64,000 nucleotides of DNA from Streptomyces sp. NBC_00878 (GTDB lineage Bacteria > Actinomycetota > Actinomycetes > Streptomycetales > Streptomycetaceae): assembly GCF_026341515.1 (NCBI RefSeq), contig NZ_JAPEOK010000002.1:1-64000 (forward strand), given 5' to 3'. Shown here one piece after another: positions 1-64,000 of the stretch (the stretch's first letter is position 1; each line of letters begins with the position of its first letter). The translations under genes were made by a program, and so were the position numbers. The notes beneath the pieces are model-generated. The model saw only the letters and a program-made list of their open reading frames with translations, had not been told where the DNA came from and searched no databases.

Positions 1-1742
1 GTGAGCAGGTGGCGGCTTTCGGGCCGGGAGCCTTGTTCGTCGAGATCGGCCCTGATGGCTCGCTGTCGCGTCTGACCGGGGGAGTGAGTGCTGCTGAGCC
101 GTTGACCGCGCTGGCCCACATGTGGGTGCACGGTGTGCCGGTCGACTGGGCTCCCTACACCGGTGGCGGAACGCTGACGCAGGAAGTACCGACCTACCCC
201 TTCCAACACGAACGGTACTGGGCAGGGCGCTCCGCCGGTCACCTGCTCCGGGCCCACTGGACGCCCCAGGAGCCGGCGGCCACCGGTGACGATGTGGACG
301 TGCTCCGGCTCGAAGCGCCGGACGGGGACCCGGCGGCGGCCGCACACGAGCTCGCGAGGACCACCCTGGCCGCCGTGCAGCGGGCCCTGGCCGAGGACCG
401 GCGCCTGACCGTGCACACCGACGGTTCGCTCGCGGCGTCGGTGGCCCGCGGGCTGGTGCGCTCGGCGGCGTCCGAACACCCCGGCCGGTACGAGCTGGCC
501 GAGAAGCTCACCCTCGAACCGGTGGTGACCGACCCGGGCGCCCGGGTGGTGCTCGACGGCACGGTGCTGGTCACCGGCGCCTCCGGGGTGCTCGCCGGTC
601 TGCTGGTACGTCACCTGGTTGCCGAGTACGGCGTATCCGGGGTCGTGCTGCTGTCCCGGTCCGAACCGGACGTCGCCGGACTCGGCGTGCCGGTGTCGTG
701 GGTGCGCGGCGACGTCAGCGACCGATCGGTGGTCGAGGCGGCGCTGACGGGCCGGGAGTTGTGCGGAGTGTTCCACGTCGCGGGCGGTGTCGACGACGGT
801 GTGGTCAGCGCCCTGAGCCCGGAACGGCTGGACGCCGTGCTTGCGCCGAAGGTGGACGGCGCGTGGCATCTGCACGAGGCGACCGTGGGGATGCCGCTGA
901 AGGCGTTCGTCGTCTACTCGTCCGCGGCCGGTGTGCTGGGCGCGGCGGGACAGGCCAACTATGCCGCCGCGAACACGTTCCTGGACGCCCTGATCGAGTA
1001 CCGCCGCGACCGTGGTCTGCCTGGCCTGTCGGTTGCGTGGGGCCTATGGGAACAAGCCACCGGCATCACCCGGGACCTGGCATCCCGGCACGCCGGGACC
1101 GGCGGGCTGCCTACCGAGGTGGCTCTCCGCCTGCTCGACACCGCGATGAGAGGGTCGGCGCCGGTGGTCGTTGCGGCGGCGGGGGACCCCCGCACCTCGC
1201 CGAGCGGGCACGACACCAAGGGCCCGGCGGCCCTGACCGGTCTGCCGCCCGAGCGCCGGCGCCGGGCGCTGCTCGACCTCGTCCAGAACCGGGTCACCTC
1301 GACGCTCGGACTGTCCCGGGCGGCCGACCCGGGACGGGCGTTCACCGACCTGGGCTTCACCTCCCTGACCGCCCTCGAACTGCGCAACAGCATCGCGGAA
1401 GAGACCGGGCAGCCGCTGCCGGCCAGCCTTGTCTTCGATCACCCGAACGCCGGGGCGCTCGTCGGCTACCTGGACGGCCTGCTCGCGCCCGAGGCCGGCA
1501 CCGCCCCCTCCGGCCCGGCGGCCGACCCACTCGCAGCCGCGGTCGCGGCGCTCGAACAGGCCCTGGCCGGAGTCGATCCGGTCGGCCCGCAGGCCGTGGC
1601 CACCGTCGCGCGGCTGCGGGTGCTCCTCGCCGGGCAGCCGGACACCCCGCCCGGCAACGGCTCCGCCGCCACACTGAACACCGCCAGCGCCGACGACCTC
1701 CTCGACTTCATCGATCGGGAGTTCGGCAAACCCCTGACGTAG
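1..1742 (+). CDS. Type I modular polyketide synthase, C-terminal part (AT end-KR-ACP-docking domain)
   Basis: This is the 3' end of a gene that begins upstream of the window; the reading frame is open from base 3. It starts in the tail of an acyltransferase domain, with the post-AT linker ending PTYPFQHERYW. A compact ketoreductase follows, with the nucleotide-binding loop TGASGVLAG near base 577, HVAGGVDDG (the Asp-Asp of B-type ketoreductases) and the catalytic segment QANYAAAN near base 952. The ACP carries the phosphopantetheine serine in LGFTSLTALELRN. The protein ends in a typical C-terminal docking element (SADDLLDFIDREFGK). No DH or ER domain lies between AT and KR, so this module reduces the beta-keto group to a hydroxyl. 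There is no thioesterase: the chain must pass to another PKS subunit. The KR structural subdomain is shorter than usual. Confidence 0.96.
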   Translation, partial: EQVAAFGPGALFVEIGPDGSLSRLTGGVSAAEPLTALAHMWVHGVPVDWAPYTGGGTLTQEVPTYPFQHERYWAGRSAGHLLRAHWTPQEPAATGDDVDVLRLEAPDGDPAAAAHELARTTLAAVQRALAEDRRLTVHTDGSLAASVARGLVRSAASEHPGRYELAEKLTLEPVVTDPGARVVLDGTVLVTGASGVLAGLLVRHLVAEYGVSGVVLLSRSEPDVAGLGVPVSWVRGDVSDRSVVEAALTGRELCGVFHVAGGVDDGVVSALSPERLDAVLAPKVDGAWHLHEATVGMPLKAFVVYSSAAGVLGAAGQANYAAANTFLDALIEYRRDRGLPGLSVAWGLWEQATGITRDLASRHAGTGGLPTEVALRLLDTAMRGSAPVVVAAAGDPRTSPSGHDTKGPAALTGLPPERRRRALLDLVQNRVTSTLGLSRAADPGRAFTDLGFTSLTALELRNSIAEETGQPLPASLVFDHPNAGALVGYLDGLLAPEAGTAPSGPAADPLAAAVAALEQALAGVDPVGPQAVATVARLRVLLAGQPDTPPGNGSAATLNTASADDLLDFIDREFGKPLT

Positions 1743-1772
1743 AGCCCTGTCCCAGGCCCCGGAGGAAGAATC

Positions 1773-2828
1773 GTGGATACCCGACTGCTCAACCAGAACG
1801 ACATCGAGCGACTGCTGACCGTCCTCGGTCGCGACGCGGTCATGGACAAACTCATCGACGCCCTGCACGACGGGTTTGCCGCCCTCGGGCGCGGTGAGCA
1901 CGACGAACCGCCGCCGCGCACCGGCTTCGTCCGTGGCGCCGACGTGCCCGGGGTCATCGAGCTGATGCCGCACAGGGCGCCCGGCGACAGCGTCACGCTG
2001 AAGACGATCTCCTACAACCCGGAGAACCGGGAGCGGTACGGCATGCCCACGGTCGTCGGCACGCTCGCCCGCATCGACGACAACAGCGGCCGGCTGCTGG
2101 CGCTGGCCGACGGCGGCCTGCTGACCGCGATGCGCACGGGGGCGGTCGCGGCCGTGGCCAGCCGGTTGCTGGCCGCCCCCGGCAGCCAGGTGCTCGGCCT
2201 GGTGGGTGCGGGCGCCCAGGCCGTCACTCAGGCGCACGGGCTGAGTCGCGCGTTCCCGCTCAGGAAGATCGTCGTCAGCGATATCGTGCCCGAGCACGCG
2301 GCGTCGTTCGCCCGGCGTGCGGCATTCCTGGGCCTGCCCGTCGAGATCGCGTCGCCGGAGCGGGGCATGGCCGAGGCCGACATCGTCAGCACGGTCACCT
2401 CGGTGCCCTGCGAGGAGCCGCCGGTCGTCCCGGACGGTCCACATCTGGAGCATCTGCACGTCAACGCCATGGGAGCCGACGAGCCGGGCAAGAAGGAGCT
2501 GCCACGCGAGCTGCTTGAGCGGGCGTTCATCTGCGTCGACCACCCCGGCCAGGCACGGACGGTCGGGGAGTTCCAGCAGCTGCCGGACCGGGCGCTCGGG
2601 CCGTCGCTGGCGTCGCTCTGCGCCGACCCCGCCGCCGCGGGCCCGTACGCGGGCCGGCTCAGCGTGCTCGACTCGACTGGCAGCGCGTTCGCCGACCACA
2701 TCGCCTTCGGGGTCCTGCTGGCCTTCGCCGACGAGCTCGGGCTCGGGCACAAGTTCGCCCTGGAATGCGACCCCGAGGACGCTCTCGACCCGTACTCGCT
2801 GCCGTACCGCCGCACTTCGCCTGCCTGA
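1773..2828 (+). CDS. Ornithine cyclodeaminase / mu-crystallin family protein
   Basis: 351 residues, GTG start behind GGAGGA with a 6-base spacer. It has the family layout: an N-terminal dimerisation/substrate half, the TAMRTGAVAAVASRLLA segment holding the substrate-binding Arg, a Rossmann motif GLVGAGAQAVTQ near residue 150, and the C-terminal LDSTGSAFADHIAF segment that corresponds to the catalytic-Asp/nicotinamide region. Members convert ornithine or lysine to proline or pipecolate with recycling of NAD, or act as imino-acid reductases or alanine dehydrogenases. It lies 30 bases after the PKS gene and is probably co-transcribed. By analogy with lysine cyclodeaminases of pipecolate-containing polyketides it could supply a cyclic amino-acid building block; that role is inference. 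Confidence 0.88.
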   Translation: MDTRLLNQNDIERLLTVLGRDAVMDKLIDALHDGFAALGRGEHDEPPPRTGFVRGADVPGVIELMPHRAPGDSVTLKTISYNPENRERYGMPTVVGTLARIDDNSGRLLALADGGLLTAMRTGAVAAVASRLLAAPGSQVLGLVGAGAQAVTQAHGLSRAFPLRKIVVSDIVPEHAASFARRAAFLGLPVEIASPERGMAEADIVSTVTSVPCEEPPVVPDGPHLEHLHVNAMGADEPGKKELPRELLERAFICVDHPGQARTVGEFQQLPDRALGPSLASLCADPAAAGPYAGRLSVLDSTGSAFADHIAFGVLLAFADELGLGHKFALECDPEDALDPYSLPYRRTSPA

Positions 2829-2843
2829 CAGGAGAATGCTGCT

Positions 2844-3074
2844 GTGATCGGTCCCTCGCTCGACAGCGACCTGTGGGTCCGGCGGTTCCACCCGGGACCG
2901 CCCGATGCCACCCGGCTGGTCTGCTTCCCGACAGCGATCGAGGATACGGAGAGCAGGAGAAAGCGCCTCATCCGCAACCTGGAACTGGTCGAGACGCCCG
3001 ACCGGGAGTTCCTTCGAGACGTCAACGAGCGCCGCGCGGAGCTGCTGACGCAGAAGGAGAGCCTGCAGCAGTAG
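2844..3074 (+). pseudogene. Chimeric remnant: type II thioesterase N-terminus joined to serine recombinase C-terminal piece
   Basis: A 76-codon ORF with GTG start after AGGAGAA, 15 bases behind the cyclodeaminase gene. Residues 1-29 (ending RFHPGPPDATRLVCFP) match the start of discrete PKS type II thioesterases, which continue with HAGGSAS; here the similarity stops at once. The rest (RRKRLIRNLELV, then DVNERRAELLTQKESLQQ) resembles the coiled-coil C-terminal region of large serine recombinases of actinobacterial elements. The ORF therefore looks like a deletion or insertion junction, not a functional gene. No thioesterase catalytic residues remain. The thioesterase start suggests this gene once belonged to the PKS operon. 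Confidence 0.7.
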
Positions 3075-3084
3075 CTGGTGGAGC

Positions 3085-3273
3085 TGGCTGTTCGAAGCCT
3101 TGCGGCTGGAGATCCACTACGACGGAGCGACAAACGAGGCCCTGTGCCGTATCACCCTGACCGGCGACACGATCGAAGCAGTCGCGCGGGCTACGCACGA
3201 AACGGCGGCATCCCGTTGTCCCGGGATGCCGCCGATCGCGACAAGCACTACCAGAAGGGGAAGACCGGGATGA
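3085..3273 (+). pseudogene. Serine recombinase C-terminal remnant (frameshifted continuation)
   Basis: In a different frame from the preceding chimera, bases 3085-3273 read WLFEALRLEIHYDG, then ALCRITLTGDTIEAVARATHE, before a stop. Large serine recombinases typically carry a matching piece shortly before their C-terminus. The segment normally found between the coiled coil and this piece is missing and the frame has shifted, so at least one deletion has occurred. There is no start codon or ribosome site of its own. With the preceding fragment it marks the decayed end of a mobile element at the PKS cluster border. Bases 3274-3377 hold nothing recognisable. Confidence 0.6.
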
Positions 3274-3377
3274 AAAACCAATCACGATCTTGCAACCATC
3301 TGCGAAGTGTCCCTGGGGGGCGCCGTCCTGCGGGGCGCCTTTCAAGGCAACGGGCTCAGGGCTTGCTGAACCGCAAC

Positions 3378-4025
3378 TCAGGTTTTACTCAGGAGCAAGT
3401 GAGCCTGCGGGAAGGGGCGTTGGGCCTCCGGCGGGGCCGTTTGCCGTAGGCGGGCCGTCTCGGTGAAGCCTGTCTTGGTCAGAATGTCCGCGACGCGGTC
3501 GGGGGACCAGTGGTAGGCGAGTGCCACCTTGTGGTCGAAGGACTCGGCGAGCTCCGAGGGGTCGTCGTGGGCCTGGAAGGCGAGCAGCAGGCGGCCGCCG
3601 GGCGCGAGGACCCGGTGGAACTCCGCGCATACCTGGGGGAGTTGCTCCGGTGGGGTGTGGATGATCGAGTAGCGGGCGAGGACACCGCCGAGGCCGCCGT
3701 CCGCCAGGTCCAGGGCGGTCATCGACCCCACCTCGAACCGCAGCTCCGGATGGGCCGCCCGGGCGATCGCGATCATCTCCGGCGACAGGTCGACGCCGGA
3801 GGCGTCCAGGCCGAGCGAGTGGAGTAACCCGGTCACATGGCCCGGTCCGCAGCCGAGGTCGGCGACCGGACCGCCGCCGTCGGCCCGGACGAGGTCGGCG
3901 AACGCGTTGAGCATCGCCCGGTCCAGCGGATGGTCCTCCAGACCGTTGGCGAAGAGTTCGGCATAGAGGCCGGCCATGGCGTCGTAGGCCGTTCGGGTGG
4001 TGCGCAGGAAGTCTGGTTCGATCAT
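3378..4025 (-). CDS. Class I SAM-dependent methyltransferase
   Basis: 215 residues. The SAM-binding motif I is VADLGCGPGHVTGLL near residue 60, followed by the acidic motif II (GVDLSPEMIAIA) and the PGGRLLLAF motif of post-I. The small-molecule substrate is unknown. The gene contains a TTA leucine codon at 3827-3825 (codon 67, in TGLLHS), so translation should need the rare bldA tRNA and be tied to development. It lies alone between the PKS-edge scar and the streptophobe gene, 30 bases downstream of the latter on the same strand, so the two may be co-transcribed. Confidence 0.88.
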   Translation of the reverse strand: MIEPDFLRTTRTAYDAMAGLYAELFANGLEDHPLDRAMLNAFADLVRADGGGPVADLGCGPGHVTGLLHSLGLDASGVDLSPEMIAIARAAHPELRFEVGSMTALDLADGGLGGVLARYSIIHTPPEQLPQVCAEFHRVLAPGGRLLLAFQAHDDPSELAESFDHKVALAYHWSPDRVADILTKTGFTETARLRQTAPPEAQRPFPQAHLLLSKT

Positions 4026-4055
4026 GGGTGCGTACCGTAGTACGCCCCACTGACA

Positions 4056-5345
4056 TCAGGCCCTCGGGTTCTCCACCTCGCCGTGGTGGCGCGCCCGAGA
4101 GGCGAGCAGTGCGCCCACGAAACCGGTGACCAGCCCCCAGAGCAGCGCGAAACCGAGCGCGCCCCACAGTTGTGGCCGTAGGAAGAGGTCGCCGGACAGG
4201 CCGCCGCCGACGTCGCCGATGCCGAGCAGCGACAAGCCGTAGTGCGCGTCGACGCGGCCGATGAGGCAGACCGTGAGCACCGTGAGGGCGAGCGCCACCG
4301 CCATGTGCACGGCGTGCTGCCAGGCCCGTGTCCGGGCCGGTGAGCGTTTGGCCATCAGGAACGCGACAGCCAGCAGCAGCACGGCGTCGACGACCACGAG
4401 CCACCACACCCTGCCGTCCTGTTCGGCGAGCGTCCGCAGGTTGAGGATCGAGAGGTCGGGCGTACGCAGCACGCTGTCCAGCACCTGCGGCATCGGCAGC
4501 CCGAACGGACCCTCGACACGGCCCTCCCAGGAGGCGCCGAGACCGATGGTGAACACGAGCCAGACGAGGTTCGGCAGCCCGAGGAGAACCACGGCGAGCG
4601 TCTCCGGCGCATGACCGCGCGTCACCGCCACCACCAGGGCGATGACCACACCCAGGGCGACGAGCGCGAGAAGCAGCACGACCATGGCGTACGCGGCCGG
4701 CCGTACCGACTCCTGGAATCGGAGCAGCCGGGCCGGGAGCGGGGCCCGGGGCGACACCAGCAGCGCGATGACGATGACGCCCGCCAGCCACAGCAGGCCG
4801 AACGCCAGCGTGACCGGCACGTCGGCCTTGAAGCCGACCCGGGGTGACGATGCCCCGAAGATGTCACCGATGTCGGAGAGCGTGCCCTCGCCCAGCGAGA
4901 TCGCGAAGGTCTGGCGGGCCGACAGCGCCAGAGCGGTCAGCGCGGCGAGCCACACAACGGCGAGCCGGGCGGCCCAGCCGGCCAGTTCGCGGGCGCCGGC
5001 GACGGCCCGGTGGCGCAGCGGCCGGAGGAATCCGGCGGCGACGACCAGGACTCCGGGGAGGGTGACCGACAGGGGAATGACGGTCAGTCCCGCCTGGGTC
5101 TCGGCGAGCGCCCCGGCGTCCCCCGTGAGCTCCAACGAGCCGCCGACCGCCACCACCACGGTGGCCGCGACGACCCGAGGGAACGCGCCGTCCGGTAGAT
5201 CGGCTGCCCCGGCGGCCCATAGGCCGAGCGCGGCGACCACGACCATGGTGAACAGCCCGGCCAGGACCGTCACCAAGGCGTGGATCCAGCCGTGGACCCA
5301 GCCTTGGGCGGTCACCGCCTGGTCAGGGGCTGTCTGAAGGCTCAC
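4056..5345 (-). CDS. Streptophobe family integral membrane protein
   Basis: 429 residues, dominated by roughly ten hydrophobic helices (the first two near residues 20-75). The order of helices and the segments TFAISLGEGTLSDIGDIFG and GLGASWEGRVEGPFGLPMPQ are those of the uncharacterised streptophobe family, which is confined to Streptomyces and relatives. No catalytic or transport motif is visible. It is divergent from the DUF6777 gene; the two share a 163-base promoter region and may work together at the cell surface. The function is unknown. Confidence 0.85.
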   Translation of the reverse strand: MSLQTAPDQAVTAQGWVHGWIHALVTVLAGLFTMVVVAALGLWAAGAADLPDGAFPRVVAATVVVAVGGSLELTGDAGALAETQAGLTVIPLSVTLPGVLVVAAGFLRPLRHRAVAGARELAGWAARLAVVWLAALTALALSARQTFAISLGEGTLSDIGDIFGASSPRVGFKADVPVTLAFGLLWLAGVIVIALLVSPRAPLPARLLRFQESVRPAAYAMVVLLLALVALGVVIALVVAVTRGHAPETLAVVLLGLPNLVWLVFTIGLGASWEGRVEGPFGLPMPQVLDSVLRTPDLSILNLRTLAEQDGRVWWLVVVDAVLLLAVAFLMAKRSPARTRAWQHAVHMAVALALTVLTVCLIGRVDAHYGLSLLGIGDVGGGLSGDLFLRPQLWGALGFALLWGLVTGFVGALLASRARHHGEVENPRA

Positions 5346-5508
5346 GCTGCCACGCTAAGCAGGCTGTTGGCAGCGCGCCCGCCGAGAGGGCCGACCGCGT
5401 CGGCTTGCGGGCGGTACGGGACTGGAGCACACAATGATCTCGTTGTGGAACAAAGCGGCATGAAACACATGAAGTGCCGCAGAATCCCTACGCCCGGAAG
5501 AAGAGCTC
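5346..5508. promoter_or_regulatory. Divergent promoter region with an interrupted palindrome
   Basis: This spacer must hold promoters for both the streptophobe gene (leftward) and the DUF6777 gene (rightward). Bases 5430-5447 form an imperfect dyad with CACAA and TTGTG arms around an 8-base centre, a plausible operator. The DUF6777 gene is preceded by GGAAGAAGAG, which could serve as its ribosome site. No convincing -35/-10 pair was identified. Confidence 0.4.
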
Positions 5509-6789
5509 GTGAGCGTCGAACCGCCGTCCTCCGGCCGCCCCACAGGACCTCCCTCCGGCCCCTTGTCGGGGCCGACCCGGCCGAACCCCACGCCGCCGCC
5601 TCCGGGCGACGGCGCCCCGTCGGGGCCGCCGGCCGGCGGATCGGGTGGCGGTCCTTCCGGCCCTTCGGGTCCCTCCGGGCCTTCCGGTGGCAGTCCCGGC
5701 GGACCCACTGGTCCGGGTGGTCCGGGCGGACCGGGCGGACCGGGCGAGCCCGGCCAGGGCTCCGGGAAGGGCTCCGGGAAGGGCTCCGGGAAGGGCCCCG
5801 ACCGCGCCTGGTGGAAGTCGGCGCCGCGTGTCGCCGTCATCGCCGCCGCGGTCGTTGTCGCCGTGACCCTGGTGGTCGTCTTCACCCGTCCGGACGACGG
5901 CACCTCGGGCTCGGGCGGTGGCGAGGTTTTCCTCCAGGCCGCGGGCAAGACGGGTCCCGACCCGTTCACCGAGTCGACCGCCGAGGAGAGCTCGGCCCCG
6001 CCCGTGACGCCCTCGCCGACGGAGACCGCCGAGTCCGCCAACGTCACGCGGGCCGTGGAGGGTTCGGCCCCCGGTCTCTACGGCGGTACGAGGGAGGTAG
6101 CCAGTTGCGACGTCGAGAAGCAGATCGACGGGCTGCGGCAGACCCCCGCCAAGAACCAGGCGTTCGCCTCGGTGCTGGGCCTCCAGCCCGCCGGTGTCCC
6201 CGCGTATCTGCGCTCGCTCACCCCCGTGCAGCTGCGGATGGACACCCGCGTCACCAACCACGGCTACCGCGACGGCAAGGCCACCAGCTACCAGGCGGTC
6301 CTGCAGACCGGCACCGCCGTCCTCGTCGACGACCGCGGCGTGCCCAGGGTGCGGTGTGCGTGCGGCAACCCGCTGCTGCCGCCGGTCGCGCTGAAGACCA
6401 CCCCCAAGCCGACCGGCGACTCCTGGCCCGCCTACCGGCCGTCGAACGTCGTGGTCGTCACTCCCGCGCCCCAGGTCATCGACATCTTCGTCATCTACGA
6501 CCCGGACAGTGGTGAGTGGTTCAACCGGCACAAGGGCGACACCGGTGGCAAGGACCAGAAGACGGATCCGCCGGTGAAACGGCCCTCGCCGTCCGTGAGT
6601 TCGCTGTCGCCGAGTTCCCCGTCGGCGACGCCCTCGTCACCGTCACCGGAGACCGAGTCGCCCTCGTCCGAGCCTCCGTCGGCGGAGACCTCTGCCTCGG
6701 CGCCGGACTCCGCGTCGGCCGACATCACGACGGAGTCCGCCTCCAGCTACAGCGCCTCGGAGTCGGAAGAGACCTCCCCGGGGCTCTGA
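5509..6789 (+). CDS. DUF6777 membrane-anchored protein with collagen-like N-terminus
   Basis: 426 residues with a GTG start. Residues 1-100 are disordered and rich in Gly, Pro and Ser, with collagen-like GPSGPSGPSG and GPGGPGGPG triplets and three GSGK repeats. A single transmembrane helix follows (about 108-128, VAVIAAAVVVAVTLVVVF). The outside domain carries GSAPGLYGG and RCACGNPLLPPV, characteristic of DUF6777. The tail from about residue 355 is Ser/Pro/Thr/Glu rich and probably spans the wall. The topology suggests N-in, C-out. The biochemical function is unknown. Most of the Gly/Pro region is repetitive at DNA level and likely to vary in length between strains. Confidence 0.85.
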   Translation: MSVEPPSSGRPTGPPSGPLSGPTRPNPTPPPPGDGAPSGPPAGGSGGGPSGPSGPSGPSGGSPGGPTGPGGPGGPGGPGEPGQGSGKGSGKGSGKGPDRAWWKSAPRVAVIAAAVVVAVTLVVVFTRPDDGTSGSGGGEVFLQAAGKTGPDPFTESTAEESSAPPVTPSPTETAESANVTRAVEGSAPGLYGGTREVASCDVEKQIDGLRQTPAKNQAFASVLGLQPAGVPAYLRSLTPVQLRMDTRVTNHGYRDGKATSYQAVLQTGTAVLVDDRGVPRVRCACGNPLLPPVALKTTPKPTGDSWPAYRPSNVVVVTPAPQVIDIFVIYDPDSGEWFNRHKGDTGGKDQKTDPPVKRPSPSVSSLSPSSPSATPSSPSPETESPSSEPPSAETSASAPDSASADITTESASSYSASESEETSPGL

Positions 6790-6808
6790 GCGCCGCCCCG
6801 CTCCGGCA

Positions 6809-6957
6809 GTCCACTCGGCGTGGCCGGCCTCCGCGAGGCAGGGGGAGCGGGACGTGCTCGTCGGGGGCCTGCGGGACATGCGGCTGACGTACGCGCGGCA
6901 CAGCGGCCACGCGGACTTCCTTCGCGAGCGCATCGACGGACGGGTCGGTCAGTGGCC
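6809..6957 (+). pseudogene. Possible remnant of a DinB/DUF664-family gene (C-terminal end only)
   Basis: In this frame the bases read, near the end, LRDMRLTYARHSGHADF followed by LRERIDGRVGQ. The pattern of an Arg-His-x-Gly-His-Ala-Asp helix followed by LREx-IDG is typical of the C-terminus of DinB/DUF664 (mycothiol-dependent) proteins. No start codon, ribosome site or upstream domain precedes it, and the frame runs on into the convergent methyltransferase gene. I read it as a decayed 3' end; it could also be chance similarity in high-GC sequence. Confidence 0.4.
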
Positions 6958-7731
6958 TCCGCTCCGCCGCACCAGGATCAGCTCGTGCAGATACCGCTTG
7001 GTGACGCTGCCTCCGTGACGGGTGTCGATCAGTTCCCGGATGGAGCTCAACAGGCCCTGGCGGGCCGACGGTTCCAGTGCGCGGTGATTCGAGTACGTCA
7101 GCAGCACGTCGATATAGCCCTGGGTGGTGTACGTGATCTCCTGTGCGAACCGGAGTGACTCGACCCGGCCCAGCGCCTCCAACTCCCTTGTGTCCGTGGC
7201 TGTTTCGGCGTCGGTCGACTGCCGTAGACCGGGGGGAGTAGCCGGATCCCAGCGCTCGTAGCAGTCCTGGACCTCGACGAAGAAGTCACGGCTGCCGCCC
7301 GCTGTGTGGTGCGTGATGACGAGGCCGAGCGTGCCGTCCGGGCGGAGCGCGTCCGCCGCCTTGGTGAGTCGCGTCTCGGGGTCGAGCCAGTGGAACGACG
7401 TCGCGGCCACCATCAGGTCGAAGGGCTCGCGGGGCAGGGGCCATTGCTCGAAGTCGGCCACCTCGACGTGCGCATGGGGGAACGCCCGCAGATTGCGCCG
7501 CGCCACTGCCGCCATCGACGGGCCCAGCTCCACGGCCGTGATCCGACAGCCCAACTCGGCCAGAGGGACGGTCAGTTGACCGGTGCCCGGGCCGAATTCC
7601 AGGACCCGGCTGTCCGGGCCCAGGCCCACGTGTGCGGCCAGCGCCCGGACCAGAGCCGGTGGGTACGAGGGGCGCGCCCGGTCGTACAGCTCGGCGTCCT
7701 CGTCGAAAATGCCACGCAGCGAAGCAGTCAT
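6949..7731 (-). CDS. Class I SAM-dependent methyltransferase
   Basis: 260 residues. Motif I is RVLEFGPGTGQLTVPL near residue 43, motif II TAVELGPSM, and post-I segments are FDLMVAATSFHWLD and LRPDGTLGLV. This layout (FDEDAELYDRARPSYP at the N-terminus, SFHWLD in the middle) belongs to a large family of small-molecule methyltransferases common in Streptomyces; the substrate is unknown. The start codon overlaps the stop of the upstream epoxide hydrolase gene by four bases (ATGA), so the two are translationally coupled. Confidence 0.9.
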   Translation of the reverse strand: MTASLRGIFDEDAELYDRARPSYPPALVRALAAHVGLGPDSRVLEFGPGTGQLTVPLAELGCRITAVELGPSMAAVARRNLRAFPHAHVEVADFEQWPLPREPFDLMVAATSFHWLDPETRLTKAADALRPDGTLGLVITHHTAGGSRDFFVEVQDCYERWDPATPPGLRQSTDAETATDTRELEALGRVESLRFAQEITYTTQGYIDVLLTYSNHRALEPSARQGLLSSIRELIDTRHGGSVTKRYLHELILVRRSGGH

Positions 7732-9020
7732 GCGGCACCGCCGACCTGAGCGCTCCGGTCGCAGCGGTCGCTCCGGTCGCCGTGGGCACTTCGGTCGCCG
7801 TGGGCACTTCGGTCGTCGCTGTCACTTCGGTCGTGCCGCAGATCGCGGAAGAACGCCCGGACATCCCCGACGAGCAGATCCGGTTCCTCCATCGCCGCGA
7901 AATGCCCGCCCCGGTCGAACTCCGTCCACCGCACGATGTTCTCCGTGCGGTCCGCGATGTGCCGCAGCGGGATGAAGTTGTCCCAGGGGAAGACGGCGAG
8001 GGCGGTGGGTGCCGACGACGGCTGCACGGGTCCGCCCCAACCGTCCGCGTGTGCCCGCTCGTAGTAGATCCGCGCCGATGAACCCGCCGTCCCCGTCAGC
8101 CAGTACAGCATCACGTTCGTGAGCAGCTGGTCCCGGTCGACGGCGTCCTCCGGGCGCTCGTTCGAGTCCGTCCACTCCTTGAACTTCTCGGCGATCCAGG
8201 CGAGTTGGCCGACGGGCGAGTCGGTGAGCCCGTAGGCGAGGGTCTGCGGCCGTGTCATCTGGAGGACGGCGTACCCCAGCCGCTCGCGGGTCCACTCCTC
8301 GTTGCGCCGCCACGAGGCGAGCGTCTTCTCACGTTCCCGCGGGCTCAGCGCGGCCAACTCCTCGGGGGCCGGCTCGGCGGTCGCGTGGGCGCCCGGCAGC
8401 AGGTTCAGATGCACGCCGACCACCCGGTCGGGGAAGGCACGGCCGAGCTCACGGGAGATCCCCGCGCCCCAGTCGCCGCCCTGCGCGCCGAAGCGCCGGT
8501 AGCCGAGCCGGTCCATCAGCCCGGCGAACGCGGCGGCGACGCGACGGTGGTCCCAGCCCGTGTCCCGCGTGGGCCCGGACAGAGTGAACCCCGGAATGCT
8601 CGGCACCACCACGTGGAACGCGTCGGCCGGATCACCGCCGTGGGCGCGTGGATCGGCCAGCGGCCCGACGACATCCAGGAACTCGACGATCGAGCCCGGC
8701 CAGCCGTGCGTGATGAGCAGCGGGGTCGCGTCCGGTTCGGGTGAGCGGATGTGCGCGAAGTGGACGTTCGCCCCGTCGACCGTCGTCGTGAACTGGGGCC
8801 ACTCGTTGAGCCGGGCCTCGGCCGCCCGCCAGTCGTACGTGTGCCGCCAGTACCGTACGAGCTCCTTCAGATAGTCGCGCGGGATCCCGTACTCCCAGCC
8901 CACGCCCGGCAGTTCGTCCGGCCAGCGGGTGCGGTCGAGGCGTGCGTGCAGATCGTCGAGGTCGGCCTGGGGGATGTCGAGGAGGAATGGGCGGATGGTG
9001 TCGCCGTCCGGGGAGTTCAT
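7728..9020 (-). CDS. Epoxide hydrolase (EHN-type, alpha/beta hydrolase fold)
   Basis: 430 residues. The N-terminal EHN domain (about 9-115, PFLLDIPQADLDDLHARLDR) is typical of microsomal-type epoxide hydrolases. The hydrolase core has the oxyanion segment THGWPGS near 125, the catalytic Asp in AQGGDWGAG near 200, and the C-terminal His in FDRGGHFAAMEEP near 385. The enzyme should open epoxides to diols. The last about 35 residues are an oddity: six-residue repeats (SAHGDR) from an 18-bp tandem DNA repeat lie past the catalytic fold. It is the first gene of a pair with the methyltransferase. Confidence 0.92.
   Translation of the reverse strand: MNSPDGDTIRPFLLDIPQADLDDLHARLDRTRWPDELPGVGWEYGIPRDYLKELVRYWRHTYDWRAAEARLNEWPQFTTTVDGANVHFAHIRSPEPDATPLLITHGWPGSIVEFLDVVGPLADPRAHGGDPADAFHVVVPSIPGFTLSGPTRDTGWDHRRVAAAFAGLMDRLGYRRFGAQGGDWGAGISRELGRAFPDRVVGVHLNLLPGAHATAEPAPEELAALSPREREKTLASWRRNEEWTRERLGYAVLQMTRPQTLAYGLTDSPVGQLAWIAEKFKEWTDSNERPEDAVDRDQLLTNVMLYWLTGTAGSSARIYYERAHADGWGGPVQPSSAPTALAVFPWDNFIPLRHIADRTENIVRWTEFDRGGHFAAMEEPDLLVGDVRAFFRDLRHDRSDSDDRSAHGDRSAHGDRSDRCDRSAQVGGAA
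7773..7826 (+). repeat. 18-bp tandem repeat, three copies, in the 3' end of the epoxide hydrolase gene
   Basis: Units at 7773-7790, 7791-7808 and 7809-7826. The first two differ at one base and the third is diverged. On the coding (minus) strand each unit encodes a hexapeptide of the type SAHGDR. The repeat keeps the reading frame and lengthens the hydrophilic C-terminal tail without touching the catalytic fold. Confidence 0.85.
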
Positions 9021-9178
9021 GGCGGGCCATGCTAGTTCCGTACCGAGATCCGGTCGCGCGAATAAAAGCCGTGGTCACCGGCCGGTCGGGCGGTCACGGG
9101 AGCCGTCCGGCCGGCTCACCTGAGTGTGGCGAGTGCGGGTGGCCGACCGTCGTGCCGGTGGCCGCCGTGCCGGTCGTC

Positions 9179-9661
9179 TCACTCGCCCGCGTAGGCCTTC
9201 TCCAGAGCGGCGACGTCGATCTTGTGCATCTTGAGCATCGCCTGCATGGCCCGATCCGCCTTCTGCTGGTCCGCGTCGCTGATCATCTCGATCAGCCTGA
9301 CGGGGGTGACCTGCCAGGAGACGCCGAACCTGTCCTTCAGCCAGCCGCAGGGGCCCTCCTCGCCGCCGCCCTCGGTGAGCGCGTTCCAGTAGAAGTCCAC
9401 CTCGGCCTGGTCGTCACAGCGGACCTCGAAGGAGATGGCCTCGCTGAACTTGAACTGCGGGCCGCCGTTGAGGGCGTAGAACTTCTGGCCGTTGGCCTCG
9501 AACTCGACGGTCAGTACGGAACCGGGCTCGCCGGGTCCTACCTCGCTGTAGCGGAGGACCGCGCCGAGGCGGGAGTTCTTGAAGACCGAGACGTAGAAGT
9601 TCGCGGCCTCCTCGGCCTGACCGTCGAACCACAGACACGTGGTGAATCCGTCGGTGTTCAT
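9179..9661 (-). CDS. VOC / PhnB-like (glyoxalase-fold) protein
   Basis: 160 residues. ATG at 9661 was chosen because AGGAGG ends 5 bases before it; an in-frame GTG six bases further upstream overlaps the ribosome site. The protein shows the PhnB/3-demethylubiquinone-methyltransferase-like pattern of the vicinal-oxygen-chelate fold: FTTCLWFDGQAEEAANFY, SVLTVEFEANGQKF, then FYWNALTEGGGEEGPCGWLKDRFGVSWQV. The family is widespread and mostly of unknown activity despite the methyltransferase name. It stands alone, with no operon partner. Confidence 0.9.
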   Translation of the reverse strand: MNTDGFTTCLWFDGQAEEAANFYVSVFKNSRLGAVLRYSEVGPGEPGSVLTVEFEANGQKFYALNGGPQFKFSEAISFEVRCDDQAEVDFYWNALTEGGGEEGPCGWLKDRFGVSWQVTPVRLIEMISDADQQKADRAMQAMLKMHKIDVAALEKAYAGE

Positions 9662-9973
9662 GGGCACCTCCTGAAGCGGGAAGCTGTCACCTCTATAGAC
9701 GGATCCTCGTGCGAAAACTCATCGGTGGCTCGGCACCCGGTCCGGGCACAAGCGCTTCCCTCACTCGTTCGCCCCGGGTGCCTCGATCGCCTGCGCCCGG
9801 TGGTCGCCGGGCTTTCCCCGGGCTTCCCGCGGCTTCCCCGGGCCGCGTAACGGCTCCGTTTCCCCGGTTAATTTCCGTGCCCGGAGGGTTGGCGTGGCGG
9901 TGTCGGCTGGTTATCGTTCACGCACTTCACTCAATCGTTCCGCTGAACGAATAGCGGGAAGGACGGTCGGTCC
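9662..9973 (+). promoter_or_regulatory. Intergenic region upstream of the dpp-like operon, with inverted repeat
   Basis: This 312-base spacer holds no gene. Next to the transporter operon, bases 9936-9949 form a perfect dyad CGTTC-CGCT-GAACG, and another CGTTCA half lies near 9915. The dyad is 25 bases before the start codon and is a good candidate operator or promoter-overlapping site for a repressor. The stretch 9760-9850 is repetitive (CCCCGGG, TTCCCCGGG-type) with no clear function. Confidence 0.45.
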
Positions 9974-11557
9974 ATGCCCGACATCCACCACCCAGGACGG
10001 CGCTCCGTCCTCGCCGCGGCCACGGCGGGCGCCGCGTCGCTCGGTGCGTCCTGGCTGCTCACCGGCTGTACGGGGGCCTCGGCCGCCCCCGTGCTGCCCA
10101 CGGACGCGAAAGGGGGCAGCCCCGACCGCGGCGGCACCCTCCGCATAGCCCGGCCGCCCGCCTCCGACGCCGAGACCCTCGACCCGGCGAGCGCCCTGTC
10201 CGCGTACGAGTACCTGGGCGCCCTCTACAACCGCTTGGTCCGCGTCGGCGCCAACGGCGACCTCGTCCCCGACCTCGCCGAGTCCTGGGAACCGGACGCC
10301 AAGGCGCGCACCTGGACCTTCCGTCTCCGCGCGGGCGTCACCTTCCACAACGGCCGGACACTCACCTCCGCCGATGCCGCGTACACCCTGCGCCACATCC
10401 TCGACAAGGCGACCGCGTCCCCGCAGGCGGCCGTCCTCGCCCCGCTCATCGACCCCGGGAAACTTCGCACGCCCGACGCCCGCACCCTCGTCGTACCGCT
10501 CAAGACCCCCAACGCGGAGTTCCCGAGCCTCCTCACGCACTACAACTGCTACGTCATCCCCGACGGCAGCGCCGGCGGCATCGGCCGCACGGGCATCGGC
10601 ACCGGCCCCTTCAAGCTGGAGTCGTTCATGCCCGCGGGCCCGGGACGGATCACCGCGTACGAGGACCACTGGGGCGGTCGCCCGGTCCTGGACGCCATCG
10701 ACTTCTACTCCGTCGCCGACATGTCGGCCCGCTCGAACGCCCTGCTCGCCGGGCAGGTCGACCTCCTCTCGCAGACCAACCTGGACTTCGCGACCGCCCG
10801 TGTCGTCGCCGCCTCCGACCGCGCCACGATCGCCCGCGTCGAGAACGCCCAGTGGTACGTGCTGCCGATGCTGACCACGGAGAAGCCCTTCACCGACGTA
10901 CGCGTCCGGCAGGCGATGAAGCTCGCCTACGACCCCGAGCACGTCGTGAAGGTCGCCCTCCAGGGCGCGGGCACGGCCGGCTGGGACAACCCCGTGCCGC
11001 CGAGCGACCCCGCCCACATCACCGCCCACCCGAAGCACGACCCGGAACAGGCCCGGCACCTGCTGAAGAAGGCGGGGCACGAGGGCCTGACCCTCGACCT
11101 CTACACGTCCTCGTACGACCCGGTCTTCACGCCCATGGCCCTCGCCTACCAGGACTCGGCCAAGCGCGCCGGGATCCGAATACGGGTGAAGACGGCCTCG
11201 GCGGACTCGTACTACACGCAGATCTGGATGAAGAAGCCGCTCATGGCCACCTACTGGTACACCGGCAGACCCGTCGACCAGCTCTTCACCCAGGTCTTCC
11301 GCAGCGGCTCCTCGTACAACGAGACCGCCTGGTCGGACAAGGCGTTCGACGCGCTGCTCGACCGGGCCCGCCAGGAGACCGACGACGAACGGCGGCGCGA
11401 GCTGTACGGCGAGGCGCAGACCTTCGTCGTCGAGAAGGGCGGGGCGATGACCCCGATGTTCGCCGACCGGCTCGTCGGCCTCTCGCGCAAGGTACGCGGA
11501 TACGCCGAGCACGGCTTCGAGTTCGACTACCTCGGCATCGGTCTGAGGGGGGCCTGA
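9974..11557 (+). CDS. ABC transporter substrate-binding lipoprotein, peptide/nickel (family 5) type
   Basis: 527 residues. The signal sequence has a twin-arginine-like GRRSVLAA and a lipobox LLTGC, so the mature protein should be lipid-anchored outside. The family 5 signature follows: EYLGALYNRLVRVGANGDLVPDLAESWE and VTFHNGRTLTSADAAYTL, typical of dipeptide, oligopeptide and nickel-binding proteins. It heads an importer operon with two permeases and a fused ATPase, all on the same strand with 2-base gaps or overlaps. The ligand cannot be predicted. Cleavable substrates for the hydrolase downstream (CocE/NonD type) are possible. Confidence 0.92.
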   Translation: MPDIHHPGRRSVLAAATAGAASLGASWLLTGCTGASAAPVLPTDAKGGSPDRGGTLRIARPPASDAETLDPASALSAYEYLGALYNRLVRVGANGDLVPDLAESWEPDAKARTWTFRLRAGVTFHNGRTLTSADAAYTLRHILDKATASPQAAVLAPLIDPGKLRTPDARTLVVPLKTPNAEFPSLLTHYNCYVIPDGSAGGIGRTGIGTGPFKLESFMPAGPGRITAYEDHWGGRPVLDAIDFYSVADMSARSNALLAGQVDLLSQTNLDFATARVVAASDRATIARVENAQWYVLPMLTTEKPFTDVRVRQAMKLAYDPEHVVKVALQGAGTAGWDNPVPPSDPAHITAHPKHDPEQARHLLKKAGHEGLTLDLYTSSYDPVFTPMALAYQDSAKRAGIRIRVKTASADSYYTQIWMKKPLMATYWYTGRPVDQLFTQVFRSGSSYNETAWSDKAFDALLDRARQETDDERRRELYGEAQTFVVEKGGAMTPMFADRLVGLSRKVRGYAEHGFEFDYLGIGLRGA

Positions 11558-11559
11558 GC

Positions 11560-12516
11560 ATGTTCTCCTTCATAGCCCGCAGAGCGGGCGCCGCCATCGG
11601 CACGCTCTTCCTCTCCTCCGTCCTCGTCTTCCTCGCCGTACAGGCCCTGCCCGGCGACGTCGCCACCCAGGTCCTCGGCAGGGACGCGACCCCGGACGCC
11701 GTCTCCGCCCTCCGCGAGAAACTGAAACTCGACCAGCCCGCCTGGGAGCGGTACGTCGACTGGATCGGCGGCGCCCTGCACGGCGACTTCGGCCTCTCCC
11801 TCGTGTCCGGCAAGGCGGTCGGCGGCGAAGTCGGCCTGTACCTAGGCAACTCCGCACTCATCGCCCTGGTGACCGTCCTCTTCGCCGTCACCGGCTCGAT
11901 CGTCCTCGGCATCCTCGCGGGCCTGTACCGCGACCGCTGGCCGGACCACCTGATCTCCACGGTCAGCCTGGTCGGGATGAGCGTCCCCGAGTTCGTCGTC
12001 GCCACCGTCCTGGTGCTCTGCTTCTCGGTCGCCCTGCCGTGGTTCCCGGCGGTCGTCCTGTACGGCCCCGAGGCGAGCGTCGGCCAACTCATGCCCGCCG
12101 TATGGCTTCCCGCCCTCGCGCTCGCCGTCGTCATGGCCGCGTACATCGTCCGGATGGCCCGCACGTCCGTCATCGACGTCATGGCGAGCGAGTACGTCAC
12201 CACGGCCCGTCTCAAGGGCCTGTCCACCTGGCGGGTCGTCACCCGGCACGCGCTGCCCAGCGCCCTGCTCCCGACGCTGCACGTCATCGCACTCAACGTC
12301 GCCTGGCTGGCTGGCGGAGTCGCGGTCGTCGAGAACGTCTTCAACTACCCCGGCATCGGCAAGCTGATGCTCGCCTCCGTGCAGAACCGGGACCTGCCCG
12401 TCATCCAGGCCATCGCACTGATCAGCGCGGTCGTGTACGTCGTCTGCAACCTCGCCGCCGACCTCGGCGCCATGGCCCTCAACCCCAAGCTCCGTACGCG
12501 CGGGAGGACCCGATGA
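11560..12516 (+). CDS. ABC transporter permease, DppB/OppB type
   Basis: 318 residues. ATG at 11560 lies 2 bases after the stop of the binding-protein gene. It begins with the typical DppB N-terminus (IARRAGAAIGTLFLSSVLVFLAVQALPGD), then a periplasmic loop (RYVDWIGGALHGDFGLSL) and about six transmembrane helices. The EAA-like coupling loop is SEYVTTARLKGLSTWRVVTRH near residue 215. It pairs with the DppC-type permease that overlaps it by four bases to form the channel of the peptide-type importer. Confidence 0.93.
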   Translation: MFSFIARRAGAAIGTLFLSSVLVFLAVQALPGDVATQVLGRDATPDAVSALREKLKLDQPAWERYVDWIGGALHGDFGLSLVSGKAVGGEVGLYLGNSALIALVTVLFAVTGSIVLGILAGLYRDRWPDHLISTVSLVGMSVPEFVVATVLVLCFSVALPWFPAVVLYGPEASVGQLMPAVWLPALALAVVMAAYIVRMARTSVIDVMASEYVTTARLKGLSTWRVVTRHALPSALLPTLHVIALNVAWLAGGVAVVENVFNYPGIGKLMLASVQNRDLPVIQAIALISAVVYVVCNLAADLGAMALNPKLRTRGRTR

Positions 12517-13412
12517 CCACCCTCGACACCCCGGCGGCAGCGTCGGCCGTCCCCGTCGCACCACCTTCCGCGGCGGTCCGCGCCTGGCGCACGGTGCGCT
12601 CCTCGCGGGCGGCCACCATGGGCCTCGCGATCGTCGCCGTGCACGTGGTGATCGCACTCCTCGCACCGGTCCTCACCTCGTACGACCCCATCGCCAACAA
12701 CGCCGACCAGGCGCTGCTCGGACCGAGCGGGGAACACTGGGCAGGGACCGACCAGTACGGCCGCGACGTCCTGGCCCGCGTCCTGTACGGCGGCCGGTAC
12801 GCCCTCGGCGTCTCCGTCGCCGCCACGCTCGTGACGCTGCTGATCGGCACGGTCGTGGGATGCGCGGCAGCCCTGCGCGGCGGCTGGTTCGACGACGTAC
12901 TGGGCCGGGTCCTCGACGCTGTCCTCTCCGTCCCGTCGGTCCTGGCGCTGCTGGTCATCGTCACGGCACTCGGCACCGGCCCCTCGGTCATCGTCCTCGC
13001 GATCGCCGTCGTGTACGTCCCCCAGGTCGTACGCGTCGTGCGCGGCGCCGCGCTGGCGGTCGTGCCCGCCGACTACGTCACCGCGGCGCGGGCCAGGGGC
13101 GAGTCCACCTGGGCGATCCTGCGGCGCGAGATCCTGCCGAACATCACCGACGTCGTGTGCGTCGAGTTCGCGATGCGGGCCTCGTGGGTCGTGCTGCTGA
13201 TCTCCTCGCTGTCCTTCCTCGGCTTCGGCGCCGATCCGCCCACCCCGGACTGGGGCCTGATGGTCGCCGAGAACCGCACCGCCATCACCGTCGTCCCGAT
13301 GGCGAGCCTCGCACCGATCATCGCCCTGGCCACACTCGTGGTGGGGCTCAACCTCGCGGCCGACGGCCTCTCCAAGGCGTGGGGCGTCGACCGGATCAGG
13401 GAGGGGTCCTGA
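12513..13412 (+). CDS. ABC transporter permease, DppC/OppC type
   Basis: 299 residues. The start overlaps the previous stop (ATGA) and follows GGGAGG. Features are the DppC family segment HWAGTDQYGRDVLARVLYGGR near residue 75, five or six membrane helices, and the coupling loop DYVTAARARGESTWAILRREILPN near residue 190. The C-terminal FLGFGADPPTPDWGLMVAENR is also standard. It is the second half of the channel of the peptide-type importer. Confidence 0.93.
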   Translation: MTTLDTPAAASAVPVAPPSAAVRAWRTVRSSRAATMGLAIVAVHVVIALLAPVLTSYDPIANNADQALLGPSGEHWAGTDQYGRDVLARVLYGGRYALGVSVAATLVTLLIGTVVGCAAALRGGWFDDVLGRVLDAVLSVPSVLALLVIVTALGTGPSVIVLAIAVVYVPQVVRVVRGAALAVVPADYVTAARARGESTWAILRREILPNITDVVCVEFAMRASWVVLLISSLSFLGFGADPPTPDWGLMVAENRTAITVVPMASLAPIIALATLVVGLNLAADGLSKAWGVDRIREGS

Positions 13413-15205
13413 TGACCGCGATCGTGTCGGTGGACGCACTGTGCGTGGCCTACCGTTCGGGCGGGCGCGATGTGCCGGTGGTGCGCGAGGTGTCCCTCGA
13501 CGTGCTGCCCGGACAGACCCACGCGCTGGTCGGCGAGTCGGGCAGCGGCAAGTCGACCGTCGCGGCGACGCTGCTGGGGCACCTGCGGCACGGGTCGCGG
13601 GTGACAAGCGGTTCGGTGCGCGTCGGCGGAGCCGACGTATTCGCCCTGCCCGCACGGGAGTTGAGGCGGCTGCGGGGCGGGACCGTCGCCATGGTCGCGC
13701 AGAACGCGGGGCACGCGCTCACCCCTTCCATGCGCATCGGACGGCAGATCGCGGAAGTGGGCGGAGACGTCCCCGTCGTGGACCTCCTCGAACAGGTCCG
13801 GCTGCCCAGCCCCGCCGAACTCGCCCGCCGCTACCCGCACGAACTCTCCGGCGGCCAGCAACAGCGCGTCGCCATCGCCATGGCGATCGCCGCCCGCCCG
13901 AAGGTCCTCGTCCTGGATGAGCCGACGACCGGCCTCGACGTCATCACTCAGCGTGGGGTCCTCGACCTCGTCGGAGCGCTCCGTGACGAACTCGGCCTGG
14001 CCGCCGTGCTGGTGAGCCACGACCTCGGCGTCGTAGCGCACATGGCCGACGAGGTGACGGTGTTGCGGTCCGGCCGGGTGGTGGAGGCGGCACCGACTGG
14101 TCGGTTGTTCGCGGCACCCCAAGACCCGTACACCAGACGGCTGTTGGCGAGCGTGCCGCGGCTGGACGACGAGGGGCTCGCACTCGTGGGTGAGGCGGGG
14201 GAGCGGGAGGTACGGCCGAAGGCCGTCGTGTCCGGCGAGGCTCCCGTCGCCGTGTCCGCGCGGGACGTCACGATCGACTACGGGTCCGCGCGTGCCGTGG
14301 ACGGCGTCTCCTTCGACGTCCGGCGCGGTGAAGTCCTCGCCCTCGTGGGGGAGTCGGGCAGCGGCAAGTCCACGCTCGCCTGGACACTCGCGGGGCTGCG
14401 GACGCCGTCCGGCGGCACGATGACGCATGGGTCGGGTGCCCACGAGTCCGGCGTCCGGGAGTCCGGCACCCACGAGTCGGGTGCGCATGAGTCGGGTGCG
14501 CATGAGTCGGTCGCGCATGAGTCCGGCGACCTCGCCCGGCCCGCCGGGAAGCGGCCGTTGTCGCTCCGGCGACGGGTTCAGCTCGTGTTCCAGAACGCCG
14601 ATACGTCGCTGAATCCGCGTCGTTCGGTGGGGGACGCGGTGCGGCGGCCGTTGCGGTTCTTCGGCACGGCGGGCTCGCGGGCGGAGGCCGTCGATCGGGC
14701 TCGGCAGCTCATCTCCGACGTGCGACTCGATCCCGCGCTCGCCGAGCGGCTGCCCGCGCAGCTCTCCGGTGGGCAGCGGCAGCGGATCGGGATCGCGCGG
14801 GCGCTCGCGGGTGAGCCGGATGTGCTGATCGCGGACGAGATCACTACGGCGCTGGACGTGTCCGTGCAGGCCGATGTGCTGCGGCTGCTCGATGATCTGC
14901 GGCGGGAGCGGGAGTTGGCCTGTCTGTTCATCAGCCACGACCTGGCGGTCGTGCGGGGGCTTGCCGACCGGGTTGTCGTGCTGCGGCATGGGGTGGTGGT
15001 GGAGGAGGGGCCCACGGACGCGGTGTTCTCCGCGCCAGGGCATCCCTATACCCGGCAGTTGATGGCGGCCGTGCTTGAGCCCTCGCCGGGGGCGGGTTCT
15101 GTTGTCGACGGTGTCGAGGACTGGGCTGACGCGGCGGGGCCGGATGCCCTGTGGACCGACTGTGGGGAGGGGCATCGGGTTCGGCGGTGGGAGGGGGTGG
15201 GGTAG
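13412..15205 (+). CDS. Fused ABC transporter ATP-binding protein (DppD-DppF type) with internal repeat insertion
   Basis: 597 residues with two ATPase domains in one chain. The start overlaps the upstream stop (TGATG). Domain 1 has Walker [10 protein letters not shown] near residue 43, signature LSGGQQQR and Walker B VLVLDEPT. Domain 2 has Walker [10 protein letters not shown] near residue 313, signature LSGGQRQR and Walker B VLIADEIT. Both have the switch His ([16 protein letters not shown]). The second domain carries an unusual insertion of seven five-residue repeats (H-E-S-G-A type) between Walker A and the Q-loop (QLVFQN). It energises the importer encoded just upstream; the operon appears to end here, in a repeat-rich spacer. 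Confidence 0.93.
14423..14527 (+). repeat. 15-bp tandem repeat, seven copies, inside the second ATPase domain
   Basis: Seven in-frame 15-bp units from 14423 to 14527 encode pentapeptides of the form (A/T/V)-H-E-S-G. The last three complete units are nearly identical (GCGCATGAGTCGG core) and the earlier ones diverged, which suggests repeated recent slippage or duplication. The array is placed in the antiparallel beta subdomain between Walker A and the Q-loop and preserves the reading frame on both sides. Confidence 0.9.
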
Positions 15206-15209
15206 GGGA

Positions 15210-15439
15210 TTTCGCCCCCGCCGCCCCTACCCTCCCCCACTCTCGGCTTCGCTCGAGCGGGGGGACCCCCATCGTCCCTTCTGGGGGCTGCGCCCCCAGA
15301 CCCCCGCTGTCGGCCTGAACGGCCTCGTCCTCAAACGCCGGACGGGCTGGTGGTTAGCCTCTCCGGCGTTTGAGGAGCGGGGGTTCGGGGGCTGGCCCCC
15401 GAGTAGTGACGGGAACGGGTAGGGGCGGCGGGGGCGAAA
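15210..15439. repeat. Nested inverted-repeat element (Streptomyces-type dispersed intergenic repeat)
   Basis: The 277-base spacer between the importer and the CocE gene is built of palindromes. Its outer arms are 23-base perfect inverted repeats at 15210-15232 and 15417-15439 (TTTCGCCCCCGCCGCC... against its complement). Inside are arms CCTCAAACGCCGGA (15329-15342) and TCCGGCGTTTGAGG (15362-15375), and a tight hairpin at 15280-15300. The CCTCAAACGCCGGA core is, to my knowledge, a very common dispersed sequence in Streptomyces genomes. There is no coding capacity; it may act as a transcription terminator. Confidence 0.85.
15280..15300. terminator. GC-rich hairpin, likely terminator of the importer operon
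   Basis: A perfect 9-base stem (TCTGGGGGC / GCCCCCAGA) encloses a 3-base loop, 75 bases after the ATPase stop codon. There is no U-tract, as is usual in Streptomyces. It lies inside the larger nested palindrome, so its folding may compete with the outer stem. Confidence 0.6.
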
Positions 15440-15482
15440 CACACCCCCCCCACCGCCGCACGCCGTACGTACAAGGAGCCCC

Positions 15483-17519
15483 GTGAAATACCGCGAGCAC
15501 TTCGACCGGCAGGTCACACGTCAGGACGTCTGGATCCCCACCCGGGACGGGCGGACGCACCTGCACGCCCGAATCTGGCGCCCGACCGACGCCGAGGCAA
15601 AACCCGTGCCCGCCCTCCTCGAATACCTCCCGTACCGCAAGACCGACTGGACCGCCCCCCGAGACGCCCAACGCCACCCCTGGTACGCCGGCCACGGCTA
15701 CGCCTCCGTACGCGTCGACATCCGCGGCCACGGCGACAGCGAGGGAACCCCCGGCGACGAGTACGACGCACAGGAACTCGCGGACGGTGTCGACGTCGTC
15801 AACTGGCTTGCCGCGCAGCCCTGGTGCACCGGCAAGGTCGGCATGTTCGGCATCTCCTGGGGCGGCTTCAACTCCCTCCAGATCGCCGCCCTCGCCCCCG
15901 AACCGCTGAAGGCGATCGTCACGGTCTGCTCGACGGACGACCGCTACGACAACGACGTGCACTACACGGGCGGCGCCGTCCTCGGCATCGACATGCTCGC
16001 CTGGGCGGGCACGATGCTGGCGTTCGCCGCCCGCCCGCCGGACCCCACGAGCGTCGGCGAGGACCGCTGGCTGCCGATGTGGCGCGAGCGTCTCGAAGCC
16101 CTCGACCCCTTCCTGCACACCTGGCTGGCACACCAGCAACGCGACGACTACTGGCGGCACGGCAGCGTCTGCGAGGACTACACGGCGATCGACGCGGCGG
16201 TCCTGGCCGTCGGCGGCTGGAACGACCCCTACCGCGACACCGTGCTGCGGCTCGTGGAACACCTGCCCGACGACCGAGTACGGGGGATCGTCGGGCCCTG
16301 GTCGCATCAGTACCCGGATCGCGGTCTGCCGCCCGGGCCCGCGATCGGGTTCCTCCAGGAGACCCTCCGCTGGTGGGACCAGCACCTCAAGGGCGAGGAC
16401 ACCGGCGTCATGCGCGAGCCCAAACTCCGCGCCTGGCTGAACGACCCGGTCCCGCCCGCCACTTCGTACGACGTGATGCCTGGACGTTGGGTGGGCGACC
16501 ATAACTGGCCCTCCCCATCCGTCAGTTGGGACGAGCGGCCCCTCGGGGGGACCGCCGCCGCCCCCGTCCTCGTACGGTCTCCCCAGCACACCGGTCTCGA
16601 CGCCGGGCGCTTCTTCCCCTTCGGCAACGCGAGTGATCTGCCGCCCGACCAGCGGGAGGAGGACGGCCGTTCGGTCTGTTTCGACTCGGGGCCGTTGGAC
16701 GGGAGAGTGGAGATCCTGGGGCGTCCGCGCGTTCGGCTCCGGCTCGACAGTGCGGCACCGCGCGCCCACGTCGTCGCCCGCGTCTGCGACGTCGCGCCCG
16801 ACGGCTCGTCCACCCTCGTCACCCGTGGCGTTCTCAACCTGCTGAGCAGGCACGGGCGCGACCGGGCCGTGGAGTGGACCCCGGGCACGTACGAAACCGT
16901 GGAGTTCGAGCTCAACGGCATCGGGTACGCCTTCCCGCCCGGCCACCGCATCCGGGTCGCCGTCTCGGACACGTACTGGCCCTGGGTGTGGCCGCACGGC
17001 GAGCGCGGCCAGTTGACCGTGCTGCCCGCCGAGAGCGCCCTGCTCCTTCCTGTTCGGGACCCCGCGTCGGACGAGGACGAGGACGGGGACGGACGTCGGG
17101 AGTCCATTCGTTTCGAAGAGCCCGAGCAGGCCCCGCCGCTGCCCGTTACCTACGAGCGGTCCGCCGAAGCGGCACCCGAGCGGCTGGTCACCTGTGACGT
17201 CGCGAAGGGCGAGTGGACGTTGGAGGTCGATCCCAACTACGGCGGATCGCGGGTCTACCCGGACGGGCTGCGCTACGAGGAGAGCGCCCGCGAGACGTAC
17301 CGGATTCGAGCCGACGATCCGCTGTCGGCGCGGGCCGTCTCCGAGTGGGCGATCCGGCTGCGCCGCGGCGACGACTGGGACGCTGAGATCATGACGCGTA
17401 CGGAGCTGCGGGCCACGGCCACGGAGTTCATCATGGACAGTCGCATGGAAACACGGGCGGACGGAGAAACAGTGGTCAAGCGCGCATGGCACCGCACCAC
17501 CCCGAGGACGTCCGCGTGA
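15483..17519 (+). CDS. CocE/NonD family hydrolase (X-prolyl dipeptidyl-peptidase / cocaine-esterase type)
   Basis: 678 residues, ATG after AAGGAG. The N-terminal alpha/beta-hydrolase domain has an oxyanion segment LLEYLPYRKTDW, the nucleophile elbow FGISWGGF near residue 121, the acid in VGGWNDPY near 245 and the His in GPWSHQYPD near 275. The C-terminal jelly-roll domain (from about 400; RPRVRLRLDS, GHRIRVAVSDTYWPWVWP) is typical of the family. It should hydrolyse acyl or amide bonds of small molecules or proline dipeptides. Its stop overlaps the start of the TetR gene, which probably controls it. Confidence 0.93.
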   Translation: MKYREHFDRQVTRQDVWIPTRDGRTHLHARIWRPTDAEAKPVPALLEYLPYRKTDWTAPRDAQRHPWYAGHGYASVRVDIRGHGDSEGTPGDEYDAQELADGVDVVNWLAAQPWCTGKVGMFGISWGGFNSLQIAALAPEPLKAIVTVCSTDDRYDNDVHYTGGAVLGIDMLAWAGTMLAFAARPPDPTSVGEDRWLPMWRERLEALDPFLHTWLAHQQRDDYWRHGSVCEDYTAIDAAVLAVGGWNDPYRDTVLRLVEHLPDDRVRGIVGPWSHQYPDRGLPPGPAIGFLQETLRWWDQHLKGEDTGVMREPKLRAWLNDPVPPATSYDVMPGRWVGDHNWPSPSVSWDERPLGGTAAAPVLVRSPQHTGLDAGRFFPFGNASDLPPDQREEDGRSVCFDSGPLDGRVEILGRPRVRLRLDSAAPRAHVVARVCDVAPDGSSTLVTRGVLNLLSRHGRDRAVEWTPGTYETVEFELNGIGYAFPPGHRIRVAVSDTYWPWVWPHGERGQLTVLPAESALLLPVRDPASDEDEDGDGRRESIRFEEPEQAPPLPVTYERSAEAAPERLVTCDVAKGEWTLEVDPNYGGSRVYPDGLRYEESARETYRIRADDPLSARAVSEWAIRLRRGDDWDAEIMTRTELRATATEFIMDSRMETRADGETVVKRAWHRTTPRTSA

Positions 17520-18166
17520 AGGCCGCGAAGACGCCCCGCCGTGCCGTCGCCGCCGCCGACCGCACCCGCCAGCCCACCGAGGTCCGCCGCCGGCTCATCG
17601 TGGAGGCCGCCGTCCCGCTCATCGCGGAGCGCGGGTACGCCTCGGTGGGGGTTCGGGACGTCGCCGCCGCGGCCGGGGTGTCCGTGGGTACCGTCACGTA
17701 CCACTTCGGCAGTGTGCAGGAGATCCTCTCCGAAGCGATGGTGCTGCACATCGAGCGCTACTACGCGGCGCTGAACGAGGCCGCCGAGCAGGCGGCCGGC
17801 AGTGGCGAGGCACTGCGGCTGCTCATCGACGCGCTGTTCACCGAGGACACCGACCGGCACTGGCGCATGTGGTTCGACTACTGGAGCGCGGGCGACCGTG
17901 GCCAGGACCCCGAGCAGGCCTTCGCCGTCGGCCAGGCCAAGCGGTACGAGGACTGGCACAGCCAGATCCGTGCCCTGGTCGAACGGGGCGTCGCCGACGG
18001 GGAGTTCGTCTGCGCCGACCCGGCCGGTTTCACCGTCCGCTTCGCCGCGCTCTCCGACGGGCTGGCCCTCCAGCGGTTGCGGCAGTCGCCCGCGCTGAGC
18101 ACGGAGGACGCGCGTCGGCATCTGTACCGACTGGTCGAGTCCGAGCTGCGGACGGGCGGCCAGTAG
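17516..18166 (+). CDS. TetR family transcriptional regulator
   Basis: 216 residues from GTG at 17516, which overlaps the hydrolase stop (GTGA) and follows GAGGA by 7 bases; an ATG 30 bases upstream lacks a ribosome site. The helix-turn-helix lies at about residues 20-65 (RRRLIVEAAVPLIAERGYAS to GVSVGTVTYHFGS). The rest is the helical ligand-binding domain with a TetR_C-like segment. As a co-transcribed neighbour it probably represses or tunes the CocE-type hydrolase operon; the ligand is unknown. Confidence 0.92.
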   Translation: MKAAKTPRRAVAAADRTRQPTEVRRRLIVEAAVPLIAERGYASVGVRDVAAAAGVSVGTVTYHFGSVQEILSEAMVLHIERYYAALNEAAEQAAGSGEALRLLIDALFTEDTDRHWRMWFDYWSAGDRGQDPEQAFAVGQAKRYEDWHSQIRALVERGVADGEFVCADPAGFTVRFAALSDGLALQRLRQSPALSTEDARRHLYRLVESELRTGGQ

Positions 18167-18232
18167 CGCGTCGCAAGTTGCCGGTTCCTGTTCCCGGCCG
18201 CGGCACCGACGTCGTCATCGTCATCGTCGTCG

Positions 18233-19066
18233 TCACAGCGGGGCGCGGTAGGCCTCGAAGACCGTGAGCCGGGACGTGATCGTGTGTGACGCCGTGGTCA
18301 GCGCCACCAGCATCCGGGCGATGTTGCTGCCCGCCGTGGGTGCGACCACCGACAGCGCACCCGCGTACGGATGGTCGGCGCCCCGCACGGGCACCGCGAC
18401 GGCGAGATAGCCCGGGCGGTGTTCCTCGATCTCCGTCGCGTAGCCCTGTTCCCTGATGCGGACCAACTCGTCGGGGAGCTGTGCGGCGGTCAGGGTACGG
18501 GGTGTGCGGCGGCGCATCAGCGGCACGACCGCGGGCAGCGGGTACTGGTCCGGGAGCATGGCGAGGGTCAGTTTTCCGGCGGCGGTGCTGTGCAGCTGGA
18601 TGTGCCGCCCGCCCAGGCTGGAGCGGGCCCGGTTGCGGTGGCCACCGACGTTCTCGATGCACAGCAGTTCCGACGCGTTCGGTACGGACAGCGTGACGGC
18701 GTTGTCGAGGGCCTGCGCGAGGTTCTCGATGACGGGCCGTGCCGCCTCGCGCAGGGTCCGCTGACGGGGTGCGCGCAGGCCGATCTCGTACAGCTGCAGC
18801 CCGAGCCGGTAGTGGGAGCCCTCCCGCTCCAGGAGTTCGCCGGCGACCAGCTCCTGGCAGAGGCGGTGGACGGTGGCCTTCGCGACTCCGGTGCGGGTCG
18901 TGAGCTCGGTGAGGCTGAGCGAGAAGTCGTTGTCCCGGAAGGCACCCAGAATGAGCCCGACCTTGCCGAGGACCGTCTTGGGAGGCTCCTCGTCCGTCCT
19001 GGTCACTTCCTCGCGTTCACGGTGGGGCACTTCCTCGCGTTCACGGTGGGCGCGCGCAGTTGTCAC
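18233..19066 (-). CDS. IclR family transcriptional regulator
   Basis: 277 residues. After a charged N-terminal stretch with a duplicated HREREEV motif, the winged helix-turn-helix covers about residues 30-90 (VGLILGAFRD, LTTRTGVAKATVHRLCQEL). The effector domain follows (ENVGGHRNRARSSLGG, LHSTAAGKLTLAML, IREQGYATEIEEHRPGYLAVAVPV). IclR proteins sense small organic acids or aromatics. The target is not evident: the gene is convergent to the TetR gene and lies downstream of the Lrp gene. It is closely related in sequence to the IclR gene at 31588-32400 in the catabolic island and may have been duplicated from it. Confidence 0.93.
   Translation of the reverse strand: MTTARAHREREEVPHREREEVTRTDEEPPKTVLGKVGLILGAFRDNDFSLSLTELTTRTGVAKATVHRLCQELVAGELLEREGSHYRLGLQLYEIGLRAPRQRTLREAARPVIENLAQALDNAVTLSVPNASELLCIENVGGHRNRARSSLGGRHIQLHSTAAGKLTLAMLPDQYPLPAVVPLMRRRTPRTLTAAQLPDELVRIREQGYATEIEEHRPGYLAVAVPVRGADHPYAGALSVVAPTAGSNIARMLVALTTASHTITSRLTVFEAYRAPL
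19004..19051. repeat. 24-bp tandem duplication in the 5' end of the IclR gene
   Basis: Two copies (19004-19027 and 19028-19051) differ only at the last base. They encode HREREEV twice near the N-terminus, ahead of the DNA-binding domain, and do not break the frame. Confidence 0.9.
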
Positions 19067-19145
19067 GATCCGTCCTCCTCACCTCGGTGGCACATTCCCC
19101 GGAAGGGGCGGCCACCAGAACGAGGAGATGAAATATAGGCGCTCC

Positions 19146-20207
19146 TCAGTTTCGTGGCGATGTACTCGTTGTCACGTTTTCGACCGCGGGGTGCGGGGCC
19201 TGGGGGTGTCGCAGCGGGACGACGCCCACGGAGCGGCCGTCCCGGTCCAGGAGCCGCCCCATGTGTTTGACCGTGCGCAGCACCACCGAGCGGTCGCTGA
19301 TGGTGAGGCGGGGCAACCGCCGCGAGAGGTGGGCCTCGAAGGCGTGCACGTCCCGCAGGTCGCGCAGCCAGACGTCGATCACCAGGTTGTGCGGTCCCGC
19401 CGTGATGGCGCAGGAGCGGACCTCGCGCACTCCGGACAGCACCTGGCTGGTCTCCTCCACGTACTGGCCCGGGACCGAGGCGAAGTAGACAGCGGACAGG
19501 GGCCAGCCCGACAGGGGGCGGGCGAGGTCGCAGCGCAGGCTCAGCCGGGCGGCGAGCAGTGACTGCAGTCTGCGGCGCACTGTAGTGAGGCTCGTGTCCG
19601 TCGCCGCCGAGAGGTCGCGCAGCGACATGCGTCCGTCCGTGCCCAGCAGCTCCAGCAGACGCGTGTCCAGGTCGTCCCATCGGCCCTCGGCCGCGTGCGC
19701 GGGCAGAGCGGACGGCGTGGCCGCCGCCTCGACGCGCGCGCTCTGGGCCTCGTCCAGACTGCGCAGCCGCCAGCGGCTGCCCTCGGTCGGCACGCCCGTC
19801 GACACGTGCGTACGTGTGGCCCGTACTCCCGGTGTCCGCTGGAACAGGAGGGCGGAGGCGCGCGCCAGTTCGTCCAGGCTGCGGGCCTGTACGGCTGCCA
19901 CCAGATCCCGGCCGCCCGCCGTGAGCTTGATGTTCGCCACCGCCGGGTCCCGGGCGAACGCCATCGCCACGTCCTCGGCGAGGCCCGGCTCGGTGTCCAC
20001 CTCCACCACGCCGGTCACCACGATCCGCGTGTTGGACAGCCGCGGATAGGCGGTCACCCAGGCCAGGCCCGCCTCCTCCAGCCGGTGCCAGCGGCGCGCG
20101 GCCGTGACCGGGTTGACCCCCAGCACCTCGCCGACGAGTGTCCACGGGGCCCTCGGGTGGATCTGCAGGACGTGGACGACACCCCGGTCCAGTTCGTCGA
20201 GCTCCAT
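19146..20207 (-). CDS. Lrp/AsnC family regulator with two tandem Lrp units
   Basis: 353 residues from ATG at 20207, where the conserved domain starts (MELDELDRGVVHVLQIH). The first unit has a HTH at about 1-60 and a RAM/ligand-binding domain at about 70-155. The second HTH is at about 180-240 (DDLDTRLLELLGTDGRMSLRDLSAATDTSLTTVRRRLQ), followed by a second RAM domain. An upstream ATG at 20354 has a better ribosome site (AAGGGAG) but would add a low-complexity leader and leave only 48 bases to the divergent gene, so it is less likely. It is divergent from the amidohydrolase-AbgT operon and is its probable regulator. Confidence 0.88.
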   Translation of the reverse strand: MELDELDRGVVHVLQIHPRAPWTLVGEVLGVNPVTAARRWHRLEEAGLAWVTAYPRLSNTRIVVTGVVEVDTEPGLAEDVAMAFARDPAVANIKLTAGGRDLVAAVQARSLDELARASALLFQRTPGVRATRTHVSTGVPTEGSRWRLRSLDEAQSARVEAAATPSALPAHAAEGRWDDLDTRLLELLGTDGRMSLRDLSAATDTSLTTVRRRLQSLLAARLSLRCDLARPLSGWPLSAVYFASVPGQYVEETSQVLSGVREVRSCAITAGPHNLVIDVWLRDLRDVHAFEAHLSRRLPRLTISDRSVVLRTVKHMGRLLDRDGRSVGVVPLRHPQAPHPAVENVTTSTSPRN

Positions 20208-20402
20208 GGAGGCCCCCGCCGAGGCCCCGGCCCCTGCTTCTGCCGTTGCTTCCGTCGCGGCAGAATCCTGCACTCCCCGGGGTGGCGCTTCTCTGCGTAC
20301 GCCGAGGGAATCCGGCGAGAAATCTGCATCGTCACACCAGGTTTTCCTGTGCATTCCACACTCCCTTCGCCTGCATCCACTACGGAGGAGTGACCCCGCC
20401 CT
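20208..20402. promoter_or_regulatory. Divergent promoter region between the Lrp and amidohydrolase genes
   Basis: The spacer should hold both promoters. The stretch 20325-20365 is locally AT-richer (CACACCAGGTTTTCCTGTGC), and GGAGGAG at 20384-20390 is the ribosome site for the amidohydrolase start at 20403, with a longish 12-base spacer. ATG 20354 on the minus strand, preceded by AAGGGAG, is the alternative Lrp start. Confidence 0.45.
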
Positions 20403-21725
20403 ATGACCTCTGCCACGACCCCGGAGACCGCGCGGACCGCCCTGCGGATCCACAACGCCCGGCTCATCGACGGCACCGGCTCGTCGCCCGTGGACGACGC
20501 CGTCGTCGTCATCGATGCCCAGGGCACCATCACCTACGCCGGAGCGGCCGCGACCGCGCCTTCGGCCGTCGTCGGCTCCTCTGTCCGCGTAGTCGACGCC
20601 GGTGGCCGCACCGTACTCCCCGGCTTCTTCGACTGCCACGTCCACCTCGCCTACGCACAGGGCTCGCCGCCGTCCCGCCGCGCGGAACTCGACCCCGTCC
20701 TGGTCACCCTGGACACGGCCGCGCGGCTGCGCCAGACCCTCGACGCCGGTATCACCACCGCCCGCGACCTGGGCGGTCTGTCGGCGGGCTACCGCACGGC
20801 CGTCGAGACCGGACGAACGGTGGGCCCGCGCCTGCACACGGCCGTCCGCATCATCAGCCACACCGGCGGCCACGCCGATGTGCGCCTGCCCGACGGTACG
20901 GATCTGAGTGCCGGGATGTCCGAGATCGCGGACAGCACCGACGCGGCCAGGCTCGCGGTGCGCCGGGTCCTGCGCGACGGCGCCGACCTGGTGAAGGTCT
21001 GTGCCACGGGCGGCATGGGCAGCCCCTACGACGATCCGGACGACGAAGGCCTGCTGGAGGAGGAGATCCGGGCGGTCGTGGACGAGGCCCGACGGCACGG
21101 CGGCAAGCCGGTCGCGGCCCACGCCCAGGGCAACGCGGGCATCCTCACCGCGATCCGCGGCGGAGTGACCAGCATCGAGCACGGCTACGGTCTGGACGAC
21201 CGGGCGCTGGACATGGCGGGCGAACGCGGCGTCTTCGTCGTACCGACGCTGTCCACCGTGTACGCGGGCATCAACAAGGACACGATGCCGGACTACCACT
21301 ACCAGAAGAAGGTCCGCTGGTCCGGTACCACCAAGGAGAACATCGCCCGGGCCATCGAGTACGGTGCCCGGATCGCGCTCGGCACCGACGCGGCGGTCGG
21401 TCCGCACGGCGTGAACCTGATGGAACTCAGCTATCTGGTGGACCTCGGCATGGACCCCATGGCCGCCATCGTCGCCGGCACCCGCACCTCCGCCGAACTC
21501 CTCGGCCTCGCCGACCGGCTGGGCACCCTCACCGCCGGTCACACCGCGGACCTGGTCGTCTGCGACGGCGATCCGCTCCAGGACATCGGCGTCCTCGGCG
21601 ACCCGGCCAACATCGTGTGCGTCGTCCAGGACGGCGTCGTCCGCAAGGACCTCCTGAACCTCCCCGCCCCGGCCCCGGTCCCCGCCCCGGCCACCGACAC
21701 CCTCCCCACCGGAAGGCGGCCCTGA
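20403..21725 (+). CDS. Amidohydrolase family metal-dependent hydrolase (imidazolonepropionase / Xaa-Pro dipeptidase-like)
   Basis: 440 residues. Metal ligands of the amidohydrolase superfamily are all present: FFDCHVHLAY (HxH, near residue 78), the bridging Lys in LVKVCATGG near 200, His in VAAHAQGN near 240, His in SIEHGYGL near 260 and Asp in ALGTDAA near 325. The C-terminal composite beta domain closes at LTAGHTADLVVCDGDPL. Relatives cleave X-Pro dipeptides, organophosphates or cyclic amides. The stop overlaps the start of the AbgT-type transporter, so it should act in the cytoplasm on the imported compound, for example an aminoacyl amide or dipeptide (inference). Confidence 0.92.
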   Translation: MTSATTPETARTALRIHNARLIDGTGSSPVDDAVVVIDAQGTITYAGAAATAPSAVVGSSVRVVDAGGRTVLPGFFDCHVHLAYAQGSPPSRRAELDPVLVTLDTAARLRQTLDAGITTARDLGGLSAGYRTAVETGRTVGPRLHTAVRIISHTGGHADVRLPDGTDLSAGMSEIADSTDAARLAVRRVLRDGADLVKVCATGGMGSPYDDPDDEGLLEEEIRAVVDEARRHGGKPVAAHAQGNAGILTAIRGGVTSIEHGYGLDDRALDMAGERGVFVVPTLSTVYAGINKDTMPDYHYQKKVRWSGTTKENIARAIEYGARIALGTDAAVGPHGVNLMELSYLVDLGMDPMAAIVAGTRTSAELLGLADRLGTLTAGHTADLVVCDGDPLQDIGVLGDPANIVCVVQDGVVRKDLLNLPAPAPVPAPATDTLPTGRRP

Positions 21726-23296
21726 TGTCCTCACAGACCGAACTCCCCGCCCCACCCACCAAGTCCCCGGACACCGGCAGAGCCACGCCTCTCGACCGGG
21801 TGCTCGCGCTCATCGAGCGGGCCGGGAACGCCCTGCCCAACCCGGTCGTCCTGTTCGCCGCCCTGTTCCTCCTGCTGGCGGTCGTCTCCACCGCGCTCGA
21901 CCTGGGCGGAGTCTCCGTCAAGGTCCCCGGCGGCGACGAGACCAAGCACATCACCGGCCTGCTCACCGGCGAGGGCGTCGGCTGGCTGGTGGAGAACCTC
22001 GTCGTCAACTTCGCCACCTTCCCCCCGATCGGCGCCGTACTGGTGCTGATCATGGTGGTGGGGCTCTGCGAGAAGACGGGCCTGCTGGAGACCCTGATGC
22101 GGGCGACCCTGGCCAGGGTGCCCCGCCCGGTGCTGCCGTACGCGGTGGCGCTCATCGCCAGCCAGGCGCACATGATGAGCGACGTCGCCGCCATCGTGCT
22201 GCCCCCGCTCGCCGCCCTGGTCTTCAAGAGCGCGGGACGTCACCCCGTCGCGGGCCTCATCGGCGGCTTCGCCTGTGTCACCGCCGGCTACGCGGCCGGG
22301 TTCACCATCGGCTCCCTCGACGCCCTGTACGTCGGCATCACCCAGCAGGCGGCCTCGGTGCTCCCGGCCGCCGAAGGCCTCGACATCCATCTGCTCATCA
22401 ACTACTTCTTCACGGCCGCGAGCAGCCTCGTACTGGCCGCGGTGGGCGGATTCCTCATCAGCCGCGTCCTGGAACCCCGGCTCGGAACCTACGAGCCCGC
22501 CGGCGAGGAGCCCGAGGACCGCGACCTGACCCTCACCCCGGTCCAGCGGCGGGCACTGCTGCGCACCGCGCTGGTCGTCATCGTCTACCTGGCCGGCGTG
22601 CTCTCCCTGTGGCTGCCGGAGGGCGCGCCGCTGCGCGGCGAGGGCGGGGCCTTCGTGCCCTCGCCGCTGCTCTCCGGCATCGTCCCCGTCCTGTTCGGCG
22701 CCTTCCTGCTGGCCGGACTGACGTACGGCTTCAGCGTGAAGCAGCTGACCAAGGCCGAGGACGTGACCAACGCCGTCACCGAGTCGGTGAAGACCATGTC
22801 CGGCTACCTCGTGATGATGTTCGTCGCCGCCCAGGTCATCGCCCTGTTCACCTGGTCGAACGTCGGTGTGCTGCTGGCGGTGAAGGGCGCCGCGCTGTTC
22901 GACTCGATGGGCGTGACCGGCTTCTGGGCGATCCTGGTGTTCGTCCTGCTGGTCTCCTGCCTCAACCTGTTCATCCTCTCCGGCTCGGCCCTGTGGTCCC
23001 TGGTCGGACCGGTCTTCGTCCCCGCGTTCATGCTCATGGGGATGAGCCCGGCGCTCACCCAGGCCGCCTTCCGGATCGGTGACTCGGCGACCGGCGTGAT
23101 CACCCCGATGAACCCCTATGTGTTCCTGATCCTGGCGATGCTCCGCCAGTACGAGCCCGACGCCAAGCTCGGCACGCTCATCTCCCGGCTCGCCATCTTC
23201 GTGGTGCCGTTCATGCTGGTGTGGCTGGCGATCCTGGGCGTCTTCTACGGCTTCGACCTGCCGCTCGGACCCGGCGCCCACATCGGTCTGAAGTGA
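21725..23296 (+). CDS. AbgT family transporter (p-aminobenzoyl-glutamate-type permease)
   Basis: 523 residues; ATG at 21725 overlaps the previous stop. About 12 membrane segments and hallmark stretches of the AbgT family are visible: ERAGNALPNPVVLFAALF near residue 25, GVGWLVENLVVNFATFPPIG, ASQAHMMSDVAAIVLPPLAA near 140, and the C-terminal RIGDSATGVITPMNPYVFLI near 450. Characterised members move p-aminobenzoyl-glutamate or expel sulfonamides. Coupling to an amidohydrolase gene mirrors abgA/abgB-abgT in E. coli, although the hydrolase family here is different. Confidence 0.94.
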   Translation: MSSQTELPAPPTKSPDTGRATPLDRVLALIERAGNALPNPVVLFAALFLLLAVVSTALDLGGVSVKVPGGDETKHITGLLTGEGVGWLVENLVVNFATFPPIGAVLVLIMVVGLCEKTGLLETLMRATLARVPRPVLPYAVALIASQAHMMSDVAAIVLPPLAALVFKSAGRHPVAGLIGGFACVTAGYAAGFTIGSLDALYVGITQQAASVLPAAEGLDIHLLINYFFTAASSLVLAAVGGFLISRVLEPRLGTYEPAGEEPEDRDLTLTPVQRRALLRTALVVIVYLAGVLSLWLPEGAPLRGEGGAFVPSPLLSGIVPVLFGAFLLAGLTYGFSVKQLTKAEDVTNAVTESVKTMSGYLVMMFVAAQVIALFTWSNVGVLLAVKGAALFDSMGVTGFWAILVFVLLVSCLNLFILSGSALWSLVGPVFVPAFMLMGMSPALTQAAFRIGDSATGVITPMNPYVFLILAMLRQYEPDAKLGTLISRLAIFVVPFMLVWLAILGVFYGFDLPLGPGAHIGLK

Positions 23297-23311
23297 CCCC
23301 CGCACACGACA

Positions 23312-23347
23312 GGCCGACTCCACCGGTGAGATCCGGTGGAGTCGGCC
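23312..23347 (+). terminator. Strong rho-independent-type hairpin after the AbgT gene
   Basis: A perfect 15-base stem (GGCCGACTCCACCGG and its complement) with a 6-base loop starts 15 bases after the AbgT stop, and a CGACA/TGTCG outer pairing can extend it. It separates the AbgT operon from the convergent catabolic operon. Confidence 0.85.
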
Positions 23348-23427
23348 ACGTGTCGTCGGCTCGCGCGACGACGACGGCGATGGCGACGGCACAGAAGGTT
23401 CTCGTACGCCGTCCGCGCCGCCTCGCC

Positions 23428-24267
23428 TCAGCCGCGAGCCGTCCATTCCAGCACGACCTTGGCGAACTCCTCGGGCAGCTGCTCCGGGACGGGGACATGG
23501 CCGCCGGACAGGACCCGCGTCTCGCAGCCGAGCGCCGCGGCGAACTTCTCCAGCCCGGGCAGCGAGTAGTGGTCCCCCGGGGCACAGACAGCGAGCGTAC
23601 GGGCCGTGATGAGCGGCAGCCGCTGGTCCATGCCGTACCGCCGGACCGCCTCGTGGCCCTCCTCGACCCGGTCGAGGACGGTCAGCGCGTCGACCATGAA
23701 CCGGTTCAGAGCCGCCTCCTGGCCCTCTGCGTAGAAGCCGCGGCGCCGGTTCCAGAGCTCCACCAGGTGTGATCCGTCCGGCCGGGGCACGACGTGGTCG
23801 ACGGGCTTGCGCCCGGCCGCCGTACGGCGTTTCTCGTCGTCGATGAAGGCCGTGGCCGAGAGCAGCAGGCTGGATACGCGGTCCTGGTAGCGGGCGGCGA
23901 GTTCGACCGCGACGACTCCGCCCGTGTGGTGTCCGACCAGATGGAAGCGTTCCAGCCCAAGAGCTTCGATCAGTGCGCCGGCGGCGTCGGCGAAACGCTC
24001 GATGGAGTGCGGTCCGGCCGGTTTCGCGGAGGCGCCGAAGCCCAGGGTGTCCATGGCGACGGCCCGGTGCGCCGTGCCGACCAGGGGCAGCACGTCGAGG
24101 TACTCGGTCCAGGAGCGCGGGGTCTGGTGGAGCAGCAGGACGGGCTCGCCGGTACCGCACTCCACGTAGTGCAACTGCCCGAAGGGGCTGGGTGCGTAGC
24201 CCCTTCGCAGGGCGTCCGTCAGGGGACTGACTATCGCGGGTGTGCCCGGCGTGGGCGTGTCAGTCAT
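23428..24267 (-). CDS. Alpha/beta-fold hydrolase with a non-canonical nucleophile elbow
   Basis: 279 residues. The fold is clear: LHYVECGTGEPVLLLHQTPRSW, VAMDTLGFGAS, a C-terminal acid in CAPGDHYS and His in SGGHVPVP. The nucleophile elbow, however, reads VGHHTGG, so His occupies the place where Ser (GxSxG) or Asp normally sits. The enzyme may use another nucleophile, act as a lyase or isomerase, or be a non-hydrolytic relative. It is the last gene of a seven-gene operon (ferredoxin reductase to hydrolase), overlapping the LLM gene by four bases. Confidence 0.88.
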   Translation of the reverse strand: MTDTPTPGTPAIVSPLTDALRRGYAPSPFGQLHYVECGTGEPVLLLHQTPRSWTEYLDVLPLVGTAHRAVAMDTLGFGASAKPAGPHSIERFADAAGALIEALGLERFHLVGHHTGGVVAVELAARYQDRVSSLLLSATAFIDDEKRRTAAGRKPVDHVVPRPDGSHLVELWNRRRGFYAEGQEAALNRFMVDALTVLDRVEEGHEAVRRYGMDQRLPLITARTLAVCAPGDHYSLPGLEKFAAALGCETRVLSGGHVPVPEQLPEEFAKVVLEWTARG

Positions 24268-25415
24268 AGGGGGTTCGCCTTTCCGCGGGGGGAGGGGAGG
24301 AGAGCCGGCAGTACGGAGGCGCCGACGCTCTCGATCAGTTCGGTGGGCGGGTCGTAGGAGCCGACGTGCTGGAGCAGGACGCCGGTGACTCCGGAGGCGT
24401 GCAGGGCGTGGAGGCGTTCCGCGATCCGGGCCGGGGAGCCGAAGAGGCAGAACTCCTCGGCGAAGCGGAGCACGGCCTCGTCGCTGATCCAGGCCGAGCA
24501 GATCTCGACGGCCGCGGCCCAGTCCTCGGCGTGCACCAGGTCCGGGTAGACCCCCTTCACCTCCGCCGGGACGTCGACCTCGATCCCCGCCAGGGCGAGG
24601 AAGGGCGCTCCGCCGTTCTGGGCGATCGACGCGCAGATCGGCTTGAGGAGTCGTGCCTCGGCCGCGACGTCGTCGGTGACCGCGCAGAACGCGGACACGG
24701 TCAGCGGGATCGCGTGGGCCGCGCGGCCCGCCGCCTCGGCGCCCTCCCGGACCCGGGCGGTGGCGCTCGCGAGGGTGGTCGGCGAGATGCCGCTGAGGAG
24801 GATGACGCCGTCGGCGATCTCACCGGCGAGCCGCAGGTTCTTCGGCCCGCTCGCGGCGAGGTGCAGCGGCACCCCGGGCCCGGGGTCGCGCAGCCGCGAG
24901 CGGACCCTGCCCTCGAACTCCCACTCCTCGCCGTCGAGCAGGGCGCGCAGCATGCCGATGCCCTCGCGCATCGCTGCCGAGGTCGTCTGGCGAAGGCCGA
25001 CCGGACCGACCGAGCTGTTGCCGACGCCGAGACCGAGCGTGAATCTGCCGGGCGCGAGTTCGGCCACGCTGCGGGCGGCTGACGCGACGACGGCGGGGTG
25101 CCTCGTCGCCAGGTTGGTGACCGCCGTCCCGAGGCCGATGCGCTCGGTGCCCAGAGCGGCGGCGGTCAGTGTGGTGAACACATCGCGCCACAGCAGTTGG
25201 GAGTCGGGGAACCAGGCGTCGTCGAAGCCGAGGGTTTCCGCGCGGCGGACCGTGTCGACCACGCGGTCGGCCCGGTCGCACGGGGGGATGCGTATGCCTA
25301 CGCGCAGCGGCTGCACCGGCTGCACCGGGTGCTTCGCCGGATGGGTTGTTCGATTGCTGCGGGTCCGCTGTGGCTGGGCGCGCAGTTCCCCGCGCCCCTG
25401 GTAGGGCGCCGTCAT
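24264..25415 (-). CDS. LLM-class F420/FMN-dependent oxidoreductase
   Basis: 383 residues from ATG at 25415, which overlaps the aldolase stop (ATGA). The luciferase-like TIM-barrel begins at LRVGIRIPP (about residue 37) and includes [41 protein letters not shown] and a C-terminal [11 protein letters not shown]. Such enzymes use reduced flavin or F420 to reduce, oxidise or hydroxylate small molecules. Residues 1-36 look like the translation of a dispersed Streptomyces repeat, so the real start may be one of two in-frame GTG codons just before LRVGIR. Its place among meta-cleavage genes suggests a step on the aromatic substrate. Confidence 0.87.
25356..25402. repeat. Dispersed Streptomyces repeat (GGGGCGCGGGGAACTGCGCG type) at the start of the LLM gene
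   Basis: On the minus strand, 25402-25356 contains CAGGGGCGCGGGGAACTGCG followed by CGCCCAGCCACAGCGG and CCGCAGC, which I recognise as a repeat normally found between Streptomyces genes. Here it overlaps the annotated N-terminal codons of the LLM oxidoreductase and the end of the aldolase operon junction. Copy number in the genome cannot be judged from this window. Confidence 0.55.
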
Positions 25416-26467
25416 TTTTGCACCCTTGCCGCCAGGTCCAGGGCCACGTCCGTGATCATGTCCTCCTGGCCGCCGACCATTCGGCGACGGCCGACCTCGA
25501 CGAGGATGGCGCGCGTGTCGAGCTCGTAGCGGGCCGCAGCCGTTTCGGCGTGGCGGAGGAAGCTGGAGTACACGCCCGCGTAGCCGAGGCTCAGGGTTTC
25601 GCGGTCCACGCGCACCGGCCTGTCCTGGAGCGGGCGGACGAGATCGTCGGCCGCGTCCATGAGCGGGAAGAGGTCGCAGCCGTGCTCCCAGCCCATCAGG
25701 TCGGCCACCGCGACGAACGCTTCCAGGGGGCAGTTCCCGGCCCCGGCGCCCTGCCCGGCCAGCGAGGCGTCGACGCGGGTGACGCCGCACTCCACGGCGA
25801 CCACGCTGTTGGCCACGCCCAGGCCCAGGTTGTGGTGGGCGTGTATGCCCAGTTCCGTTTCGGGGGACAGGACGTCCCGGTAGGCGTGGAAGCGGTCGCG
25901 GACGCCGTCCATGGTGAGCCGGCCGCCGGAGTCCGTGACGTACACGCAGTGGGCGCCGTAGGACTCCATCAGCCGTGCCTGGGCGGCCAGTTCGGCCGGT
26001 TCGGCCATGTGGGACATCATCAGGAACCCGGCCACGTCCATGCCCAGCTCCCGGGCGGCGGCGATGTGCTGGGCGGAGATGTCGGCCTCGGTGCAGTGCG
26101 TGGCCACCCGCACCGAACGGATGCCCAGCGAGTGGGCCTGTTTGAGGTCGTGGACGGTTCCGATGCCAGGCAGCAGGAGGGTGGTCGGGATCGAGTGGCG
26201 TACGGCGTCGCAGACCGCTTCGATCCACTCCCAGTCGGTGTGGGCGCCGACTCCGTAGGTGATGCTGGAACCCGACAGGCCGTCACCGTGCGAGACCTCG
26301 ATGGCGCGGACCCCCGCTTCGTCGAGGGCGGAGGCGATGGTGCGGGCCTGCTCGACGGTGTAGCGGTGCCGGATGGCGTGCATGCCGTCGCGCAGGGTGA
26401 CGTCCTGGATGTACAGCGGGGCTGACTGGCCGGAGGCTTCTCGGGTGGAGGCTTCTTGGGTGGTCAT
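25412..26467 (-). CDS. mhpE: 4-hydroxy-2-oxovalerate aldolase
   Basis: 351 residues from ATG at 26467. The DmpG/MhpE/HsaF-type TIM barrel begins [17 protein letters not shown], with the metal and catalytic residues in TLRDG, the [13 protein letters not shown] segment near 205-215 (metal His pair) and [14 protein letters not shown]. The communication domain is at the C-terminus. It cleaves 4-hydroxy-2-oxo acids to pyruvate and an aldehyde, and in this family channels the aldehyde to the partner dehydrogenase encoded immediately upstream, with a four-base overlap. Confidence 0.95.
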
Positions 26468-27414
26468 CGGGACGCCTCCGCGGTCGTTCCTGCGTGGTGT
26501 GCGGCCAGGCGCTCGGCGGTGCGCAGCGCGGCCGACGTCATGATGTCGAGGTTGCCCGCGTAGGCCGGCAGGTAGTGGGCGGCGCCCTCGACCTCCAGGA
26601 ACACGGACACCTTCACGGGAGTCGAGCCGGCCGGCACCAGCGCGCGCAGCGGATCGTCGGCGCCGATGTGCTCGAACTGCACCTTCTGCTTGAGGCGATA
26701 GCCCGGTACATACGCCTGGACGCGGCCGACCATGGCCTCGACCGAGGCGGCGACCGCTTCCTCGTCGCACTCCGAGACCAGGCAGTGCACGGTGTCGCGC
26801 ATGATCAGCGGCGGTTCGGCGGGGTTGAGGACGATGACGGCCTTGCCCCGCCGCGCGCCGCCGACCCGCTCGATCGCGGACGCCGTGGTCTCGGTGAACT
26901 CGTCGATGTTGGCCCGGGTGCCGGGCCCCGCCGAGCGGGAGGCGATCGAGGCGACGATCTCCCCGTAGTGCACGGGCGTCACCGCGGACACCGCGGCGAC
27001 GACGGGGATCGTGGCCTGGCCGCCGCAGGTCACCATGTTGACGTTCGGGCTGTCCAGGTGGGCGTCCAGGTTCACCGGCGGCACCACGTACGGGCCGAGC
27101 GCGGCCGGGGTCAGGTCGACCACCGTGCGCCCGAGGCCGCGCAGCACCTCGTCGTGGCGACGGTGGGCGCCCGCCGACGTGGCGTCGAAGACGATCCGTA
27201 CGTCCGCGAACTCGTCCAGCGCCACCAGACCGTCCACGCCCTCATGGGTGGTGGCCACCTTCAGGCGGCGAGCGCGCGCGAGGCCGTCGGAGGCCGGGTC
27301 GATTCCGGCGAGCGCGGCCATCTCCAGGCTCTCGGACAACCGCAGCACCTTGATCATGAGATCCGTGCCGATGTTGCCGGAGCCGATGACGGCCACCTTG
27401 GTGCGGGCGGTCAT
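26464..27414 (-). CDS. mhpF: Acetaldehyde dehydrogenase (CoA-acylating)
   Basis: 316 residues. The N-terminal Rossmann motif is [19 protein letters not shown], followed by [15 protein letters not shown] and the catalytic Cys in [12 protein letters not shown] near residue 127, all as in MhpF/DmpF/HsaG. It oxidises acetaldehyde (or propanal) to the acyl-CoA with NAD+ and CoA. Order and overlaps (hydratase, dehydrogenase, aldolase) are standard for meta-cleavage lower pathways; the dehydrogenase and aldolase form a channelling complex. Confidence 0.96.
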
Positions 27415-28205
27415 GACGCGTCCCCCTCCGTCGCGAACTCGGCTGTCACACGGCCCAGTTGGCTGATGTGTGCCTCGAACCGGTCGCCGGGGGCCGCCAC
27501 CGCCATCGGCCCGAGTGCTCCGGTCAGTACGACGTCGCCCGCCCTCAGCGGATCACCCATGCCGGCCAGCGTCGAGGCGAGCCAGGCGGCGGCGTTGAGC
27601 GGGCTGCCCAGGCAGTCGGCGCCGGTCCCCTCGGACACCGCCTCGCCACCCCGGGTCATCGTCATGCGTACGCCGCGCAGGTCCAGGCCCGTCAGCGGTA
27701 CGGGCGTGCCGCCGAGCACGAACAGGCCGCTGGAGGCGTTGTCGGCGACGGTGTCGACGATGCCGATGTCCCAGTCGGCGACCCGGCTGTCCACGATCTC
27801 CAGTGCGGGCAGCGCGAAGTCCGTCGCGCGCAGCACATCGACCACCGTGCAGTCGCGGTGGGGCAGTCCGGAGCCGAGGACGAGGGCGACCTCCGCCTCG
27901 ACCTTGGGCTGGAGCAGCCTTCCGGCCGCCACCGGGCTCCCCTCGGGGACCGCCATGTCGGCGAAGAGGGTCCCGAAGTCCGGCTGGTCCACGCCGAGTT
28001 GGGTCTGCACGGCGGGTGAGGTCAGGCCGATCTTGCGGCCCACGATCCGCCGCCCGGCCGCCACGGCGCGCCCGACGTTCACCCGCTGCACGGCATAGGC
28101 GGCCTCCAGGCCGGAGACGTACGTGCGGACCGGAGCGCACGGCGTGTTCGTCCGCGCGGCCTCCCGCAGTTCGTCGGCCGCCTTGACCACCTCCGCGGCG
28201 GTCAT
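27411..28205 (-). CDS. mhpD: 2-keto-4-pentenoate hydratase
   Basis: 264 residues from ATG at 28205. Family features are [29 protein letters not shown] near residues 55-85, the metal-binding Glu pair in [15 protein letters not shown], and [13 protein letters not shown]. The enzyme hydrates 2-hydroxypenta-2,4-dienoates to 4-hydroxy-2-oxo acids, the step before the aldolase. It overlaps both neighbours by four bases. Confidence 0.95.
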
Positions 28206-28537
28206 CGCGCACCGCCCGTGGTGGAGGTGACGAGCAGGGTGTCGACCCCCACGGGGCCGAGGCCGGTCGCCCCACCCGGTGTGCCCAGCGCGGTCGTCCG
28301 GCCGGGCAGCGGCTCCTCGAAGAAACGGCGGTTGTCGGCGCGGAACTCCGGCTCGGCGAGGCGGTCGACGGCGATGGCCTGTTCCGGGCAGGCCGTCTCG
28401 CAGGCGCCGCAGTCGATGCACTCCACCGGGTTGATGTAGAGCTTGCGCTCGCCCTCGTAGATGCAGTCGACCGGACATTCCTCGATACAGGACCGGTCCA
28501 TGATGTCGACACAGGCCGACCCGATGACGTACGCCAT
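28202..28537 (-). CDS. fdxA: 7Fe ferredoxin (FdxA type)
   Basis: 111 residues. The N-terminal half has the [3Fe-4S]/[4Fe-4S] pattern of seven-iron ferredoxins: [19 protein letters not shown] and [12 protein letters not shown]. The C-terminal extension ends in GGATGLGP, shared with FdxA. It lies one base after the reductase stop on the minus strand and overlaps the hydratase start. The likely role is electron carrier from the reductase encoded upstream to the Rieske oxygenase at 35869-37074. Confidence 0.93.
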
Positions 28538-28538
28538 G

Positions 28539-29561
28539 TCAGTTCTCCTTCTCCGTGGAGTGCCCGGGGAACAGGGCCGCCTCCGGATCGATGACGGTGG
28601 CCGCGTTGTTGACCGCGGTGGCGACCTCGCCGAAACCCACCGCGATCAGGCGCACCTTGCCCGGGTAGTCGGTGATGTCACCGGCGGCGAACACGCGGGG
28701 CACGCTGGTGGCCATCCGGGTGTCCACGGTGATCCGCTTCGCCTGGAGTGCCAGCCCCCAGTCCCCCAGCGGGCCGAGGTCGGCGAGGAAGCCGAGGGCG
28801 GCGACGACGGTGTGCGCCGACAGCAGCCGGGTGTCCTTGGTGGTGCGGTGCCGGACCTCGATCCGCTCCACCCGTGACGCCCCGTGCAGGGCGCTCACCT
28901 CGGAGTCGGTGATGATCTCGATGCCCAGCGCCCGTACCTTGTCCACAGTTGCCTGATGGGCCCGGAAGCGGGCCGTGCGGTGGACGAGCCGGACCGACCG
29001 GGCGATCGGGGCCAGCGTCGCCGCCCAGTCGAAGGCGCTGTCGCCGCCGCCGACGACCACGACGTCGTGGTCGGTGTGCTCGGCCGGGTCCGGCACGAAG
29101 TAGACCTGGCCGCGACCGAGGTAGCCCTCGCCCGCGGGCAGCGGTCTGGGGGTGAAGGTCCCCAGCCCGCCGGTGATCACCACCGCCCCGGCCCGCACGG
29201 CCGTTCCCTGGTCGCCGTGGACGACCGGCCGGCCGTCGGCCGCGCGGGTGAGGCGGAGTGCCCGGTGGCCAAGGAGGTAGCGGGGACCGTACGGCTGCGC
29301 CTGCGCGACCAGGTTGTCGACCAGGTCGTGGCCGCGTACCGCCGGGAAGCCCGCGATGTCGAAGATGGGCTTCTCGGGGTACATCGCGCTGATCTGGCCG
29401 CCGCACTGGGGGAGGACGTCCATGACGGTTACGCTCAGTCCGCGGAAGCCCGCGCAGTAGGCGCCGTACAGGCCCGACGGGCCGGCGCCGATGATCAGGA
29501 TGTCGGTCTCGATCACCGACGACTCGTCCGGGGCGACCGGCTCATCAGTGGGAACGCTCAT
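28539..29561 (-). CDS. Thioredoxin-reductase-like ferredoxin-NAD(P)+ reductase
   Basis: 340 residues from ATG at 29561; no strong ribosome site is visible. Motifs are the FAD-binding TDILIIGAGPSGLYGAYCAG, CGGQISAMYPEKPIFDIAGFP, the NAD(P)-binding VVVVGGGDSAFDWA near residue 180 and the FAD-closing VFAAGDITDYPGKVRLIAVGFGE. There is no CxxC redox pair, which separates it from thioredoxin reductases and matches YumC-type ferredoxin reductases. It heads the seven-gene leftward operon and probably completes a three-component Rieske system with the ferredoxin next to it. Confidence 0.92.
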   Translation of the reverse strand: MSVPTDEPVAPDESSVIETDILIIGAGPSGLYGAYCAGFRGLSVTVMDVLPQCGGQISAMYPEKPIFDIAGFPAVRGHDLVDNLVAQAQPYGPRYLLGHRALRLTRAADGRPVVHGDQGTAVRAGAVVITGGLGTFTPRPLPAGEGYLGRGQVYFVPDPAEHTDHDVVVVGGGDSAFDWAATLAPIARSVRLVHRTARFRAHQATVDKVRALGIEIITDSEVSALHGASRVERIEVRHRTTKDTRLLSAHTVVAALGFLADLGPLGDWGLALQAKRITVDTRMATSVPRVFAAGDITDYPGKVRLIAVGFGEVATAVNNAATVIDPEAALFPGHSTEKEN

Positions 29562-29590
29562 GAACCAGGAGCGTAAGGACGGGCGAACCG

Positions 29591-29622
29591 CCGCCCAACG
29601 GAACCGGTCCGCCTGACGGGAC
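29591..29622 (+). promoter_or_regulatory. Shared catabolic-island motif, copy E (divergent promoter of reductase and binding protein)
   Basis: Starts with CCGCCCAA and, 15 bases from its beginning, has the palindrome-like core GGTCCGCCTGACGGGAC. Similar 32-base blocks lie at 37135-37166 and 40233-40264 (reverse). It sits between the start codons at 29561 (minus) and 29702 (plus), where an operator controlling both would be expected. Confidence 0.5.
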
Positions 29623-29701
29623 GCGGCGCTTAGCCGGGCGGCCAGGCGGTGGGAGCGTGGCGCGAACACGACGCTTCCACCGGTCCGGGAGGACGAATCA
29701 C

Positions 29702-30679
29702 ATGGATGCACTCAACGTCAGAAAAGGGCGCCTGCCGGCCGTCCTCATGGCCCTCGTCCTCTCCTCCGCGTGCACGGCGGGCGCGGTGGACTCCGCGGGC
29801 GGGCAGGCGGCGGGAAAGCCCACGGTCCGTGTCGCCCTGGGGGTCGACGCCTCGTACGCCCCGTTCTACCTGGCCGAGGAACGCGGGATGTTCGAGAAGG
29901 CGGGCGTGAACGTCGAGCTCGTGAAGACCGAAGGCGGCCCGGCGGCTACCGAGGCCGTGACGGCCGGCACCGCGCAGATCGCGGCCAACGCCGACTCCAC
30001 CGCCCTCTCGCTCATGGTCGGCAGCCCCGACCTGCGGGCGCTGGGCGTCTTCCAGTCCTCCGACCGCTATCTCAAGGTCGTCCTGCGGGACGGCATCGAC
30101 TCCCCGAAACAGATAAAGACCATGGCGTCGATCGCGGGGCTCGGCCTCTACGCGACCCACTCGTACCTGCGCCACAACGGCATCGACCCGAAGTCCGTGA
30201 AGATCCTGCAGAGCTCGCCGCCGGAGATCCCCGGACTGCTGGAGCAGGGCTCGATCGACGCGTACGTCCTGTTCGAGCCGTGGGCGGCGCGCGGCGACGC
30301 GGCGGGCGGACACATCGCGGGGCGCATCGGCGACTTCGGGGTGAAGTACGTGCAGTGGCTGATCGCCGACCAGAAGTGGCTCAAGGACAACGAAGAGGCC
30401 GCCGGAAAGGTCTTCAAGGTGGTGGCCGCCGCGGACAAGATCGTCACCGACGACCCGGACGCCGCGGCCAAGGCCTCCAACCAGCAGGTGAAACTCCCCG
30501 TGGAGGCCACCAAGAAGGTGCTCCCGGAGATCACCTTCGCCGCTCGCGGCATCGAGGACGCCGATGTCGTCGAGTCCCGCAAGATCATCGACTTCCTGCT
30601 GGCGCAGAAGCTGATCAAGAAGTCGCCGGACCTCGACACGGCTCTGCTGAAGGGCTGGTACGAGCAGCACGGCACGTGA
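29702..30679 (+). CDS. NitT/TauT-type ABC transporter substrate-binding lipoprotein
   Basis: 325 residues. ATG at 29702 follows GGGAGGA by 8 bases. A lipoprotein signal peptide ends in LSSAC. The mature part has the NMT1/SsuA-like fold: VALGVDASYAPFYLAEERGMFEKAGVNVELV, then GTAQIAANADSTALSLMVG and GSIDAYVLFEPWAARGD. This family binds nitrate, sulfonates, thiamine precursors or aromatic acids. Its ATPase and permease are probably the genes at 37517-39264, on the same strand but 7 kb away beyond the divergent catabolic block. The 3' end overlaps the convergent dehydratase gene by 65 bases. Confidence 0.9.
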   Translation: MDALNVRKGRLPAVLMALVLSSACTAGAVDSAGGQAAGKPTVRVALGVDASYAPFYLAEERGMFEKAGVNVELVKTEGGPAATEAVTAGTAQIAANADSTALSLMVGSPDLRALGVFQSSDRYLKVVLRDGIDSPKQIKTMASIAGLGLYATHSYLRHNGIDPKSVKILQSSPPEIPGLLEQGSIDAYVLFEPWAARGDAAGGHIAGRIGDFGVKYVQWLIADQKWLKDNEEAAGKVFKVVAAADKIVTDDPDAAAKASNQQVKLPVEATKKVLPEITFAARGIEDADVVESRKIIDFLLAQKLIKKSPDLDTALLKGWYEQHGT

Positions 30680-31073
30680 GGTCGACCTGCCCTGTGACAC
30701 AGGGAGCGCCGTCGTCCCGGAGCACGAAGACGTCGAGCGTCACCCGCACCCCTGAGTCACAGGGCGCCACCGTACGCACGGTGCCGCTCCAGGTGAGCGG
30801 CTCGCCGGCCACGGCGGTCGCGACATTGCGCCAGCTCACCGATTCCAGGCAGGCGTCGGGCCCGGCCCACTCCAGCGCGTACCGGGTGAGCGTTTGACCG
30901 TGCAGCGTCGACTGCACGACCACGTCGGAGAAGCCCTCGGACACGGCGAACTCGGCGTCGTAGTGGATGCGATGGGAGTTCCACGACACGGCGCTGAACC
31001 GGAACAGCTGGAGCCTGCTGTGCGTGTACCGGCGCGGTGGGCAGACATCGCCGACGGCGGCAGGGGTGTTCAC
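30615..31073 (-). CDS. HTD2/MaoC-like hydroxyacyl-thioester dehydratase
   Basis: 152 residues of a hot-dog fold. The characteristic segment FRFSAVSWNSHRIHYD near residue 30 is that of HTD2 and mesaconyl-C4-CoA hydratase-like proteins, where the His takes part in catalysis, followed by GFSDVVVQSTLHGQ. It overlaps the FAS1-like dehydratase gene by four bases; the two would form the two halves of a double hot-dog hydratase acting on acyl-CoA. The last 65 bases overlap the binding-protein gene on the opposite strand. Confidence 0.87.
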   Translation of the reverse strand: MNTPAAVGDVCPPRRYTHSRLQLFRFSAVSWNSHRIHYDAEFAVSEGFSDVVVQSTLHGQTLTRYALEWAGPDACLESVSWRNVATAVAGEPLTWSGTVRTVAPCDSGVRVTLDVFVLRDDGAPCVTGQVDLTCRAARTSPSAEPCRGPATS

Positions 31074-31591
31074 GCGGTGGCTCCCTTCGGGAGGGCGGCC
31101 AGGACGACGACCGTCTCGTCCACGGCGGTCAGTTCGGTCCCGTCCGGCGCGGTGTAGCGGGTGGTGAGACCGAGGAGTACGAAGTCGCCGGACCGGCCGT
31201 GCTTCCGTTCGGCCGAGGTGACCGCACGCGACGCGGTGACCCGGGTGCCCGCGAGCGGGGCCCGGGTCAGGCGCACCGACTGCCCGCCGTGCACCTGGCG
31301 CACCGGGAGGCCCTGGGTGCAGGGTGACTCTCTGACGGCCAGGCCGTCAGGCAGCAGTTCGTCCTCGGGGGGTCCGTCCTCCCAGCTCATGGTCGCCGCG
31401 AGGAAGAGCGCCGGAGCCTCGACCGGTTGCCCGGCGGCCTCCTGGTCCCGCGCCCGCCGCAGGTAGCCGAGGTCGTCGACCGCCGCCGCGTACCGGCAGA
31501 AGTCCTTCACGGTCACCGTGCCGCAGTCCTCGTCCTCCCACCGGCCGATGAGGCCACGGGCCCGGGACAGCACGTCGTCCAGCACGCTCAC
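31070..31591 (-). CDS. FAS1-like dehydratase domain protein (MaoC N-terminal half)
   Basis: 173 residues. It matches the N-terminal hot-dog half of MaoC-type dehydratases (WEDEDCGTVTVKDFCRYAAAVDD, LFLAATMSWEDGPPEDELLPDGL, VRQVHGGQSVRLTRAPLAGTRVTASRAV). Such half-domains usually pair with a catalytic half, here the HTD2-like protein encoded next. Together with the CoA ligase and CoA transferase of the island it suggests a CoA-thioester branch, for example hydration of an enoyl-CoA side chain. Confidence 0.86.
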   Translation of the reverse strand: MSVLDDVLSRARGLIGRWEDEDCGTVTVKDFCRYAAAVDDLGYLRRARDQEAAGQPVEAPALFLAATMSWEDGPPEDELLPDGLAVRESPCTQGLPVRQVHGGQSVRLTRAPLAGTRVTASRAVTSAERKHGRSGDFVLLGLTTRYTAPDGTELTAVDETVVVLAALPKGATA

Positions 31592-32400
31592 AGGGCCGCC
31601 CGCAACGACCGGCCGATGCCCAGCCCCGCCGCGCGCAGCGCGCTCGCGTGGGCCGCTGCGTCCACCCGGTAGGTGGGAGCGGTGATGGACAGCGCGCCCG
31701 CCGGCGCGTCCTGATTGCCGAAGACCGGCACGGCCATGCTCATGTAGCCGAGCCGGATCTCCTCCGCCTCGGTGGCGATGCCCTGCTCCCGGATCCGCTC
31801 CAGCTGACCGCGCAGCAGACCGGGTGAGGTGATGGTGTGGCGCGTGAAGGGTTTCAGCCCGTTCCTGACCACCTCACCGAACAGGGTGGCGGCGGAGAAC
31901 GCGAGGATCGCCTTGCCGGTGGCGGTGCAGTACAGCGGAAGCCGGCCCGCCACCCGGGACTCCTCGCTCAGCCCCCGGTGGGGCAGGATCTTCTCCAAGT
32001 AGACGACGTCCAGCCCGTCGTGGATCGCGAAGTGGATGGTCTCCTGCGTGGCCAGCAGCAGATCCTCCATGTACGGCTGGGCCACCTCGCGCAGGATCCG
32101 CTGCCGGTGCACCCGCTGCCCGATCTCGAACAGCCGCAGCCCGAGCCGGTAGTTGCAGCCCGCTCTCTCCAACAGCCCCCAGACGACCAGTTCCTGACAG
32201 AGCCGGTGCACGGTGGCCTTCGCCACGCCCGTACGGCGCACCAGGTCGGCGAGGGAGAGGGAGCTGTCGTCGACGGTGAACGCCTCCAGGATGGGCCGGA
32301 CCTTGCCGAGGACGGAGTTCATCGGGTCGGGACAGGGGGAGGTGGAGTCGGAAGCGGGCTCGGACGGTGCTCCGGCGTGATCGATCGGGACGACGGTCAT
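31588..32400 (-). CDS. IclR family transcriptional regulator (catabolic-island regulator)
   Basis: 270 residues from ATG at 32400 (GAGG 8 bases upstream; a GTG nine bases earlier has no ribosome site). The HTH is at about 25-80 (VRPILEAFTVDDSSLSLADLVRRTGVAKATVHRLCQEL). The effector domain has VYLEKILPHRG, LYCTATGKAILAFSA and IREQGIATEAEEIRLGYMSMAVPV. IclR members such as MhpR, PobR and PcaR control aromatic catabolism. Its place inside the dioxygenase operon makes it the best candidate to bind the motif shared by the island's promoters. Confidence 0.93.
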   Translation of the reverse strand: MTVVPIDHAGAPSEPASDSTSPCPDPMNSVLGKVRPILEAFTVDDSSLSLADLVRRTGVAKATVHRLCQELVVWGLLERAGCNYRLGLRLFEIGQRVHRQRILREVAQPYMEDLLLATQETIHFAIHDGLDVVYLEKILPHRGLSEESRVAGRLPLYCTATGKAILAFSAATLFGEVVRNGLKPFTRHTITSPGLLRGQLERIREQGIATEAEEIRLGYMSMAVPVFGNQDAPAGALSITAPTYRVDAAAHASALRAAGLGIGRSLRAAL

Positions 32401-32410
32401 GGCAGACACC

Positions 32411-33280
32411 TCACGACGACTCGGAGAGATCGGAGAGAAACGCCAGGCTCAGCGGGTTGTAGAGATCGGCCTTCTCGTGCTGCGGCCAGTGCCCGCACTC
32501 GTTGAAGACCTCAAGGCGGGACCCGGGGATGGCGGCGGCGATCGCCTCGGCCTCCGGGACGTCGCCGAGCGGGTTCTTGTTGCCCCAGACCACCAGGGTC
32601 GGGGCCTTGATCCGCGCCATGCGGTCGGGGCGGAGCAGATTGCGCTCGCGGGCTTCCAACTCCTGCAACGCCAGCAGGTTGTGGAGGTTCTTCCGGAACT
32701 CCGGGTGGTGGTAGATCTCGTAGCGGACCTGCGTCAGCTCGTCGCCCAACTCCTCGTCCCACTCGGCCCACAGCAGTCGCAGCCGGTCCCGGGTGTAGGA
32801 GATCTCCTCGTTGACGGCGGCGGCCCGGGTGGAGGTCTTCAGCCGTTCCATCACCGCCGGGTTGATCTTCGTACCGCCCATGCACAGCAGTTGCAGGGAG
32901 GCGACCCGCTCCGGGTACTCGCTCGCCGCCCAGGACCCCACCCAGCCGCCCAGCGACTCGCCGACCAGGTGCGCGCGTTCGGCGCCCACCGCGTCCAGGT
33001 AGGCCATCAAGTGATCGACGTACGCCGGTATTTCACCCGGGCGGTCCGGCTTGCCGGTGTAACCGTGGCCGAGCGTGTCGATGGCGTGGCAGCGGTAGCC
33101 GGCCGAGGCGTGCGCCGGGATGTTGCGGACGAACGCCTCCAGATGGCCGGTCGTGCCGTGCAGGAAGACGACGTGCTCGCCGTCCTCGGGGCCGGCCTGC
33201 AGGGCGCGGGTGGTGACGTCGCCGGTCTCGACGTACGCGTGGCGGTAGTCGATGCCCGACAGTTCGGTCCAGATGCTCAT
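32411..33280 (-). CDS. Alpha/beta hydrolase related to meta-cleavage product hydrolases
   Basis: 289 residues from ATG at 33280. The nucleophile serine is in LVGESLGGWVGSW near residue 110 and the catalytic His in FNECGHWPQHEKADLYN near 265, as in MhpC/BphD. The region that normally carries the catalytic Asp (WGRDDRF) reads WGNKNPLGD, so the canonical Asp is missing or shifted. It overlaps the dioxygenase gene by four bases and should act right after ring cleavage, although the second hydrolase of the island (40301-41173) has the full triad. Confidence 0.9.
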   Translation of the reverse strand: MSIWTELSGIDYRHAYVETGDVTTRALQAGPEDGEHVVFLHGTTGHLEAFVRNIPAHASAGYRCHAIDTLGHGYTGKPDRPGEIPAYVDHLMAYLDAVGAERAHLVGESLGGWVGSWAASEYPERVASLQLLCMGGTKINPAVMERLKTSTRAAAVNEEISYTRDRLRLLWAEWDEELGDELTQVRYEIYHHPEFRKNLHNLLALQELEARERNLLRPDRMARIKAPTLVVWGNKNPLGDVPEAEAIAAAIPGSRLEVFNECGHWPQHEKADLYNPLSLAFLSDLSESS

Positions 33281-34233
33281 GACTGCCCTTCCTGGGGGTG
33301 TGCGGGGTCGAGGACGGCGACAGCCATCCCGGTGAGCCACTCGGGCATCGGCTCGTACGCCAGCCGGCGGCCGGGCACGTGGTCGAGCACGGCCGACATC
33401 AGCAGCCAAGTACGCAGCTCCTGCGCCCCGTTGCCCGCGACCTTCTCCAGCTCCTCGGTGCTGTACGCGGTGATCCGCCGTATCTCGCCCCGTTCGACGA
33501 GGGACAGAAACTCGTCGTCGAACGCGGGGTTGAGGGAGGCCTCGGCGGCGCGGATGATCTCGCGGCGCCTGATGTCGTAGTCCTGCCAGTTCTCCCGGCC
33601 GTTCAGCCAGGCGCCGACCATGAACTCCTCGTCGTCGCCGTGCGGTTCACGCCAGTCCGGCCAGGGCAGCCGGTGCGAGAGCCCGCCGGAGCCGACCACC
33701 GCGACCCGGCGGTCACCCGGGAAGGCCAGTACGGCGTCCCGGATCGCCCGGCCCAGCCGCTCGCAGCGGTCGAGAGTGGGCAGGGGAGGGGCGAAGACGT
33801 TCACGACGATCGGTACGAGGTCCACGTCCAGGCCGTCGAGGAGGTACTGGACGGCGTGCGACTGGCCGTGGTCGATCTGCAGGCGGGCGGAGAAGGCCGG
33901 GTCGAAACCGCCTTCCTCGACAAGGGAGTTGGCGAGGTGCCGGGCGAGCGGGATGTCGACCGGCTGCGGGCCCTTCGGAGTACCGGACTCGCCGCTGGCC
34001 ACGCACTCGCCGACGCCGATGGTGAAGCTGGGGATCAGGTCGAGCCAGAAGCCGCGGAAGTGGTTGGAGCCGACCAGGATCACCGTGTCGGGGCGGGCCG
34101 CGGCGAGTGCCTCGCGCGCCTCGGCGAGCGCGTCCCGGAACCGCTCGGCACGGTCCTTGTGGAAGGTCTCCTCCCAGTGGGTGTTCATCAGCGTGCTGTG
34201 CGACGCGCCCACACCCAGGACGATCTCGGTCAT
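33277..34233 (-). CDS. mhpB: Class III extradiol ring-cleavage dioxygenase (MhpB-type, LigB superfamily)
   Basis: 318 residues from ATG at 34233. It matches the whole length of 2,3-dihydroxyphenylpropionate 1,2-dioxygenase: GVGASHSTLM (iron His), VGSNHFRGFWLDLIPSFTIGVGE (second His), QIDHGQSHAVQYLLDGL (acid/base His), GSGGLSHRLPWP, and EWLTGMAV (the iron Glu region). Fe(II) enzyme cleaving a catechol next to the hydroxyls. The true catechol is unknown. It is flanked by the M20-like and hydrolase genes, with four-base overlaps on both sides. Confidence 0.93.
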   Translation of the reverse strand: MTEIVLGVGASHSTLMNTHWEETFHKDRAERFRDALAEAREALAAARPDTVILVGSNHFRGFWLDLIPSFTIGVGECVASGESGTPKGPQPVDIPLARHLANSLVEEGGFDPAFSARLQIDHGQSHAVQYLLDGLDVDLVPIVVNVFAPPLPTLDRCERLGRAIRDAVLAFPGDRRVAVVGSGGLSHRLPWPDWREPHGDDEEFMVGAWLNGRENWQDYDIRRREIIRAAEASLNPAFDDEFLSLVERGEIRRITAYSTEELEKVAGNGAQELRTWLLMSAVLDHVPGRRLAYEPMPEWLTGMAVAVLDPAHPQEGQS

Positions 34234-35615
34234 GCCGGTTCTCCTTCGGACCCCGGTTCCAGTTCGGCGCGGGAGCGGGTGACGGTGTCGACGGCCGTAC
34301 GGACCAGATGGCGCGTGAGCCGCTCCATGGCCCGTACGGAGACGGTGTTCATGCCGCGGGCGAAGTCGATGTCGAACGGTGTCTCCGCCTCGCTCACCTT
34401 CGGCATGCCGACACGGACCGTGGGGACGCCGCGCCCGCGCAGAATGTTGGCGTCGGTGGCGCCGCTGTTGCCGCGGATCGCTTCGTGTTCGCGGCCCTCG
34501 AACGCCTCCCAGGCGGCCGTGGCGCTGCGGGTGATCCAGTTGTCCGGCGCCGTGCGGGTCCCGGGGATGGCCAGGACCATCTCGGCCGTGACGTCGAGCC
34601 CGGGCAGCTTGTCGCGGATCGCGTCGAGCGCGGCGGCGAACTCCCGCTTGGCGCGTATCGGCGCGGTGTCGGGGCCGATGCGCAGGTCCACCATGAGGGT
34701 GCAGGCGGCCGGGGTGACCGCCGCCATCCGGGGCCAGCCGCCGCGCATCGACGAGACGATGCCCTGCGGGGCGACCGTGCCGATCGTGTGCCGCTCGGCG
34801 TACTCGACGAACCACTCCTCCAAGTGCCGGGCGACCTCCCCGGCGCGGGCGATGGCGTTGTCGTACGGCAGCCGGTGGCGCGAGCCGACATAGGTGTGCG
34901 TGCCGCGGACCGTGACCTCGAACCAGACGAGGCCCACCTCGTCCCACGAGACCGTCCAGCCGGGCTTGGCGATGACCGCGTAGTCGGTCCACAGGCCCTG
35001 CTCCAGGAGGAACGAACAGCCCGCGCCCTGGCCGGTGTTGCGCCTGACGCTGCCCGGCCGGGAGTTGGTGGGCATGCCGCCCGCGCCGAACGCCGCCACC
35101 AGGTCGCCCGTGAGCGGGATCCCGGCCAGCGCGATCGCCTCGGCGGCCATCATCACGCAGGCGGCGTGCCCCTTCGGGTTCGAGGCCCCCAGCCCGACGA
35201 CCAGGTCGTCGTACACCGTGGCCCGCGGGCGCATGTCGTCCCGCAACTCCGGCCCGATCCAGGGCAGATCCTCGCTCTCCTCGCCCACGGTCAGGGTGTC
35301 GATGGGCGCGTACAGCATCAGGTCCGGGCCGGTGCCGTCGCCGTCGAGCCGCGCCCAGGCGTTGGCCTGCCGGTCGTCGAGGGGCTGGACCGCGGCCCGG
35401 CAGCCGGCGGCACGCAGCGTGTCGGCGATGTGCGTGGCGAGCGGGGCCTCGTCACCGGTCGGGGACGGGATGTCGACGAGCCCGGTGATCAGGTCGCGCA
35501 GCCGGTCCTGGGTGACGTGCTGCCAGGCATCGTCGACCCAGGCGCGCCGTCGGGCGTCCAGTCCGTCAAGTCCGATCGGGTAAGCTGAACTCTGTGCGCT
35601 GCGAGAACCAAGCAC
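34230..35615 (-). CDS. M20 peptidase-fold protein without canonical metal ligands
   Basis: 461 residues from GTG at 35615 (AAGGAG 7 bases upstream). The M20 architecture is clear (LRDLITGLVDIPSPTGDEAPLATHIADTLRAAG at the N-terminus; a lid domain with VTVRGTHTYVG). Yet the metal site is gone: the usual GHxD is APID, GRGASDDKG is GLGASNPKG, the EE pair is replaced in FGAGGMP, and the C-terminal ligand region reads RGMNTVSV. Classical di-zinc hydrolysis is thus unlikely. It is the first gene of the dioxygenase operon, so it presumably acts on a pathway intermediate, perhaps by a different chemistry, or as a binding protein. Confidence 0.85.
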   Translation of the reverse strand: MLGSRSAQSSAYPIGLDGLDARRRAWVDDAWQHVTQDRLRDLITGLVDIPSPTGDEAPLATHIADTLRAAGCRAAVQPLDDRQANAWARLDGDGTGPDLMLYAPIDTLTVGEESEDLPWIGPELRDDMRPRATVYDDLVVGLGASNPKGHAACVMMAAEAIALAGIPLTGDLVAAFGAGGMPTNSRPGSVRRNTGQGAGCSFLLEQGLWTDYAVIAKPGWTVSWDEVGLVWFEVTVRGTHTYVGSRHRLPYDNAIARAGEVARHLEEWFVEYAERHTIGTVAPQGIVSSMRGGWPRMAAVTPAACTLMVDLRIGPDTAPIRAKREFAAALDAIRDKLPGLDVTAEMVLAIPGTRTAPDNWITRSATAAWEAFEGREHEAIRGNSGATDANILRGRGVPTVRVGMPKVSEAETPFDIDFARGMNTVSVRAMERLTRHLVRTAVDTVTRSRAELEPGSEGEPA

Positions 35616-35749
35616 GCACACTCTCCTTGACGTTATGTCAACCGGGCTGGTTTCAACCCGGCTGGTGTTGATCGCGGAAGACCTGACCAGGTGCCGCCTG
35701 GTCGGGCAGCGTGAGCCAGGAATCCCCTTCCTTCCGGGAGAGGGAGGAT
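35616..35749. promoter_or_regulatory. Regulatory spacer with 15-bp-spaced direct repeats and palindromes
   Basis: Two nearly identical 14-mers, TCAACCGGGCTGGT (35638-35651) and TCAACCCGGCTGGT (35653-35666), lie 15 bases apart just upstream of the M20 gene start. ACCTGACCAGGT (35681-35692) is a 12-base dyad, and a longer imperfect palindrome with GAATCC/GGATTC arms spans about 35720-35752. This looks like an operator array for the leftward dioxygenase operon; the binding protein is unknown. Confidence 0.5.
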
Positions 35750-35866
35750 TCAATGGTTGATCCTGTGGACTTGGGTCATCGTGGTGCGCGCGAAGCGCTT
35801 CCTGGCAACGGGGAGCGCTACGGCGATCCCGGCCCCGATCAGCAGAGTGAGCAGTGTGCGGCCCAT
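35750..35866 (-). CDS. Small membrane peptide (38 residues) behind the Rieske gene
   Basis: ATG at 35866 lies two bases after the Rieske stop and has AAGGAGG 8 bases upstream, a near-perfect ribosome site. The peptide reads MGRTLLTLLIGAGIAVALPV and then a basic stretch (ARKRFARTTM). It is therefore a single membrane helix with a positively charged cytoplasmic tail. I know no homologue. Its tight coupling to the oxygenase suggests a membrane tether or transport accessory, or simply a stable leader; this is inference. Confidence 0.6.
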   Translation of the reverse strand: MGRTLLTLLIGAGIAVALPVARKRFARTTMTQVHRINH

Positions 35867-35868
35867 GG

Positions 35869-37074
35869 TCAGGCCTCCTTACCGTCGGTGCCCGTCGCGG
35901 CCAGCTTCTTGCCGTACTCCTCCTCGCTGAGGTTCCGCCAGGCGGTCAGCGAGATGTCGGGCCGGTAGAGCTTCTCCGGGGGCGCGTCCGTGATGTCGAC
36001 CATCCACGCGTCCTGGCCGGAGAACTGCCCATGGAACAGCCAGCGGATCGCGCCCAGGTACTTGCCGTAGAAGCGCAGGGTGTCCCAGCCCTCGGTGAAG
36101 TTGACCATCACGCCGACATAGCGGTGGTTGTCCTCGTCGACGGGGACGTAGAACTCGTAGTGGATGAAGTTCGGGTACGCGATGCGCAGCACACCCGGCA
36201 TCGACAGGGACGCGAAGCCGGGGAACTCCTGGGCCTCGATCGTCGGGTTGATCTTGTCGGCCTTGCCGGTGTTGCCGATGTTGAAGGTTTCCTTCGGCGG
36301 CTGGAACTTCCACCACCGTTTGTTGGACCAGCGGCCGACGCCCGGGAACTCGGCCTCCCAGTAGACCTCGTCCTGCACGCGGAAGATCCAGCGGCCCTTG
36401 GGCACGATCCGGGTGATGTTCCAGGTCGGCATGGGTTTGAACAGCCGCCACAGGGCCGTGCGGTGCAGGTATTTGGCGTGGCCCTCGTCGAAGCCGTTCT
36501 CGCAGGCGAAGCGCCAGTTGCCGCTGCGCGGGTCGATCCGGCCGCCCATCACGAAGGCGTTGGAGACGAGCTCCTCCGGCAGCTGTGAGTCGATCGGGTG
36601 CGGCTCCTCGTCGGCGAGGGGGATGTACACCCACACCATGCCGAGCCGCTCCTCGACGGCGTACGTACGGACGGACACCTTGCCGGTCAGCCGGCAGCCG
36701 GGCCCGTCGGTGATGACCGCGGCCAGCTTCCCGGTGGGCAGATCGAAGGTCCAGCCGTGGTACGGGCAGCTCACCGTGCCGGGGAACTGCTGGTCGCCCT
36801 CGGACAGCGGCACCCCGCGGTGCGGACAGCGGTTGTGCAGCGCGTACGCCGTACCGCCGTCCCGGATCAGGGTGATCTTCTCCCCGCAGATCGTGAACGG
36901 GAGCGGCTTGCCGGTGATCTGGCTGGACCAGGTGACCGGGTACCAGTAGCCGCGGAAACCCGCGCCGGCCGCGTCGTAGTGTGGCCACGACTTCCAGTCC
37001 TGCCGGCCGGGCTCTGCCGGTCTGCGGCGGCTCCGGATAGGGGTCGGTGCGTCGGGCGAGTCCTCGACCGTCAT
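35869..37074 (-). CDS. Rieske non-heme iron oxygenase, terminal (alpha) component
   Basis: 401 residues, AGGAGGA before the ATG. The Rieske cluster ligands are in NRCPHRGVPLSEGDQQF and SCPYHGWTFDL (CxH near 82, CxxH near 102). The mononuclear iron motif is ENGFDEGHAKYLHR near 213. The start (YDAAGAGFRGYWYPV) and end (AWMVDITDAP, TAWRNLSEEEYGKK) resemble the homotrimeric CarAa / 2-oxoquinoline 8-monooxygenase group, which uses a separate ferredoxin and reductase, both encoded at 28202-29561. The likely role is the initial dioxygenation or hydroxylation of an aromatic or N-heteroaromatic substrate. Confidence 0.93.
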   Translation of the reverse strand: MTVEDSPDAPTPIRSRRRPAEPGRQDWKSWPHYDAAGAGFRGYWYPVTWSSQITGKPLPFTICGEKITLIRDGGTAYALHNRCPHRGVPLSEGDQQFPGTVSCPYHGWTFDLPTGKLAAVITDGPGCRLTGKVSVRTYAVEERLGMVWVYIPLADEEPHPIDSQLPEELVSNAFVMGGRIDPRSGNWRFACENGFDEGHAKYLHRTALWRLFKPMPTWNITRIVPKGRWIFRVQDEVYWEAEFPGVGRWSNKRWWKFQPPKETFNIGNTGKADKINPTIEAQEFPGFASLSMPGVLRIAYPNFIHYEFYVPVDEDNHRYVGVMVNFTEGWDTLRFYGKYLGAIRWLFHGQFSGQDAWMVDITDAPPEKLYRPDISLTAWRNLSEEEYGKKLAATGTDGKEA

Positions 37075-37516
37075 CGTGCGTGTCCTCCTGCTGCCGGGTG
37101 AACGGTGGTTGTGAGCATGCGCGGACCCGCCAATCCGCCCAAGGGACCTGTCCCGCTGAGCAGACCACTCGGCGCGGATACCGAGAAAACGCCAGGTGGC
37201 GGGTGTGGAGGCGCCCGTCCCCCGGACGGTTTCCCGCGCGCGTCCCGCTCAGCGGACCCCCGTCGATGCGGGCGGGGTACGGCGCGTTCTACGGTGCGCC
37301 CATCCCGGGCCGCACTCCGACGACGGGCCGCACCCCGACGAGCTGCCGGAACCGCCGGTCTCTCCCCAACCACCGAGCCAAAACCACCGAGCCAACCACC
37401 GAGGTGCTCATGGAGAAACGCTCCGACGCAGGCCACCCCTTCGCCGGCTCCGCCGCACTCACCACCGCCGAGACCGTTCGGCACGGGTGGCCCACCCAGC
37501 ACACGAAGGGGTCGTG
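37075..37516. promoter_or_regulatory. 442-base divergent regulatory region with two copies of the island motif
   Basis: The space between the Rieske and ATPase genes holds no convincing gene. Copy A of the shared motif is at 37135-37166 (CCGCCCAAGGG... TCCCGCTGAGCAGACC) and copy D, reversed, at 37242-37258 with a GGGCGG at the matching distance. The decamer AACCACCGAG occurs three times at 37368, 37382 and 37394. A 35-codon ORF (37410-37517) overlaps the ATPase start by one base, with weak GAGG in front; I do not call it a gene. Confidence 0.55.
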
Positions 37517-38446
37517 ATGACCAAGGCCATCGAGACCGACCGCCGGGAGACCGGCTCCGCGCCGGGGCGCGGGGCGGCGGTGTCCGTCGACGGCGTGGGC
37601 ATCCGCTTCGGCTCCTTCCAGGCCGTACGGAACATCTCCCTGGAGATCGCCGCCGGGGAGTTCCTCTGTCTGCTCGGTCCGAGCGGATGCGGCAAGTCGA
37701 CCCTGTTGTCCGCGATGGCGGGCTTCGAGGCCGTGGCCGAGGGCGGCCTCCGGGTCGGCGGCACCCCGATCAACGGACCCCATCCCGGCCTTGGCATGGT
37801 GTTCCAGAGCAGCGAGGCGCTGTTCGACTGGATGACCGTGCGGCAGAACGTGGCGTTCGGACCGCGGATGCGCGGTGCGACGCGCGCGGCGCAGACGAAG
37901 CTGGTCGACGAATACCTCGGCCTGGTGGGGCTGCGGCACTGCGCGGACCGGTTTCCCGACCAGCTGAGCGGCGGCATGCGCCAGCGGGTACAGATCGCCC
38001 GGGTGCTGGCCAACGAACCGAGCGTCGTGCTGATGGACGAGCCGTTCGGGGCACTCGACGCGCAGACCCGGCAGGTGATGCAGGAGGAGACGGACCGCAT
38101 CTGGCGCGCCTCGGGCTGCACCGTCGTCTTCGTCACCCACGACATCGACGAGGCGATCCTGCTGGCCGACCGGATCGCCGTCATGACAGCGGGCCCGGCG
38201 GCCTCGGTCAAGTCCGTCTACCCGGTGGACCTGCCCCGGCCCCGGGACGAGGCCGACCCGGCCGCCGCCGAACTGCGCCGCGCGCTGCGGGCGGACATCG
38301 GCGAAGAGGTCCGCAAGTCCCTCCGCGACCAGGGCCTCGATCCGGGGATGGACCAGGGCATGGACCAGGGCGCCGAGCAACGCCTCGACCCGGTCATGGA
38401 CAAAGGCCTCGACCACGACGCCGACCTGGAGGGGAACATCCGATGA
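37517..38446 (+). CDS. NitT/TauT-type ABC transporter ATP-binding protein
   Basis: 309 residues. Walker A is GPSGCGKST near residue 56, the Q-loop VFQSSEALFDWMTV, the signature LSGGMRQRVQIAR, Walker B VVLMDEPFGALD and the switch region VTHDIDEAILLADR. These are typical of nitrate/sulfonate/taurine importers. The C-terminus has a short repetitive tail (GMDQGMDQ, LDPVMDKGLD) beyond the usual length. It overlaps the permease gene by four bases and would use the binding protein encoded at 29702-30679. Confidence 0.93.
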   Translation: MTKAIETDRRETGSAPGRGAAVSVDGVGIRFGSFQAVRNISLEIAAGEFLCLLGPSGCGKSTLLSAMAGFEAVAEGGLRVGGTPINGPHPGLGMVFQSSEALFDWMTVRQNVAFGPRMRGATRAAQTKLVDEYLGLVGLRHCADRFPDQLSGGMRQRVQIARVLANEPSVVLMDEPFGALDAQTRQVMQEETDRIWRASGCTVVFVTHDIDEAILLADRIAVMTAGPAASVKSVYPVDLPRPRDEADPAAAELRRALRADIGEEVRKSLRDQGLDPGMDQGMDQGAEQRLDPVMDKGLDHDADLEGNIR

Positions 38447-39264
38447 CTGTCGCCGCGGCAGGTGCCGCCACCACCCCGCAAGCCCAGCGCCGCCCGGCCG
38501 GGACGACGACGAGGAACCTGCGGGCGCTCGGCGTGTACACGCTGTCCGTCCTCGTCGGCATCGGCGTCTGGCAACTGCTGGCGATGACGTACGGCTCCAC
38601 CCTGGTCGCCTCCCCCCGGGAAACGCTCAGCGCCGCCGAAGAGCTGGCGCGCGACGGCACACTCACCAACTCGGTGATCGCCTCGGGCCGCCGGATCCTG
38701 ATCGGCTGGGGACTCGGCGTACTCGTGGGCGTACCGGTCGGCCTGCTCGTCGGACAGATCAGGATCGTGCGGCAGTTCCTGGAGCCGTACATCGAGTTCT
38801 TCCGCTTCATCCCGCCGATCGCCTTCGTGACCCTGGCCGTGGTGTGGCTGGGCATCGGCGAGTCGTCGAAGGTCGTCCTGATCTTCTACACGGCCGTCTT
38901 CATCGTCACCCTCAACACGAGTGCCGGTGTGATGGCGGTCAGCGAGTCGAAGCTGCGCGCCGCGGCGAGCCTGGGCGCGAGCCGTTGGCAGATCCTGCGG
39001 GGGATCGTGCTGCCGTCGACCGTGCCGCACATCGTCACCGGGGCCCGGCTCGCGATGGGCAACAGCTTCCTGACCATCGTCTCCGCCGAGATCGTCGCCG
39101 CCCAGGTCGGGCTCGGATCGCTGATCTGGACCTCCCGCAACTACGGGCGGATCGACTGGGTCTTCGTCGGAATCATCACCTTGGGAATCCTCGGGTTCGT
39201 CTTCGACCGGATCCTGCGGGTCGTCGCCTCCCGGGTCCTGCGCAGGTACGGAGTGAAACTGTGA
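38443..39264 (+). CDS. NitT/TauT-type ABC transporter permease
   Basis: 273 residues, ATGA overlap with the ATPase gene. About six helices; the conserved cytoplasmic loop SKLRAAASLGASRWQILRGIVLPSTVPHIVTGARLAMGNS near residues 165-205 is the ATPase-coupling segment of SsuC/TauC-like permeases. IEFFRFIPPIAFVTLAVVWLG is also typical. Together with the ATPase it forms the uptake system for the substrate of the island. Confidence 0.93.
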   Translation: MTVAAAGAATTPQAQRRPAGTTTRNLRALGVYTLSVLVGIGVWQLLAMTYGSTLVASPRETLSAAEELARDGTLTNSVIASGRRILIGWGLGVLVGVPVGLLVGQIRIVRQFLEPYIEFFRFIPPIAFVTLAVVWLGIGESSKVVLIFYTAVFIVTLNTSAGVMAVSESKLRAAASLGASRWQILRGIVLPSTVPHIVTGARLAMGNSFLTIVSAEIVAAQVGLGSLIWTSRNYGRIDWVFVGIITLGILGFVFDRILRVVASRVLRRYGVKL

Positions 39265-40226
39265 ACGAAGTCGTCGGCGCCGAGACGTCACGTGCCCTGG
39301 TCCTGGAGCGGTTCGGCACGCTGCCGCGACTGCTGGAACGGACGGTGCCGGAGCCACGGCCCGGCCACACCCTCGTACGGATGCGGGCGGCCCAGCTCGG
39401 CCACCTCGACGTCAACATCGTCGACGGCAGGTTCGGCGTGCTGCCGGACCTCCCGGCCGTACCCGGCACCACTGGGTGCGGGATCGTGCTCGCCTCGGAC
39501 AAGCACCCCGAGGGCAGTCTGGTCCGGCTCGGCGGCAAGGGGCTCGGCATGCGGCGGGACGGGTGCTGGGCGGAGCACGCACTTGTACCGGACGCCGCCG
39601 TGGAGACGCTCCCGCAGGACATCGACCCCGCCCTGGCGTGCAGCTACTTCTCACCGGCAGGCACGGCCTGGGCCGCCGTGCACACGGTCGCGGCGGTACG
39701 GCCGGGGGAGCGGGTCATGGTGACCGGCGCGGCGGGAGCGGTCGGCGCGCTGACCGTGCAGGTCGCGGCGCGGGCCGGGGCCGAGGTGGTCGGAGTGGTC
39801 GGGCGACCGGCGAAGCTCGACCACGTTCCCGCGCCCGCCAAGGCGGTCCTGGCCGCCGAGCTGTCCGCGGAGTCGGTGGGCGGCCCGGTCGACGTACTCG
39901 TCGACACCGTGGGCGGCCCGGTCCTGCGGGACGCCCTCCCGCTGGTCCGGCCACGCGGACGCGCCGCGCTCGTCGGCTACACCGCGGGCCGCGAGTTCGG
40001 CGTGGACCTCGCGGACTTCCTCCTGGCCGACGTAGCACTGCTGCCCGTCAACCTGATGACGCGCGGCAAGGAGGTCGCCGCGGACGCCGAGCGGCTGCTG
40101 GCGGAACTACAGGCGGGCACGCTGACCTTGGCGATCGAGCGCCACGGCCTCGACGAGCTGGCGGAGGCCGCGCAGCGGCTGCGGACGGGGGAGGCCATCG
40201 GCAAGGTCGTCCTCGACATCGGGTGA
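39261..40226 (+). CDS. MDR-family quinone reductase / zinc-free alcohol dehydrogenase-like oxidoreductase
   Basis: 321 residues. GTG at 39261 overlaps the permease stop and follows GGAG by 7 bases. The GroES-like N-terminal domain is followed by the NADPH-binding VMVTGAAGAVGALTVQVAARAGAEVVGV near residue 155. No structural zinc Cys cluster is seen, which fits quinone oxidoreductase-like MDR enzymes. The substrate is unknown, but the operon suggests it reduces an enone or quinone intermediate of the aromatic pathway. Confidence 0.88.
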   Translation: MNEVVGAETSRALVLERFGTLPRLLERTVPEPRPGHTLVRMRAAQLGHLDVNIVDGRFGVLPDLPAVPGTTGCGIVLASDKHPEGSLVRLGGKGLGMRRDGCWAEHALVPDAAVETLPQDIDPALACSYFSPAGTAWAAVHTVAAVRPGERVMVTGAAGAVGALTVQVAARAGAEVVGVVGRPAKLDHVPAPAKAVLAAELSAESVGGPVDVLVDTVGGPVLRDALPLVRPRGRAALVGYTAGREFGVDLADFLLADVALLPVNLMTRGKEVAADAERLLAELQAGTLTLAIERHGLDELAEAAQRLRTGEAIGKVVLDIG

Positions 40227-40232
40227 AGCGCC

Positions 40233-40264
40233 GGCCCGCTCAGCAGACCGATCCACTTGGGCGG
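40233..40264 (-). promoter_or_regulatory. Shared catabolic-island motif, copy C
   Basis: On the minus strand this reads CCGCCCAAGTGGATCGG followed by TCTGCTGAGCGGGCC, the same order and spacing as the blocks at 29591-29622 and 37135-37166. It lies in the 74-base gap between the oxidoreductase and hydrolase genes, the only sizeable gap in this operon, and may control an internal promoter. Confidence 0.5.
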
Positions 40265-40300
40265 AACCAGCCCTCACCACACCATCGGAGCATGGAACAC

Positions 40301-41173
40301 ATGGATCTCATGGACATCCAGACGCCCCCGGAGGGCAGTTACGCGGAAGCGGACGGCGTCAAGTACCACTACGTCGAGCTGGGGGAGAGCGGCGGTAGCC
40401 CCACCGTCTTCCTGCACGGCGGCGGCCCCGGGTGCACCGGCTGGTCCGACTTCGGGCAGGTGGCACCCCTGTTCGCAGCGGACCGCCGGTGCCTCCTCGT
40501 CGACATCCTGCAGTACGGGAAGTCCGCGAAGCCCGTCATCGAGGGCCCCATGTGGGACTACCACGCGGCCAAGGTCGTGGCGCTCCTCGACACCCTCGGC
40601 GTGCAGCGCGCCGACTTCGTCTGCAACTCGTGGGGCGGCACGATCGCGCTCAACCTGGCCGCCAAGTACCCCGAGCGCGTACGGTCGTTGGTGATCACCG
40701 GCAGCATGCCCGTCTTCCACGGCCCGCTCGCCCCGCTCCCCGAAGGCGGCCGCCGCGGACGCAACGCCCGCGACCGCTACTACGGCGGCTCGGGCCCCTC
40801 CTGGGAGAAGATGCGCGAACTGATCGCGCGCCTGGAGTGGTACGACCCCGACGCCGTCCCCGACGGCACGGTGACGCTCCGCTTCGAGCAGAGCCTGGAC
40901 CCCGAGGAGACCGCGCTGGCCGGCGCCTCCGACAACCCGCGCGGCGACTGGCAGGACCTCACCGTCGAACTCGGCCTCATCGCCGCGCCGACGCTCTTCC
41001 TGTGGGGCATGTACGACGCGTTCCTGACCCCGGACTACCCGCTGATGCTGGCCCGCATGGTCCCCAGGGGCAACCTGCACATCATGAGCGAAGCCTCCCA
41101 CCATCCGCAGGAGGAACGGCCGTACGACTACCACAGCGTGGTCACCGGTTTCCTCGACCAGAACCACAACTGA
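40301..41173 (+). CDS. Meta-cleavage product hydrolase (MhpC/BphD type)
   Basis: 290 residues from ATG at 40301 (GGAG 10 bases upstream; an ATG nine bases earlier is too close to it). The oxyanion loop VFLHGGGPGCTGWSDFGQV near residue 38 is characteristic of hydrolases of 2-hydroxy-6-oxo-dienoates. The nucleophile is in VCNSWGGTIALN near 108, the acid in LWGMYDAFLTPD near 235 and the His in SEASHHPQEERP near 265. It should cleave the C-C bond of the ring-fission product to give a hydroxypentadienoate for the hydratase and an organic acid. Confidence 0.9.
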   Translation: MDLMDIQTPPEGSYAEADGVKYHYVELGESGGSPTVFLHGGGPGCTGWSDFGQVAPLFAADRRCLLVDILQYGKSAKPVIEGPMWDYHAAKVVALLDTLGVQRADFVCNSWGGTIALNLAAKYPERVRSLVITGSMPVFHGPLAPLPEGGRRGRNARDRYYGGSGPSWEKMRELIARLEWYDPDAVPDGTVTLRFEQSLDPEETALAGASDNPRGDWQDLTVELGLIAAPTLFLWGMYDAFLTPDYPLMLARMVPRGNLHIMSEASHHPQEERPYDYHSVVTGFLDQNHN

Positions 41174-41209
41174 CGCTCAACCGACTCTCCGACGCTCAAC
41201 CGACTCTCC
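41172..41209 (+). repeat. 19-bp tandem duplication overlapping the hydrolase stop codon
   Basis: GACGCTCAACCGACTCTCC occurs at 41172-41190 and again at 41191-41209. The first copy begins on the last bases of the stop codon of the hydrolase. It only lengthens the spacer before the CoA transferase ribosome site (GTGGAGG). Confidence 0.95.
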
Positions 41210-41220
41210 GTGGAGGAAAC

Positions 41221-43575
41221 GTGACCGAGCCGGCTCCGCGTGTCGTCGAACTGTCCAGCCCGTTCGCCCGGTTCGCGGGCAGGCTGCTCGTCGGGCTCGG
41301 TCACGAGGTCGTGTTGGTCGAGCCCCCGGAAGGCGATGAGACCCGCCGCGAACAGGGCGGCGACGCGTTCGTCCACTGGCACGCCGGGAAGCGCTCGGTG
41401 ACCATCGACCCCGCCACGCCCGACGGCACCGCACAGCTGCGCCGACTGCTGCGGGGCGCCGACATCCTTCTCGACGGCACCGAGCACGGCACCGAGCACG
41501 GCGCGGAGGCGGCCGCCGAAGGACTCGATCACCTCGTGCACGTACGCGTCACCCCGTTCGGGCTGGTGGGGCCCCGCAGCGACTGGCAGGGCACCGACCT
41601 CGTGGTGGCCGCCCTCGGCGGGATGCTCGCACAGGTCGGCGACCCCGACGGTCCGCCGCTGCGCCTCCCGGAGAACCAGGCCGAGCAACTCGCGGGCGTC
41701 AACGCGGCGATCGCCGCCCTGCTCGGCCTGTGCGCCCGGCGCCGCGGACCGGGACAGCTCATCGACGTCTCCGCACAGGCGTGCGTGGCGGCGGCCCTGG
41801 AGGCCGGAACCCTCGCCTACCTGCACGAGGACCGGGTCCCCCTGCGCCCCGGCAGCGTGCATCCGCTGGTCCCGCACGGGCTGTTCCGTGCGGCCGACGG
41901 CCACCTCGGCGGAGGGCTCGGCGGCAGCCCCCGCATGTGGGACGCCCTGCTCGACTGGCTGCGCGAGGAGAACGCGGACGCCGACCTCGCCGAACCACGC
42001 TGGCAGGACCCGGTCGAACGCAAGAAGCACCAGGACCACGTCTTCAAGGTCGTCCAGGACTTCGCGGGCACCCGGCCGAAGGCCGAGTTCGCCCGCCAGG
42101 CCCAGGCCAGGAAACTGCCCTGGGCGGCCGTCGACCTGCCCCACGAACTGCCGGACAACCCGCAGCTCGCCGCCCGCGACTTCTTCACCCGCGTCACGAC
42201 ACCCGAGGAGGAGCGGACCGACCTCGGCTTCCCCTTCGCGTTCCCCGAAGGCCGCCGCAGGACGGAACTCGTCGTGCCGGGCCCGGGCGACGACCAGGGC
42301 CTGCTCGACGATCCGTCCCACGCGTCCCACGAGGCGCGTACGGCACCGGCGGCCGACGAGCCCGTACGGCCCGCCCTGGACGGCGTCCGCGTCCTGGACC
42401 TGACCTGGGTGCTCGCCGGCCCGTACTGCACCAAGATCCTGGCCGACCACGGCGCAGAAGTGATCAAGGTCGAGTCCGCGGGCCGACCGGACCCCACCCG
42501 GTTCGCACCCTTCATGCACCTTTCCCGAGGCCCCCACACGGACCCCAACACCAACGGCTACTTCAACGAGGTCAACCGGAACAAGCGCAGCATCGCCCTG
42601 GACACCCGCACCGAGGAGGGCATCGCCGTACTGCGCGACCTCATCGCCCACTGCGACGTCCTCGTGGAGAACTTCAGCTCCACGGTCATGACCAAGCTGG
42701 GCCTGGGACACGAGGCGCTGCGCGCGATCAACCCGGGCATCGTGTACGTCAGCATGTCGGGCATGGGGCACACCGGCCCGCGCAACGGCTGGGTGTCGTA
42801 CGCGGACACCGTGTCGGCGAGTTCGGGGCTGACCGGGCTGACCGGCTGGGGGCCGGACGACGTGGTCGGGGTCATCTACGGCCACGGAGACATCGTGGCC
42901 GGCCTTCAGGCGGCGCTCGCCACGATCGCCGCGCTGGAACACCGCGCCGAGACCGGGCGCGGTCAGCACATCGACCTGTCCCAACTGGAGGCGATCACGG
43001 CCCACATGGGCACAAGCCTCCTGCGCGGGACGGCGGCGAGTCCGGCCGGGAACACCCACCCGACGTGGAGCCCGCAGGGTGTGTACCGGTCGCTGGGCGC
43101 CGACCGCTGGCTGGCCGTCAGTGTGCGCGACGACACCGAATGGGCGGCCCTCTGCGAGGTCATCGGCCGCCCCGAACTCGCCACCGACGAGCGGACCCGT
43201 ACCGCCGAGGCCCGCAGGCGTGAGCCCGCCCTGGTCGACGGCGCGCTCGGCACCTGGGTCCGCGGGATGTCCGCCGACGCCGCCGCCGAACTGCTCCAGG
43301 CGCGCGGCATCCCCGCCGGAGCCGTACAGGACGGGCGTGAACTCGTGGAACACGACCCGCAGTTGCGGGCCCGCGGCTTCTACGTGCACAAGGAGCACCC
43401 GGTCGCGGGAGCCTTCCTCCACGAGGGCGTGCCGATCACCCTCACGCGCACACCCGGCGGCATCCGCGAGCCCGCGCCCGTACTCGGCGCCGACACCGAC
43501 GCGGTACTGCGCGACGTGGCGGGACTGACCCCGGAACGGATCCAACACCTCCGCGCCGACGGAGTTCTGAGGTGA
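41221..43575 (+). CDS. Tandem-fused class III (CaiB/BaiF) CoA transferase
   Basis: 784 residues, twice the usual length. GTG start after GGAGG. The N-terminal half (about 1-360) begins RVVELSSPFARFAGRLLVGLGHEVVLVEPPEGD and has the catalytic Asp region GPGQLIDVSAQ. The C-terminal half (about 385-784) begins GVRVLDLTWVLAGPYCTKILADHGAEVIKVES and has GRGQHIDLSQLEA. Both halves thus keep the Asp that forms the acyl-enzyme anhydride, so the chain may be an intramolecular version of the interlocked dimer. It transfers CoA between carboxylic acids; its acceptor here is unknown. Confidence 0.93.
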   Translation: MTEPAPRVVELSSPFARFAGRLLVGLGHEVVLVEPPEGDETRREQGGDAFVHWHAGKRSVTIDPATPDGTAQLRRLLRGADILLDGTEHGTEHGAEAAAEGLDHLVHVRVTPFGLVGPRSDWQGTDLVVAALGGMLAQVGDPDGPPLRLPENQAEQLAGVNAAIAALLGLCARRRGPGQLIDVSAQACVAAALEAGTLAYLHEDRVPLRPGSVHPLVPHGLFRAADGHLGGGLGGSPRMWDALLDWLREENADADLAEPRWQDPVERKKHQDHVFKVVQDFAGTRPKAEFARQAQARKLPWAAVDLPHELPDNPQLAARDFFTRVTTPEEERTDLGFPFAFPEGRRRTELVVPGPGDDQGLLDDPSHASHEARTAPAADEPVRPALDGVRVLDLTWVLAGPYCTKILADHGAEVIKVESAGRPDPTRFAPFMHLSRGPHTDPNTNGYFNEVNRNKRSIALDTRTEEGIAVLRDLIAHCDVLVENFSSTVMTKLGLGHEALRAINPGIVYVSMSGMGHTGPRNGWVSYADTVSASSGLTGLTGWGPDDVVGVIYGHGDIVAGLQAALATIAALEHRAETGRGQHIDLSQLEAITAHMGTSLLRGTAASPAGNTHPTWSPQGVYRSLGADRWLAVSVRDDTEWAALCEVIGRPELATDERTRTAEARRREPALVDGALGTWVRGMSADAAAELLQARGIPAGAVQDGRELVEHDPQLRARGFYVHKEHPVAGAFLHEGVPITLTRTPGGIREPAPVLGADTDAVLRDVAGLTPERIQHLRADGVLR

Positions 43576-45146
43576 ACGGACAACCGGGCGCCGCGGTGAA
43601 CGGTCGGCCGAGTAGTCCGGTAAACGCCATGACCGTGCCCGGACTCCTCGCCGCGGCCGCCGAGGAGTTCGGCGACCGGGTCTTCCTGCGCGTGGGGGAC
43701 GTGTCACGGACGTACCGGCAGTCGCGGAGGGCGGCGGCCGAGATGGCGGGAGCACTCGCGGCGCGCGGCTGCCGACCGGGCGACCGCGTCGCCGTCATGG
43801 CAGGCAACCGGATCGAGTTCGTCGACCTGATCCTCGGCTGCGCCTGGCTCGGCGCGGTCCTGATACCGCTGAACACCGGTCTGCGCGGCCAGGGCCTCAG
43901 GCACGTCCTGCGCGAGGCGGAGCCGTCCTTCCTGCTCGCGGAGGCCGAGCCGGCGGACCGCGTCCTGGAGGCCGGCTTCCGCGGCACACTGTGGGTCGTG
44001 GGCGAGGACGACGTCCCCGTACCGGGTGAGGCCGCCGCCGTCCGGTCGCCACCCGCACGCCCGGACGACACCGTCTTCGTCCTGTTCACCTCGGGAACCA
44101 CCGGGCCCCCGCGCGGCGTGCGCTGTCCCCACGCCCAGACCGTCTGGTGGGGCCGCAACGTCGCGGACTCGCTGCGCCTCACCGCCGACGACGTGCTCCA
44201 CACCTGCCTCCCGCTGTTCCACACCAACGCCCTCAACACGCTCGCGCACGCCATGACCGTGGGCGCGACCTGCGTCATCGGGGAACGGTTCTCCGCCACG
44301 CGGTACTGGGACCTGGTGGCCGAGAGCGGTGCCACCGCCGTGTACCTGCTCGGCGCGATGGCGCCCATGCTGCTGGCGCAACCACCCGGCGGGCACGACC
44401 GCGCGCATCGAGCATGGCGAGGCCTCTCACCCGCCACGCCCGCCTCCGCGTGGCAGCCGTTCCGCGAGCGCTTCGGCGTTACCCTCGTCGACGGTTTCGG
44501 CTCCACGGAGACGAACCTCGTCATCGGATCGACCCCGGAGGACCAACGCCCCGGGCACATCGGCACCCTGCGCGACGGCTTCTCCGCCCGCGTGGTCGAC
44601 GAACACCTCGCGCCCGTCCCGGACGGAACGGCCGGTGAGCTCGTCGTCCGCAGCCACCGGCGATTCGCCTTCTCCACCGGCTACTTGGGAGACCCCGAAC
44701 GGCCTCCCGACACCTGGCGACGCACGGGCGACCGCGTGATCCGCGAGCCCGACGGCTCGTACCGCTTCGTCGACCGGGTCAAGGACGTCATCCGGCGCCG
44801 CGGCGAGAACATCTCCTCGTACGAGGTGGAGTCGGCGGTCCGTTCGCATCCCGCGGTCGCCGACGCCGCGGCCTTCCCGGTGCCCTCGGAACTGGCGGAG
44901 GACGAGGTCATGGTGGCGGTGCTCCCGCGACCCGGGTCCGTCCTGGACCCAGGCGACCTCGTACGCCACTGCGAGCGCGAGTTGCCCGCCTTCGCCGTGC
45001 CCCGGTACGTCGACACCGTCCCGGCACTGCCGCTCACCGAGACCGGCAAGGTCCGCAAGACCGTACTGCGCGAACGGGGTGTCACCGCCGGCACCTGGGA
45101 CCGGGCCGCGGAGGTCAGTCCAACTGTGCGGCCACGGCACCCGTGA
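43572..45146 (+). CDS. AMP-dependent acyl-CoA synthetase/ligase
   Basis: 524 residues. GTG overlaps the CoA transferase stop. The ANL motifs are present: the P-loop FVLFTSGTTGPPRGVR near residue 172 (Arg in place of the usual Lys), VDGFGSTETN near 310, TGD near 395, FVDRVKDVIRRRGENISSYEVE near 405 and the catalytic Lys in LTETGKVRK near 493. Most like carnitine/crotonobetaine or aromatic-acid CoA ligases. It closes the rightward operon; the last 32 bases overlap the convergent SGNH gene. It probably activates a side-chain acid released during catabolism. Confidence 0.92.
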   Translation: MNGQPGAAVNGRPSSPVNAMTVPGLLAAAAEEFGDRVFLRVGDVSRTYRQSRRAAAEMAGALAARGCRPGDRVAVMAGNRIEFVDLILGCAWLGAVLIPLNTGLRGQGLRHVLREAEPSFLLAEAEPADRVLEAGFRGTLWVVGEDDVPVPGEAAAVRSPPARPDDTVFVLFTSGTTGPPRGVRCPHAQTVWWGRNVADSLRLTADDVLHTCLPLFHTNALNTLAHAMTVGATCVIGERFSATRYWDLVAESGATAVYLLGAMAPMLLAQPPGGHDRAHRAWRGLSPATPASAWQPFRERFGVTLVDGFGSTETNLVIGSTPEDQRPGHIGTLRDGFSARVVDEHLAPVPDGTAGELVVRSHRRFAFSTGYLGDPERPPDTWRRTGDRVIREPDGSYRFVDRVKDVIRRRGENISSYEVESAVRSHPAVADAAAFPVPSELAEDEVMVAVLPRPGSVLDPGDLVRHCERELPAFAVPRYVDTVPALPLTETGKVRKTVLRERGVTAGTWDRAAEVSPTVRPRHP

Positions 45147-46095
45147 TCGCCCGGGAGATGCGCAGGATGCCGGGGGAGCGGACCGGGCAGGGCTTCGGCG
45201 TCGTGGTGGTCGGGGCCATGCAGAAGTGCAGGTAGTCGTCGTCGCGGTGCAGGGCCGTGCGACCGCTGCCCGGCTGGGTGCAGTACGGCGTGTGCTCACG
45301 TTCGTACGCGGTGCACGGCAGGTACTGCGTCCAGGTGTAGCGGGCCGAGGCCGGGCTCACCGCCTTGCCGGCGTCCGCGAGCAGGTCACCGGAGGCGGCG
45401 GCCTGCCGTTCGTAGATCGCGTTGACGCGGCGGACGCGGTCGGGCGTCATGGGGTCCGGACCCTGGAGCACCCAGACGATCTCGGGCCGGGCGCCGTCCG
45501 CCGCGCCCGCGATCTGGTCGGTCAGCCGCCGCGCGTCGGCGGTGTACCGCGCGAAGTACTTGTCCCGCGCCTTGTCGTAGGCGATGCCGTCCATACACGG
45601 CGTGTAGTCCCACGCGTTGCCCCAGAACTGCAGCACCACGAAGTCCGGCCGCAGCGTCCGCACCAGTGCGGCGGCCTTGTCCTTGGGCGGCACGAGAGAG
45701 TCCTTGCCCGTGCCTTCCAGATAGTCGCAGGGGGTCGTGCCCGAGTAGGGGGTGCTGGTGTAGCGCGCCTTCAACTCGTCGCGCATCAGGCCGCCGAGGA
45801 CCTTCTGGTTCTCCATGGCGAGGGAATCACCGAGGTAGAGGACGGTGGGGCTGGAGCTGGGACCTTTCGCGGGAGCCTCGGTCCTGGTGCCGGCCCCGCC
45901 ATCGGCCCCTTCATTGGCCCCGCCATCGGCATCGGGCGTGGCGGCCGGGCGTTGATGCGTGGTGGACGACGGTGACGTACGGGCTGGGGCCGGAGCGGGC
46001 GGCGGCGGTGCGGACTCGGGTTCCGACGAGGGGTCCCCGCACGCTCCGAGCAGCAGTAACCCCGAGAGCACCCCCGCGATCCACAGCTTGCGCAT
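45115..46095 (-). CDS. SGNH/GDSL-type hydrolase lipoprotein
   Basis: 326 residues, ATG after GGGGGGAG. A lipobox LLLGAC gives a lipid-anchored exported protein. A disordered Pro/Ala/Thr/Gly-rich linker covers about residues 20-85. The SGNH core starts with VLYLGDSLAMENQ (block I Ser) and ends with a C-terminal HRDDDYLHFC holding the Asp/His. Similar proteins deacylate or modify surface glycans. The gene has a TTA codon at 46059-46057 (codon 13), so bldA control is expected. Confidence 0.87.
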   Translation of the reverse strand: MRKLWIAGVLSGLLLLGACGDPSSEPESAPPPPAPAPARTSPSSTTHQRPAATPDADGGANEGADGGAGTRTEAPAKGPSSSPTVLYLGDSLAMENQKVLGGLMRDELKARYTSTPYSGTTPCDYLEGTGKDSLVPPKDKAAALVRTLRPDFVVLQFWGNAWDYTPCMDGIAYDKARDKYFARYTADARRLTDQIAGAADGARPEIVWVLQGPDPMTPDRVRRVNAIYERQAAASGDLLADAGKAVSPASARYTWTQYLPCTAYEREHTPYCTQPGSGRTALHRDDDYLHFCMAPTTTTPKPCPVRSPGILRISRAITGAVAAQLD

Positions 46096-46235
46096 GCGGC
46101 AACTCCCCCCGGCCACCGAAAACGGCCCCCAGACAAGCACAGCCGGGCGTCAGGAGGAAGGGTCCGTCGAACCTTCGGCCATCCCAGGGGCGAGGCGGCC
46201 ACGCGCACCGCGGAGATCCCCTCGTCGGATGCGCG

Positions 46236-46802
46236 TCACCGAGAACGCCGCGGCACGCCTCTCTGTCGGGCGCCCTGGTCGGGCGGGGCCAGGACCTTTT
46301 CCGCCGCGGCGATGAACTGTCTGCGGGCGTCGATGAGTTCACTGTCCGCCTGGCCGTTCCGCACGAGGCGGTCGTCCAGGTCCAGCCGCATGCGCCAGAC
46401 CTCCGCCTGCCGGACGGCCGCCGCATACACGGTGTCGGCCAGCTCGCCCATCGGGGCGGGGCCGGTGATGGCGACGTCCGTCGCGGCCCGGCGCAGCGCG
46501 CCCAGCGCGGCCACCGTCGACTCCCACAGCTCCCGATGCTCGTTCTCGCTCCGCCAGCCGACACCCACGAGGCCCTCGATGACGGCGCCGATGCCCTGCC
46601 GGAACGCCTCGCACTCGTCGAGCACGGACGCGAAGGCGGCGCGCCGCTCGTCGCGCAGACGGTGCCGAACCTGGAAAGTCTCCTGGTCCTGTGCACGCCG
46701 ACGTGCGGATCTGGCGTGGAGCAGCGGTCCGGTCAGCCCGGCGGCCAAGGTTCCCCCGATACCCAGGGCGGTCGCCCAGATGACCGTGTCGGCTTGGTCC
46801 AT
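46236..46802 (-). CDS. Hypothetical membrane-anchored coiled-coil protein
   Basis: 188 residues from ATG at 46802 (two further in-frame ATGs lie 9 and 12 bases upstream; none has a good ribosome site). One N-terminal helix (VIWATALGIGGTLAAGLTGPLLHA) is followed by a basic stretch (RSARRRAQ) and a long helical cytoplasmic domain. I do not recognise the family; the layout is common among uncharacterised Streptomyces proteins. It is separated from the L,D-transpeptidase by a divergent spacer. Confidence 0.75.
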   Translation of the reverse strand: MDQADTVIWATALGIGGTLAAGLTGPLLHARSARRRAQDQETFQVRHRLRDERRAAFASVLDECEAFRQGIGAVIEGLVGVGWRSENEHRELWESTVAALGALRRAATDVAITGPAPMGELADTVYAAAVRQAEVWRMRLDLDDRLVRNGQADSELIDARRQFIAAAEKVLAPPDQGARQRGVPRRSR

Positions 46803-47010
46803 GGCGCCCATCATGCCGCCGCCACACCCGTCAATGGCCGAACTTGGCGGATTGAGAAGGGGAGTTGGGTGCAATCCTGATCGAATACGCCACAACATGC
46901 AATGTCATCGTTTCGTATCAGCCCGACCAGCCCTACAACCGATGTCCCCCGGCGCCGGTCTAACTGGCACAGAATCCGAACGAACATGCATGAACGAGAA
47001 AGGCCTGACC

Positions 47011-47706
47011 ATGGGGGACATAGGCAGACGGGCAGCCGTCGTACTGGGGGTCACGGGACTGGTGGCGCCGCTGGCGGTCGCGCTGGGCGCGGCTCCGGCT
47101 CGGGCGGCGAGCTGCACCACGCAGACCGGCCCGTATCAGAAGCAGGTGGAGAGGTTCCTCGGCCGGGCGGTGGACGGCAGGCAGTCCGCCGCCGACTGCA
47201 GGGCGATCAAGGCCTTCCAGACCAAGCACGGCATCACCCCGAACATCGGCTACGCCGGCTCCGTCACCTGGGGCGTGATGGACCTGATGAACAAGCAGAA
47301 GGCCGTCGGCAGGAATCCCAACAGGGACGGCAAGTGCCCGGTCAACAAGGGCCGTATCGCCTGTGTGAACCTCACGCTCCAGCTCAGCTGGATCCAGGAC
47401 GGCAGGACCCTCGTGTACGGGCCGGTGCCGGTGCGTACGGGCCGCAACAGGTACGAGACCCGCACCGGCCTGAAGAAGATCTACTGGCGGAACATCGACC
47501 ACGTCTCCACCATCTACGACGTGCCCATGCCCTACAGCCAGTTCTTCGACGGCGGCCAGGCCTTCCACTCGGTCGGCGTGAGCATGTGGAACCCGCCTGG
47601 CTCGCACGGCTGCGTCAACATGACGAGGACGAACGCCAAGAAGTACTGGTCGCTGCTGAAGAAGGGCGACGACGTCTACGTGTACGGCCGCAAGCCGGGC
47701 ACCTGA
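47011..47706 (+). CDS. Secreted L,D-transpeptidase (YkuD) with peptidoglycan-binding domain
   Basis: 231 residues. ATG at 47011 was chosen for AAAGG eight bases upstream; an ATG 21 bases earlier is possible. The signal peptide has a GRR start and ends near APARAAS. A short peptidoglycan-binding domain follows (about 45-95, AIKAFQTKHGITPNIGYAGSVTWGVMD). The YkuD domain carries FHSVGVSMWNPPGSHGCVNM, with the catalytic His and Cys. It makes 3-3 cross-links or attaches proteins in the cell wall. The gene is monocistronic. Confidence 0.93.
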   Translation: MGDIGRRAAVVLGVTGLVAPLAVALGAAPARAASCTTQTGPYQKQVERFLGRAVDGRQSAADCRAIKAFQTKHGITPNIGYAGSVTWGVMDLMNKQKAVGRNPNRDGKCPVNKGRIACVNLTLQLSWIQDGRTLVYGPVPVRTGRNRYETRTGLKKIYWRNIDHVSTIYDVPMPYSQFFDGGQAFHSVGVSMWNPPGSHGCVNMTRTNAKKYWSLLKKGDDVYVYGRKPGT

Positions 47707-47750
47707 CCGGACCCGGGCACCTGACCGGAACCAGGTACCTGAGCGGAACC
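47699..47750 (+). repeat. Degenerate tandem repeat across the transpeptidase stop codon
   Basis: Three units of 16-18 bases with the core (C/T)ACCTGA(C/G)CGGA start near 47699, 47718 and 47735. The TGA of the first unit is the stop codon, so the units would be read as further stops. Confidence 0.75.
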
Positions 47751-47753
47751 GGC

Positions 47754-47777
47754 CCGGCCGCTCCTGAGAACGGCCGG
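47754..47777. terminator. Hairpin between convergent transpeptidase and Gfo/Idh genes
   Basis: A 7-base stem CCGGCCG / CGGCCGG encloses a 10-base loop, lying between two converging genes. There is no T-tract. It could serve both directions. Confidence 0.5.
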
Positions 47778-47791
47778 ACCGTGCGGAAACG

Positions 47792-48994
47792 TCATGCCTC
47801 GGGCGCGTCCCCGAAGTCCGGGATCTCCAGCCGCGCCCCGCCCTGCCGCGCCGACTCGTGCGCGACGATGCCCGGCAGGGTGTAGCGGGCGGCCACCCAC
47901 GCGTTCACGGACGGCAGCGTGCCGGTGTTGACGGCGGTCACGAAGTCGTCGGCCAGGAAGTGGTGGCTGCCCTCGTGGCCGTTGTGCAGGTTGTCGTACT
48001 CCCGCGGCAGCCGCGACCGGTCGTGCACCGGAGCGGAGCCGGAGGTGAAGGCGGCCCGCAGATCTGGCGCGATGTGCTGGAGTGACGGATCGTCAGGAGA
48101 CATGGTGGGCTTGGGTTCGAGCAGCTCGCTGATGTCCTTCACCCCCTTCTTGTCCTGCCAGAACGCCACGGTGGCCAACTGCTCCATGCTGGCGTCCGTC
48201 CCGAAGAACCGGAAACGCGACTCCCGGATCTGCGAGGGATAGCCCACCCGCCGGAACTCGTTCGTACGGAACGAGCCGCCGCCCGCGACCTCGAACAGGG
48301 CGGTGGCGTTCGAGAGGTCGTTGCCGAACTGGCTGACGTCCTCGTCGAAGACCCCGTCCCCGCGATCGTCCTTGACCCCGATCGCGGACACACTCACGGC
48401 GTGCGTCTGCCAGGCGCCGAGGACGCCGCCCACCGAGTGCGTGGGGTAGAGCAGCGGGGGATAGCTGGCGGTCGCCTTCCAGTTCTCGCCGCCGCTGTAC
48501 TGGTAGGCCTCGTAGAACCCGAGGTCCATGTCGTGGAGATAGTCGCCCTCGGCGTAGAAGATCCGCCCGAAGGCGCCCTCCGCGATCTGGTTGCGGGCGT
48601 GGACCGTCGCCGGGTTGTACTGGCTGGTCTCGCCCATCATGTACGTCAGTCCGGTCGCCTTGACCGCGTCGATGATCGCCGCGATCTCCTCCGCGGTGAT
48701 GGCCATTGGGACGGCGGAGTAGACGTGCTTGCCCGCGTTCAGGCCCTGGAGGACCAGCGGGCCGTGGGTCCAGCGCTGGGTGAAGATCGCGACGGCGTCG
48801 ACGGCCTGCGACTCCAGCATCGCCTCGTACGTGGGAAAGGTTCCCGTCAGGCTCTCGGCGGCGGCCAGTTGCTCCGCTCGCTCGGGCAGCAGGTCGGTGA
48901 CGTAGACCTCGCTGACGCCCGGGTGGGCAAGAAACAGCTTCGCGAACTGGCCGGAGAACTGGCCGGCGCCGACGATGCCGAGGGAGAACGTCAT
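47792..48994 (-). CDS. Gfo/Idh/MocA family oxidoreductase
   Basis: 400 residues from ATG at 48994. The Rossmann fold begins LGIVGAGQFSGQFAKLFLAHPGVSEVYVTDLL. The usual EKP of the family is replaced: GKHVYSAVPMAITAEE, so the conserved Lys is missing. FYEAYQYSGGENWKATASYPPLLYPTHSVGG near residues 150-185 fills the place of the substrate domain. Such enzymes oxidise or reduce sugars, inositols or amino sugars with NAD(P). It is the last gene of the sugar importer operon, so its substrate is probably the imported sugar. Confidence 0.9.
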   Translation of the reverse strand: MTFSLGIVGAGQFSGQFAKLFLAHPGVSEVYVTDLLPERAEQLAAAESLTGTFPTYEAMLESQAVDAVAIFTQRWTHGPLVLQGLNAGKHVYSAVPMAITAEEIAAIIDAVKATGLTYMMGETSQYNPATVHARNQIAEGAFGRIFYAEGDYLHDMDLGFYEAYQYSGGENWKATASYPPLLYPTHSVGGVLGAWQTHAVSVSAIGVKDDRGDGVFDEDVSQFGNDLSNATALFEVAGGGSFRTNEFRRVGYPSQIRESRFRFFGTDASMEQLATVAFWQDKKGVKDISELLEPKPTMSPDDPSLQHIAPDLRAAFTSGSAPVHDRSRLPREYDNLHNGHEGSHHFLADDFVTAVNTGTLPSVNAWVAARYTLPGIVAHESARQGGARLEIPDFGDAPEA

Positions 48995-49007
48995 GGAGTG
49001 TGTGCCT

Positions 49008-49037
49008 TTCACTGTCCGAGGATTCACTGTCCGAGGA
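49008..49037. repeat. 15-bp perfect tandem duplication at the end of the binding-protein gene
   Basis: TTCACTGTCCGAGGA at 49008-49022 and 49023-49037. The stop codon of the binding-protein gene lies in the second copy; the first copy repeats the last codons and stop after the gene. Confidence 0.95.
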
Positions 49038-50373
49038 TGAAGTTGACCTGGTCGTTGGTCTTGGTCAGGTCGCTCACCGGGGCGTCGTTGGCGTAGACGT
49101 CCTGCATCGCGGGGCGCACCAGGGCGTACACGTCCGCCGCGTAGTCGGTGATCGGGAAGGAGAACGTGGTGAAGTCCTTCTTGTCGGTGACCGCGTCGGT
49201 GAAGGCGGACACGTCGATGTCCTTCTTCTTGTACGCGGCCACGGCGGCCTGAGTTCCCTCCGGGGTCGCGGGGAAGACGATGCCGTAGCCGCCGACGGTC
49301 TTCTGGCACTCGTTGGAGGACAGGTACTGGACCCACTTCTTGGCGCCCGCCTTGTTGGGGGCGTTCTTGGTGATGGAGTCGGCGAGGCCGTTCATCATGG
49401 TGGCCCGCTTGCCGGTCGGGCCGGTCGGCGTGGGGGCGGTGCCGACGTCGAGGCCCTTGGTGCCGTAGTAGCTGGAGATCATCCAGGCTCCGTCGAAGGC
49501 GGTTGCCGCCTTGCCGGAGGCGATCTGGGCGTTGACCGGGTTGGCGCCGTCGGTGTAGTCGGTGAAGGGTGCGAGGTAGCCCTTCTTCGCCAGGCCGAAG
49601 TACCAGTCGACCACCGACTGGAAGGTCTTGCTGTCGTACTGGTACTTGGATCCCCAGCGCGCCTTGTCCGTGTAGTTCCAGCCCGCCGAGCCGGTGAACG
49701 GGCTCCAGGTGGTCTGCCCGTCGCTGTCGCCCGCGCCGCCGGTGGCGAGCCCGTAGACCTTGACGCTGTTCTTGTCGAAGCCCGGTTCGTCGCCGCGCTT
49801 GCCCTTCGTGTCGACGGTCAGGTGCGCGATGGTCTTCTCGAAGGTGCCGCCGTCCTTCGGGTTCCAGGCGAGGCCGTTGAGCTGCGCCGCGGAGAGCCCG
49901 GCGTCCTTGACCATCTTCTTGTTGTACATGAGGGCGACGGTGTCCCAGTCCTTCGGGGCGCCGTAGCGGTGGCCGTCCTGGCCGGTCCAGTTGGCGGCAA
50001 GACCCGGCTGGTAGGCGGAGTTGTCGATGCCCAGGTCGTCCAGTGGTTCCAGCACGTTCAGGTCGGCGAACTGCCCGAACCTCTGGATGTGGTCGGTGAA
50101 CACGTCCGGCTCGGTGCCCGCGATGAAGCTCGCGGTGAGCTTGGTCCAGTAGTCGGCCCAGCCCATCTGGGTGATCTTCACCTTCAGGCCCGGGTTCTGC
50201 TTCTCGAAGCCCTTGGCGCACGCCTGGTAGGCGGGCAGCTGGTTGGCGTCCCAGAGCCAGTACGTCACCGTGTTCGAGCCCGCTCCGGCAGCCCCGCCCT
50301 GCGCGCAGCCCGTCGCCAGGGACAGCGCGAGCACCCCGGTCAGTGCCACGACCGTACGTGTACGAATTCGCAT
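49024..50373 (-). CDS. Carbohydrate ABC transporter substrate-binding lipoprotein (family 1)
   Basis: 449 residues. The signal peptide ends at lipobox LATGC. The family 1 fold is seen in VTYWLWDANQLPAYQACAKGFEKQNPGLKVKITQMGWADYWTKL and FIAGTEPDVFTDH near residue 85, and in AFDGAWMISSYYG near 275. It binds a mono- or oligosaccharide. Order on the minus strand is permease, permease, binding protein, oxidoreductase, with the ROK gene divergent. Confidence 0.93.
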   Translation of the reverse strand: MRIRTRTVVALTGVLALSLATGCAQGGAAGAGSNTVTYWLWDANQLPAYQACAKGFEKQNPGLKVKITQMGWADYWTKLTASFIAGTEPDVFTDHIQRFGQFADLNVLEPLDDLGIDNSAYQPGLAANWTGQDGHRYGAPKDWDTVALMYNKKMVKDAGLSAAQLNGLAWNPKDGGTFEKTIAHLTVDTKGKRGDEPGFDKNSVKVYGLATGGAGDSDGQTTWSPFTGSAGWNYTDKARWGSKYQYDSKTFQSVVDWYFGLAKKGYLAPFTDYTDGANPVNAQIASGKAATAFDGAWMISSYYGTKGLDVGTAPTPTGPTGKRATMMNGLADSITKNAPNKAGAKKWVQYLSSNECQKTVGGYGIVFPATPEGTQAAVAAYKKKDIDVSAFTDAVTDKKDFTTFSFPITDYAADVYALVRPAMQDVYANDAPVSDLTKTNDQVNFILGQ

Positions 50374-50383
50374 GTCCGTCCCC

Positions 50384-51307
50384 TTACTTGATGCCGGTGA
50401 AGCTGATGGAACTGACGATGCGGCGCGCGAAGAAGCCGAAGAGCACGAGCATCGGCAGGGCGGCGATGAGCGTGGCCGCCATCAGGCCGGACCAGTCGTA
50501 GCCGCTCTGCGGGGTCTGCGACCGGAAGATGGCCAGCGCCACGGTGAGCACGCGCGAGCTGTCGGTGTAGGAGACCATCAGCGGCCAGAAGTAGTCGTTC
50601 CAGGAGGTGATGTACGTCAGCACGCCCAGCGTGACGATGGGCGTGGACGCCATCGGCAGCATGACGCGGAAGAAGATCCGGATCTTCCCGGCCCCGTCGA
50701 GCAGGGCCGCCTCCTCGACCTCCCGGGGCACGTTCATGAAGAACTGCCGCAGGAAGAACACCGCGAACGGGGTCATGAACATCGTCGGCAGGGAGATGCC
50801 CAACAGGCTGTCGATCAGGCCGAGTTGCTTGATGAGGAGGAAGTTCGGCAGCAGCGTGAAGATGGTGGGCACCATCAGCCCGGCCAGGAACAGCCCGAAC
50901 ACGTTGTCCCGGCCGCGCCACCGCAGGCGGGCGAAGGCGTACGCGGCCATGGCGGAGAAGAAGATCTGGAAGACGGTGATCAGGGTGGACACGACCACCG
51001 AGTTGAGCAGATAGCGCCAGAACTTCAGTCCGCCGCCCGCGCCGCCCTGAGCGATCGCCTCCTCGGTGGACTGCAGGCCCAGGGCCCGTTCGAAGCCACC
51101 GGTCGTCAGGTCCACGGGCAGGAGATCGCCGGGGTGGGCCGCGAGCGCCGTGTTCGAGGACAGCGCGGTGCGCAGGATCCAGTAGAACGGCAGCAGGGTG
51201 ATGAGCACCATCGCGGCCATCACCGCCCAGGCCACGACCTTCCCGGGGGAGAGCCTTCGGCGCTCTGTGCGCCGTACCTTCGTCGTTGTTGCCGTCACGG
51301 CAGTCAT
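50384..51307 (-). CDS. Carbohydrate ABC transporter permease (MalG type)
   Basis: 307 residues from ATG at 51307, with TAA stop. Six helices; the EAA loop is MNVPREVEEAALLDGAGKIRIFFRVMLPMASTPIVTL near residue 210. AYAFARLRWRGRDNVFGLFLAGLMVPTIFTLLPNF is typical of MalG-like permeases. It is paired with the MalF-type permease upstream; no ATPase is encoded nearby, as is normal in Streptomyces, where MsiK serves many sugar importers. Confidence 0.94.
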   Translation of the reverse strand: MTAVTATTTKVRRTERRRLSPGKVVAWAVMAAMVLITLLPFYWILRTALSSNTALAAHPGDLLPVDLTTGGFERALGLQSTEEAIAQGGAGGGLKFWRYLLNSVVVSTLITVFQIFFSAMAAYAFARLRWRGRDNVFGLFLAGLMVPTIFTLLPNFLLIKQLGLIDSLLGISLPTMFMTPFAVFFLRQFFMNVPREVEEAALLDGAGKIRIFFRVMLPMASTPIVTLGVLTYITSWNDYFWPLMVSYTDSSRVLTVALAIFRSQTPQSGYDWSGLMAATLIAALPMLVLFGFFARRIVSSISFTGIK

Positions 51308-51324
51308 GTCGGTCGCTCCCTTCT

Positions 51325-52293
51325 TCAGCCGAGGTCGGTCTGGCCGGCCCGGGTGAGCCGGTACTGGACAAAGGTGATCGCGCTCAGCACCACGAGCAGG
51401 GCCACGGACATCGCCGACGCGTAGCCGAACTGGAAGCGGCCGAAGGCGGCGCCGTAGATGTAGTACTGGAGGACGTTGGTCGCGTTCGCCGGACCGCCCG
51501 CGGTGGTCACCGCGACGGTGTCGAACACCTGGAACGAACCGATCACCGTCATGATCAGCACCACCGCGAGGACCGGACGCAGCAGCGGCATGGTGATCCG
51601 CCAGAACATCCGCCACTCGCTCGCGCCGTCCACCTTGGCGGCCTCGTACATGTCGCTGGGGATGGCCTGCAGCCCGGCGAAGAGCAGCAGCGCGGTGTAG
51701 CCGACATGCCGCCAGACGTTGATCAGGGCGATCGTGGGAATCGCCCAGGTCTCGTCCGCGAGGAACGGGATCCGGTCGAAACCTAGCCCGGCGATGATCT
51801 CGTTGCCTATACCGAGCTGGGTGTCGAGCATCCAGAGCCAGACGATGCCCGCGACGACGTTCGACATCAGATACGGCGTGAGGACGAGCCCGCGGAGCAC
51901 GGCCGACTGGGTCAGCCGCTGGAGCAGTACGGCGACGGCGAGTGCCGAGACCGTCTGGATGCCGATGTTGATGAACACGTACTCGACGGTGACCGTCAAC
52001 GAGTCCCAGAAGATGGGGTCCTTGACCATGCGGACGTAGTTGTCCAGGCCCACCCACTCGGCCGGCGTGAGCAGGTTGTAGCGGGTGAAGCTCAGATAGA
52101 TGCCCCGCAGCGTCGGCCAGAGCAGGAAGACCAGGAAGCCCAGCATGGCCGGAGCGATGAAGAGGGCGGCGAGGGCGCCGTCACCGCGGCCGCCACCGTC
52201 GCGTTCTCGTTTCTCGCGGATCTTCGGCTTCGGCGGTGTCCCCTCGATGTCGCGCAATGACAGACGCGATGGAGGGCTTGAGGCGACGGTCAT
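51325..52293 (-). CDS. Carbohydrate ABC transporter permease (MalF type)
   Basis: 322 residues. A cytoplasmic N-terminus precedes ALFIAPAMLGFLVFLLWPTLRGIYLSFTRYNLL; the EAA loop is SDMYEAAKVDGASEWRMFWRITMPLLRPVLAVV near residue 225. It is the first gene of the leftward sugar importer operon; its promoter lies in the 164-base spacer shared with the divergent ROK gene. Confidence 0.94.
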   Translation of the reverse strand: MTVASSPPSRLSLRDIEGTPPKPKIREKRERDGGGRGDGALAALFIAPAMLGFLVFLLWPTLRGIYLSFTRYNLLTPAEWVGLDNYVRMVKDPIFWDSLTVTVEYVFINIGIQTVSALAVAVLLQRLTQSAVLRGLVLTPYLMSNVVAGIVWLWMLDTQLGIGNEIIAGLGFDRIPFLADETWAIPTIALINVWRHVGYTALLLFAGLQAIPSDMYEAAKVDGASEWRMFWRITMPLLRPVLAVVLIMTVIGSFQVFDTVAVTTAGGPANATNVLQYYIYGAAFGRFQFGYASAMSVALLVVLSAITFVQYRLTRAGQTDLG

Positions 52294-52457
52294 CGGGAGA
52301 CTCCCTCGTCTGCGGACTCGTCCTCGGGCCCCACATACTTTTGAGGCGAAAGAATCCAGCCGTCAAGGGGCGTGCACGCATCTTTTCTTCTGGCGTTCAG
52401 GCGGCGTATGGTGCCGTCATTACTTCAGTGCCAAAATAAATCTTGGGGGGTTCGGCC
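52294..52457. promoter_or_regulatory. Divergent promoter with two related candidate ROK operators
   Basis: Two 18-base sites share ACTT-NN-G-N-G-N-C-N-AAA-N-AA: 52337-52354 (ACTTTTGAGGCGAAAGAA) and 52422-52439 (ACTTCAGTGCCAAAATAA). They match at 12 positions and lie 85 bases apart, one near each start codon. GGGGGG at 52445-52450 is the ribosome site of the ROK gene. The region is AT-richer than its surroundings. Confidence 0.5.
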
Positions 52458-53618
52458 ATGACCGCACATGCCGCCAGCTGGCTCCCGCTCAGCCCCGGTG
52501 AGCGTGCCGTCGCGATCGAGGTACTCACCCATGGCCCCTTGTCGCGCACCGACATCGCCCGTCGGCTCGACCTCTCCGCGGGCAGCCTCACCCGGCTGAC
52601 GAAGCCGCTCATCGAGTCGGGTCTGCTGGTCGAGGTCGCCGAGGGCGCCGCACTGCCGGAAGTGCGCCAGGGCCGCCCGTCCCAGCCCCTCGACATCGTC
52701 GCCGAGTCCCGCACCTTCGCCGGGTTCAAGATCACCCAGGACATGGTGTACGGCGTCGTCACCACCCTCAAGAGCGACATCGTGGCCCGCTGCGACCTGC
52801 CGCTCACCAGCCATGATCCCGTCGACGTCGTGGACGTGCTCCGGGAACTGACCGAGAAGTTCGTCCTGGAGTTCCCCGGCCTGGCCGGCATCGGGATCGG
52901 CCTCGGCGGCCGTTCCTCGGACCGGTCCGTCGTCGACGAGTCGGCCTTCCTCGGCTGGCGCGACGTCCCCCTGGCCCGACTTGTCGAGGAACGCACCGGG
53001 CTGCCCGTCGTCGTCGACAACGACGTGTCCGCACTCGTCGAGGCCGAACGGTGGTTCGGCGCCGGCCGCGGCCTGGAGCGGTTCGCGGTGCTCACGATCG
53101 GCGCGGGCGTCGGCTACGGACTGGTGAGCGGCGGCAAGAGGGTCGGGACCCCCGAGGACGGACTGGGTGTCGGCCGTGCCTGGATCGTGAACCCCCACGG
53201 CCCGCTCACCCCCGACGGGGAGCGCGGCAGCGCAGTCTCCCTGCTGGGCATTCCCAGCATCCGTTACCAGATCCAGGCCGCCACCGGCCGCGACTTCTCG
53301 TACGAGGAGATCCTCGCCCTGGCTGCCGACGGCGAGCCCATGGCCGCCCGCGTCATCGGTGAGGCGGCCCGCGCCCTGGGCACCCTGATCGCGCAGATCT
53401 CCAACTTCGCCATGCCCCAGAAGATCGTCCTCGCCGGTGAGGGCGTGGGCCTGGTCGACGTGGCGGGCCCGGACATCGAGGCGGCCATCCTCGCCAACCG
53501 CCACCCGCAGGCCGAGCCGGTCAATCTGGAGACCAAGGTGTCCGACTTCCACGACTGGGCGCGGGGCGGCGCGGTGCTCGCGATCCAGGTGCTGGTCCTC
53601 GGCGCGGGGACGTCCTGA
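52458..53618 (+). CDS. ROK family transcriptional regulator
   Basis: 386 residues from ATG at 52458. An N-terminal winged helix (about 12-70, PLSRTDIARRLDLSAGSLTRLTKPLIESGLL) precedes the ROK sugar-kinase-like domain: GIGIGLGGRSS, VVVDNDVSALVEAERWFGAGRG, AVLTIGAGVGYGLVSGGK. The zinc/substrate signature is weak: the usual CGCxGxxG cluster is not present. It is divergent from the sugar importer and is presumably its repressor, responding to a sugar or sugar phosphate. Confidence 0.93.
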   Translation: MTAHAASWLPLSPGERAVAIEVLTHGPLSRTDIARRLDLSAGSLTRLTKPLIESGLLVEVAEGAALPEVRQGRPSQPLDIVAESRTFAGFKITQDMVYGVVTTLKSDIVARCDLPLTSHDPVDVVDVLRELTEKFVLEFPGLAGIGIGLGGRSSDRSVVDESAFLGWRDVPLARLVEERTGLPVVVDNDVSALVEAERWFGAGRGLERFAVLTIGAGVGYGLVSGGKRVGTPEDGLGVGRAWIVNPHGPLTPDGERGSAVSLLGIPSIRYQIQAATGRDFSYEEILALAADGEPMAARVIGEAARALGTLIAQISNFAMPQKIVLAGEGVGLVDVAGPDIEAAILANRHPQAEPVNLETKVSDFHDWARGGAVLAIQVLVLGAGTS

Positions 53619-53730
53619 CATGACTCCTGGCATGACCCGTGACATGACTGTGGAACGGCTACCGGTAAGTAGTCCTCCTGACAGTGACTCCTCACATGGC
53701 CTTCACGCGGGGGCCCGTATGATTCACGGC

Positions 53731-53931
53731 ATGTCCACCACTCACCGTCGTGCACCGTTCGCCACCCAGCGATCGGCCGACGAGGTCAACGAGGAGATCC
53801 GCGCCCTGTGGTTGCGGAGTGGTGGGACGCTGAGCGGCGAGCAGCGGCGGCAGTACCAGCGCCTCGTCCTGGAGTGGGCGGCGGCCTCTCCGCGCCCCCA
53901 CGCGAACGGCGACTCGTCCCAGGCGGCCTGA
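53731..53931 (+). CDS. Small conserved-looking hypothetical protein
   Basis: 66 residues from ATG at 53731 (MSTTHRRAPFATQRSADEVN...). It is predicted helical, charged, without signal peptide or known domain: ADEVNEEIRALWLRSGGTLS and EQRRQYQRLVLEWAAA. ATG 53719 is an alternative start. Upstream, 53620-53650 holds repeated ATGAC(T/C) codons read in the same frame, which I take as non-coding. Codon bias supports translation; the function is unknown. Confidence 0.65.
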   Translation: MSTTHRRAPFATQRSADEVNEEIRALWLRSGGTLSGEQRRQYQRLVLEWAAASPRPHANGDSSQAA

Positions 53932-53973
53932 CCGCGCGAGCCACCCCTTGACCGCGCGAGTTGACCGCGCGAG
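53929..53973 (+). repeat. Three copies of TGACCGCGCGAG between convergent genes
   Basis: Copies at 53929-53940, 53949-53960 and 53962-53973. The first TGA is the stop codon of the 66-residue protein. CCACCCC follows the first and third copy. Confidence 0.9.
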
Positions 53974-53994
53974 CCACCCCCTGAGCACCGCTCA

Positions 53995-54822
53995 TCATCC
54001 CTTCATCGCCCCCTGGAGCAGCCCCGCGATGAAGCTGCGCTGGAAGATCACGAAGAGGATCAGGATCGGCAGCATCACGATGATCGTCCCTGCCGCCAGG
54101 GTGGGGATGTCCGTGCTGTTCTGACCGACGAAGAAGCCGAGGCCAGCCGGGGCCGTGTGCTTGGTGGTGTCCTGGATGAGGACCAGCACCAGCAGGAACT
54201 GGTTCCACGACCACATGAAGACGAGCAGACCGAGCGTCATCAGGGACGGCCGGGCCAGCGGGAGCAGAATCCTCAGCAGGATGGTGGCCGACGAGGCTCC
54301 GTCGATACGCGCCGCCTCCACCAGCGACTGAGGAGTGGACTGGAAGTGGGTCCGCATCCAGAACACGCTGAACGGCATGAACAGCGCGATCTCCACGAGG
54401 ATCACGCCCAGGTACGAGTTGGTCAGACCGAGGCCCCGCAGGTCGAAGTAGAGGGGGACCACGATCAGTTCGACCGGGATGGTCAGCCCGGCGATGAAGA
54501 AGGCCGCGACCGCGTTGCCACCCGGGAGCCGCATGGTGCCGAGCGCGTATCCCGCCAGCGCCGCGAGGACCAGGGACGCCGGGACGACCCCGACGGCGAT
54601 GGTGAGGCTGTGCCGGATCAGGTCGGAGAACCCGGCCACCGACCACGCCTGCTCGTAGTTGTCCCAGCTCCACCGCTCCGGCCAGGTCAGGCCCACCACC
54701 GGCGTGCCCGCGGGCTGCAGCGAGGCGAGGAAGACACTGAGGAACGGGATCACGACGGCGATCGCCATGACGGTTAGGAGCGCGTACCCGGACCAGCGTT
54801 CCGATCGCGTGGCGGTGTTCAT
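53995..54822 (-). CDS. Carbohydrate ABC transporter permease (MalG type), second system
   Basis: 275 residues. Helices and EAA loop (STPQSLVEAARIDGASSATILLRILLPLARPSLMTL near residue 180) as in MalG-like permeases. LAGYALGTMRLPGGNAVAAFFIAGLTIPVELIVVPLYF is also diagnostic. It overlaps the MalF-type gene by four bases and is the last gene of the second sugar importer operon. As in the first system no dedicated ATPase gene is present. Confidence 0.94.
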   Translation of the reverse strand: MNTATRSERWSGYALLTVMAIAVVIPFLSVFLASLQPAGTPVVGLTWPERWSWDNYEQAWSVAGFSDLIRHSLTIAVGVVPASLVLAALAGYALGTMRLPGGNAVAAFFIAGLTIPVELIVVPLYFDLRGLGLTNSYLGVILVEIALFMPFSVFWMRTHFQSTPQSLVEAARIDGASSATILLRILLPLARPSLMTLGLLVFMWSWNQFLLVLVLIQDTTKHTAPAGLGFFVGQNSTDIPTLAAGTIIVMLPILILFVIFQRSFIAGLLQGAMKG

Positions 54823-55766
54823 GACTCCGACCTCGACAGACGGTTGATGAGGTAGACGATCGCGAGTATCAGACAGCCGAGGACGACGGCCAGGGCCGCG
54901 GCGAGACCCACCTTGCCCTCGGAGAACGCCAGCCGGTACACGAGCAGCCCGGGGACCGTCGTCTGCTCGCCGGGGCCGCCGTTCGTCGTCACGTACACGA
55001 TGTCGAAGCTGGCCAGCGCCGCCACTGTCGTCACGGTCATGGCGACGGCGAGTTCACCCCGCAGATGCGGCAGGGTGACGGACACGAACTCCCGCACCGG
55101 GCCCGCCCCGTCGAGCCGGGCCGCCTCGTACAGACTGGGGTCCACCTTCTGCACGCCACTCAGGAAGAGCATCATGCACAGGCCGCTCAGCACCCAGGTG
55201 CCGACGAGGCCCACGGCGATCAGCGCGGCGCCGAAGTCACCCAGCCACGCCCGGGTCACCCCGTCAAGACCGACCGCGCGGAACGCCTGGTTCACCAGCC
55301 CGTCGTCCCCGTACAGCCAGCGCCAGGTCACGCCGACGGCGACGAGCGGGACGACCTGCGGCAGCATGAACAGGAAGCGGTACGCCCCCATGCCGGGCCG
55401 CCGGTAACGGGCCAGCAGGCCGGTCATCGCCAGCCCCAGCACGATGGGCACGAAGGAGAAGAACACCACCAGGACCAGGGCGTTGAACACGGACCGGCGC
55501 AGGATGGGGTCCTGGAGGATCTCCTGGTAGTTGCCGAGGCCGACCCAGTCGCCCAGCGTCACGCCGTCCCACTCGAAGAGCGAGAGATACGCCGTGTGCA
55601 GGGCGGGCAGCACCGCGAAGCAGAAGTAGACGGCGAACGCGGGCAGCACGTACACATAGCCGCGATACGCACTGCGCCTACGGGTGCCCGGAGACTGGAC
55701 CCGGGCGGCGTCCTGGGGCTCGACCCGGGCCTTCGTGGCCTGCTGGACCTGCGGCCTACTCGGCAT
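54819..55766 (-). CDS. Carbohydrate ABC transporter permease (MalF type), second system
   Basis: 315 residues from ATG at 55766, eleven bases inside the end of the binding-protein gene. A basic N-terminal stretch precedes YVYVLPAFAVYFCFAVLPALHTAYLSLFEWDG; the EAA loop is DPSLYEAARLDGAGPVREFVSVTLPHLRGELAVA near residue 220. It forms the channel with the MalG-type protein. Confidence 0.94.
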   Translation of the reverse strand: MPSRPQVQQATKARVEPQDAARVQSPGTRRRSAYRGYVYVLPAFAVYFCFAVLPALHTAYLSLFEWDGVTLGDWVGLGNYQEILQDPILRRSVFNALVLVVFFSFVPIVLGLAMTGLLARYRRPGMGAYRFLFMLPQVVPLVAVGVTWRWLYGDDGLVNQAFRAVGLDGVTRAWLGDFGAALIAVGLVGTWVLSGLCMMLFLSGVQKVDPSLYEAARLDGAGPVREFVSVTLPHLRGELAVAMTVTTVAALASFDIVYVTTNGGPGEQTTVPGLLVYRLAFSEGKVGLAAALAVVLGCLILAIVYLINRLSRSES

Positions 55767-57099
55767 GGTGTTCCTCCCACTCGTCCTGAAGTGAGTCGAG
55801 GTAGTCCGCGGGCTCGACGCGGTCCGCGATGAGCTTCTGGACGCCGGAGCGCAGCCGGTCGAGCATGGCGGGGGCGGCGAAGTCGGGGAACGTCGTGATT
55901 CCGTCGTCGGCGACCGCCCGCAGATGGCCCTCCGCGATGTCGGCGAGGACACCTTCAGGCTTCTTCACGGCCTCGGGGTTGGGCGCCATGAAGCCGTTGT
56001 CGCTGATGATCTGCCCGGCCTCGGGCGAGGTGAGGAAGTCGAGGAACAGGCCTGCCGCCTCGGGGTGTTCGGTCCGGGACGAGACGGCGTAGGAGACGCT
56101 GAAGCCCGAGGCCACCGTGGGGTCCGAGGCCCGCTCGCCCGGCATCGGGAAGAAGCCGACGTTGTCCCCCATGACCGTCGCCAGCTGCCCGGCCGCCCAG
56201 TTGCCGTTGATCAGGAAGACACTGTCGCCCTTGGCGAACTGGGCGGTGGAGTCGACCTGTGCGGTGCCGTTGGCGGACTCGTTGTAGTAGCCCTTGCGGC
56301 CCCACTCGACAACGAGCTCGCTGGCGGTGACCGCGGCCGGTGTCTCGATGGTGGCGCCCTCGGTGCCGTTGACCCAGTCCCAGTAGTCGTCCGTGGGCAT
56401 GGTCTGGTTGAGGAGGGCGGCCCACAGATGCAGACCGCCGGAGTCGAGCGCGCCGACGCCGAGCGGAGTCAGGCCCGCCTTCTTCGCCGCGGCGAGCTGC
56501 TCCTCGAACTCCGCCACGGTGTTGGGCGGTCCATCGATCCCGGCCTTCTCCGCGAGCTCCTTGTTGTAGTAGATGCCGGTCATCGACAGACCGGCCGGGA
56601 CCCCGAACAGGGCCCGCCCACCCGTGGCCTTACTGGTCTGCCCCGCCGTCAACTGGTCGAGGCTGACCGGGGGAATGGCCTCGTCCCAGCCGTACGCCTC
56701 CCGGTAGGGCGCCAGGTCGAGGATGTGCCCGTCCGCCGCGAGATCGGTCATCCCGACCGCGTACTGCGCGATGTCGGGGGCGGTGTCCGAGGTCATCGTG
56801 AGCTTCAGGTTCTGGACGTAGTCCGAGAACGTCTTGTACTGCGGCTCGACGCCGATACGAGGGTGCTCCTTCTCGAACGCCGCGATCAACGCGTCGACCA
56901 TCAGCGGCGCGTCGGCGAACTGGAGCCGCAGGGTGATGTCCTCGTCCGGCACCGCGGTCGGGGACGGCACACTGCGCTGTCCTGGTACCGCGGCCGCGCT
57001 GCCGGGGGTCAGGGCGTCGCAGGCGGTGAGCGGCAGTACGAGGGCGACGGCGCAGGCCCCCGCCGCGACACGGCGGCGCACCCGGTGCGTCCTCTCCAT
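55756..57099 (-). CDS. Carbohydrate ABC transporter substrate-binding lipoprotein, second system
   Basis: 447 residues. The signal peptide ends with lipobox LPLTAC. The mature domain has LRLQFADAPLMVDALIAAFEKEHPRIGVEPQYKTFSDYVQNLKL, DTAPDIAQY and SVFLINGNWAAGQLA. This is a family 1 sugar-binding protein. Association with a SIS protein and a GH89 N-acetylglucosaminidase suggests that an amino sugar or a GlcNAc-containing oligosaccharide is bound (inference). Confidence 0.93.
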   Translation of the reverse strand: MERTHRVRRRVAAGACAVALVLPLTACDALTPGSAAAVPGQRSVPSPTAVPDEDITLRLQFADAPLMVDALIAAFEKEHPRIGVEPQYKTFSDYVQNLKLTMTSDTAPDIAQYAVGMTDLAADGHILDLAPYREAYGWDEAIPPVSLDQLTAGQTSKATGGRALFGVPAGLSMTGIYYNKELAEKAGIDGPPNTVAEFEEQLAAAKKAGLTPLGVGALDSGGLHLWAALLNQTMPTDDYWDWVNGTEGATIETPAAVTASELVVEWGRKGYYNESANGTAQVDSTAQFAKGDSVFLINGNWAAGQLATVMGDNVGFFPMPGERASDPTVASGFSVSYAVSSRTEHPEAAGLFLDFLTSPEAGQIISDNGFMAPNPEAVKKPEGVLADIAEGHLRAVADDGITTFPDFAAPAMLDRLRSGVQKLIADRVEPADYLDSLQDEWEEHHAE

Positions 57100-57144
57100 C
57101 TTCGGCCTCCTCGTGTGGTCGGCGTGCGGAGGTGGATCGGTGCG

Positions 57145-57879
57145 TCAGCCCCGCGTACAGCGGTCCCTGACCTTCTCCAGCAGGGCGTTGTTGCGGTGCT
57201 CGGCGTCGCCACCGGTGTTCTGACTGACGATCAACGGCGGCTCCTGGCCGTGGAGTTCGACGAGCAACTGGGCGGCCCGGCAGGTCACGGCGTTGACGAT
57301 CGCCGCCCCGACGACGGTCGACAGGGCACCCACGGTGAGGTCGCCCAGGGGCACCACCGCGTCACCCGGGCGGCCGTGCGTATCGATGACGATGTCGGCC
57401 ACGTCGAGCAGGCGCCGCCCGTCGACGTGCCGGGACTCGGCGGCCAGCGAGTGCGCCCGGCTGGTGACGGCGACGACCGTCGCTCCCAACGCGCGGGCGC
57501 CGAGGGCGAATTCGACCGGCACGGCGTTGATGCCGGAGTTGGAGACGACGACCACCACCTCACCGGCCCGGATGTCCGCCGTACTCAGGATCGCCGCAGC
57601 GTAGCCGCTGACGCGCTCGGCCGCGCCCGCGTGCCGAGGAGCGGCGGGGGAGAGCGCCGGATCGGCGATCACGTTGACCGGCGCGAGGCCACCCGCACGC
57701 AACAGCGGTTCGACGGCGACGAGTTGGGAGTGGCCGCTGCCGAAGTAGTGGACGACGCCCCCGGCGGCGATGCTGCCCGCGATGGCGACGGCGGCGCGCT
57801 CGATCGACGGCCGCTCGGCGGTGGCCAGGGCGGTGAGGTTCTCCTGGAGAGCGGCGAAGTAGGCGAGATCGGCGTTCAT
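57145..57879 (-). CDS. SIS (sugar isomerase) domain protein
   Basis: 244 residues from ATG at 57879. The SIS fold is shown by GSIAAGGVVHYFGSGHSQLVAVEPLLRAGGLAPVNVIADPALSP and VVVVSNSGINAVPVEFALGARALGATVVAVTSRAHS. Most like UPF0309-type phosphosugar isomerases or binding proteins, which often accompany amino-sugar uptake systems. It is the first gene of the leftward operon and divergent from the GH89 gene. It probably handles a phosphorylated N-acetyl-hexosamine, possibly in N-acetylmuramate or GlcNAc metabolism. Confidence 0.88.
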   Translation of the reverse strand: MNADLAYFAALQENLTALATAERPSIERAAVAIAGSIAAGGVVHYFGSGHSQLVAVEPLLRAGGLAPVNVIADPALSPAAPRHAGAAERVSGYAAAILSTADIRAGEVVVVVSNSGINAVPVEFALGARALGATVVAVTSRAHSLAAESRHVDGRRLLDVADIVIDTHGRPGDAVVPLGDLTVGALSTVVGAAIVNAVTCRAAQLLVELHGQEPPLIVSQNTGGDAEHRNNALLEKVRDRCTRG

Positions 57880-57949
57880 CGTGTCGAGGCCACCTGAGGT
57901 GTCGAGCGGGAGCCGTTCGCGTAGCGGGCGGGAGCCGTTTGCGTGGCTG

Positions 57950-58071
57950 TGGACCGTACCAGAGGGCCGTACGACTGCCCAGCCCTGCGGCAAGTGTGCC
58001 GTCACGGCAGCTCGTTGTCTTGACCGCCATGCGCACCAGCCCTACCGTGACGCGCATGTGGTACGGACCAC
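57950..58071. promoter_or_regulatory. Two DasR-like operators in the divergent SIS/GH89 promoter
   Basis: 58058-58071 is a perfect 14-base dyad GTGGT-ACGG-ACCAC. 57949-57962 reads, on the reverse strand, CTGGT-ACGG-TCCAC, 12 of 14 identical. Known DasR sites have the form GTGGT-CTAG-ACCAC, so arms and spacing agree and only the centre differs. The sites are 109 bases apart and flank the promoter area. The second site overlaps the N-terminal codons of the GH89 gene. The GntR protein at 60338 is the obvious candidate. Confidence 0.6.
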
Positions 58072-60251
58072 GGTCATCGGAGAATCGGACCGCCCGCCAC
58101 CTCCTTCAGCGGCTCCTCGGGGACCGGGCCGCGGAGTTCACCGCCGACGTCGTGGCCGACGTCATGCCAGGAGAAGGCATGTCCCGGGAGAGTGGACCCG
58201 ACTGGTTCGAGGTTGACGCCGGGCCGGGCGGTGTGGCGCTGCGCGGGTCCAGCGGAGTCGCGGTCGCCTCGGCGCTGCGCTGGTATCTGCGGACCGCCTG
58301 CCGAACGCAGATCACCTGGGACGCCCCCGTGCCCCGGCTGCCGGACCGCCTGCCCCGCACCGGCACGGCCGCCCGGACGACCTCCTCGTACCGCCACCGC
58401 TACCACTTCAACGTCTGCACCTTCGGCTACACCACGGCGTTCTGGGACTGGGCCCGCTGGGAGCGCCACATCGACTGGATGGCGCTGCACGGCGTGACCA
58501 CACCACTGGCGATGACCGGTGCCGAAGCCGTCTGGCAGCGAGCCCTGCTGCGCGCCGGCCTGGACGACGACACCGCCCGGCGGTTCCTCGGCGGCCCGGC
58601 CTACCTCCCGTGGAACTGGCTCGCCTCGCTCGACGGCTGGTGCGGACCACTGCCGCAGAACTGGATCGACGGCCACGCGGACCTGGGCCGCCGCATCCTG
58701 GACCGGGAGCGCGCGCTCGGCATGCGGCCGGTCCTCCAGGGCTTCTCCGGCCATGTGCCCCGCGAACTGATCGCGGCCCGGGGCGCCCGGTCGACGACCC
58801 TTCCCTGGTGGGACTTCGAGGTCGGGGTCCTGGATCCGCGCGACCCGCTGTTCGAGGAGTTCGGCACCGCGCTGCTGACCGAGCAGACCCGCCTCTTCGG
58901 CACCGACCACCACTACGCGGCCGACCCGTTCATCGAGACGACACCACCCGTGACCGACCCCGCGGACATCGCCCGGGTGGCCCGCGCCGTGCACGGTGTC
59001 ATGACCGCCGTGGACGACCGGGCCACCTGGGTGCTCCAGGCCTGGCCCTTCTCCTACCGCTCCGACTACTGGACCCCGGACCGGACGCGGGCCTTCCTCG
59101 ACGCCATCCCGGACGACCGCATGCTGATCCTGGACCTGTGGGCCGAGCACAGCCCGGTCTGGCGGCACACCGACGGCTACCGCGGCAAGCCGTGGGTGTG
59201 GTGCATGCTGCACAGCCTGGGCGGACGCCCTGGCCTCTACGGAAGGCTCGACGAGATCGCCACCGGCGCCGCCCGGGCGGGCGCCGACGCACGCGGCGGT
59301 TCGCTCGTAGGCGTCGGCGCGAGCATGGAGGCCTTCGGCGGCGACCCGGTCCTGTACGAACTACTCGCCGACGTCGCCTGGAACGGCGAGGTCAAGGGCG
59401 TACGGGCCTGGCTGGAGAACTGGGCGGAGGCCCGGTACGGACGCCGAAGCCCCGGACTGCTGCGCGCCTGGGAGCTGCTGCACGAAACCGTGTACGCCGA
59501 GGACGGACCCGGACCACCGGGCTCGGTCGTCATCTGCCGGCCCACCCTGGAGGGTGACCTGCGCCCGGAACTCCCGGTGCACCTCGCGGCGCCGCCCTCA
59601 CCCACCGTGCCACCCGGCCTGGCGGTGGCGTGGACGCTCCTGGCCGACGAGACGACGGAGGCGGACAGCGCGGGTCCACTCGGCCGGGACCTGTGCGATG
59701 TCACCGCGCAGGTGCTCACCCATGTCGCGTGCGCTCAGCAGCGGCGGGCGGCGGACGCGGCCCTGGCCCGCGACACCGACCGCTTCCGAGCCGCCGCCAC
59801 CGAACTGCTCACCACCATCGAGGACTTGGACGCCCTGCTGGCCACCCGCCCCGAGTACTGGCTGGACACCTGGCTCGCCGAAGCGAGCAGTTGGGCTGCC
59901 AACCCCGCCGAGGCCGAGCTGTACGAGGCCAACGCGAGACGCGTCCTCACGCTCTGGGGCCGCTCCCGCAGCGAACTGCACGACTACTCGGGTCGGCACT
60001 GGGCCGGTCTGGTCCGTTCCTTCTACCTCCCGCGCTGGCGACGCTGGTACGAGCACATCGTCCGAGCCCTCGAAGCCGGATCCCCTTACCGGGCCGAGGA
60101 GTTCGAGGCGTCCCTGATCGACTGGGAGGAGCGCTGGACCGCCGCCCGGAGTGGAACGGCGACGCCCGACCCGGACACGGCGGGGACGACCCTGGACGTG
60201 GTGCGTACGCTGATGCCCCGTTACCGCGCCTCTCGGGGCGGGGCAGTCTGA
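58029..60251 (+). CDS. Alpha-N-acetylglucosaminidase (GH89, NAGLU family)
   Basis: 740 residues from ATG at 58029; ATG 58056 is possible and neither has a good ribosome site. The family hallmark RYHFNVCTFGYTTAFWDWARWERHIDWMALHGVTTPLAMTGAEAVWQRAL near residues 120-165 is clear, with a catalytic Glu in TGAEAVW. LPWWDFEVGVLDPRDPLFEEF and SLVGVGASMEAFGGDPVLYELLADVAWN (the second acid region) follow. No signal peptide is visible, so it acts inside the cell on imported glycans ending in alpha-GlcNAc. It matches the neighbouring importer and SIS protein. Confidence 0.93.
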   Translation: MRTSPTVTRMWYGPRSSENRTARHLLQRLLGDRAAEFTADVVADVMPGEGMSRESGPDWFEVDAGPGGVALRGSSGVAVASALRWYLRTACRTQITWDAPVPRLPDRLPRTGTAARTTSSYRHRYHFNVCTFGYTTAFWDWARWERHIDWMALHGVTTPLAMTGAEAVWQRALLRAGLDDDTARRFLGGPAYLPWNWLASLDGWCGPLPQNWIDGHADLGRRILDRERALGMRPVLQGFSGHVPRELIAARGARSTTLPWWDFEVGVLDPRDPLFEEFGTALLTEQTRLFGTDHHYAADPFIETTPPVTDPADIARVARAVHGVMTAVDDRATWVLQAWPFSYRSDYWTPDRTRAFLDAIPDDRMLILDLWAEHSPVWRHTDGYRGKPWVWCMLHSLGGRPGLYGRLDEIATGAARAGADARGGSLVGVGASMEAFGGDPVLYELLADVAWNGEVKGVRAWLENWAEARYGRRSPGLLRAWELLHETVYAEDGPGPPGSVVICRPTLEGDLRPELPVHLAAPPSPTVPPGLAVAWTLLADETTEADSAGPLGRDLCDVTAQVLTHVACAQQRRAADAALARDTDRFRAAATELLTTIEDLDALLATRPEYWLDTWLAEASSWAANPAEAELYEANARRVLTLWGRSRSELHDYSGRHWAGLVRSFYLPRWRRWYEHIVRALEAGSPYRAEEFEASLIDWEERWTAARSGTATPDPDTAGTTLDVVRTLMPRYRASRGGAV

Positions 60252-60303
60252 CAATTCCCGTCGTCGCCCGGAGGGCGTCGCGAGGCAGACGGGAATTGTC
60301 AGA
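60247..60303. terminator. Long hairpin with 16-bp perfect arms after the GH89 gene
   Basis: TCTGACAATTCCCGTC (60247-60262) and its complement (60288-60303) enclose an inner CGCCC-GGA-GGGCG stem. It begins on the last codon and covers the stop of the GH89 gene. It can act as a terminator; the dispersed look of the sequence (TGACAATTCCCGTC) suggests a repeat family of Streptomyces. It could also be a binding site upstream of the GntR gene. Confidence 0.65.
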
Positions 60304-60337
60304 CAGCCCCTGGCGGACACGTGCGAACGGTGGAGTG

Positions 60338-61123
60338 ATGGTGACGCTCAAGGACAGGCGCAGAGGCGACGGCCCCAAGACGGAGTCCGAGAAGCCGGAG
60401 CCGGACATGCCGGAGTCCGAGAAGCCGGAGTCCTACAAGCACGAGGCGCTGCGGCGGCTGCTCCAGGCCGACATCTCCCGCATGCGGCCCGACGAGGCGC
60501 TGCCCACCGAACGGCAGCTCGCCGAGCGGTACGACGTCAGCAGGGCGACCGCCCGGCGCGCGCTCCAGGCCCTGCGCGAGGACGGCCTCATCCGCAGTGT
60601 GCGCGGCGTGGGCACCTTCGTCTCGCACCCCCAGATCACCAAGACGTCGACGCTCACCTCGTTCTCCGAGGACCTGCGCTCGCGCGGCTACCACCCCAGC
60701 GCCGAGCTCCTCGCCGCGGAGGTGGTCGAGGCCGACCTGCACCATGCCACGGCCCTGGGCGTCGACCCCGGCACCGCCCTGCACCGCATCGAACGGCTGC
60801 GCCTCGGCGACGACTTCCCCATCTGCCTGGAGACCGTCTACCTCTCCGCCGAACGCTTCCCGAGCCTGGACGAGTCACTCCTCAGGGGCTCGCTCTCGGA
60901 AGCGCTCCAGAACACCCACGGGGTGCGGGTGGTCCGGGCGACCCAGCAGATCCGGGCGGTGAACGTGACCGGCCGCCAGGCCCGCCTGCTCGGGGTCAAG
61001 CAGGGCTCCGCCGCCCTGCTCGTACGACGCACGGCGTTCGACGACACGGGGCATGTCGTGGAGTACGGCGAGTCGCTGTGCCGGGGCGATCTGTACGAGT
61101 TCTCGCTGGTGGTGACCAAGTAG
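60338..61123 (+). CDS. GntR/HutC family transcriptional regulator (UTRA domain)
   Basis: 261 residues from ATG at 60338 (GGTGGAG upstream; GTG 60341 is an alternative). A charged leader with two copies of ESEKPE precedes the GntR winged helix (about 37-100, EALRRLLQADISRMRPDEALPTERQLAERYDVSRATARRALQALREDGLIRSVRGVGTFV). The UTRA effector domain follows with LTSFSEDLRSRGY and LETVYLSAERFPSLD. This group includes DasR/NagR, which sense GlcN-6-P or GlcNAc-6-P. It is the likely controller of the flanking GH89/SIS/importer genes. Confidence 0.94.
   Translation: MVTLKDRRRGDGPKTESEKPEPDMPESEKPESYKHEALRRLLQADISRMRPDEALPTERQLAERYDVSRATARRALQALREDGLIRSVRGVGTFVSHPQITKTSTLTSFSEDLRSRGYHPSAELLAAEVVEADLHHATALGVDPGTALHRIERLRLGDDFPICLETVYLSAERFPSLDESLLRGSLSEALQNTHGVRVVRATQQIRAVNVTGRQARLLGVKQGSAALLVRRTAFDDTGHVVEYGESLCRGDLYEFSLVVTK
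60381..60430 (+). repeat. 20-bp direct repeat in the 5' end of the GntR gene
   Basis: CGGAGTCCGAGAAGCCGGAG occurs at 60381-60400 and 60411-60430, 30 bases apart. It encodes ESEKPE twice in the charged leader before the DNA-binding domain. Confidence 0.95.
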
Positions 61124-61179
61124 CTCCTCCTGGCGGCTCCTCCTGGCGGCCCCTCCTCGCGGCGCGGGCTCCCGCGCTG

Positions 61180-61196
61180 CTCTGCCGTAGGCGAAT
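61180..61196 (+). promoter_or_regulatory. Possible PopR/ClgR-like site upstream of clpP3
   Basis: CTCTGCC-GTA-GGCGAAT resembles the PopR site described for S. lividans (TTCTGCC-3N-GGCAGAA): the left arm matches six of seven, the right arm only partly. It lies about 95 bases before the clpP3 start in the 167-base spacer. The rest of the spacer has a 14-bp duplication (CTCCTCCTGGCGGC) at 61130-61157. Confidence 0.4.
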
Positions 61197-61290
61197 CTGC
61201 TGCGGGCCAAGATTCCTTCCGCGCCGCCGTCGTCCGGCCGAGGGTGGAGGAACAGCGGCGATCGTGGCCGCGCCACCAGAAGGAGGAGCG

Positions 61291-61932
61291 ATGGCACCAT
61301 TCAGCAGCGCCCTGGCGCCCCGGGCCGAGGAGGGGGACACCCCGCCGTCCCGGTTCGACGACCACCTGGCCGCCCAACTCCTCAACCAGCGCATCGTGTT
61401 CCTCGGTACGCAGGTCGACGAGGTCTCCGCGAACCGGATCTGCGCCCAGTTGCTCCTGCTCTCCGCGGAGGACCCGCGCACGGACATCGGCCTCTACATC
61501 AACAGCCCGGGCGGCTCGGTGCACGCGGGCCTGGCGATCTACGACACGATGCGGCTCATCCCGAACGACGTGTCCACCCTCGCCATGGGCTTCGCCGCGA
61601 GCATGGGCCAGTTCCTGCTCACCGTCGGCACTCCGGGCAAGCGCTACTCGCTCCCGAACGCGCGCATCATGATGCACCAGCCCTCTGCCGGTATCGGCGG
61701 CACGACCGCGGACATCGCCATCCAGGCCGAGAACCTTCAGTTCACCAAGGACACCATCGAGCGGATCACCGCCGAACACACCGGCCAGCCCGAGGAGACG
61801 ATCTCCCGCGACGGCGACCGCGACCGCTGGTTCACGGCCGAACAGGCAAGGGAGTACGGCATGGTCGACCGGGTCGTCGAGTCCCTCGACGACGTCCGCC
61901 CGGCCTCCTCGAAGCGACGGATGGGGCTCTGA
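61291..61932 (+). CDS. clpP3: ATP-dependent Clp protease proteolytic subunit (ClpP3-like)
   Basis: 213 residues, ATG after AAGGAGGAG. The ClpP fold is complete, with catalytic Ser in [12 protein letters not shown] near residue 110, His in IMMHQPSAG near 135 and Asp in RDGDRDRWF near 184. [20 protein letters not shown] is the usual substrate strand. The gene is not next to tig or clpX, and PopR is encoded convergently, so it corresponds to the second clpP operon (clpP3 clpP4) of Streptomyces rather than clpP1 clpP2. It is co-transcribed with the next gene at a 1-base distance. Confidence 0.9.
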
Positions 61933-61933
61933 C

Positions 61934-62584
61934 ATGGACCAGGACACGAGGGTCACGGACCCGTACGCGATCACCATGAGCCAGTACACGATCCCGAGCG
62001 TCGTCGAGCGCACGGCACAGGGCGAGCGCGCGTACGACATCTACAGCCGGCTGTTGTCCGAGCGGATCATCTTCCTCGGCACCGAGATCGATGACGGCGT
62101 CGCCAACGTCGTCATCGCGCAGCTGCTCCACCTGGAGGCGTCGGCTCCCGAGCGGGAGATCGCGATCTACCTCAACTCGCCCGGCGGATCGTTCACTTCA
62201 CTCATGGCGATCTACGACACGATGGGCTACGTCGGCGCGCCCATCTCGACGTTCTGCGTCGGCCAGGCGGCCTCGACCGCGGCGGTGCTCCTGGCCGGGG
62301 GAGACCCCGGGCGGCGTTTCATCCTGGAACACGCGCGGGTACTGCTCGGCCAGCCCGCGAGCGGCGGTGCGCGGGGCACGGTCTCCGACCTCAGCCTCCA
62401 GGCCAAGGAGATGATCCGCATCCGCTCCCAGGTCGAGGAGGTCCTGTCCCTGCACACCCACCACCCCGTCGAGACCCTGCGCGCCGACATGGACCGCGAC
62501 AAGGTCTTCACGGCACGGGAGGCCGTGGCGTACGGCCTGGCCGACGAGGTACTCAGCCGACGGCTGGTACCCGCGCCGGCCTGA
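61934..62584 (+). CDS. clpP4: ClpP4-like subunit lacking the catalytic histidine
   Basis: 216 residues. It has the ClpP fold ([20 protein letters not shown]; Ser in [13 protein letters not shown]; Asp in [20 protein letters not shown]). The His motif that normally reads xxHQP is [12 protein letters not shown]: Gly replaces the catalytic His (bases 62347-62349, GGC). The Ser-His-Asp triad is therefore incomplete and the subunit is probably inactive, serving as a structural or regulatory partner of ClpP3. It starts one base after the clpP3 stop. Confidence 0.88.
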
Positions 62585-62629
62585 GAACTCCCGGGTTTCG
62601 GGCTCCCGGGCTTCCGACGCCTCCGCGCC

Positions 62630-63067
62630 TCAGGCGGCGAGCCGGATGTCGCCCAGCCGGGACCGCGACTCGGTGCGCCGGGGCGTGGTGCGGGACCCGG
62701 ACCTGAGGGGCTGGGACGTCAGGGGCCGGGACCTGAGGGGCTGGACCGGCCGCGCGAGCCTGCCGTGCGCCAGGGCGAGCAGATCGGCGAGGCCGAGCCC
62801 GAGGGCGTGCGCGGCGGCCGCGAGGACCTCGGACGAGGCCTCCTTGCGGCCCCGCTCCAGCTCGGAGAGGTACGGCATCGAGATCCGGGCCGCGTCGGCG
62901 ACGTCCTTGAGCGTCCGCTCCTGAGCAAGCCGCTCACGCCGCAGGACGTCACCCACGACGTCCCGCCACAATGGCTCCTTGGGCGCCGGCTCTTCCGGCT
63001 TCGCCGGGGCGGCCGGTACGGGTCGCAGGGGAATGACACGGGCTTGGTCGGACGCGTGGCTGCTCAC
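62630..63067 (-). CDS. popR: XRE family regulator PopR-like
   Basis: 145 residues, GTG start with GGTGGAGAG upstream. The helix-turn-helix covers about residues 40-95 (LRRERLAQERTLKDVADAARISMPYLSELERGRKEAS). The basic tail has repeats (RPLTSQPLRSG) and ends DIRLAA. In S. lividans PopR activates clpP3 clpP4 and is itself degraded through its last two alanines by ClpP1P2; the Ala-Ala end and the position next to clpP3P4 fit. It is convergent with clpP4, 46 bases apart. Confidence 0.85.
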   Translation of the reverse strand: MSSHASDQARVIPLRPVPAAPAKPEEPAPKEPLWRDVVGDVLRRERLAQERTLKDVADAARISMPYLSELERGRKEASSEVLAAAAHALGLGLADLLALAHGRLARPVQPLRSRPLTSQPLRSGSRTTPRRTESRSRLGDIRLAA

Positions 63068-63107
63068 CTCTCCACCCTAGAAACCGCGGCCCGATTCGGC
63101 GAGGCCA

Positions 63108-63575
63108 TCACGTTCTGCCCTCGGCGAAGCCCGGGCCCTCACCGCTCCAGGAGCCGCTGCCACCACCAGGCCCCCCGGGCGGCTGCCACTGTGGGGTCTC
63201 GCGCACCCACGGTTCGGGAAGGGTCCGCCGCACCAACTCCTCGTCGGCGCGGGCGAGTCGGCGCCGAAGATCAGCTCGGGCGCCGGGTGGCAGCCGGTAC
63301 AGGGCGTCCTCCAACGTGTCCCTGGCTTCGAGCGGACAGCAGCAGGGGCAGTCCACGTCGATCAGCCACACGGACAGGTCCTGCCTGGGCCGGTGAAGGG
63401 CGGACTCGTACGTGGCGAGCGCGTTCGCGACGGCGTCGCGCCACAGATGTTCCGCCTCCACCCGGCGGACGGCCGCGCGGGTGCGCGCGGAGACACCGCC
63501 GATCCGGCGGACGGTCACATGTCTGGAGGGCTGCCACCGCTCGGCGCGGACGGCACCGGGCCGCCTACGCGGCAC
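63108..63575 (-). CDS. Hypothetical protein with a CPCCCP cysteine cluster
   Basis: 155 residues, GTG start. It has a basic N-terminus (VTVRRIGGVSARTRAAVRRVEAEHLWRDAV), a central LSVWLIDVDCPCCCPLEARDTLEDALYRLPPGARADLRRR and a Gly/Pro-rich tail. The CPCCCP cluster could bind a metal. I believe similar proteins occur in other Streptomyces, but I know no function. It lies upstream of popR on the same strand, 41 bases apart, so the two may be co-transcribed. Confidence 0.7.
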   Translation of the reverse strand: MPRRRPGAVRAERWQPSRHVTVRRIGGVSARTRAAVRRVEAEHLWRDAVANALATYESALHRPRQDLSVWLIDVDCPCCCPLEARDTLEDALYRLPPGARADLRRRLARADEELVRRTLPEPWVRETPQWQPPGGPGGGSGSWSGEGPGFAEGRT

Positions 63576-63692
63576 GGCCCTTTCGGGTCGACGTCATGCG
63601 GGCATCGTGCACGGTCAAGTCGACCGGGCGCGACCGGATTTCTCCGGCGCGCGGTCACGGTCCTCGTGAACTCCCGCCAGCGCCCTCGGTGT

Positions 63693-64000
63693 TCAGTGGG
63701 CGTGGGGCTCGTCGCGGTGTATCGGGCCGTGTGGGGACTCGCAGTGTGAGCCGTCGTCGGGGGCGCCGGTGCGGACCTCCAGGACTTCGGCCGGGGCGTG
63801 GTCGACCTGGAGGGTGGTGTGGCTGATCTCGTAGTCGCTCTGCAGGACCTTCTCCAGGTCCCGGCGCACGGTGTGGCAGTCCGCGACGGGCTCGACCAGG
63901 ACGTGCGCGGACAGCGCGGGCTGCCCCGACGTGATGGCCCACACGTGCAGGTCGTGCACCTCGGAGACCGAAGGGTGCGCGACCAACTGGTCGCCGATGC
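63693..64000 (-). CDS. Cation diffusion facilitator transporter, C-terminal part
   Basis: The 3' end of a gene that continues beyond the window. VSEVHDLHVWAITSGQPALSAHVLV is the cytoplasmic domain of CDF zinc/cadmium/cobalt exporters (ZitB/CzcD type), followed by LEKVLQSDYEISHTTLQVDH. The last 20 residues are rich in His and Cys (GSHCESPHGPIHRDEPHAH) and probably bind metal. The membrane part is not in view. Confidence 0.92.
   Translation of the reverse strand, partial: IGDQLVAHPSVSEVHDLHVWAITSGQPALSAHVLVEPVADCHTVRRDLEKVLQSDYEISHTTLQVDHAPAEVLEVRTGAPDDGSHCESPHGPIHRDEPHAH

Follow-up and report, generated by a model that had tools for sequence, protein, structure and literature searches.

About 22 genes at 23428-45146 of the window, the whole 64,000-nucleotide stretch analysed from Streptomyces sp. 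NBC_00878, an apparent soil strain, form a block whose likeliest reading is an inducible catabolic island, likely for a heteroaromatic substrate (Table 1). To that extent the catabolic role proposed in the original prediction is supported, and every gene class it named is present, identified by profile or structure matches except for the MaoC-like partner of the FAS1-like hydratase, whose class we presume from its position. Four-base overlaps, claimed there for nearly all genes, are less general than stated: they occur at 10 of the 18 same-strand junctions (11 of 18 if the ligase starts at 43572), and the remaining junctions leave 1 to 134 bases between genes. The most telling genes are those that had been missed, namely the M20-type gene, the IclR regulator, the MDR reductase gene, the hydrolases abh1 and abh3, and a 38-aa microprotein. 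No description of an orthologous cluster was found in the open-licence papers searched.

Table 1. Genes and operator-like sites of the island, in order along the window.
Feature	Position	Strand	Evidence
abh1, alpha/beta hydrolase	23428..24267	-	Pfam Abhydrolase_1; nucleophile elbow changed to GHHTGG
LLM-class (F420/Mer-like) oxidoreductase, accessory	24264..25325	-	PF00296 185.9 bits; homologue of at least 50% identity in 9/80 loci
MhpE, 4-hydroxy-2-oxovalerate aldolase	25412..26467	-	TIGR03217 567.6 bits, cut-off 286
MhpF, acylating acetaldehyde dehydrogenase	26464..27414	-	TIGR03215 468 bits, cut-off 282
MhpD, 2-keto-4-pentenoate hydratase	27411..28205	-	NF008461 357 bits, cut-off 350
FdxA-type ferredoxin	28202..28537	-	NF045480 126.5 bits, cut-off 125; 53/80 loci
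TrxR-like ferredoxin-NAD(P)H reductase	28539..29561	-	PDB matches, CxxC absent; 55/80 loci
NitT/SsuA-type substrate-binding protein	29702..30679	+	TIGR01728 98 bits (cut-off 163.5); PF13379, PF09084 over cut-off
Presumed MaoC-like partner of FAS1-like hydratase pair	30615..31073	-	Translation; 21/80 loci
FAS1-like dehydratase domain protein	31070..31591	-	PF13452 25.1 bits, cut-off 22
IclR-family regulator, candidate island regulator	31588..32322	-	IclR_C 130 bits; 66/80 loci
mhpC-like alpha/beta hydrolase	32411..33280	-	Ser109, His264 kept; Asp to Asn236; 76/80 loci
LigB/MhpB-type extradiol dioxygenase	33277..34233	-	PF02900; His12, His58, His122 79/79; His187, Glu272 78/78 ungapped
Metal-less M20-fold protein	34230..35615	-	Nearest 5-nitroanthranilate aminohydrolase; ligand positions replaced; 77/80 loci
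Single-pass membrane microprotein, 38 aa	35750..35866	-	C-terminal motif TQVHRIN; 48/50 Rieske-M20 gaps
PF11723 (CarAa/OxoO class) Rieske oxygenase	35869..37074	-	PF11723 58.4 bits, cut-off 24.4
Operator-like palindrome 1	37150..37166		Palindrome search
Operator-like palindrome 2	37242..37258		Palindrome search
NitT-type ABC ATPase	37514..38446	+	27/80 loci
NitT-type ABC permease	38443..39264	+	27/80 loci
MDR-family dehydrogenase/reductase, candidate ene-reductase	39261..40226	+	YhdH/AcuI-like, below cut-offs
Operator-like palindrome 3, upstream of abh3	40233..40249		Palindrome search
abh3, BphD/HsaD-like hydrolase	40301..41173	+	Below BphD and HsaD cut-offs
Double family-III CoA transferase, 784 aa	41221..43575	+	PF02515 544 bits, two stretches
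AMP-forming acyl-CoA ligase	43629..45146	+	NF004808 661 bits, cut-off 722

Conservation was followed across 80 loci picked by Rieske similarity, 16 of them shorter than 20 kb and none dropped from presence counts. Residues were counted in the best orthologue per locus, excluding those below 200 bits (below 110 for abh1), and sequence sets picked for diversity held 20 sequences (A1, without locus L066) or 21 each (A2 and A3, from 20 loci). A core composed of the Rieske oxygenase, M20 protein, LigB, two HsaD-like hydrolases and IclR recurs across Actinobacteria; the gene grouping is not due to chance, because this core recurs in most of the 80 related loci. The pathway marked by the M20 family is found in Streptomyces, Actinomadura, Nocardia, Rhodococcus, Nocardioides, Mycolicibacterium and others. 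The Rieske and M20 genes are separated by a median of 218 bases and by up to 4920 across the 80 loci.

The Rieske oxygenase retains its Cys2His2 cluster ligands and the 2-His-1-Asp iron site (H199/H204/D355) in all 83 aligned Rieske proteins. Its closest solved relatives act on N-heterocycles, the best being carbazole 1,9a-dioxygenase CarAa (3gcf, 163.4 bits), ahead of OxoO (1z01, 126.7 bits). The relationship to both is remote, with the PF11723 class and the Rieske and mononuclear iron ligands in common; the Asn-Gly-Phe-Asp motif aligns with that of 3gcf, whereas the window protein has His-x4-His spacing and CarAa His-x3-His in the alignment. The FdxA-type ferredoxin is the probable electron donor. 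The adjoining reductase matches first 2zbw, named thioredoxin reductase (293 bits), and then ferredoxin-NADP reductases; no CxxC motif was found in it. In the two most distant actinobacterial loci, neither of these electron-transfer genes adjoins the core.

The protein encoded between LigB and the microprotein has the M20 fold, scoring 19.5 bits against PF01546, under the 24.6 cut-off, and is not listed by a genome-wide search with that family. 5-Nitroanthranilate aminohydrolase (PDB 5k8m-5k8p), which hydrolyses an aromatic C-N bond and takes the amino group off an aromatic, is both its closest fold and its best sequence match, at 23-26% identity. Comparison at positions that we take to have the canonical metal-binding and catalytic roles reveals replacement of His by Pro104 (79/79), the bridging Asp by Asn146, Glu by Gly180, Glu/Asp by Lys217 and the last His, a position placed by eye, by Asn423 (80/80 each), leaving Asp106 as the only ligand position kept in aligned orthologues. 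Asn also replaces the bridging Asp in 5-nitroanthranilate aminohydrolase, but its SHLD, CGEID and VAEA motifs correspond to YAPID, GAGGM and IAKP in the window family, with loss of the His/Glu positions; lacking most metal ligands, the M20 protein cannot simply take over the aminohydrolase mechanism. The new motifs occur in 116 to 120 of the best 120 of 1697 homologues, and the key positions in 120/120 homologues of the Cupriavidus necator protein (best 120 of 789). As a same-genome control, a regular-expression search for [GSA]HxD matched 10 of 16 PF01546 loci and left the other six unresolved, making the control partial. An ordinary DapE/ArgE deacylase, the name given in most databases, is rejected on these replacements, found in 79-80 of 80 orthologues. 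No relative was found in the viral contigs searched, and no description of a role in the open-licence literature searched.

LigB is the predicted ring-cleavage enzyme, matched at the family level. The "MhpB-type" label of the original prediction stands for the family and fails for the subfamily, with 172.3 bits against a cut-off of 286. MhpB is the nearest PDB match, and protocatechuate 4,5-dioxygenase and gallate dioxygenase also match; CarB is not among the matches listed, perhaps for want of a CarB structure. The three hydrolases differ in their catalytic residues: the mhpC-like protein carries Asn236 in place of the catalytic Asp in 79/79 aligned sequences and thus lacks a Ser-Asp-His triad, abh1 has His114 at the nucleophile position in 50/50 aligned orthologues, and abh3 keeps its Ser110-Asp239-His267 triad intact in 77/77, making abh3 the likely C-C hydrolase of the pathway. 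MhpD, MhpE and MhpF each exceed an NCBIfam cut-off, MhpE and MhpF by far, and match the Mhp 3-phenylpropionate lower pathway at the family level, as LigB does by its superfamily; the dioxygenase score and the Asn of the MhpC-like protein set the window apart from it.

The importer, the CoA transferase and the LLM enzyme, this last scanned with 29 additional residues ahead of its called GTG start, seem to be accessory: all three are less conserved, and the two most distant actinobacterial loci contain no homologue of them, one of the two having a different CoA-ligase set instead. Counts over the 80 loci rise from 9 for the LLM enzyme through 21 for the hydratase pair, 27-28 for the importer and 47 for CoA transferase relatives to 77 for M20. 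The block as one indivisible pathway is rejected on this uneven conservation and on compact cores that lack the window's CoA transferase and importer.

Three operator-like palindromes, with no other perfect copy in 11.1 Mb, precede the Rieske/importer pair and the abh3-CoA transferase-ligase genes and appear to tie these operons together as shared operator-like sites. The upstream comparison took in the window together with 79 loci, the remaining one having no upstream stretch. The signal comes only from the near-perfect 17-mer: allowing it up to 3 mismatches gave 4 sites against 5 expected, and a looser core with up to 2 mismatches gave 32 sites in the window against 22 expected, neither of which establishes anything.

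The combination had been said to fit no nameable pathway, a statement not supported in that form: a CarAa/OxoO-class Rieske oxygenase, MhpB, a C-C hydrolase and MhpD/E/F together constitute the enzymes of the 8-hydroxycoumarin route for quinoline. The only plasmid homologue of the M20 family, and the one proteobacterial locus seen in genomic context, lies on plasmid p1 of C. necator C39, after a pair resembling 2-oxoquinoline 8-monooxygenase (OxoO) and its reductase (OxoR); MhpB, D, E, F and a BphD-like hydrolase are encoded a few kb from this pair. From its genes, this set (L092/L093) appears to encode the 8-hydroxycoumarin route. The window has in common with that route (Pseudomonas putida 86 type) and the comparable C39 set a PF11723-class Rieske oxygenase, a LigB/MhpB-type dioxygenase, a BphD-like hydrolase, a metal-less M20 protein, MhpD/E/F and an MDR-type gene. 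Identity to the C39 counterparts is only 29-37% for its Rieske, LigB and M20 proteins; an FdxA and TrxR-like chain replaces the BenC/MmoC-type reductase, and the window also has a CoA branch, an importer, degenerate hydrolases and the microprotein. The window Rieske is no evident OxoO orthologue, its 126.7 bits to 1z01 comparing with 863 for the OxoO-like protein of L092. A PF02738 search of the same genome found no molybdenum hydroxylase (Qor) near the island, the nearest being at C2:208496, 208 kb off on the same contig, and one query found none among the 80 loci; this is a weak test, as the nearest in C. necator also lies ~28 kb from OxoO. Quinoline itself is an unlikely substrate, given no molybdenum hydroxylase nearby, a LigB under the MhpB cut-off and the extra CoA branch. 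The substrate may be new, as the original prediction suggested.

With a probability of roughly 0.45, the island is a pathway for a 2-quinolone- or oxindole-type (lactam) N-heteroaromatic that works like the 8-hydroxycoumarin route. We infer its reactions, step order and substrate from observed gene content, conservation, catalytic residues, operator-like palindromes and the placement of M20 on one plasmid. The importer would take up the substrate, and the Rieske oxygenase, fed by the TrxR-like reductase and FdxA, would hydroxylate the benzene ring beside the ring nitrogen. The M20-fold protein, a candidate for ring nitrogen removal by position and fold only, would convert the resulting ortho-aminophenol or lactam to a 3-substituted catechol. 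LigB would cleave this catechol, and hydrolysis of the product by abh3 would yield an acid together with 2-hydroxypenta-2,4-dienoate, which MhpD, E and F would take to pyruvate and acetyl-CoA; the acid may be handled by the CoA ligase, the CoA transferase and the hydratases. Several observations count against this reading: the distant molybdenum hydroxylase, the failed MhpB models, a Rieske protein nearer CarAa than OxoO, the mostly lost M20 ligands, the FdxA/TrxR-like genes off the core in distant loci, the single proteobacterial locus, and the crediting of the nitrogen step, in passages of PMC11945285, to "hdo".

A rather unlikely alternative is a substituted aromatic without nitrogen, such as a phenylpropanoid, a coumarin or an aryl acid, converted by the Rieske oxygenase to a 3-substituted catechol; here M20 would be a scaffold or a tautomerase/lactonase-like protein and remove no nitrogen. 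Hydrolysis by a protein that has lost its metal ligands is not assured, the LigB/MhpB family with MhpDEF fits hydroxyphenylpropanoids, aryl acids would suit the CoA ligase and the hydratases, and the MDR-family HcdE is described in passages of PMC7913881 as reducing 7-hydroxycoumarin. It sits poorly with the placement of M20 behind an OxoO and its reductase in C. necator, with the removal of an aromatic amino group by its nearest structure, and with the N-heterocyclic substrates of the Rieske relatives.

In a carbazole-like route, a diarylamine or a fused N-heterocycle would undergo angular dioxygenation directly to an amino-substituted aryl catechol, with LigB and then abh3 following the Rieske protein as in CarA/CarB/CarC and M20 acting on a side amide. 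Although 3gcf is the best solved relative (163 bits, with its Asn-Gly-Phe-Asp aligned) and abh3 is BphD-like with an intact triad, this route is quite improbable: LigB is nearest MhpB, CarB is absent from the matches listed (though CarB structures may not exist), and such fused compounds seem too uncommon for a pathway so widespread in soil. Nearly as improbable, if a little less so, is the chance adjacency of at least two separate pathways, with a ring-cleavage core beside a CoA/LLM/importer module that has nothing to do with it. The uneven locus counts speak for it, as do the two most distant genomes, without CoA transferase or importer homologues near the core; the palindromes before both the Rieske/importer pair and the abh3-CoA transferase-ligase genes argue against it, as do CoA transferase relatives in 47/80 loci.

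Passages of PMC9029321 draw the conversion of 8-hydroxy-2-oxoquinoline to 8-hydroxycoumarin (or phenylpropionate) and free nitrogen without an enzyme, and those of PMC11945285, which contain no assay, give the step to "hdo", a 2,8-dihydroxyquinoline dioxygenase, in rivalry with a role for M20. The M20 family offers a concrete, cheap-to-test candidate, because it is placed after an 8-monooxygenase and reductase, has an aromatic aminohydrolase fold and has lost its metal site. It also marks a widespread actinobacterial pathway and is accompanied by the conserved microprotein, which belongs to no Pfam or NCBIfam family. More speculatively, and unlikely as a whole, the family may represent metal-free hydrolases of a new class, which would break an aromatic or lactam C-N bond once the ring has been hydroxylated, supplying the missing nitrogen-removing enzyme of both the quinoline/8-hydroxycoumarin route and the actinobacterial pathway; in Actinobacteria it would act at the membrane with the previously unnoticed microprotein, whose cytoplasmic TQVHRIN tail would dock pathway enzymes.

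The TQVHRIN motif was absent from the open-licence literature searched, and the microprotein was not found in L089-L091 (the two most distant actinobacterial genomes), C. necator L092/L093 or L052. It is present in 78/80 loci, with 0 matches in reversed DNA, and in L057 TQVHRIN ends the Rieske reading frame itself.

A codon-bias gene caller and family scans bore out the genes named in the original prediction and revealed several that it had overlooked: an M20-type gene that lies downstream of the Rieske gene, genes for an IclR regulator and an MDR-family reductase, and a further two alpha/beta hydrolases. Its statement that nearly all genes overlap by four bases did not hold, with such overlaps present at 10 of 18 same-strand junctions. 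Contig 2 of the six-contig, 11.1-Mb genome begins with the 64-kb window. We read the island as degrading an N-heteroaromatic lactam, at a little under even odds (about 0.45), all reactions being predicted. The lactam would be hydroxylated beside its nitrogen and would then lose the nitrogen, after which extradiol cleavage would lead into the MhpDEF route, with a side-chain acid handled by the CoA branch. FdxA and a TrxR-like reductase devoid of a CxxC motif lie within the island, adjoin the Rieske gene in many related loci and, from this position, are likely the electron chain of the Rieske oxygenase.

Among aligned orthologues, the Rieske ligands and His199/His204/Asp355 are intact in 83/83 proteins, the metal and acid-base residues of LigB, the putative ring-cleavage enzyme, in 79/79 (78/78 ungapped), and Ser110/Asp239/His267 of the alpha/beta hydrolase abh3 in 77/77. 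Three pathway proteins possess altered catalytic residues, each invariant family-wide, which suggests from the alignments that their function is changed rather than lost. The mhpC-like protein carries Asn236 at the catalytic Asp position in 79/79 orthologues, with Ser109 and His264 retained, and the hydrolase abh1 carries His114 at the nucleophile position in 50/50 aligned orthologues. In the M20-fold protein (M20), mapped via alignments to 5-nitroanthranilate aminohydrolase and 3pfo, with Asn423 placed by eye, the canonical ligand positions are occupied by Pro104, Asn146, Gly180, Lys217, and Asn423, and Asp106 alone is retained (79-80 of 80 aligned). The roles of these positions are those we take them to have in canonical enzymes.

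By sequence, profile, and fold (AlphaFold2 model, pLDDT 86.7), the nearest solved relative of M20 is 5-nitroanthranilate aminohydrolase, for which two reports describe hydrolytic removal of an aromatic amino group (PMC10306065, PMC4539516). Among 72,556 plasmid records, an M20 relative at E 1e-20 is present on Cupriavidus necator C39 p1 only, in the order Rieske gene, BenC/MmoC-type reductase, M20 relative, and amidase; the Rieske protein scores 863 bits against 2-oxo-1,2-dihydroquinoline 8-monooxygenase. On the far side of the circular record's origin, ~4 kb from this oxygenase gene, are an MDR-type gene, MhpB (exceeding its equivalog cut-off), MhpD, MhpF, MhpE, and a BphD-like hydrolase (369 bits; cut-off 462), while a molybdenum-hydroxylase-type gene adjoined by an old-yellow-enzyme-type gene lies ~28 kb away. 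Judged by homology, these genes encode the enzyme set of the 8-hydroxycoumarin route, which has been proposed, with ammonium release, for a quinoline-degrading Rhodococcus (PMC9029321). Pro104, Asp106, Asn146, Lys148, Gly179, Gly180, Met181, Lys217, Asp388, and Arg401 are common to all of the best 120 of 789 homologues of the C. necator M20 protein (120/120).

The island resembles the 8-hydroxycoumarin route in its predicted working, yet it is not a member, because the respective tests assigned none of its proteins to 2-oxoquinoline 8-monooxygenase (OxoO), the molybdenum hydroxylase Qor, or MhpB. Identity between window and C39 proteins is 37% for M20, 29% for Rieske, 30% for LigB, and 61-69% for MhpD/E/F, and the MDR pair shares only 28% over 221 residues. 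By analogy, reduction of a coumarin-type double bond is a possible role of the MDR enzyme: HcdE acts in this way on 7-hydroxycoumarin (PMC7913881), and XenA carries out such a reduction in P. putida 86 (PMC5519977).

Scanning genome contigs with the Rieske protein yielded at least 580 relatives, the best 80 of which were retained together with flanks of up to 10 kb per side. Among loci with a named source, the nearest are from Streptomyces, and the S. phaeochromogenes locus (L024) encodes a Rieske protein 97% identical to that of the window. Within these 80 loci, tblastn with gene-specific identity thresholds (30 to 60%) located M20 in 77/80, LigB and the mhpC-like gene each in 76/80, abh3 in 74/80, IclR in 66/80, the TrxR-like reductase in 55/80, FdxA and the MDR gene each in 53/80, abh1 in 48/80, the CoA transferase in 47/80, the ligase in 42/80, the importer in 27-28/80, the hydratase pair in 21/80, MhpD in 16/80, and MhpE, MhpF, and LLM each in 9/80, the low MhpDEF counts arising partly because flanks end at 10 kb. 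Of the 64 loci measuring at least 20 kb, 52 contain the Rieske, M20, LigB, abh3, mhpC-like, and IclR genes together. Profile searches at E 1e-60 or better across 296 evenly drawn Actinomycetota genomes matched M20 in three, LigB in three, and Rieske in four; all three profiles coincide in the same three genomes, including the window's own. Of the nine listed genomes of its genus, one has the set.

In the two most distant actinobacterial genomes (L089-L091), Rieske, abh3, M20, LigB, mhpC-like, abh1, IclR, and MhpDEF genes lie in proximity, most of them in a single compact run in L091. In neither genome does the stretch read hold a homologue of the CoA transferase, importer, FdxA, or TrxR-like reductase of the window. 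On this conservation pattern, the core is the ring-cleavage module plus M20, with the CoA branch, LLM enzyme, and importer as additions. One distant version includes a cytochrome P450 and a different, phenylacetate-CoA-ligase-like gene (L089:15796-19501 and L090:3-1274). In some Mycolicibacterium and Rhodococcus loci (L064, L066, L070, L074, L077, and L078), two extra genes adjoin the core instead, which we take to be copper amine oxidase-like and aldehyde dehydrogenase-like, hinting at an amine-bearing precursor. An Actinomadura version (L050) is flanked by acyl-CoA dehydrogenase-like, FAH-type, and glyoxalase-type genes, two amidohydrolases, a metallo-beta-lactamase, and an FAD hydroxylase.

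Between the Rieske and M20 genes lies the coding sequence of a 38-residue microprotein composed of a membrane helix, a basic stretch, and a C-terminal TQVHRIN. One loose test detected it in 48/50 loci with M20 less than 600 bases after the Rieske gene. A motif-plus-helix test detected it in 78/80 loci, a descriptive count as TQVHRIN was read from these same sequences, with the same DNA reversed (1.58 Mb, 0 matches) serving as control. The gene travels with the cluster: in loci of Mycolicibacterium and Rhodococcus it sits between abh3 and the mhpC-like gene, and the split cluster of L065 holds two copies. Across 28 Streptomyces sequences, variation at third codon positions (0.298) is about double that at the other two (0.157 and 0.139); summed over all pairs, the codon differences number 3220 synonymous and 3514 non-synonymous. 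The microprotein attains the cut-off of no Pfam or NCBIfam model; the simplest guess is a membrane anchor or assembly peptide.

A palindrome, GTCYCGCTSAGCRGACC, lies upstream of the Rieske gene. Allowing one mismatch at most, the window contains three sites against 0.03 expected from shuffles. As the pattern was built from sequence words over-represented in front of the Rieske gene, together with the window's own sites in that region, the first two matches are partly by construction; this does not apply to the third match or to the lack of further sites. A slightly broader pattern, widened so as to include the third site, matches perfectly at these three sites only in the whole genome, and with one mismatch at five further sites, compared with six for a reversed control pattern. 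A related 15-mer, as a raw count at the loose threshold of up to three mismatches, occurs upstream of the Rieske gene in 73/80 regions, which comprise the window and 79 loci, and commonly sits near -90. IclR would be the obvious candidate to bind these putative operators. A weaker similar dyad is visible by eye near 29607-29623, before the TrxR-like gene.

Positions of the operator-like palindromes and selected coding features
Feature	Position	Strand	Location
Operator-like palindrome 1	37150-37166		between Rieske and importer operons
Operator-like palindrome 2	37242-37258		between Rieske and importer operons
Operator-like palindrome 3	40233-40249		before abh3
Microprotein	35750-35866	-	Rieske-M20 gap
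mhpC-like gene	32411-33280	-	
abh1	23428-24267	-	

Adjoining the island, at 18233-23296, lie a further IclR, a double AsnC regulator, an amidohydrolase, and an AbgT-family transporter, which may belong to a separate unit for aminobenzoyl or peptide utilisation. A minus-strand group at 47792-52146, seemingly without relation to the island, comprises a Gfo/Idh/MocA oxidoreductase and an extracellular solute-binding protein, followed by two ABC permease-like genes recognised from gene calls.
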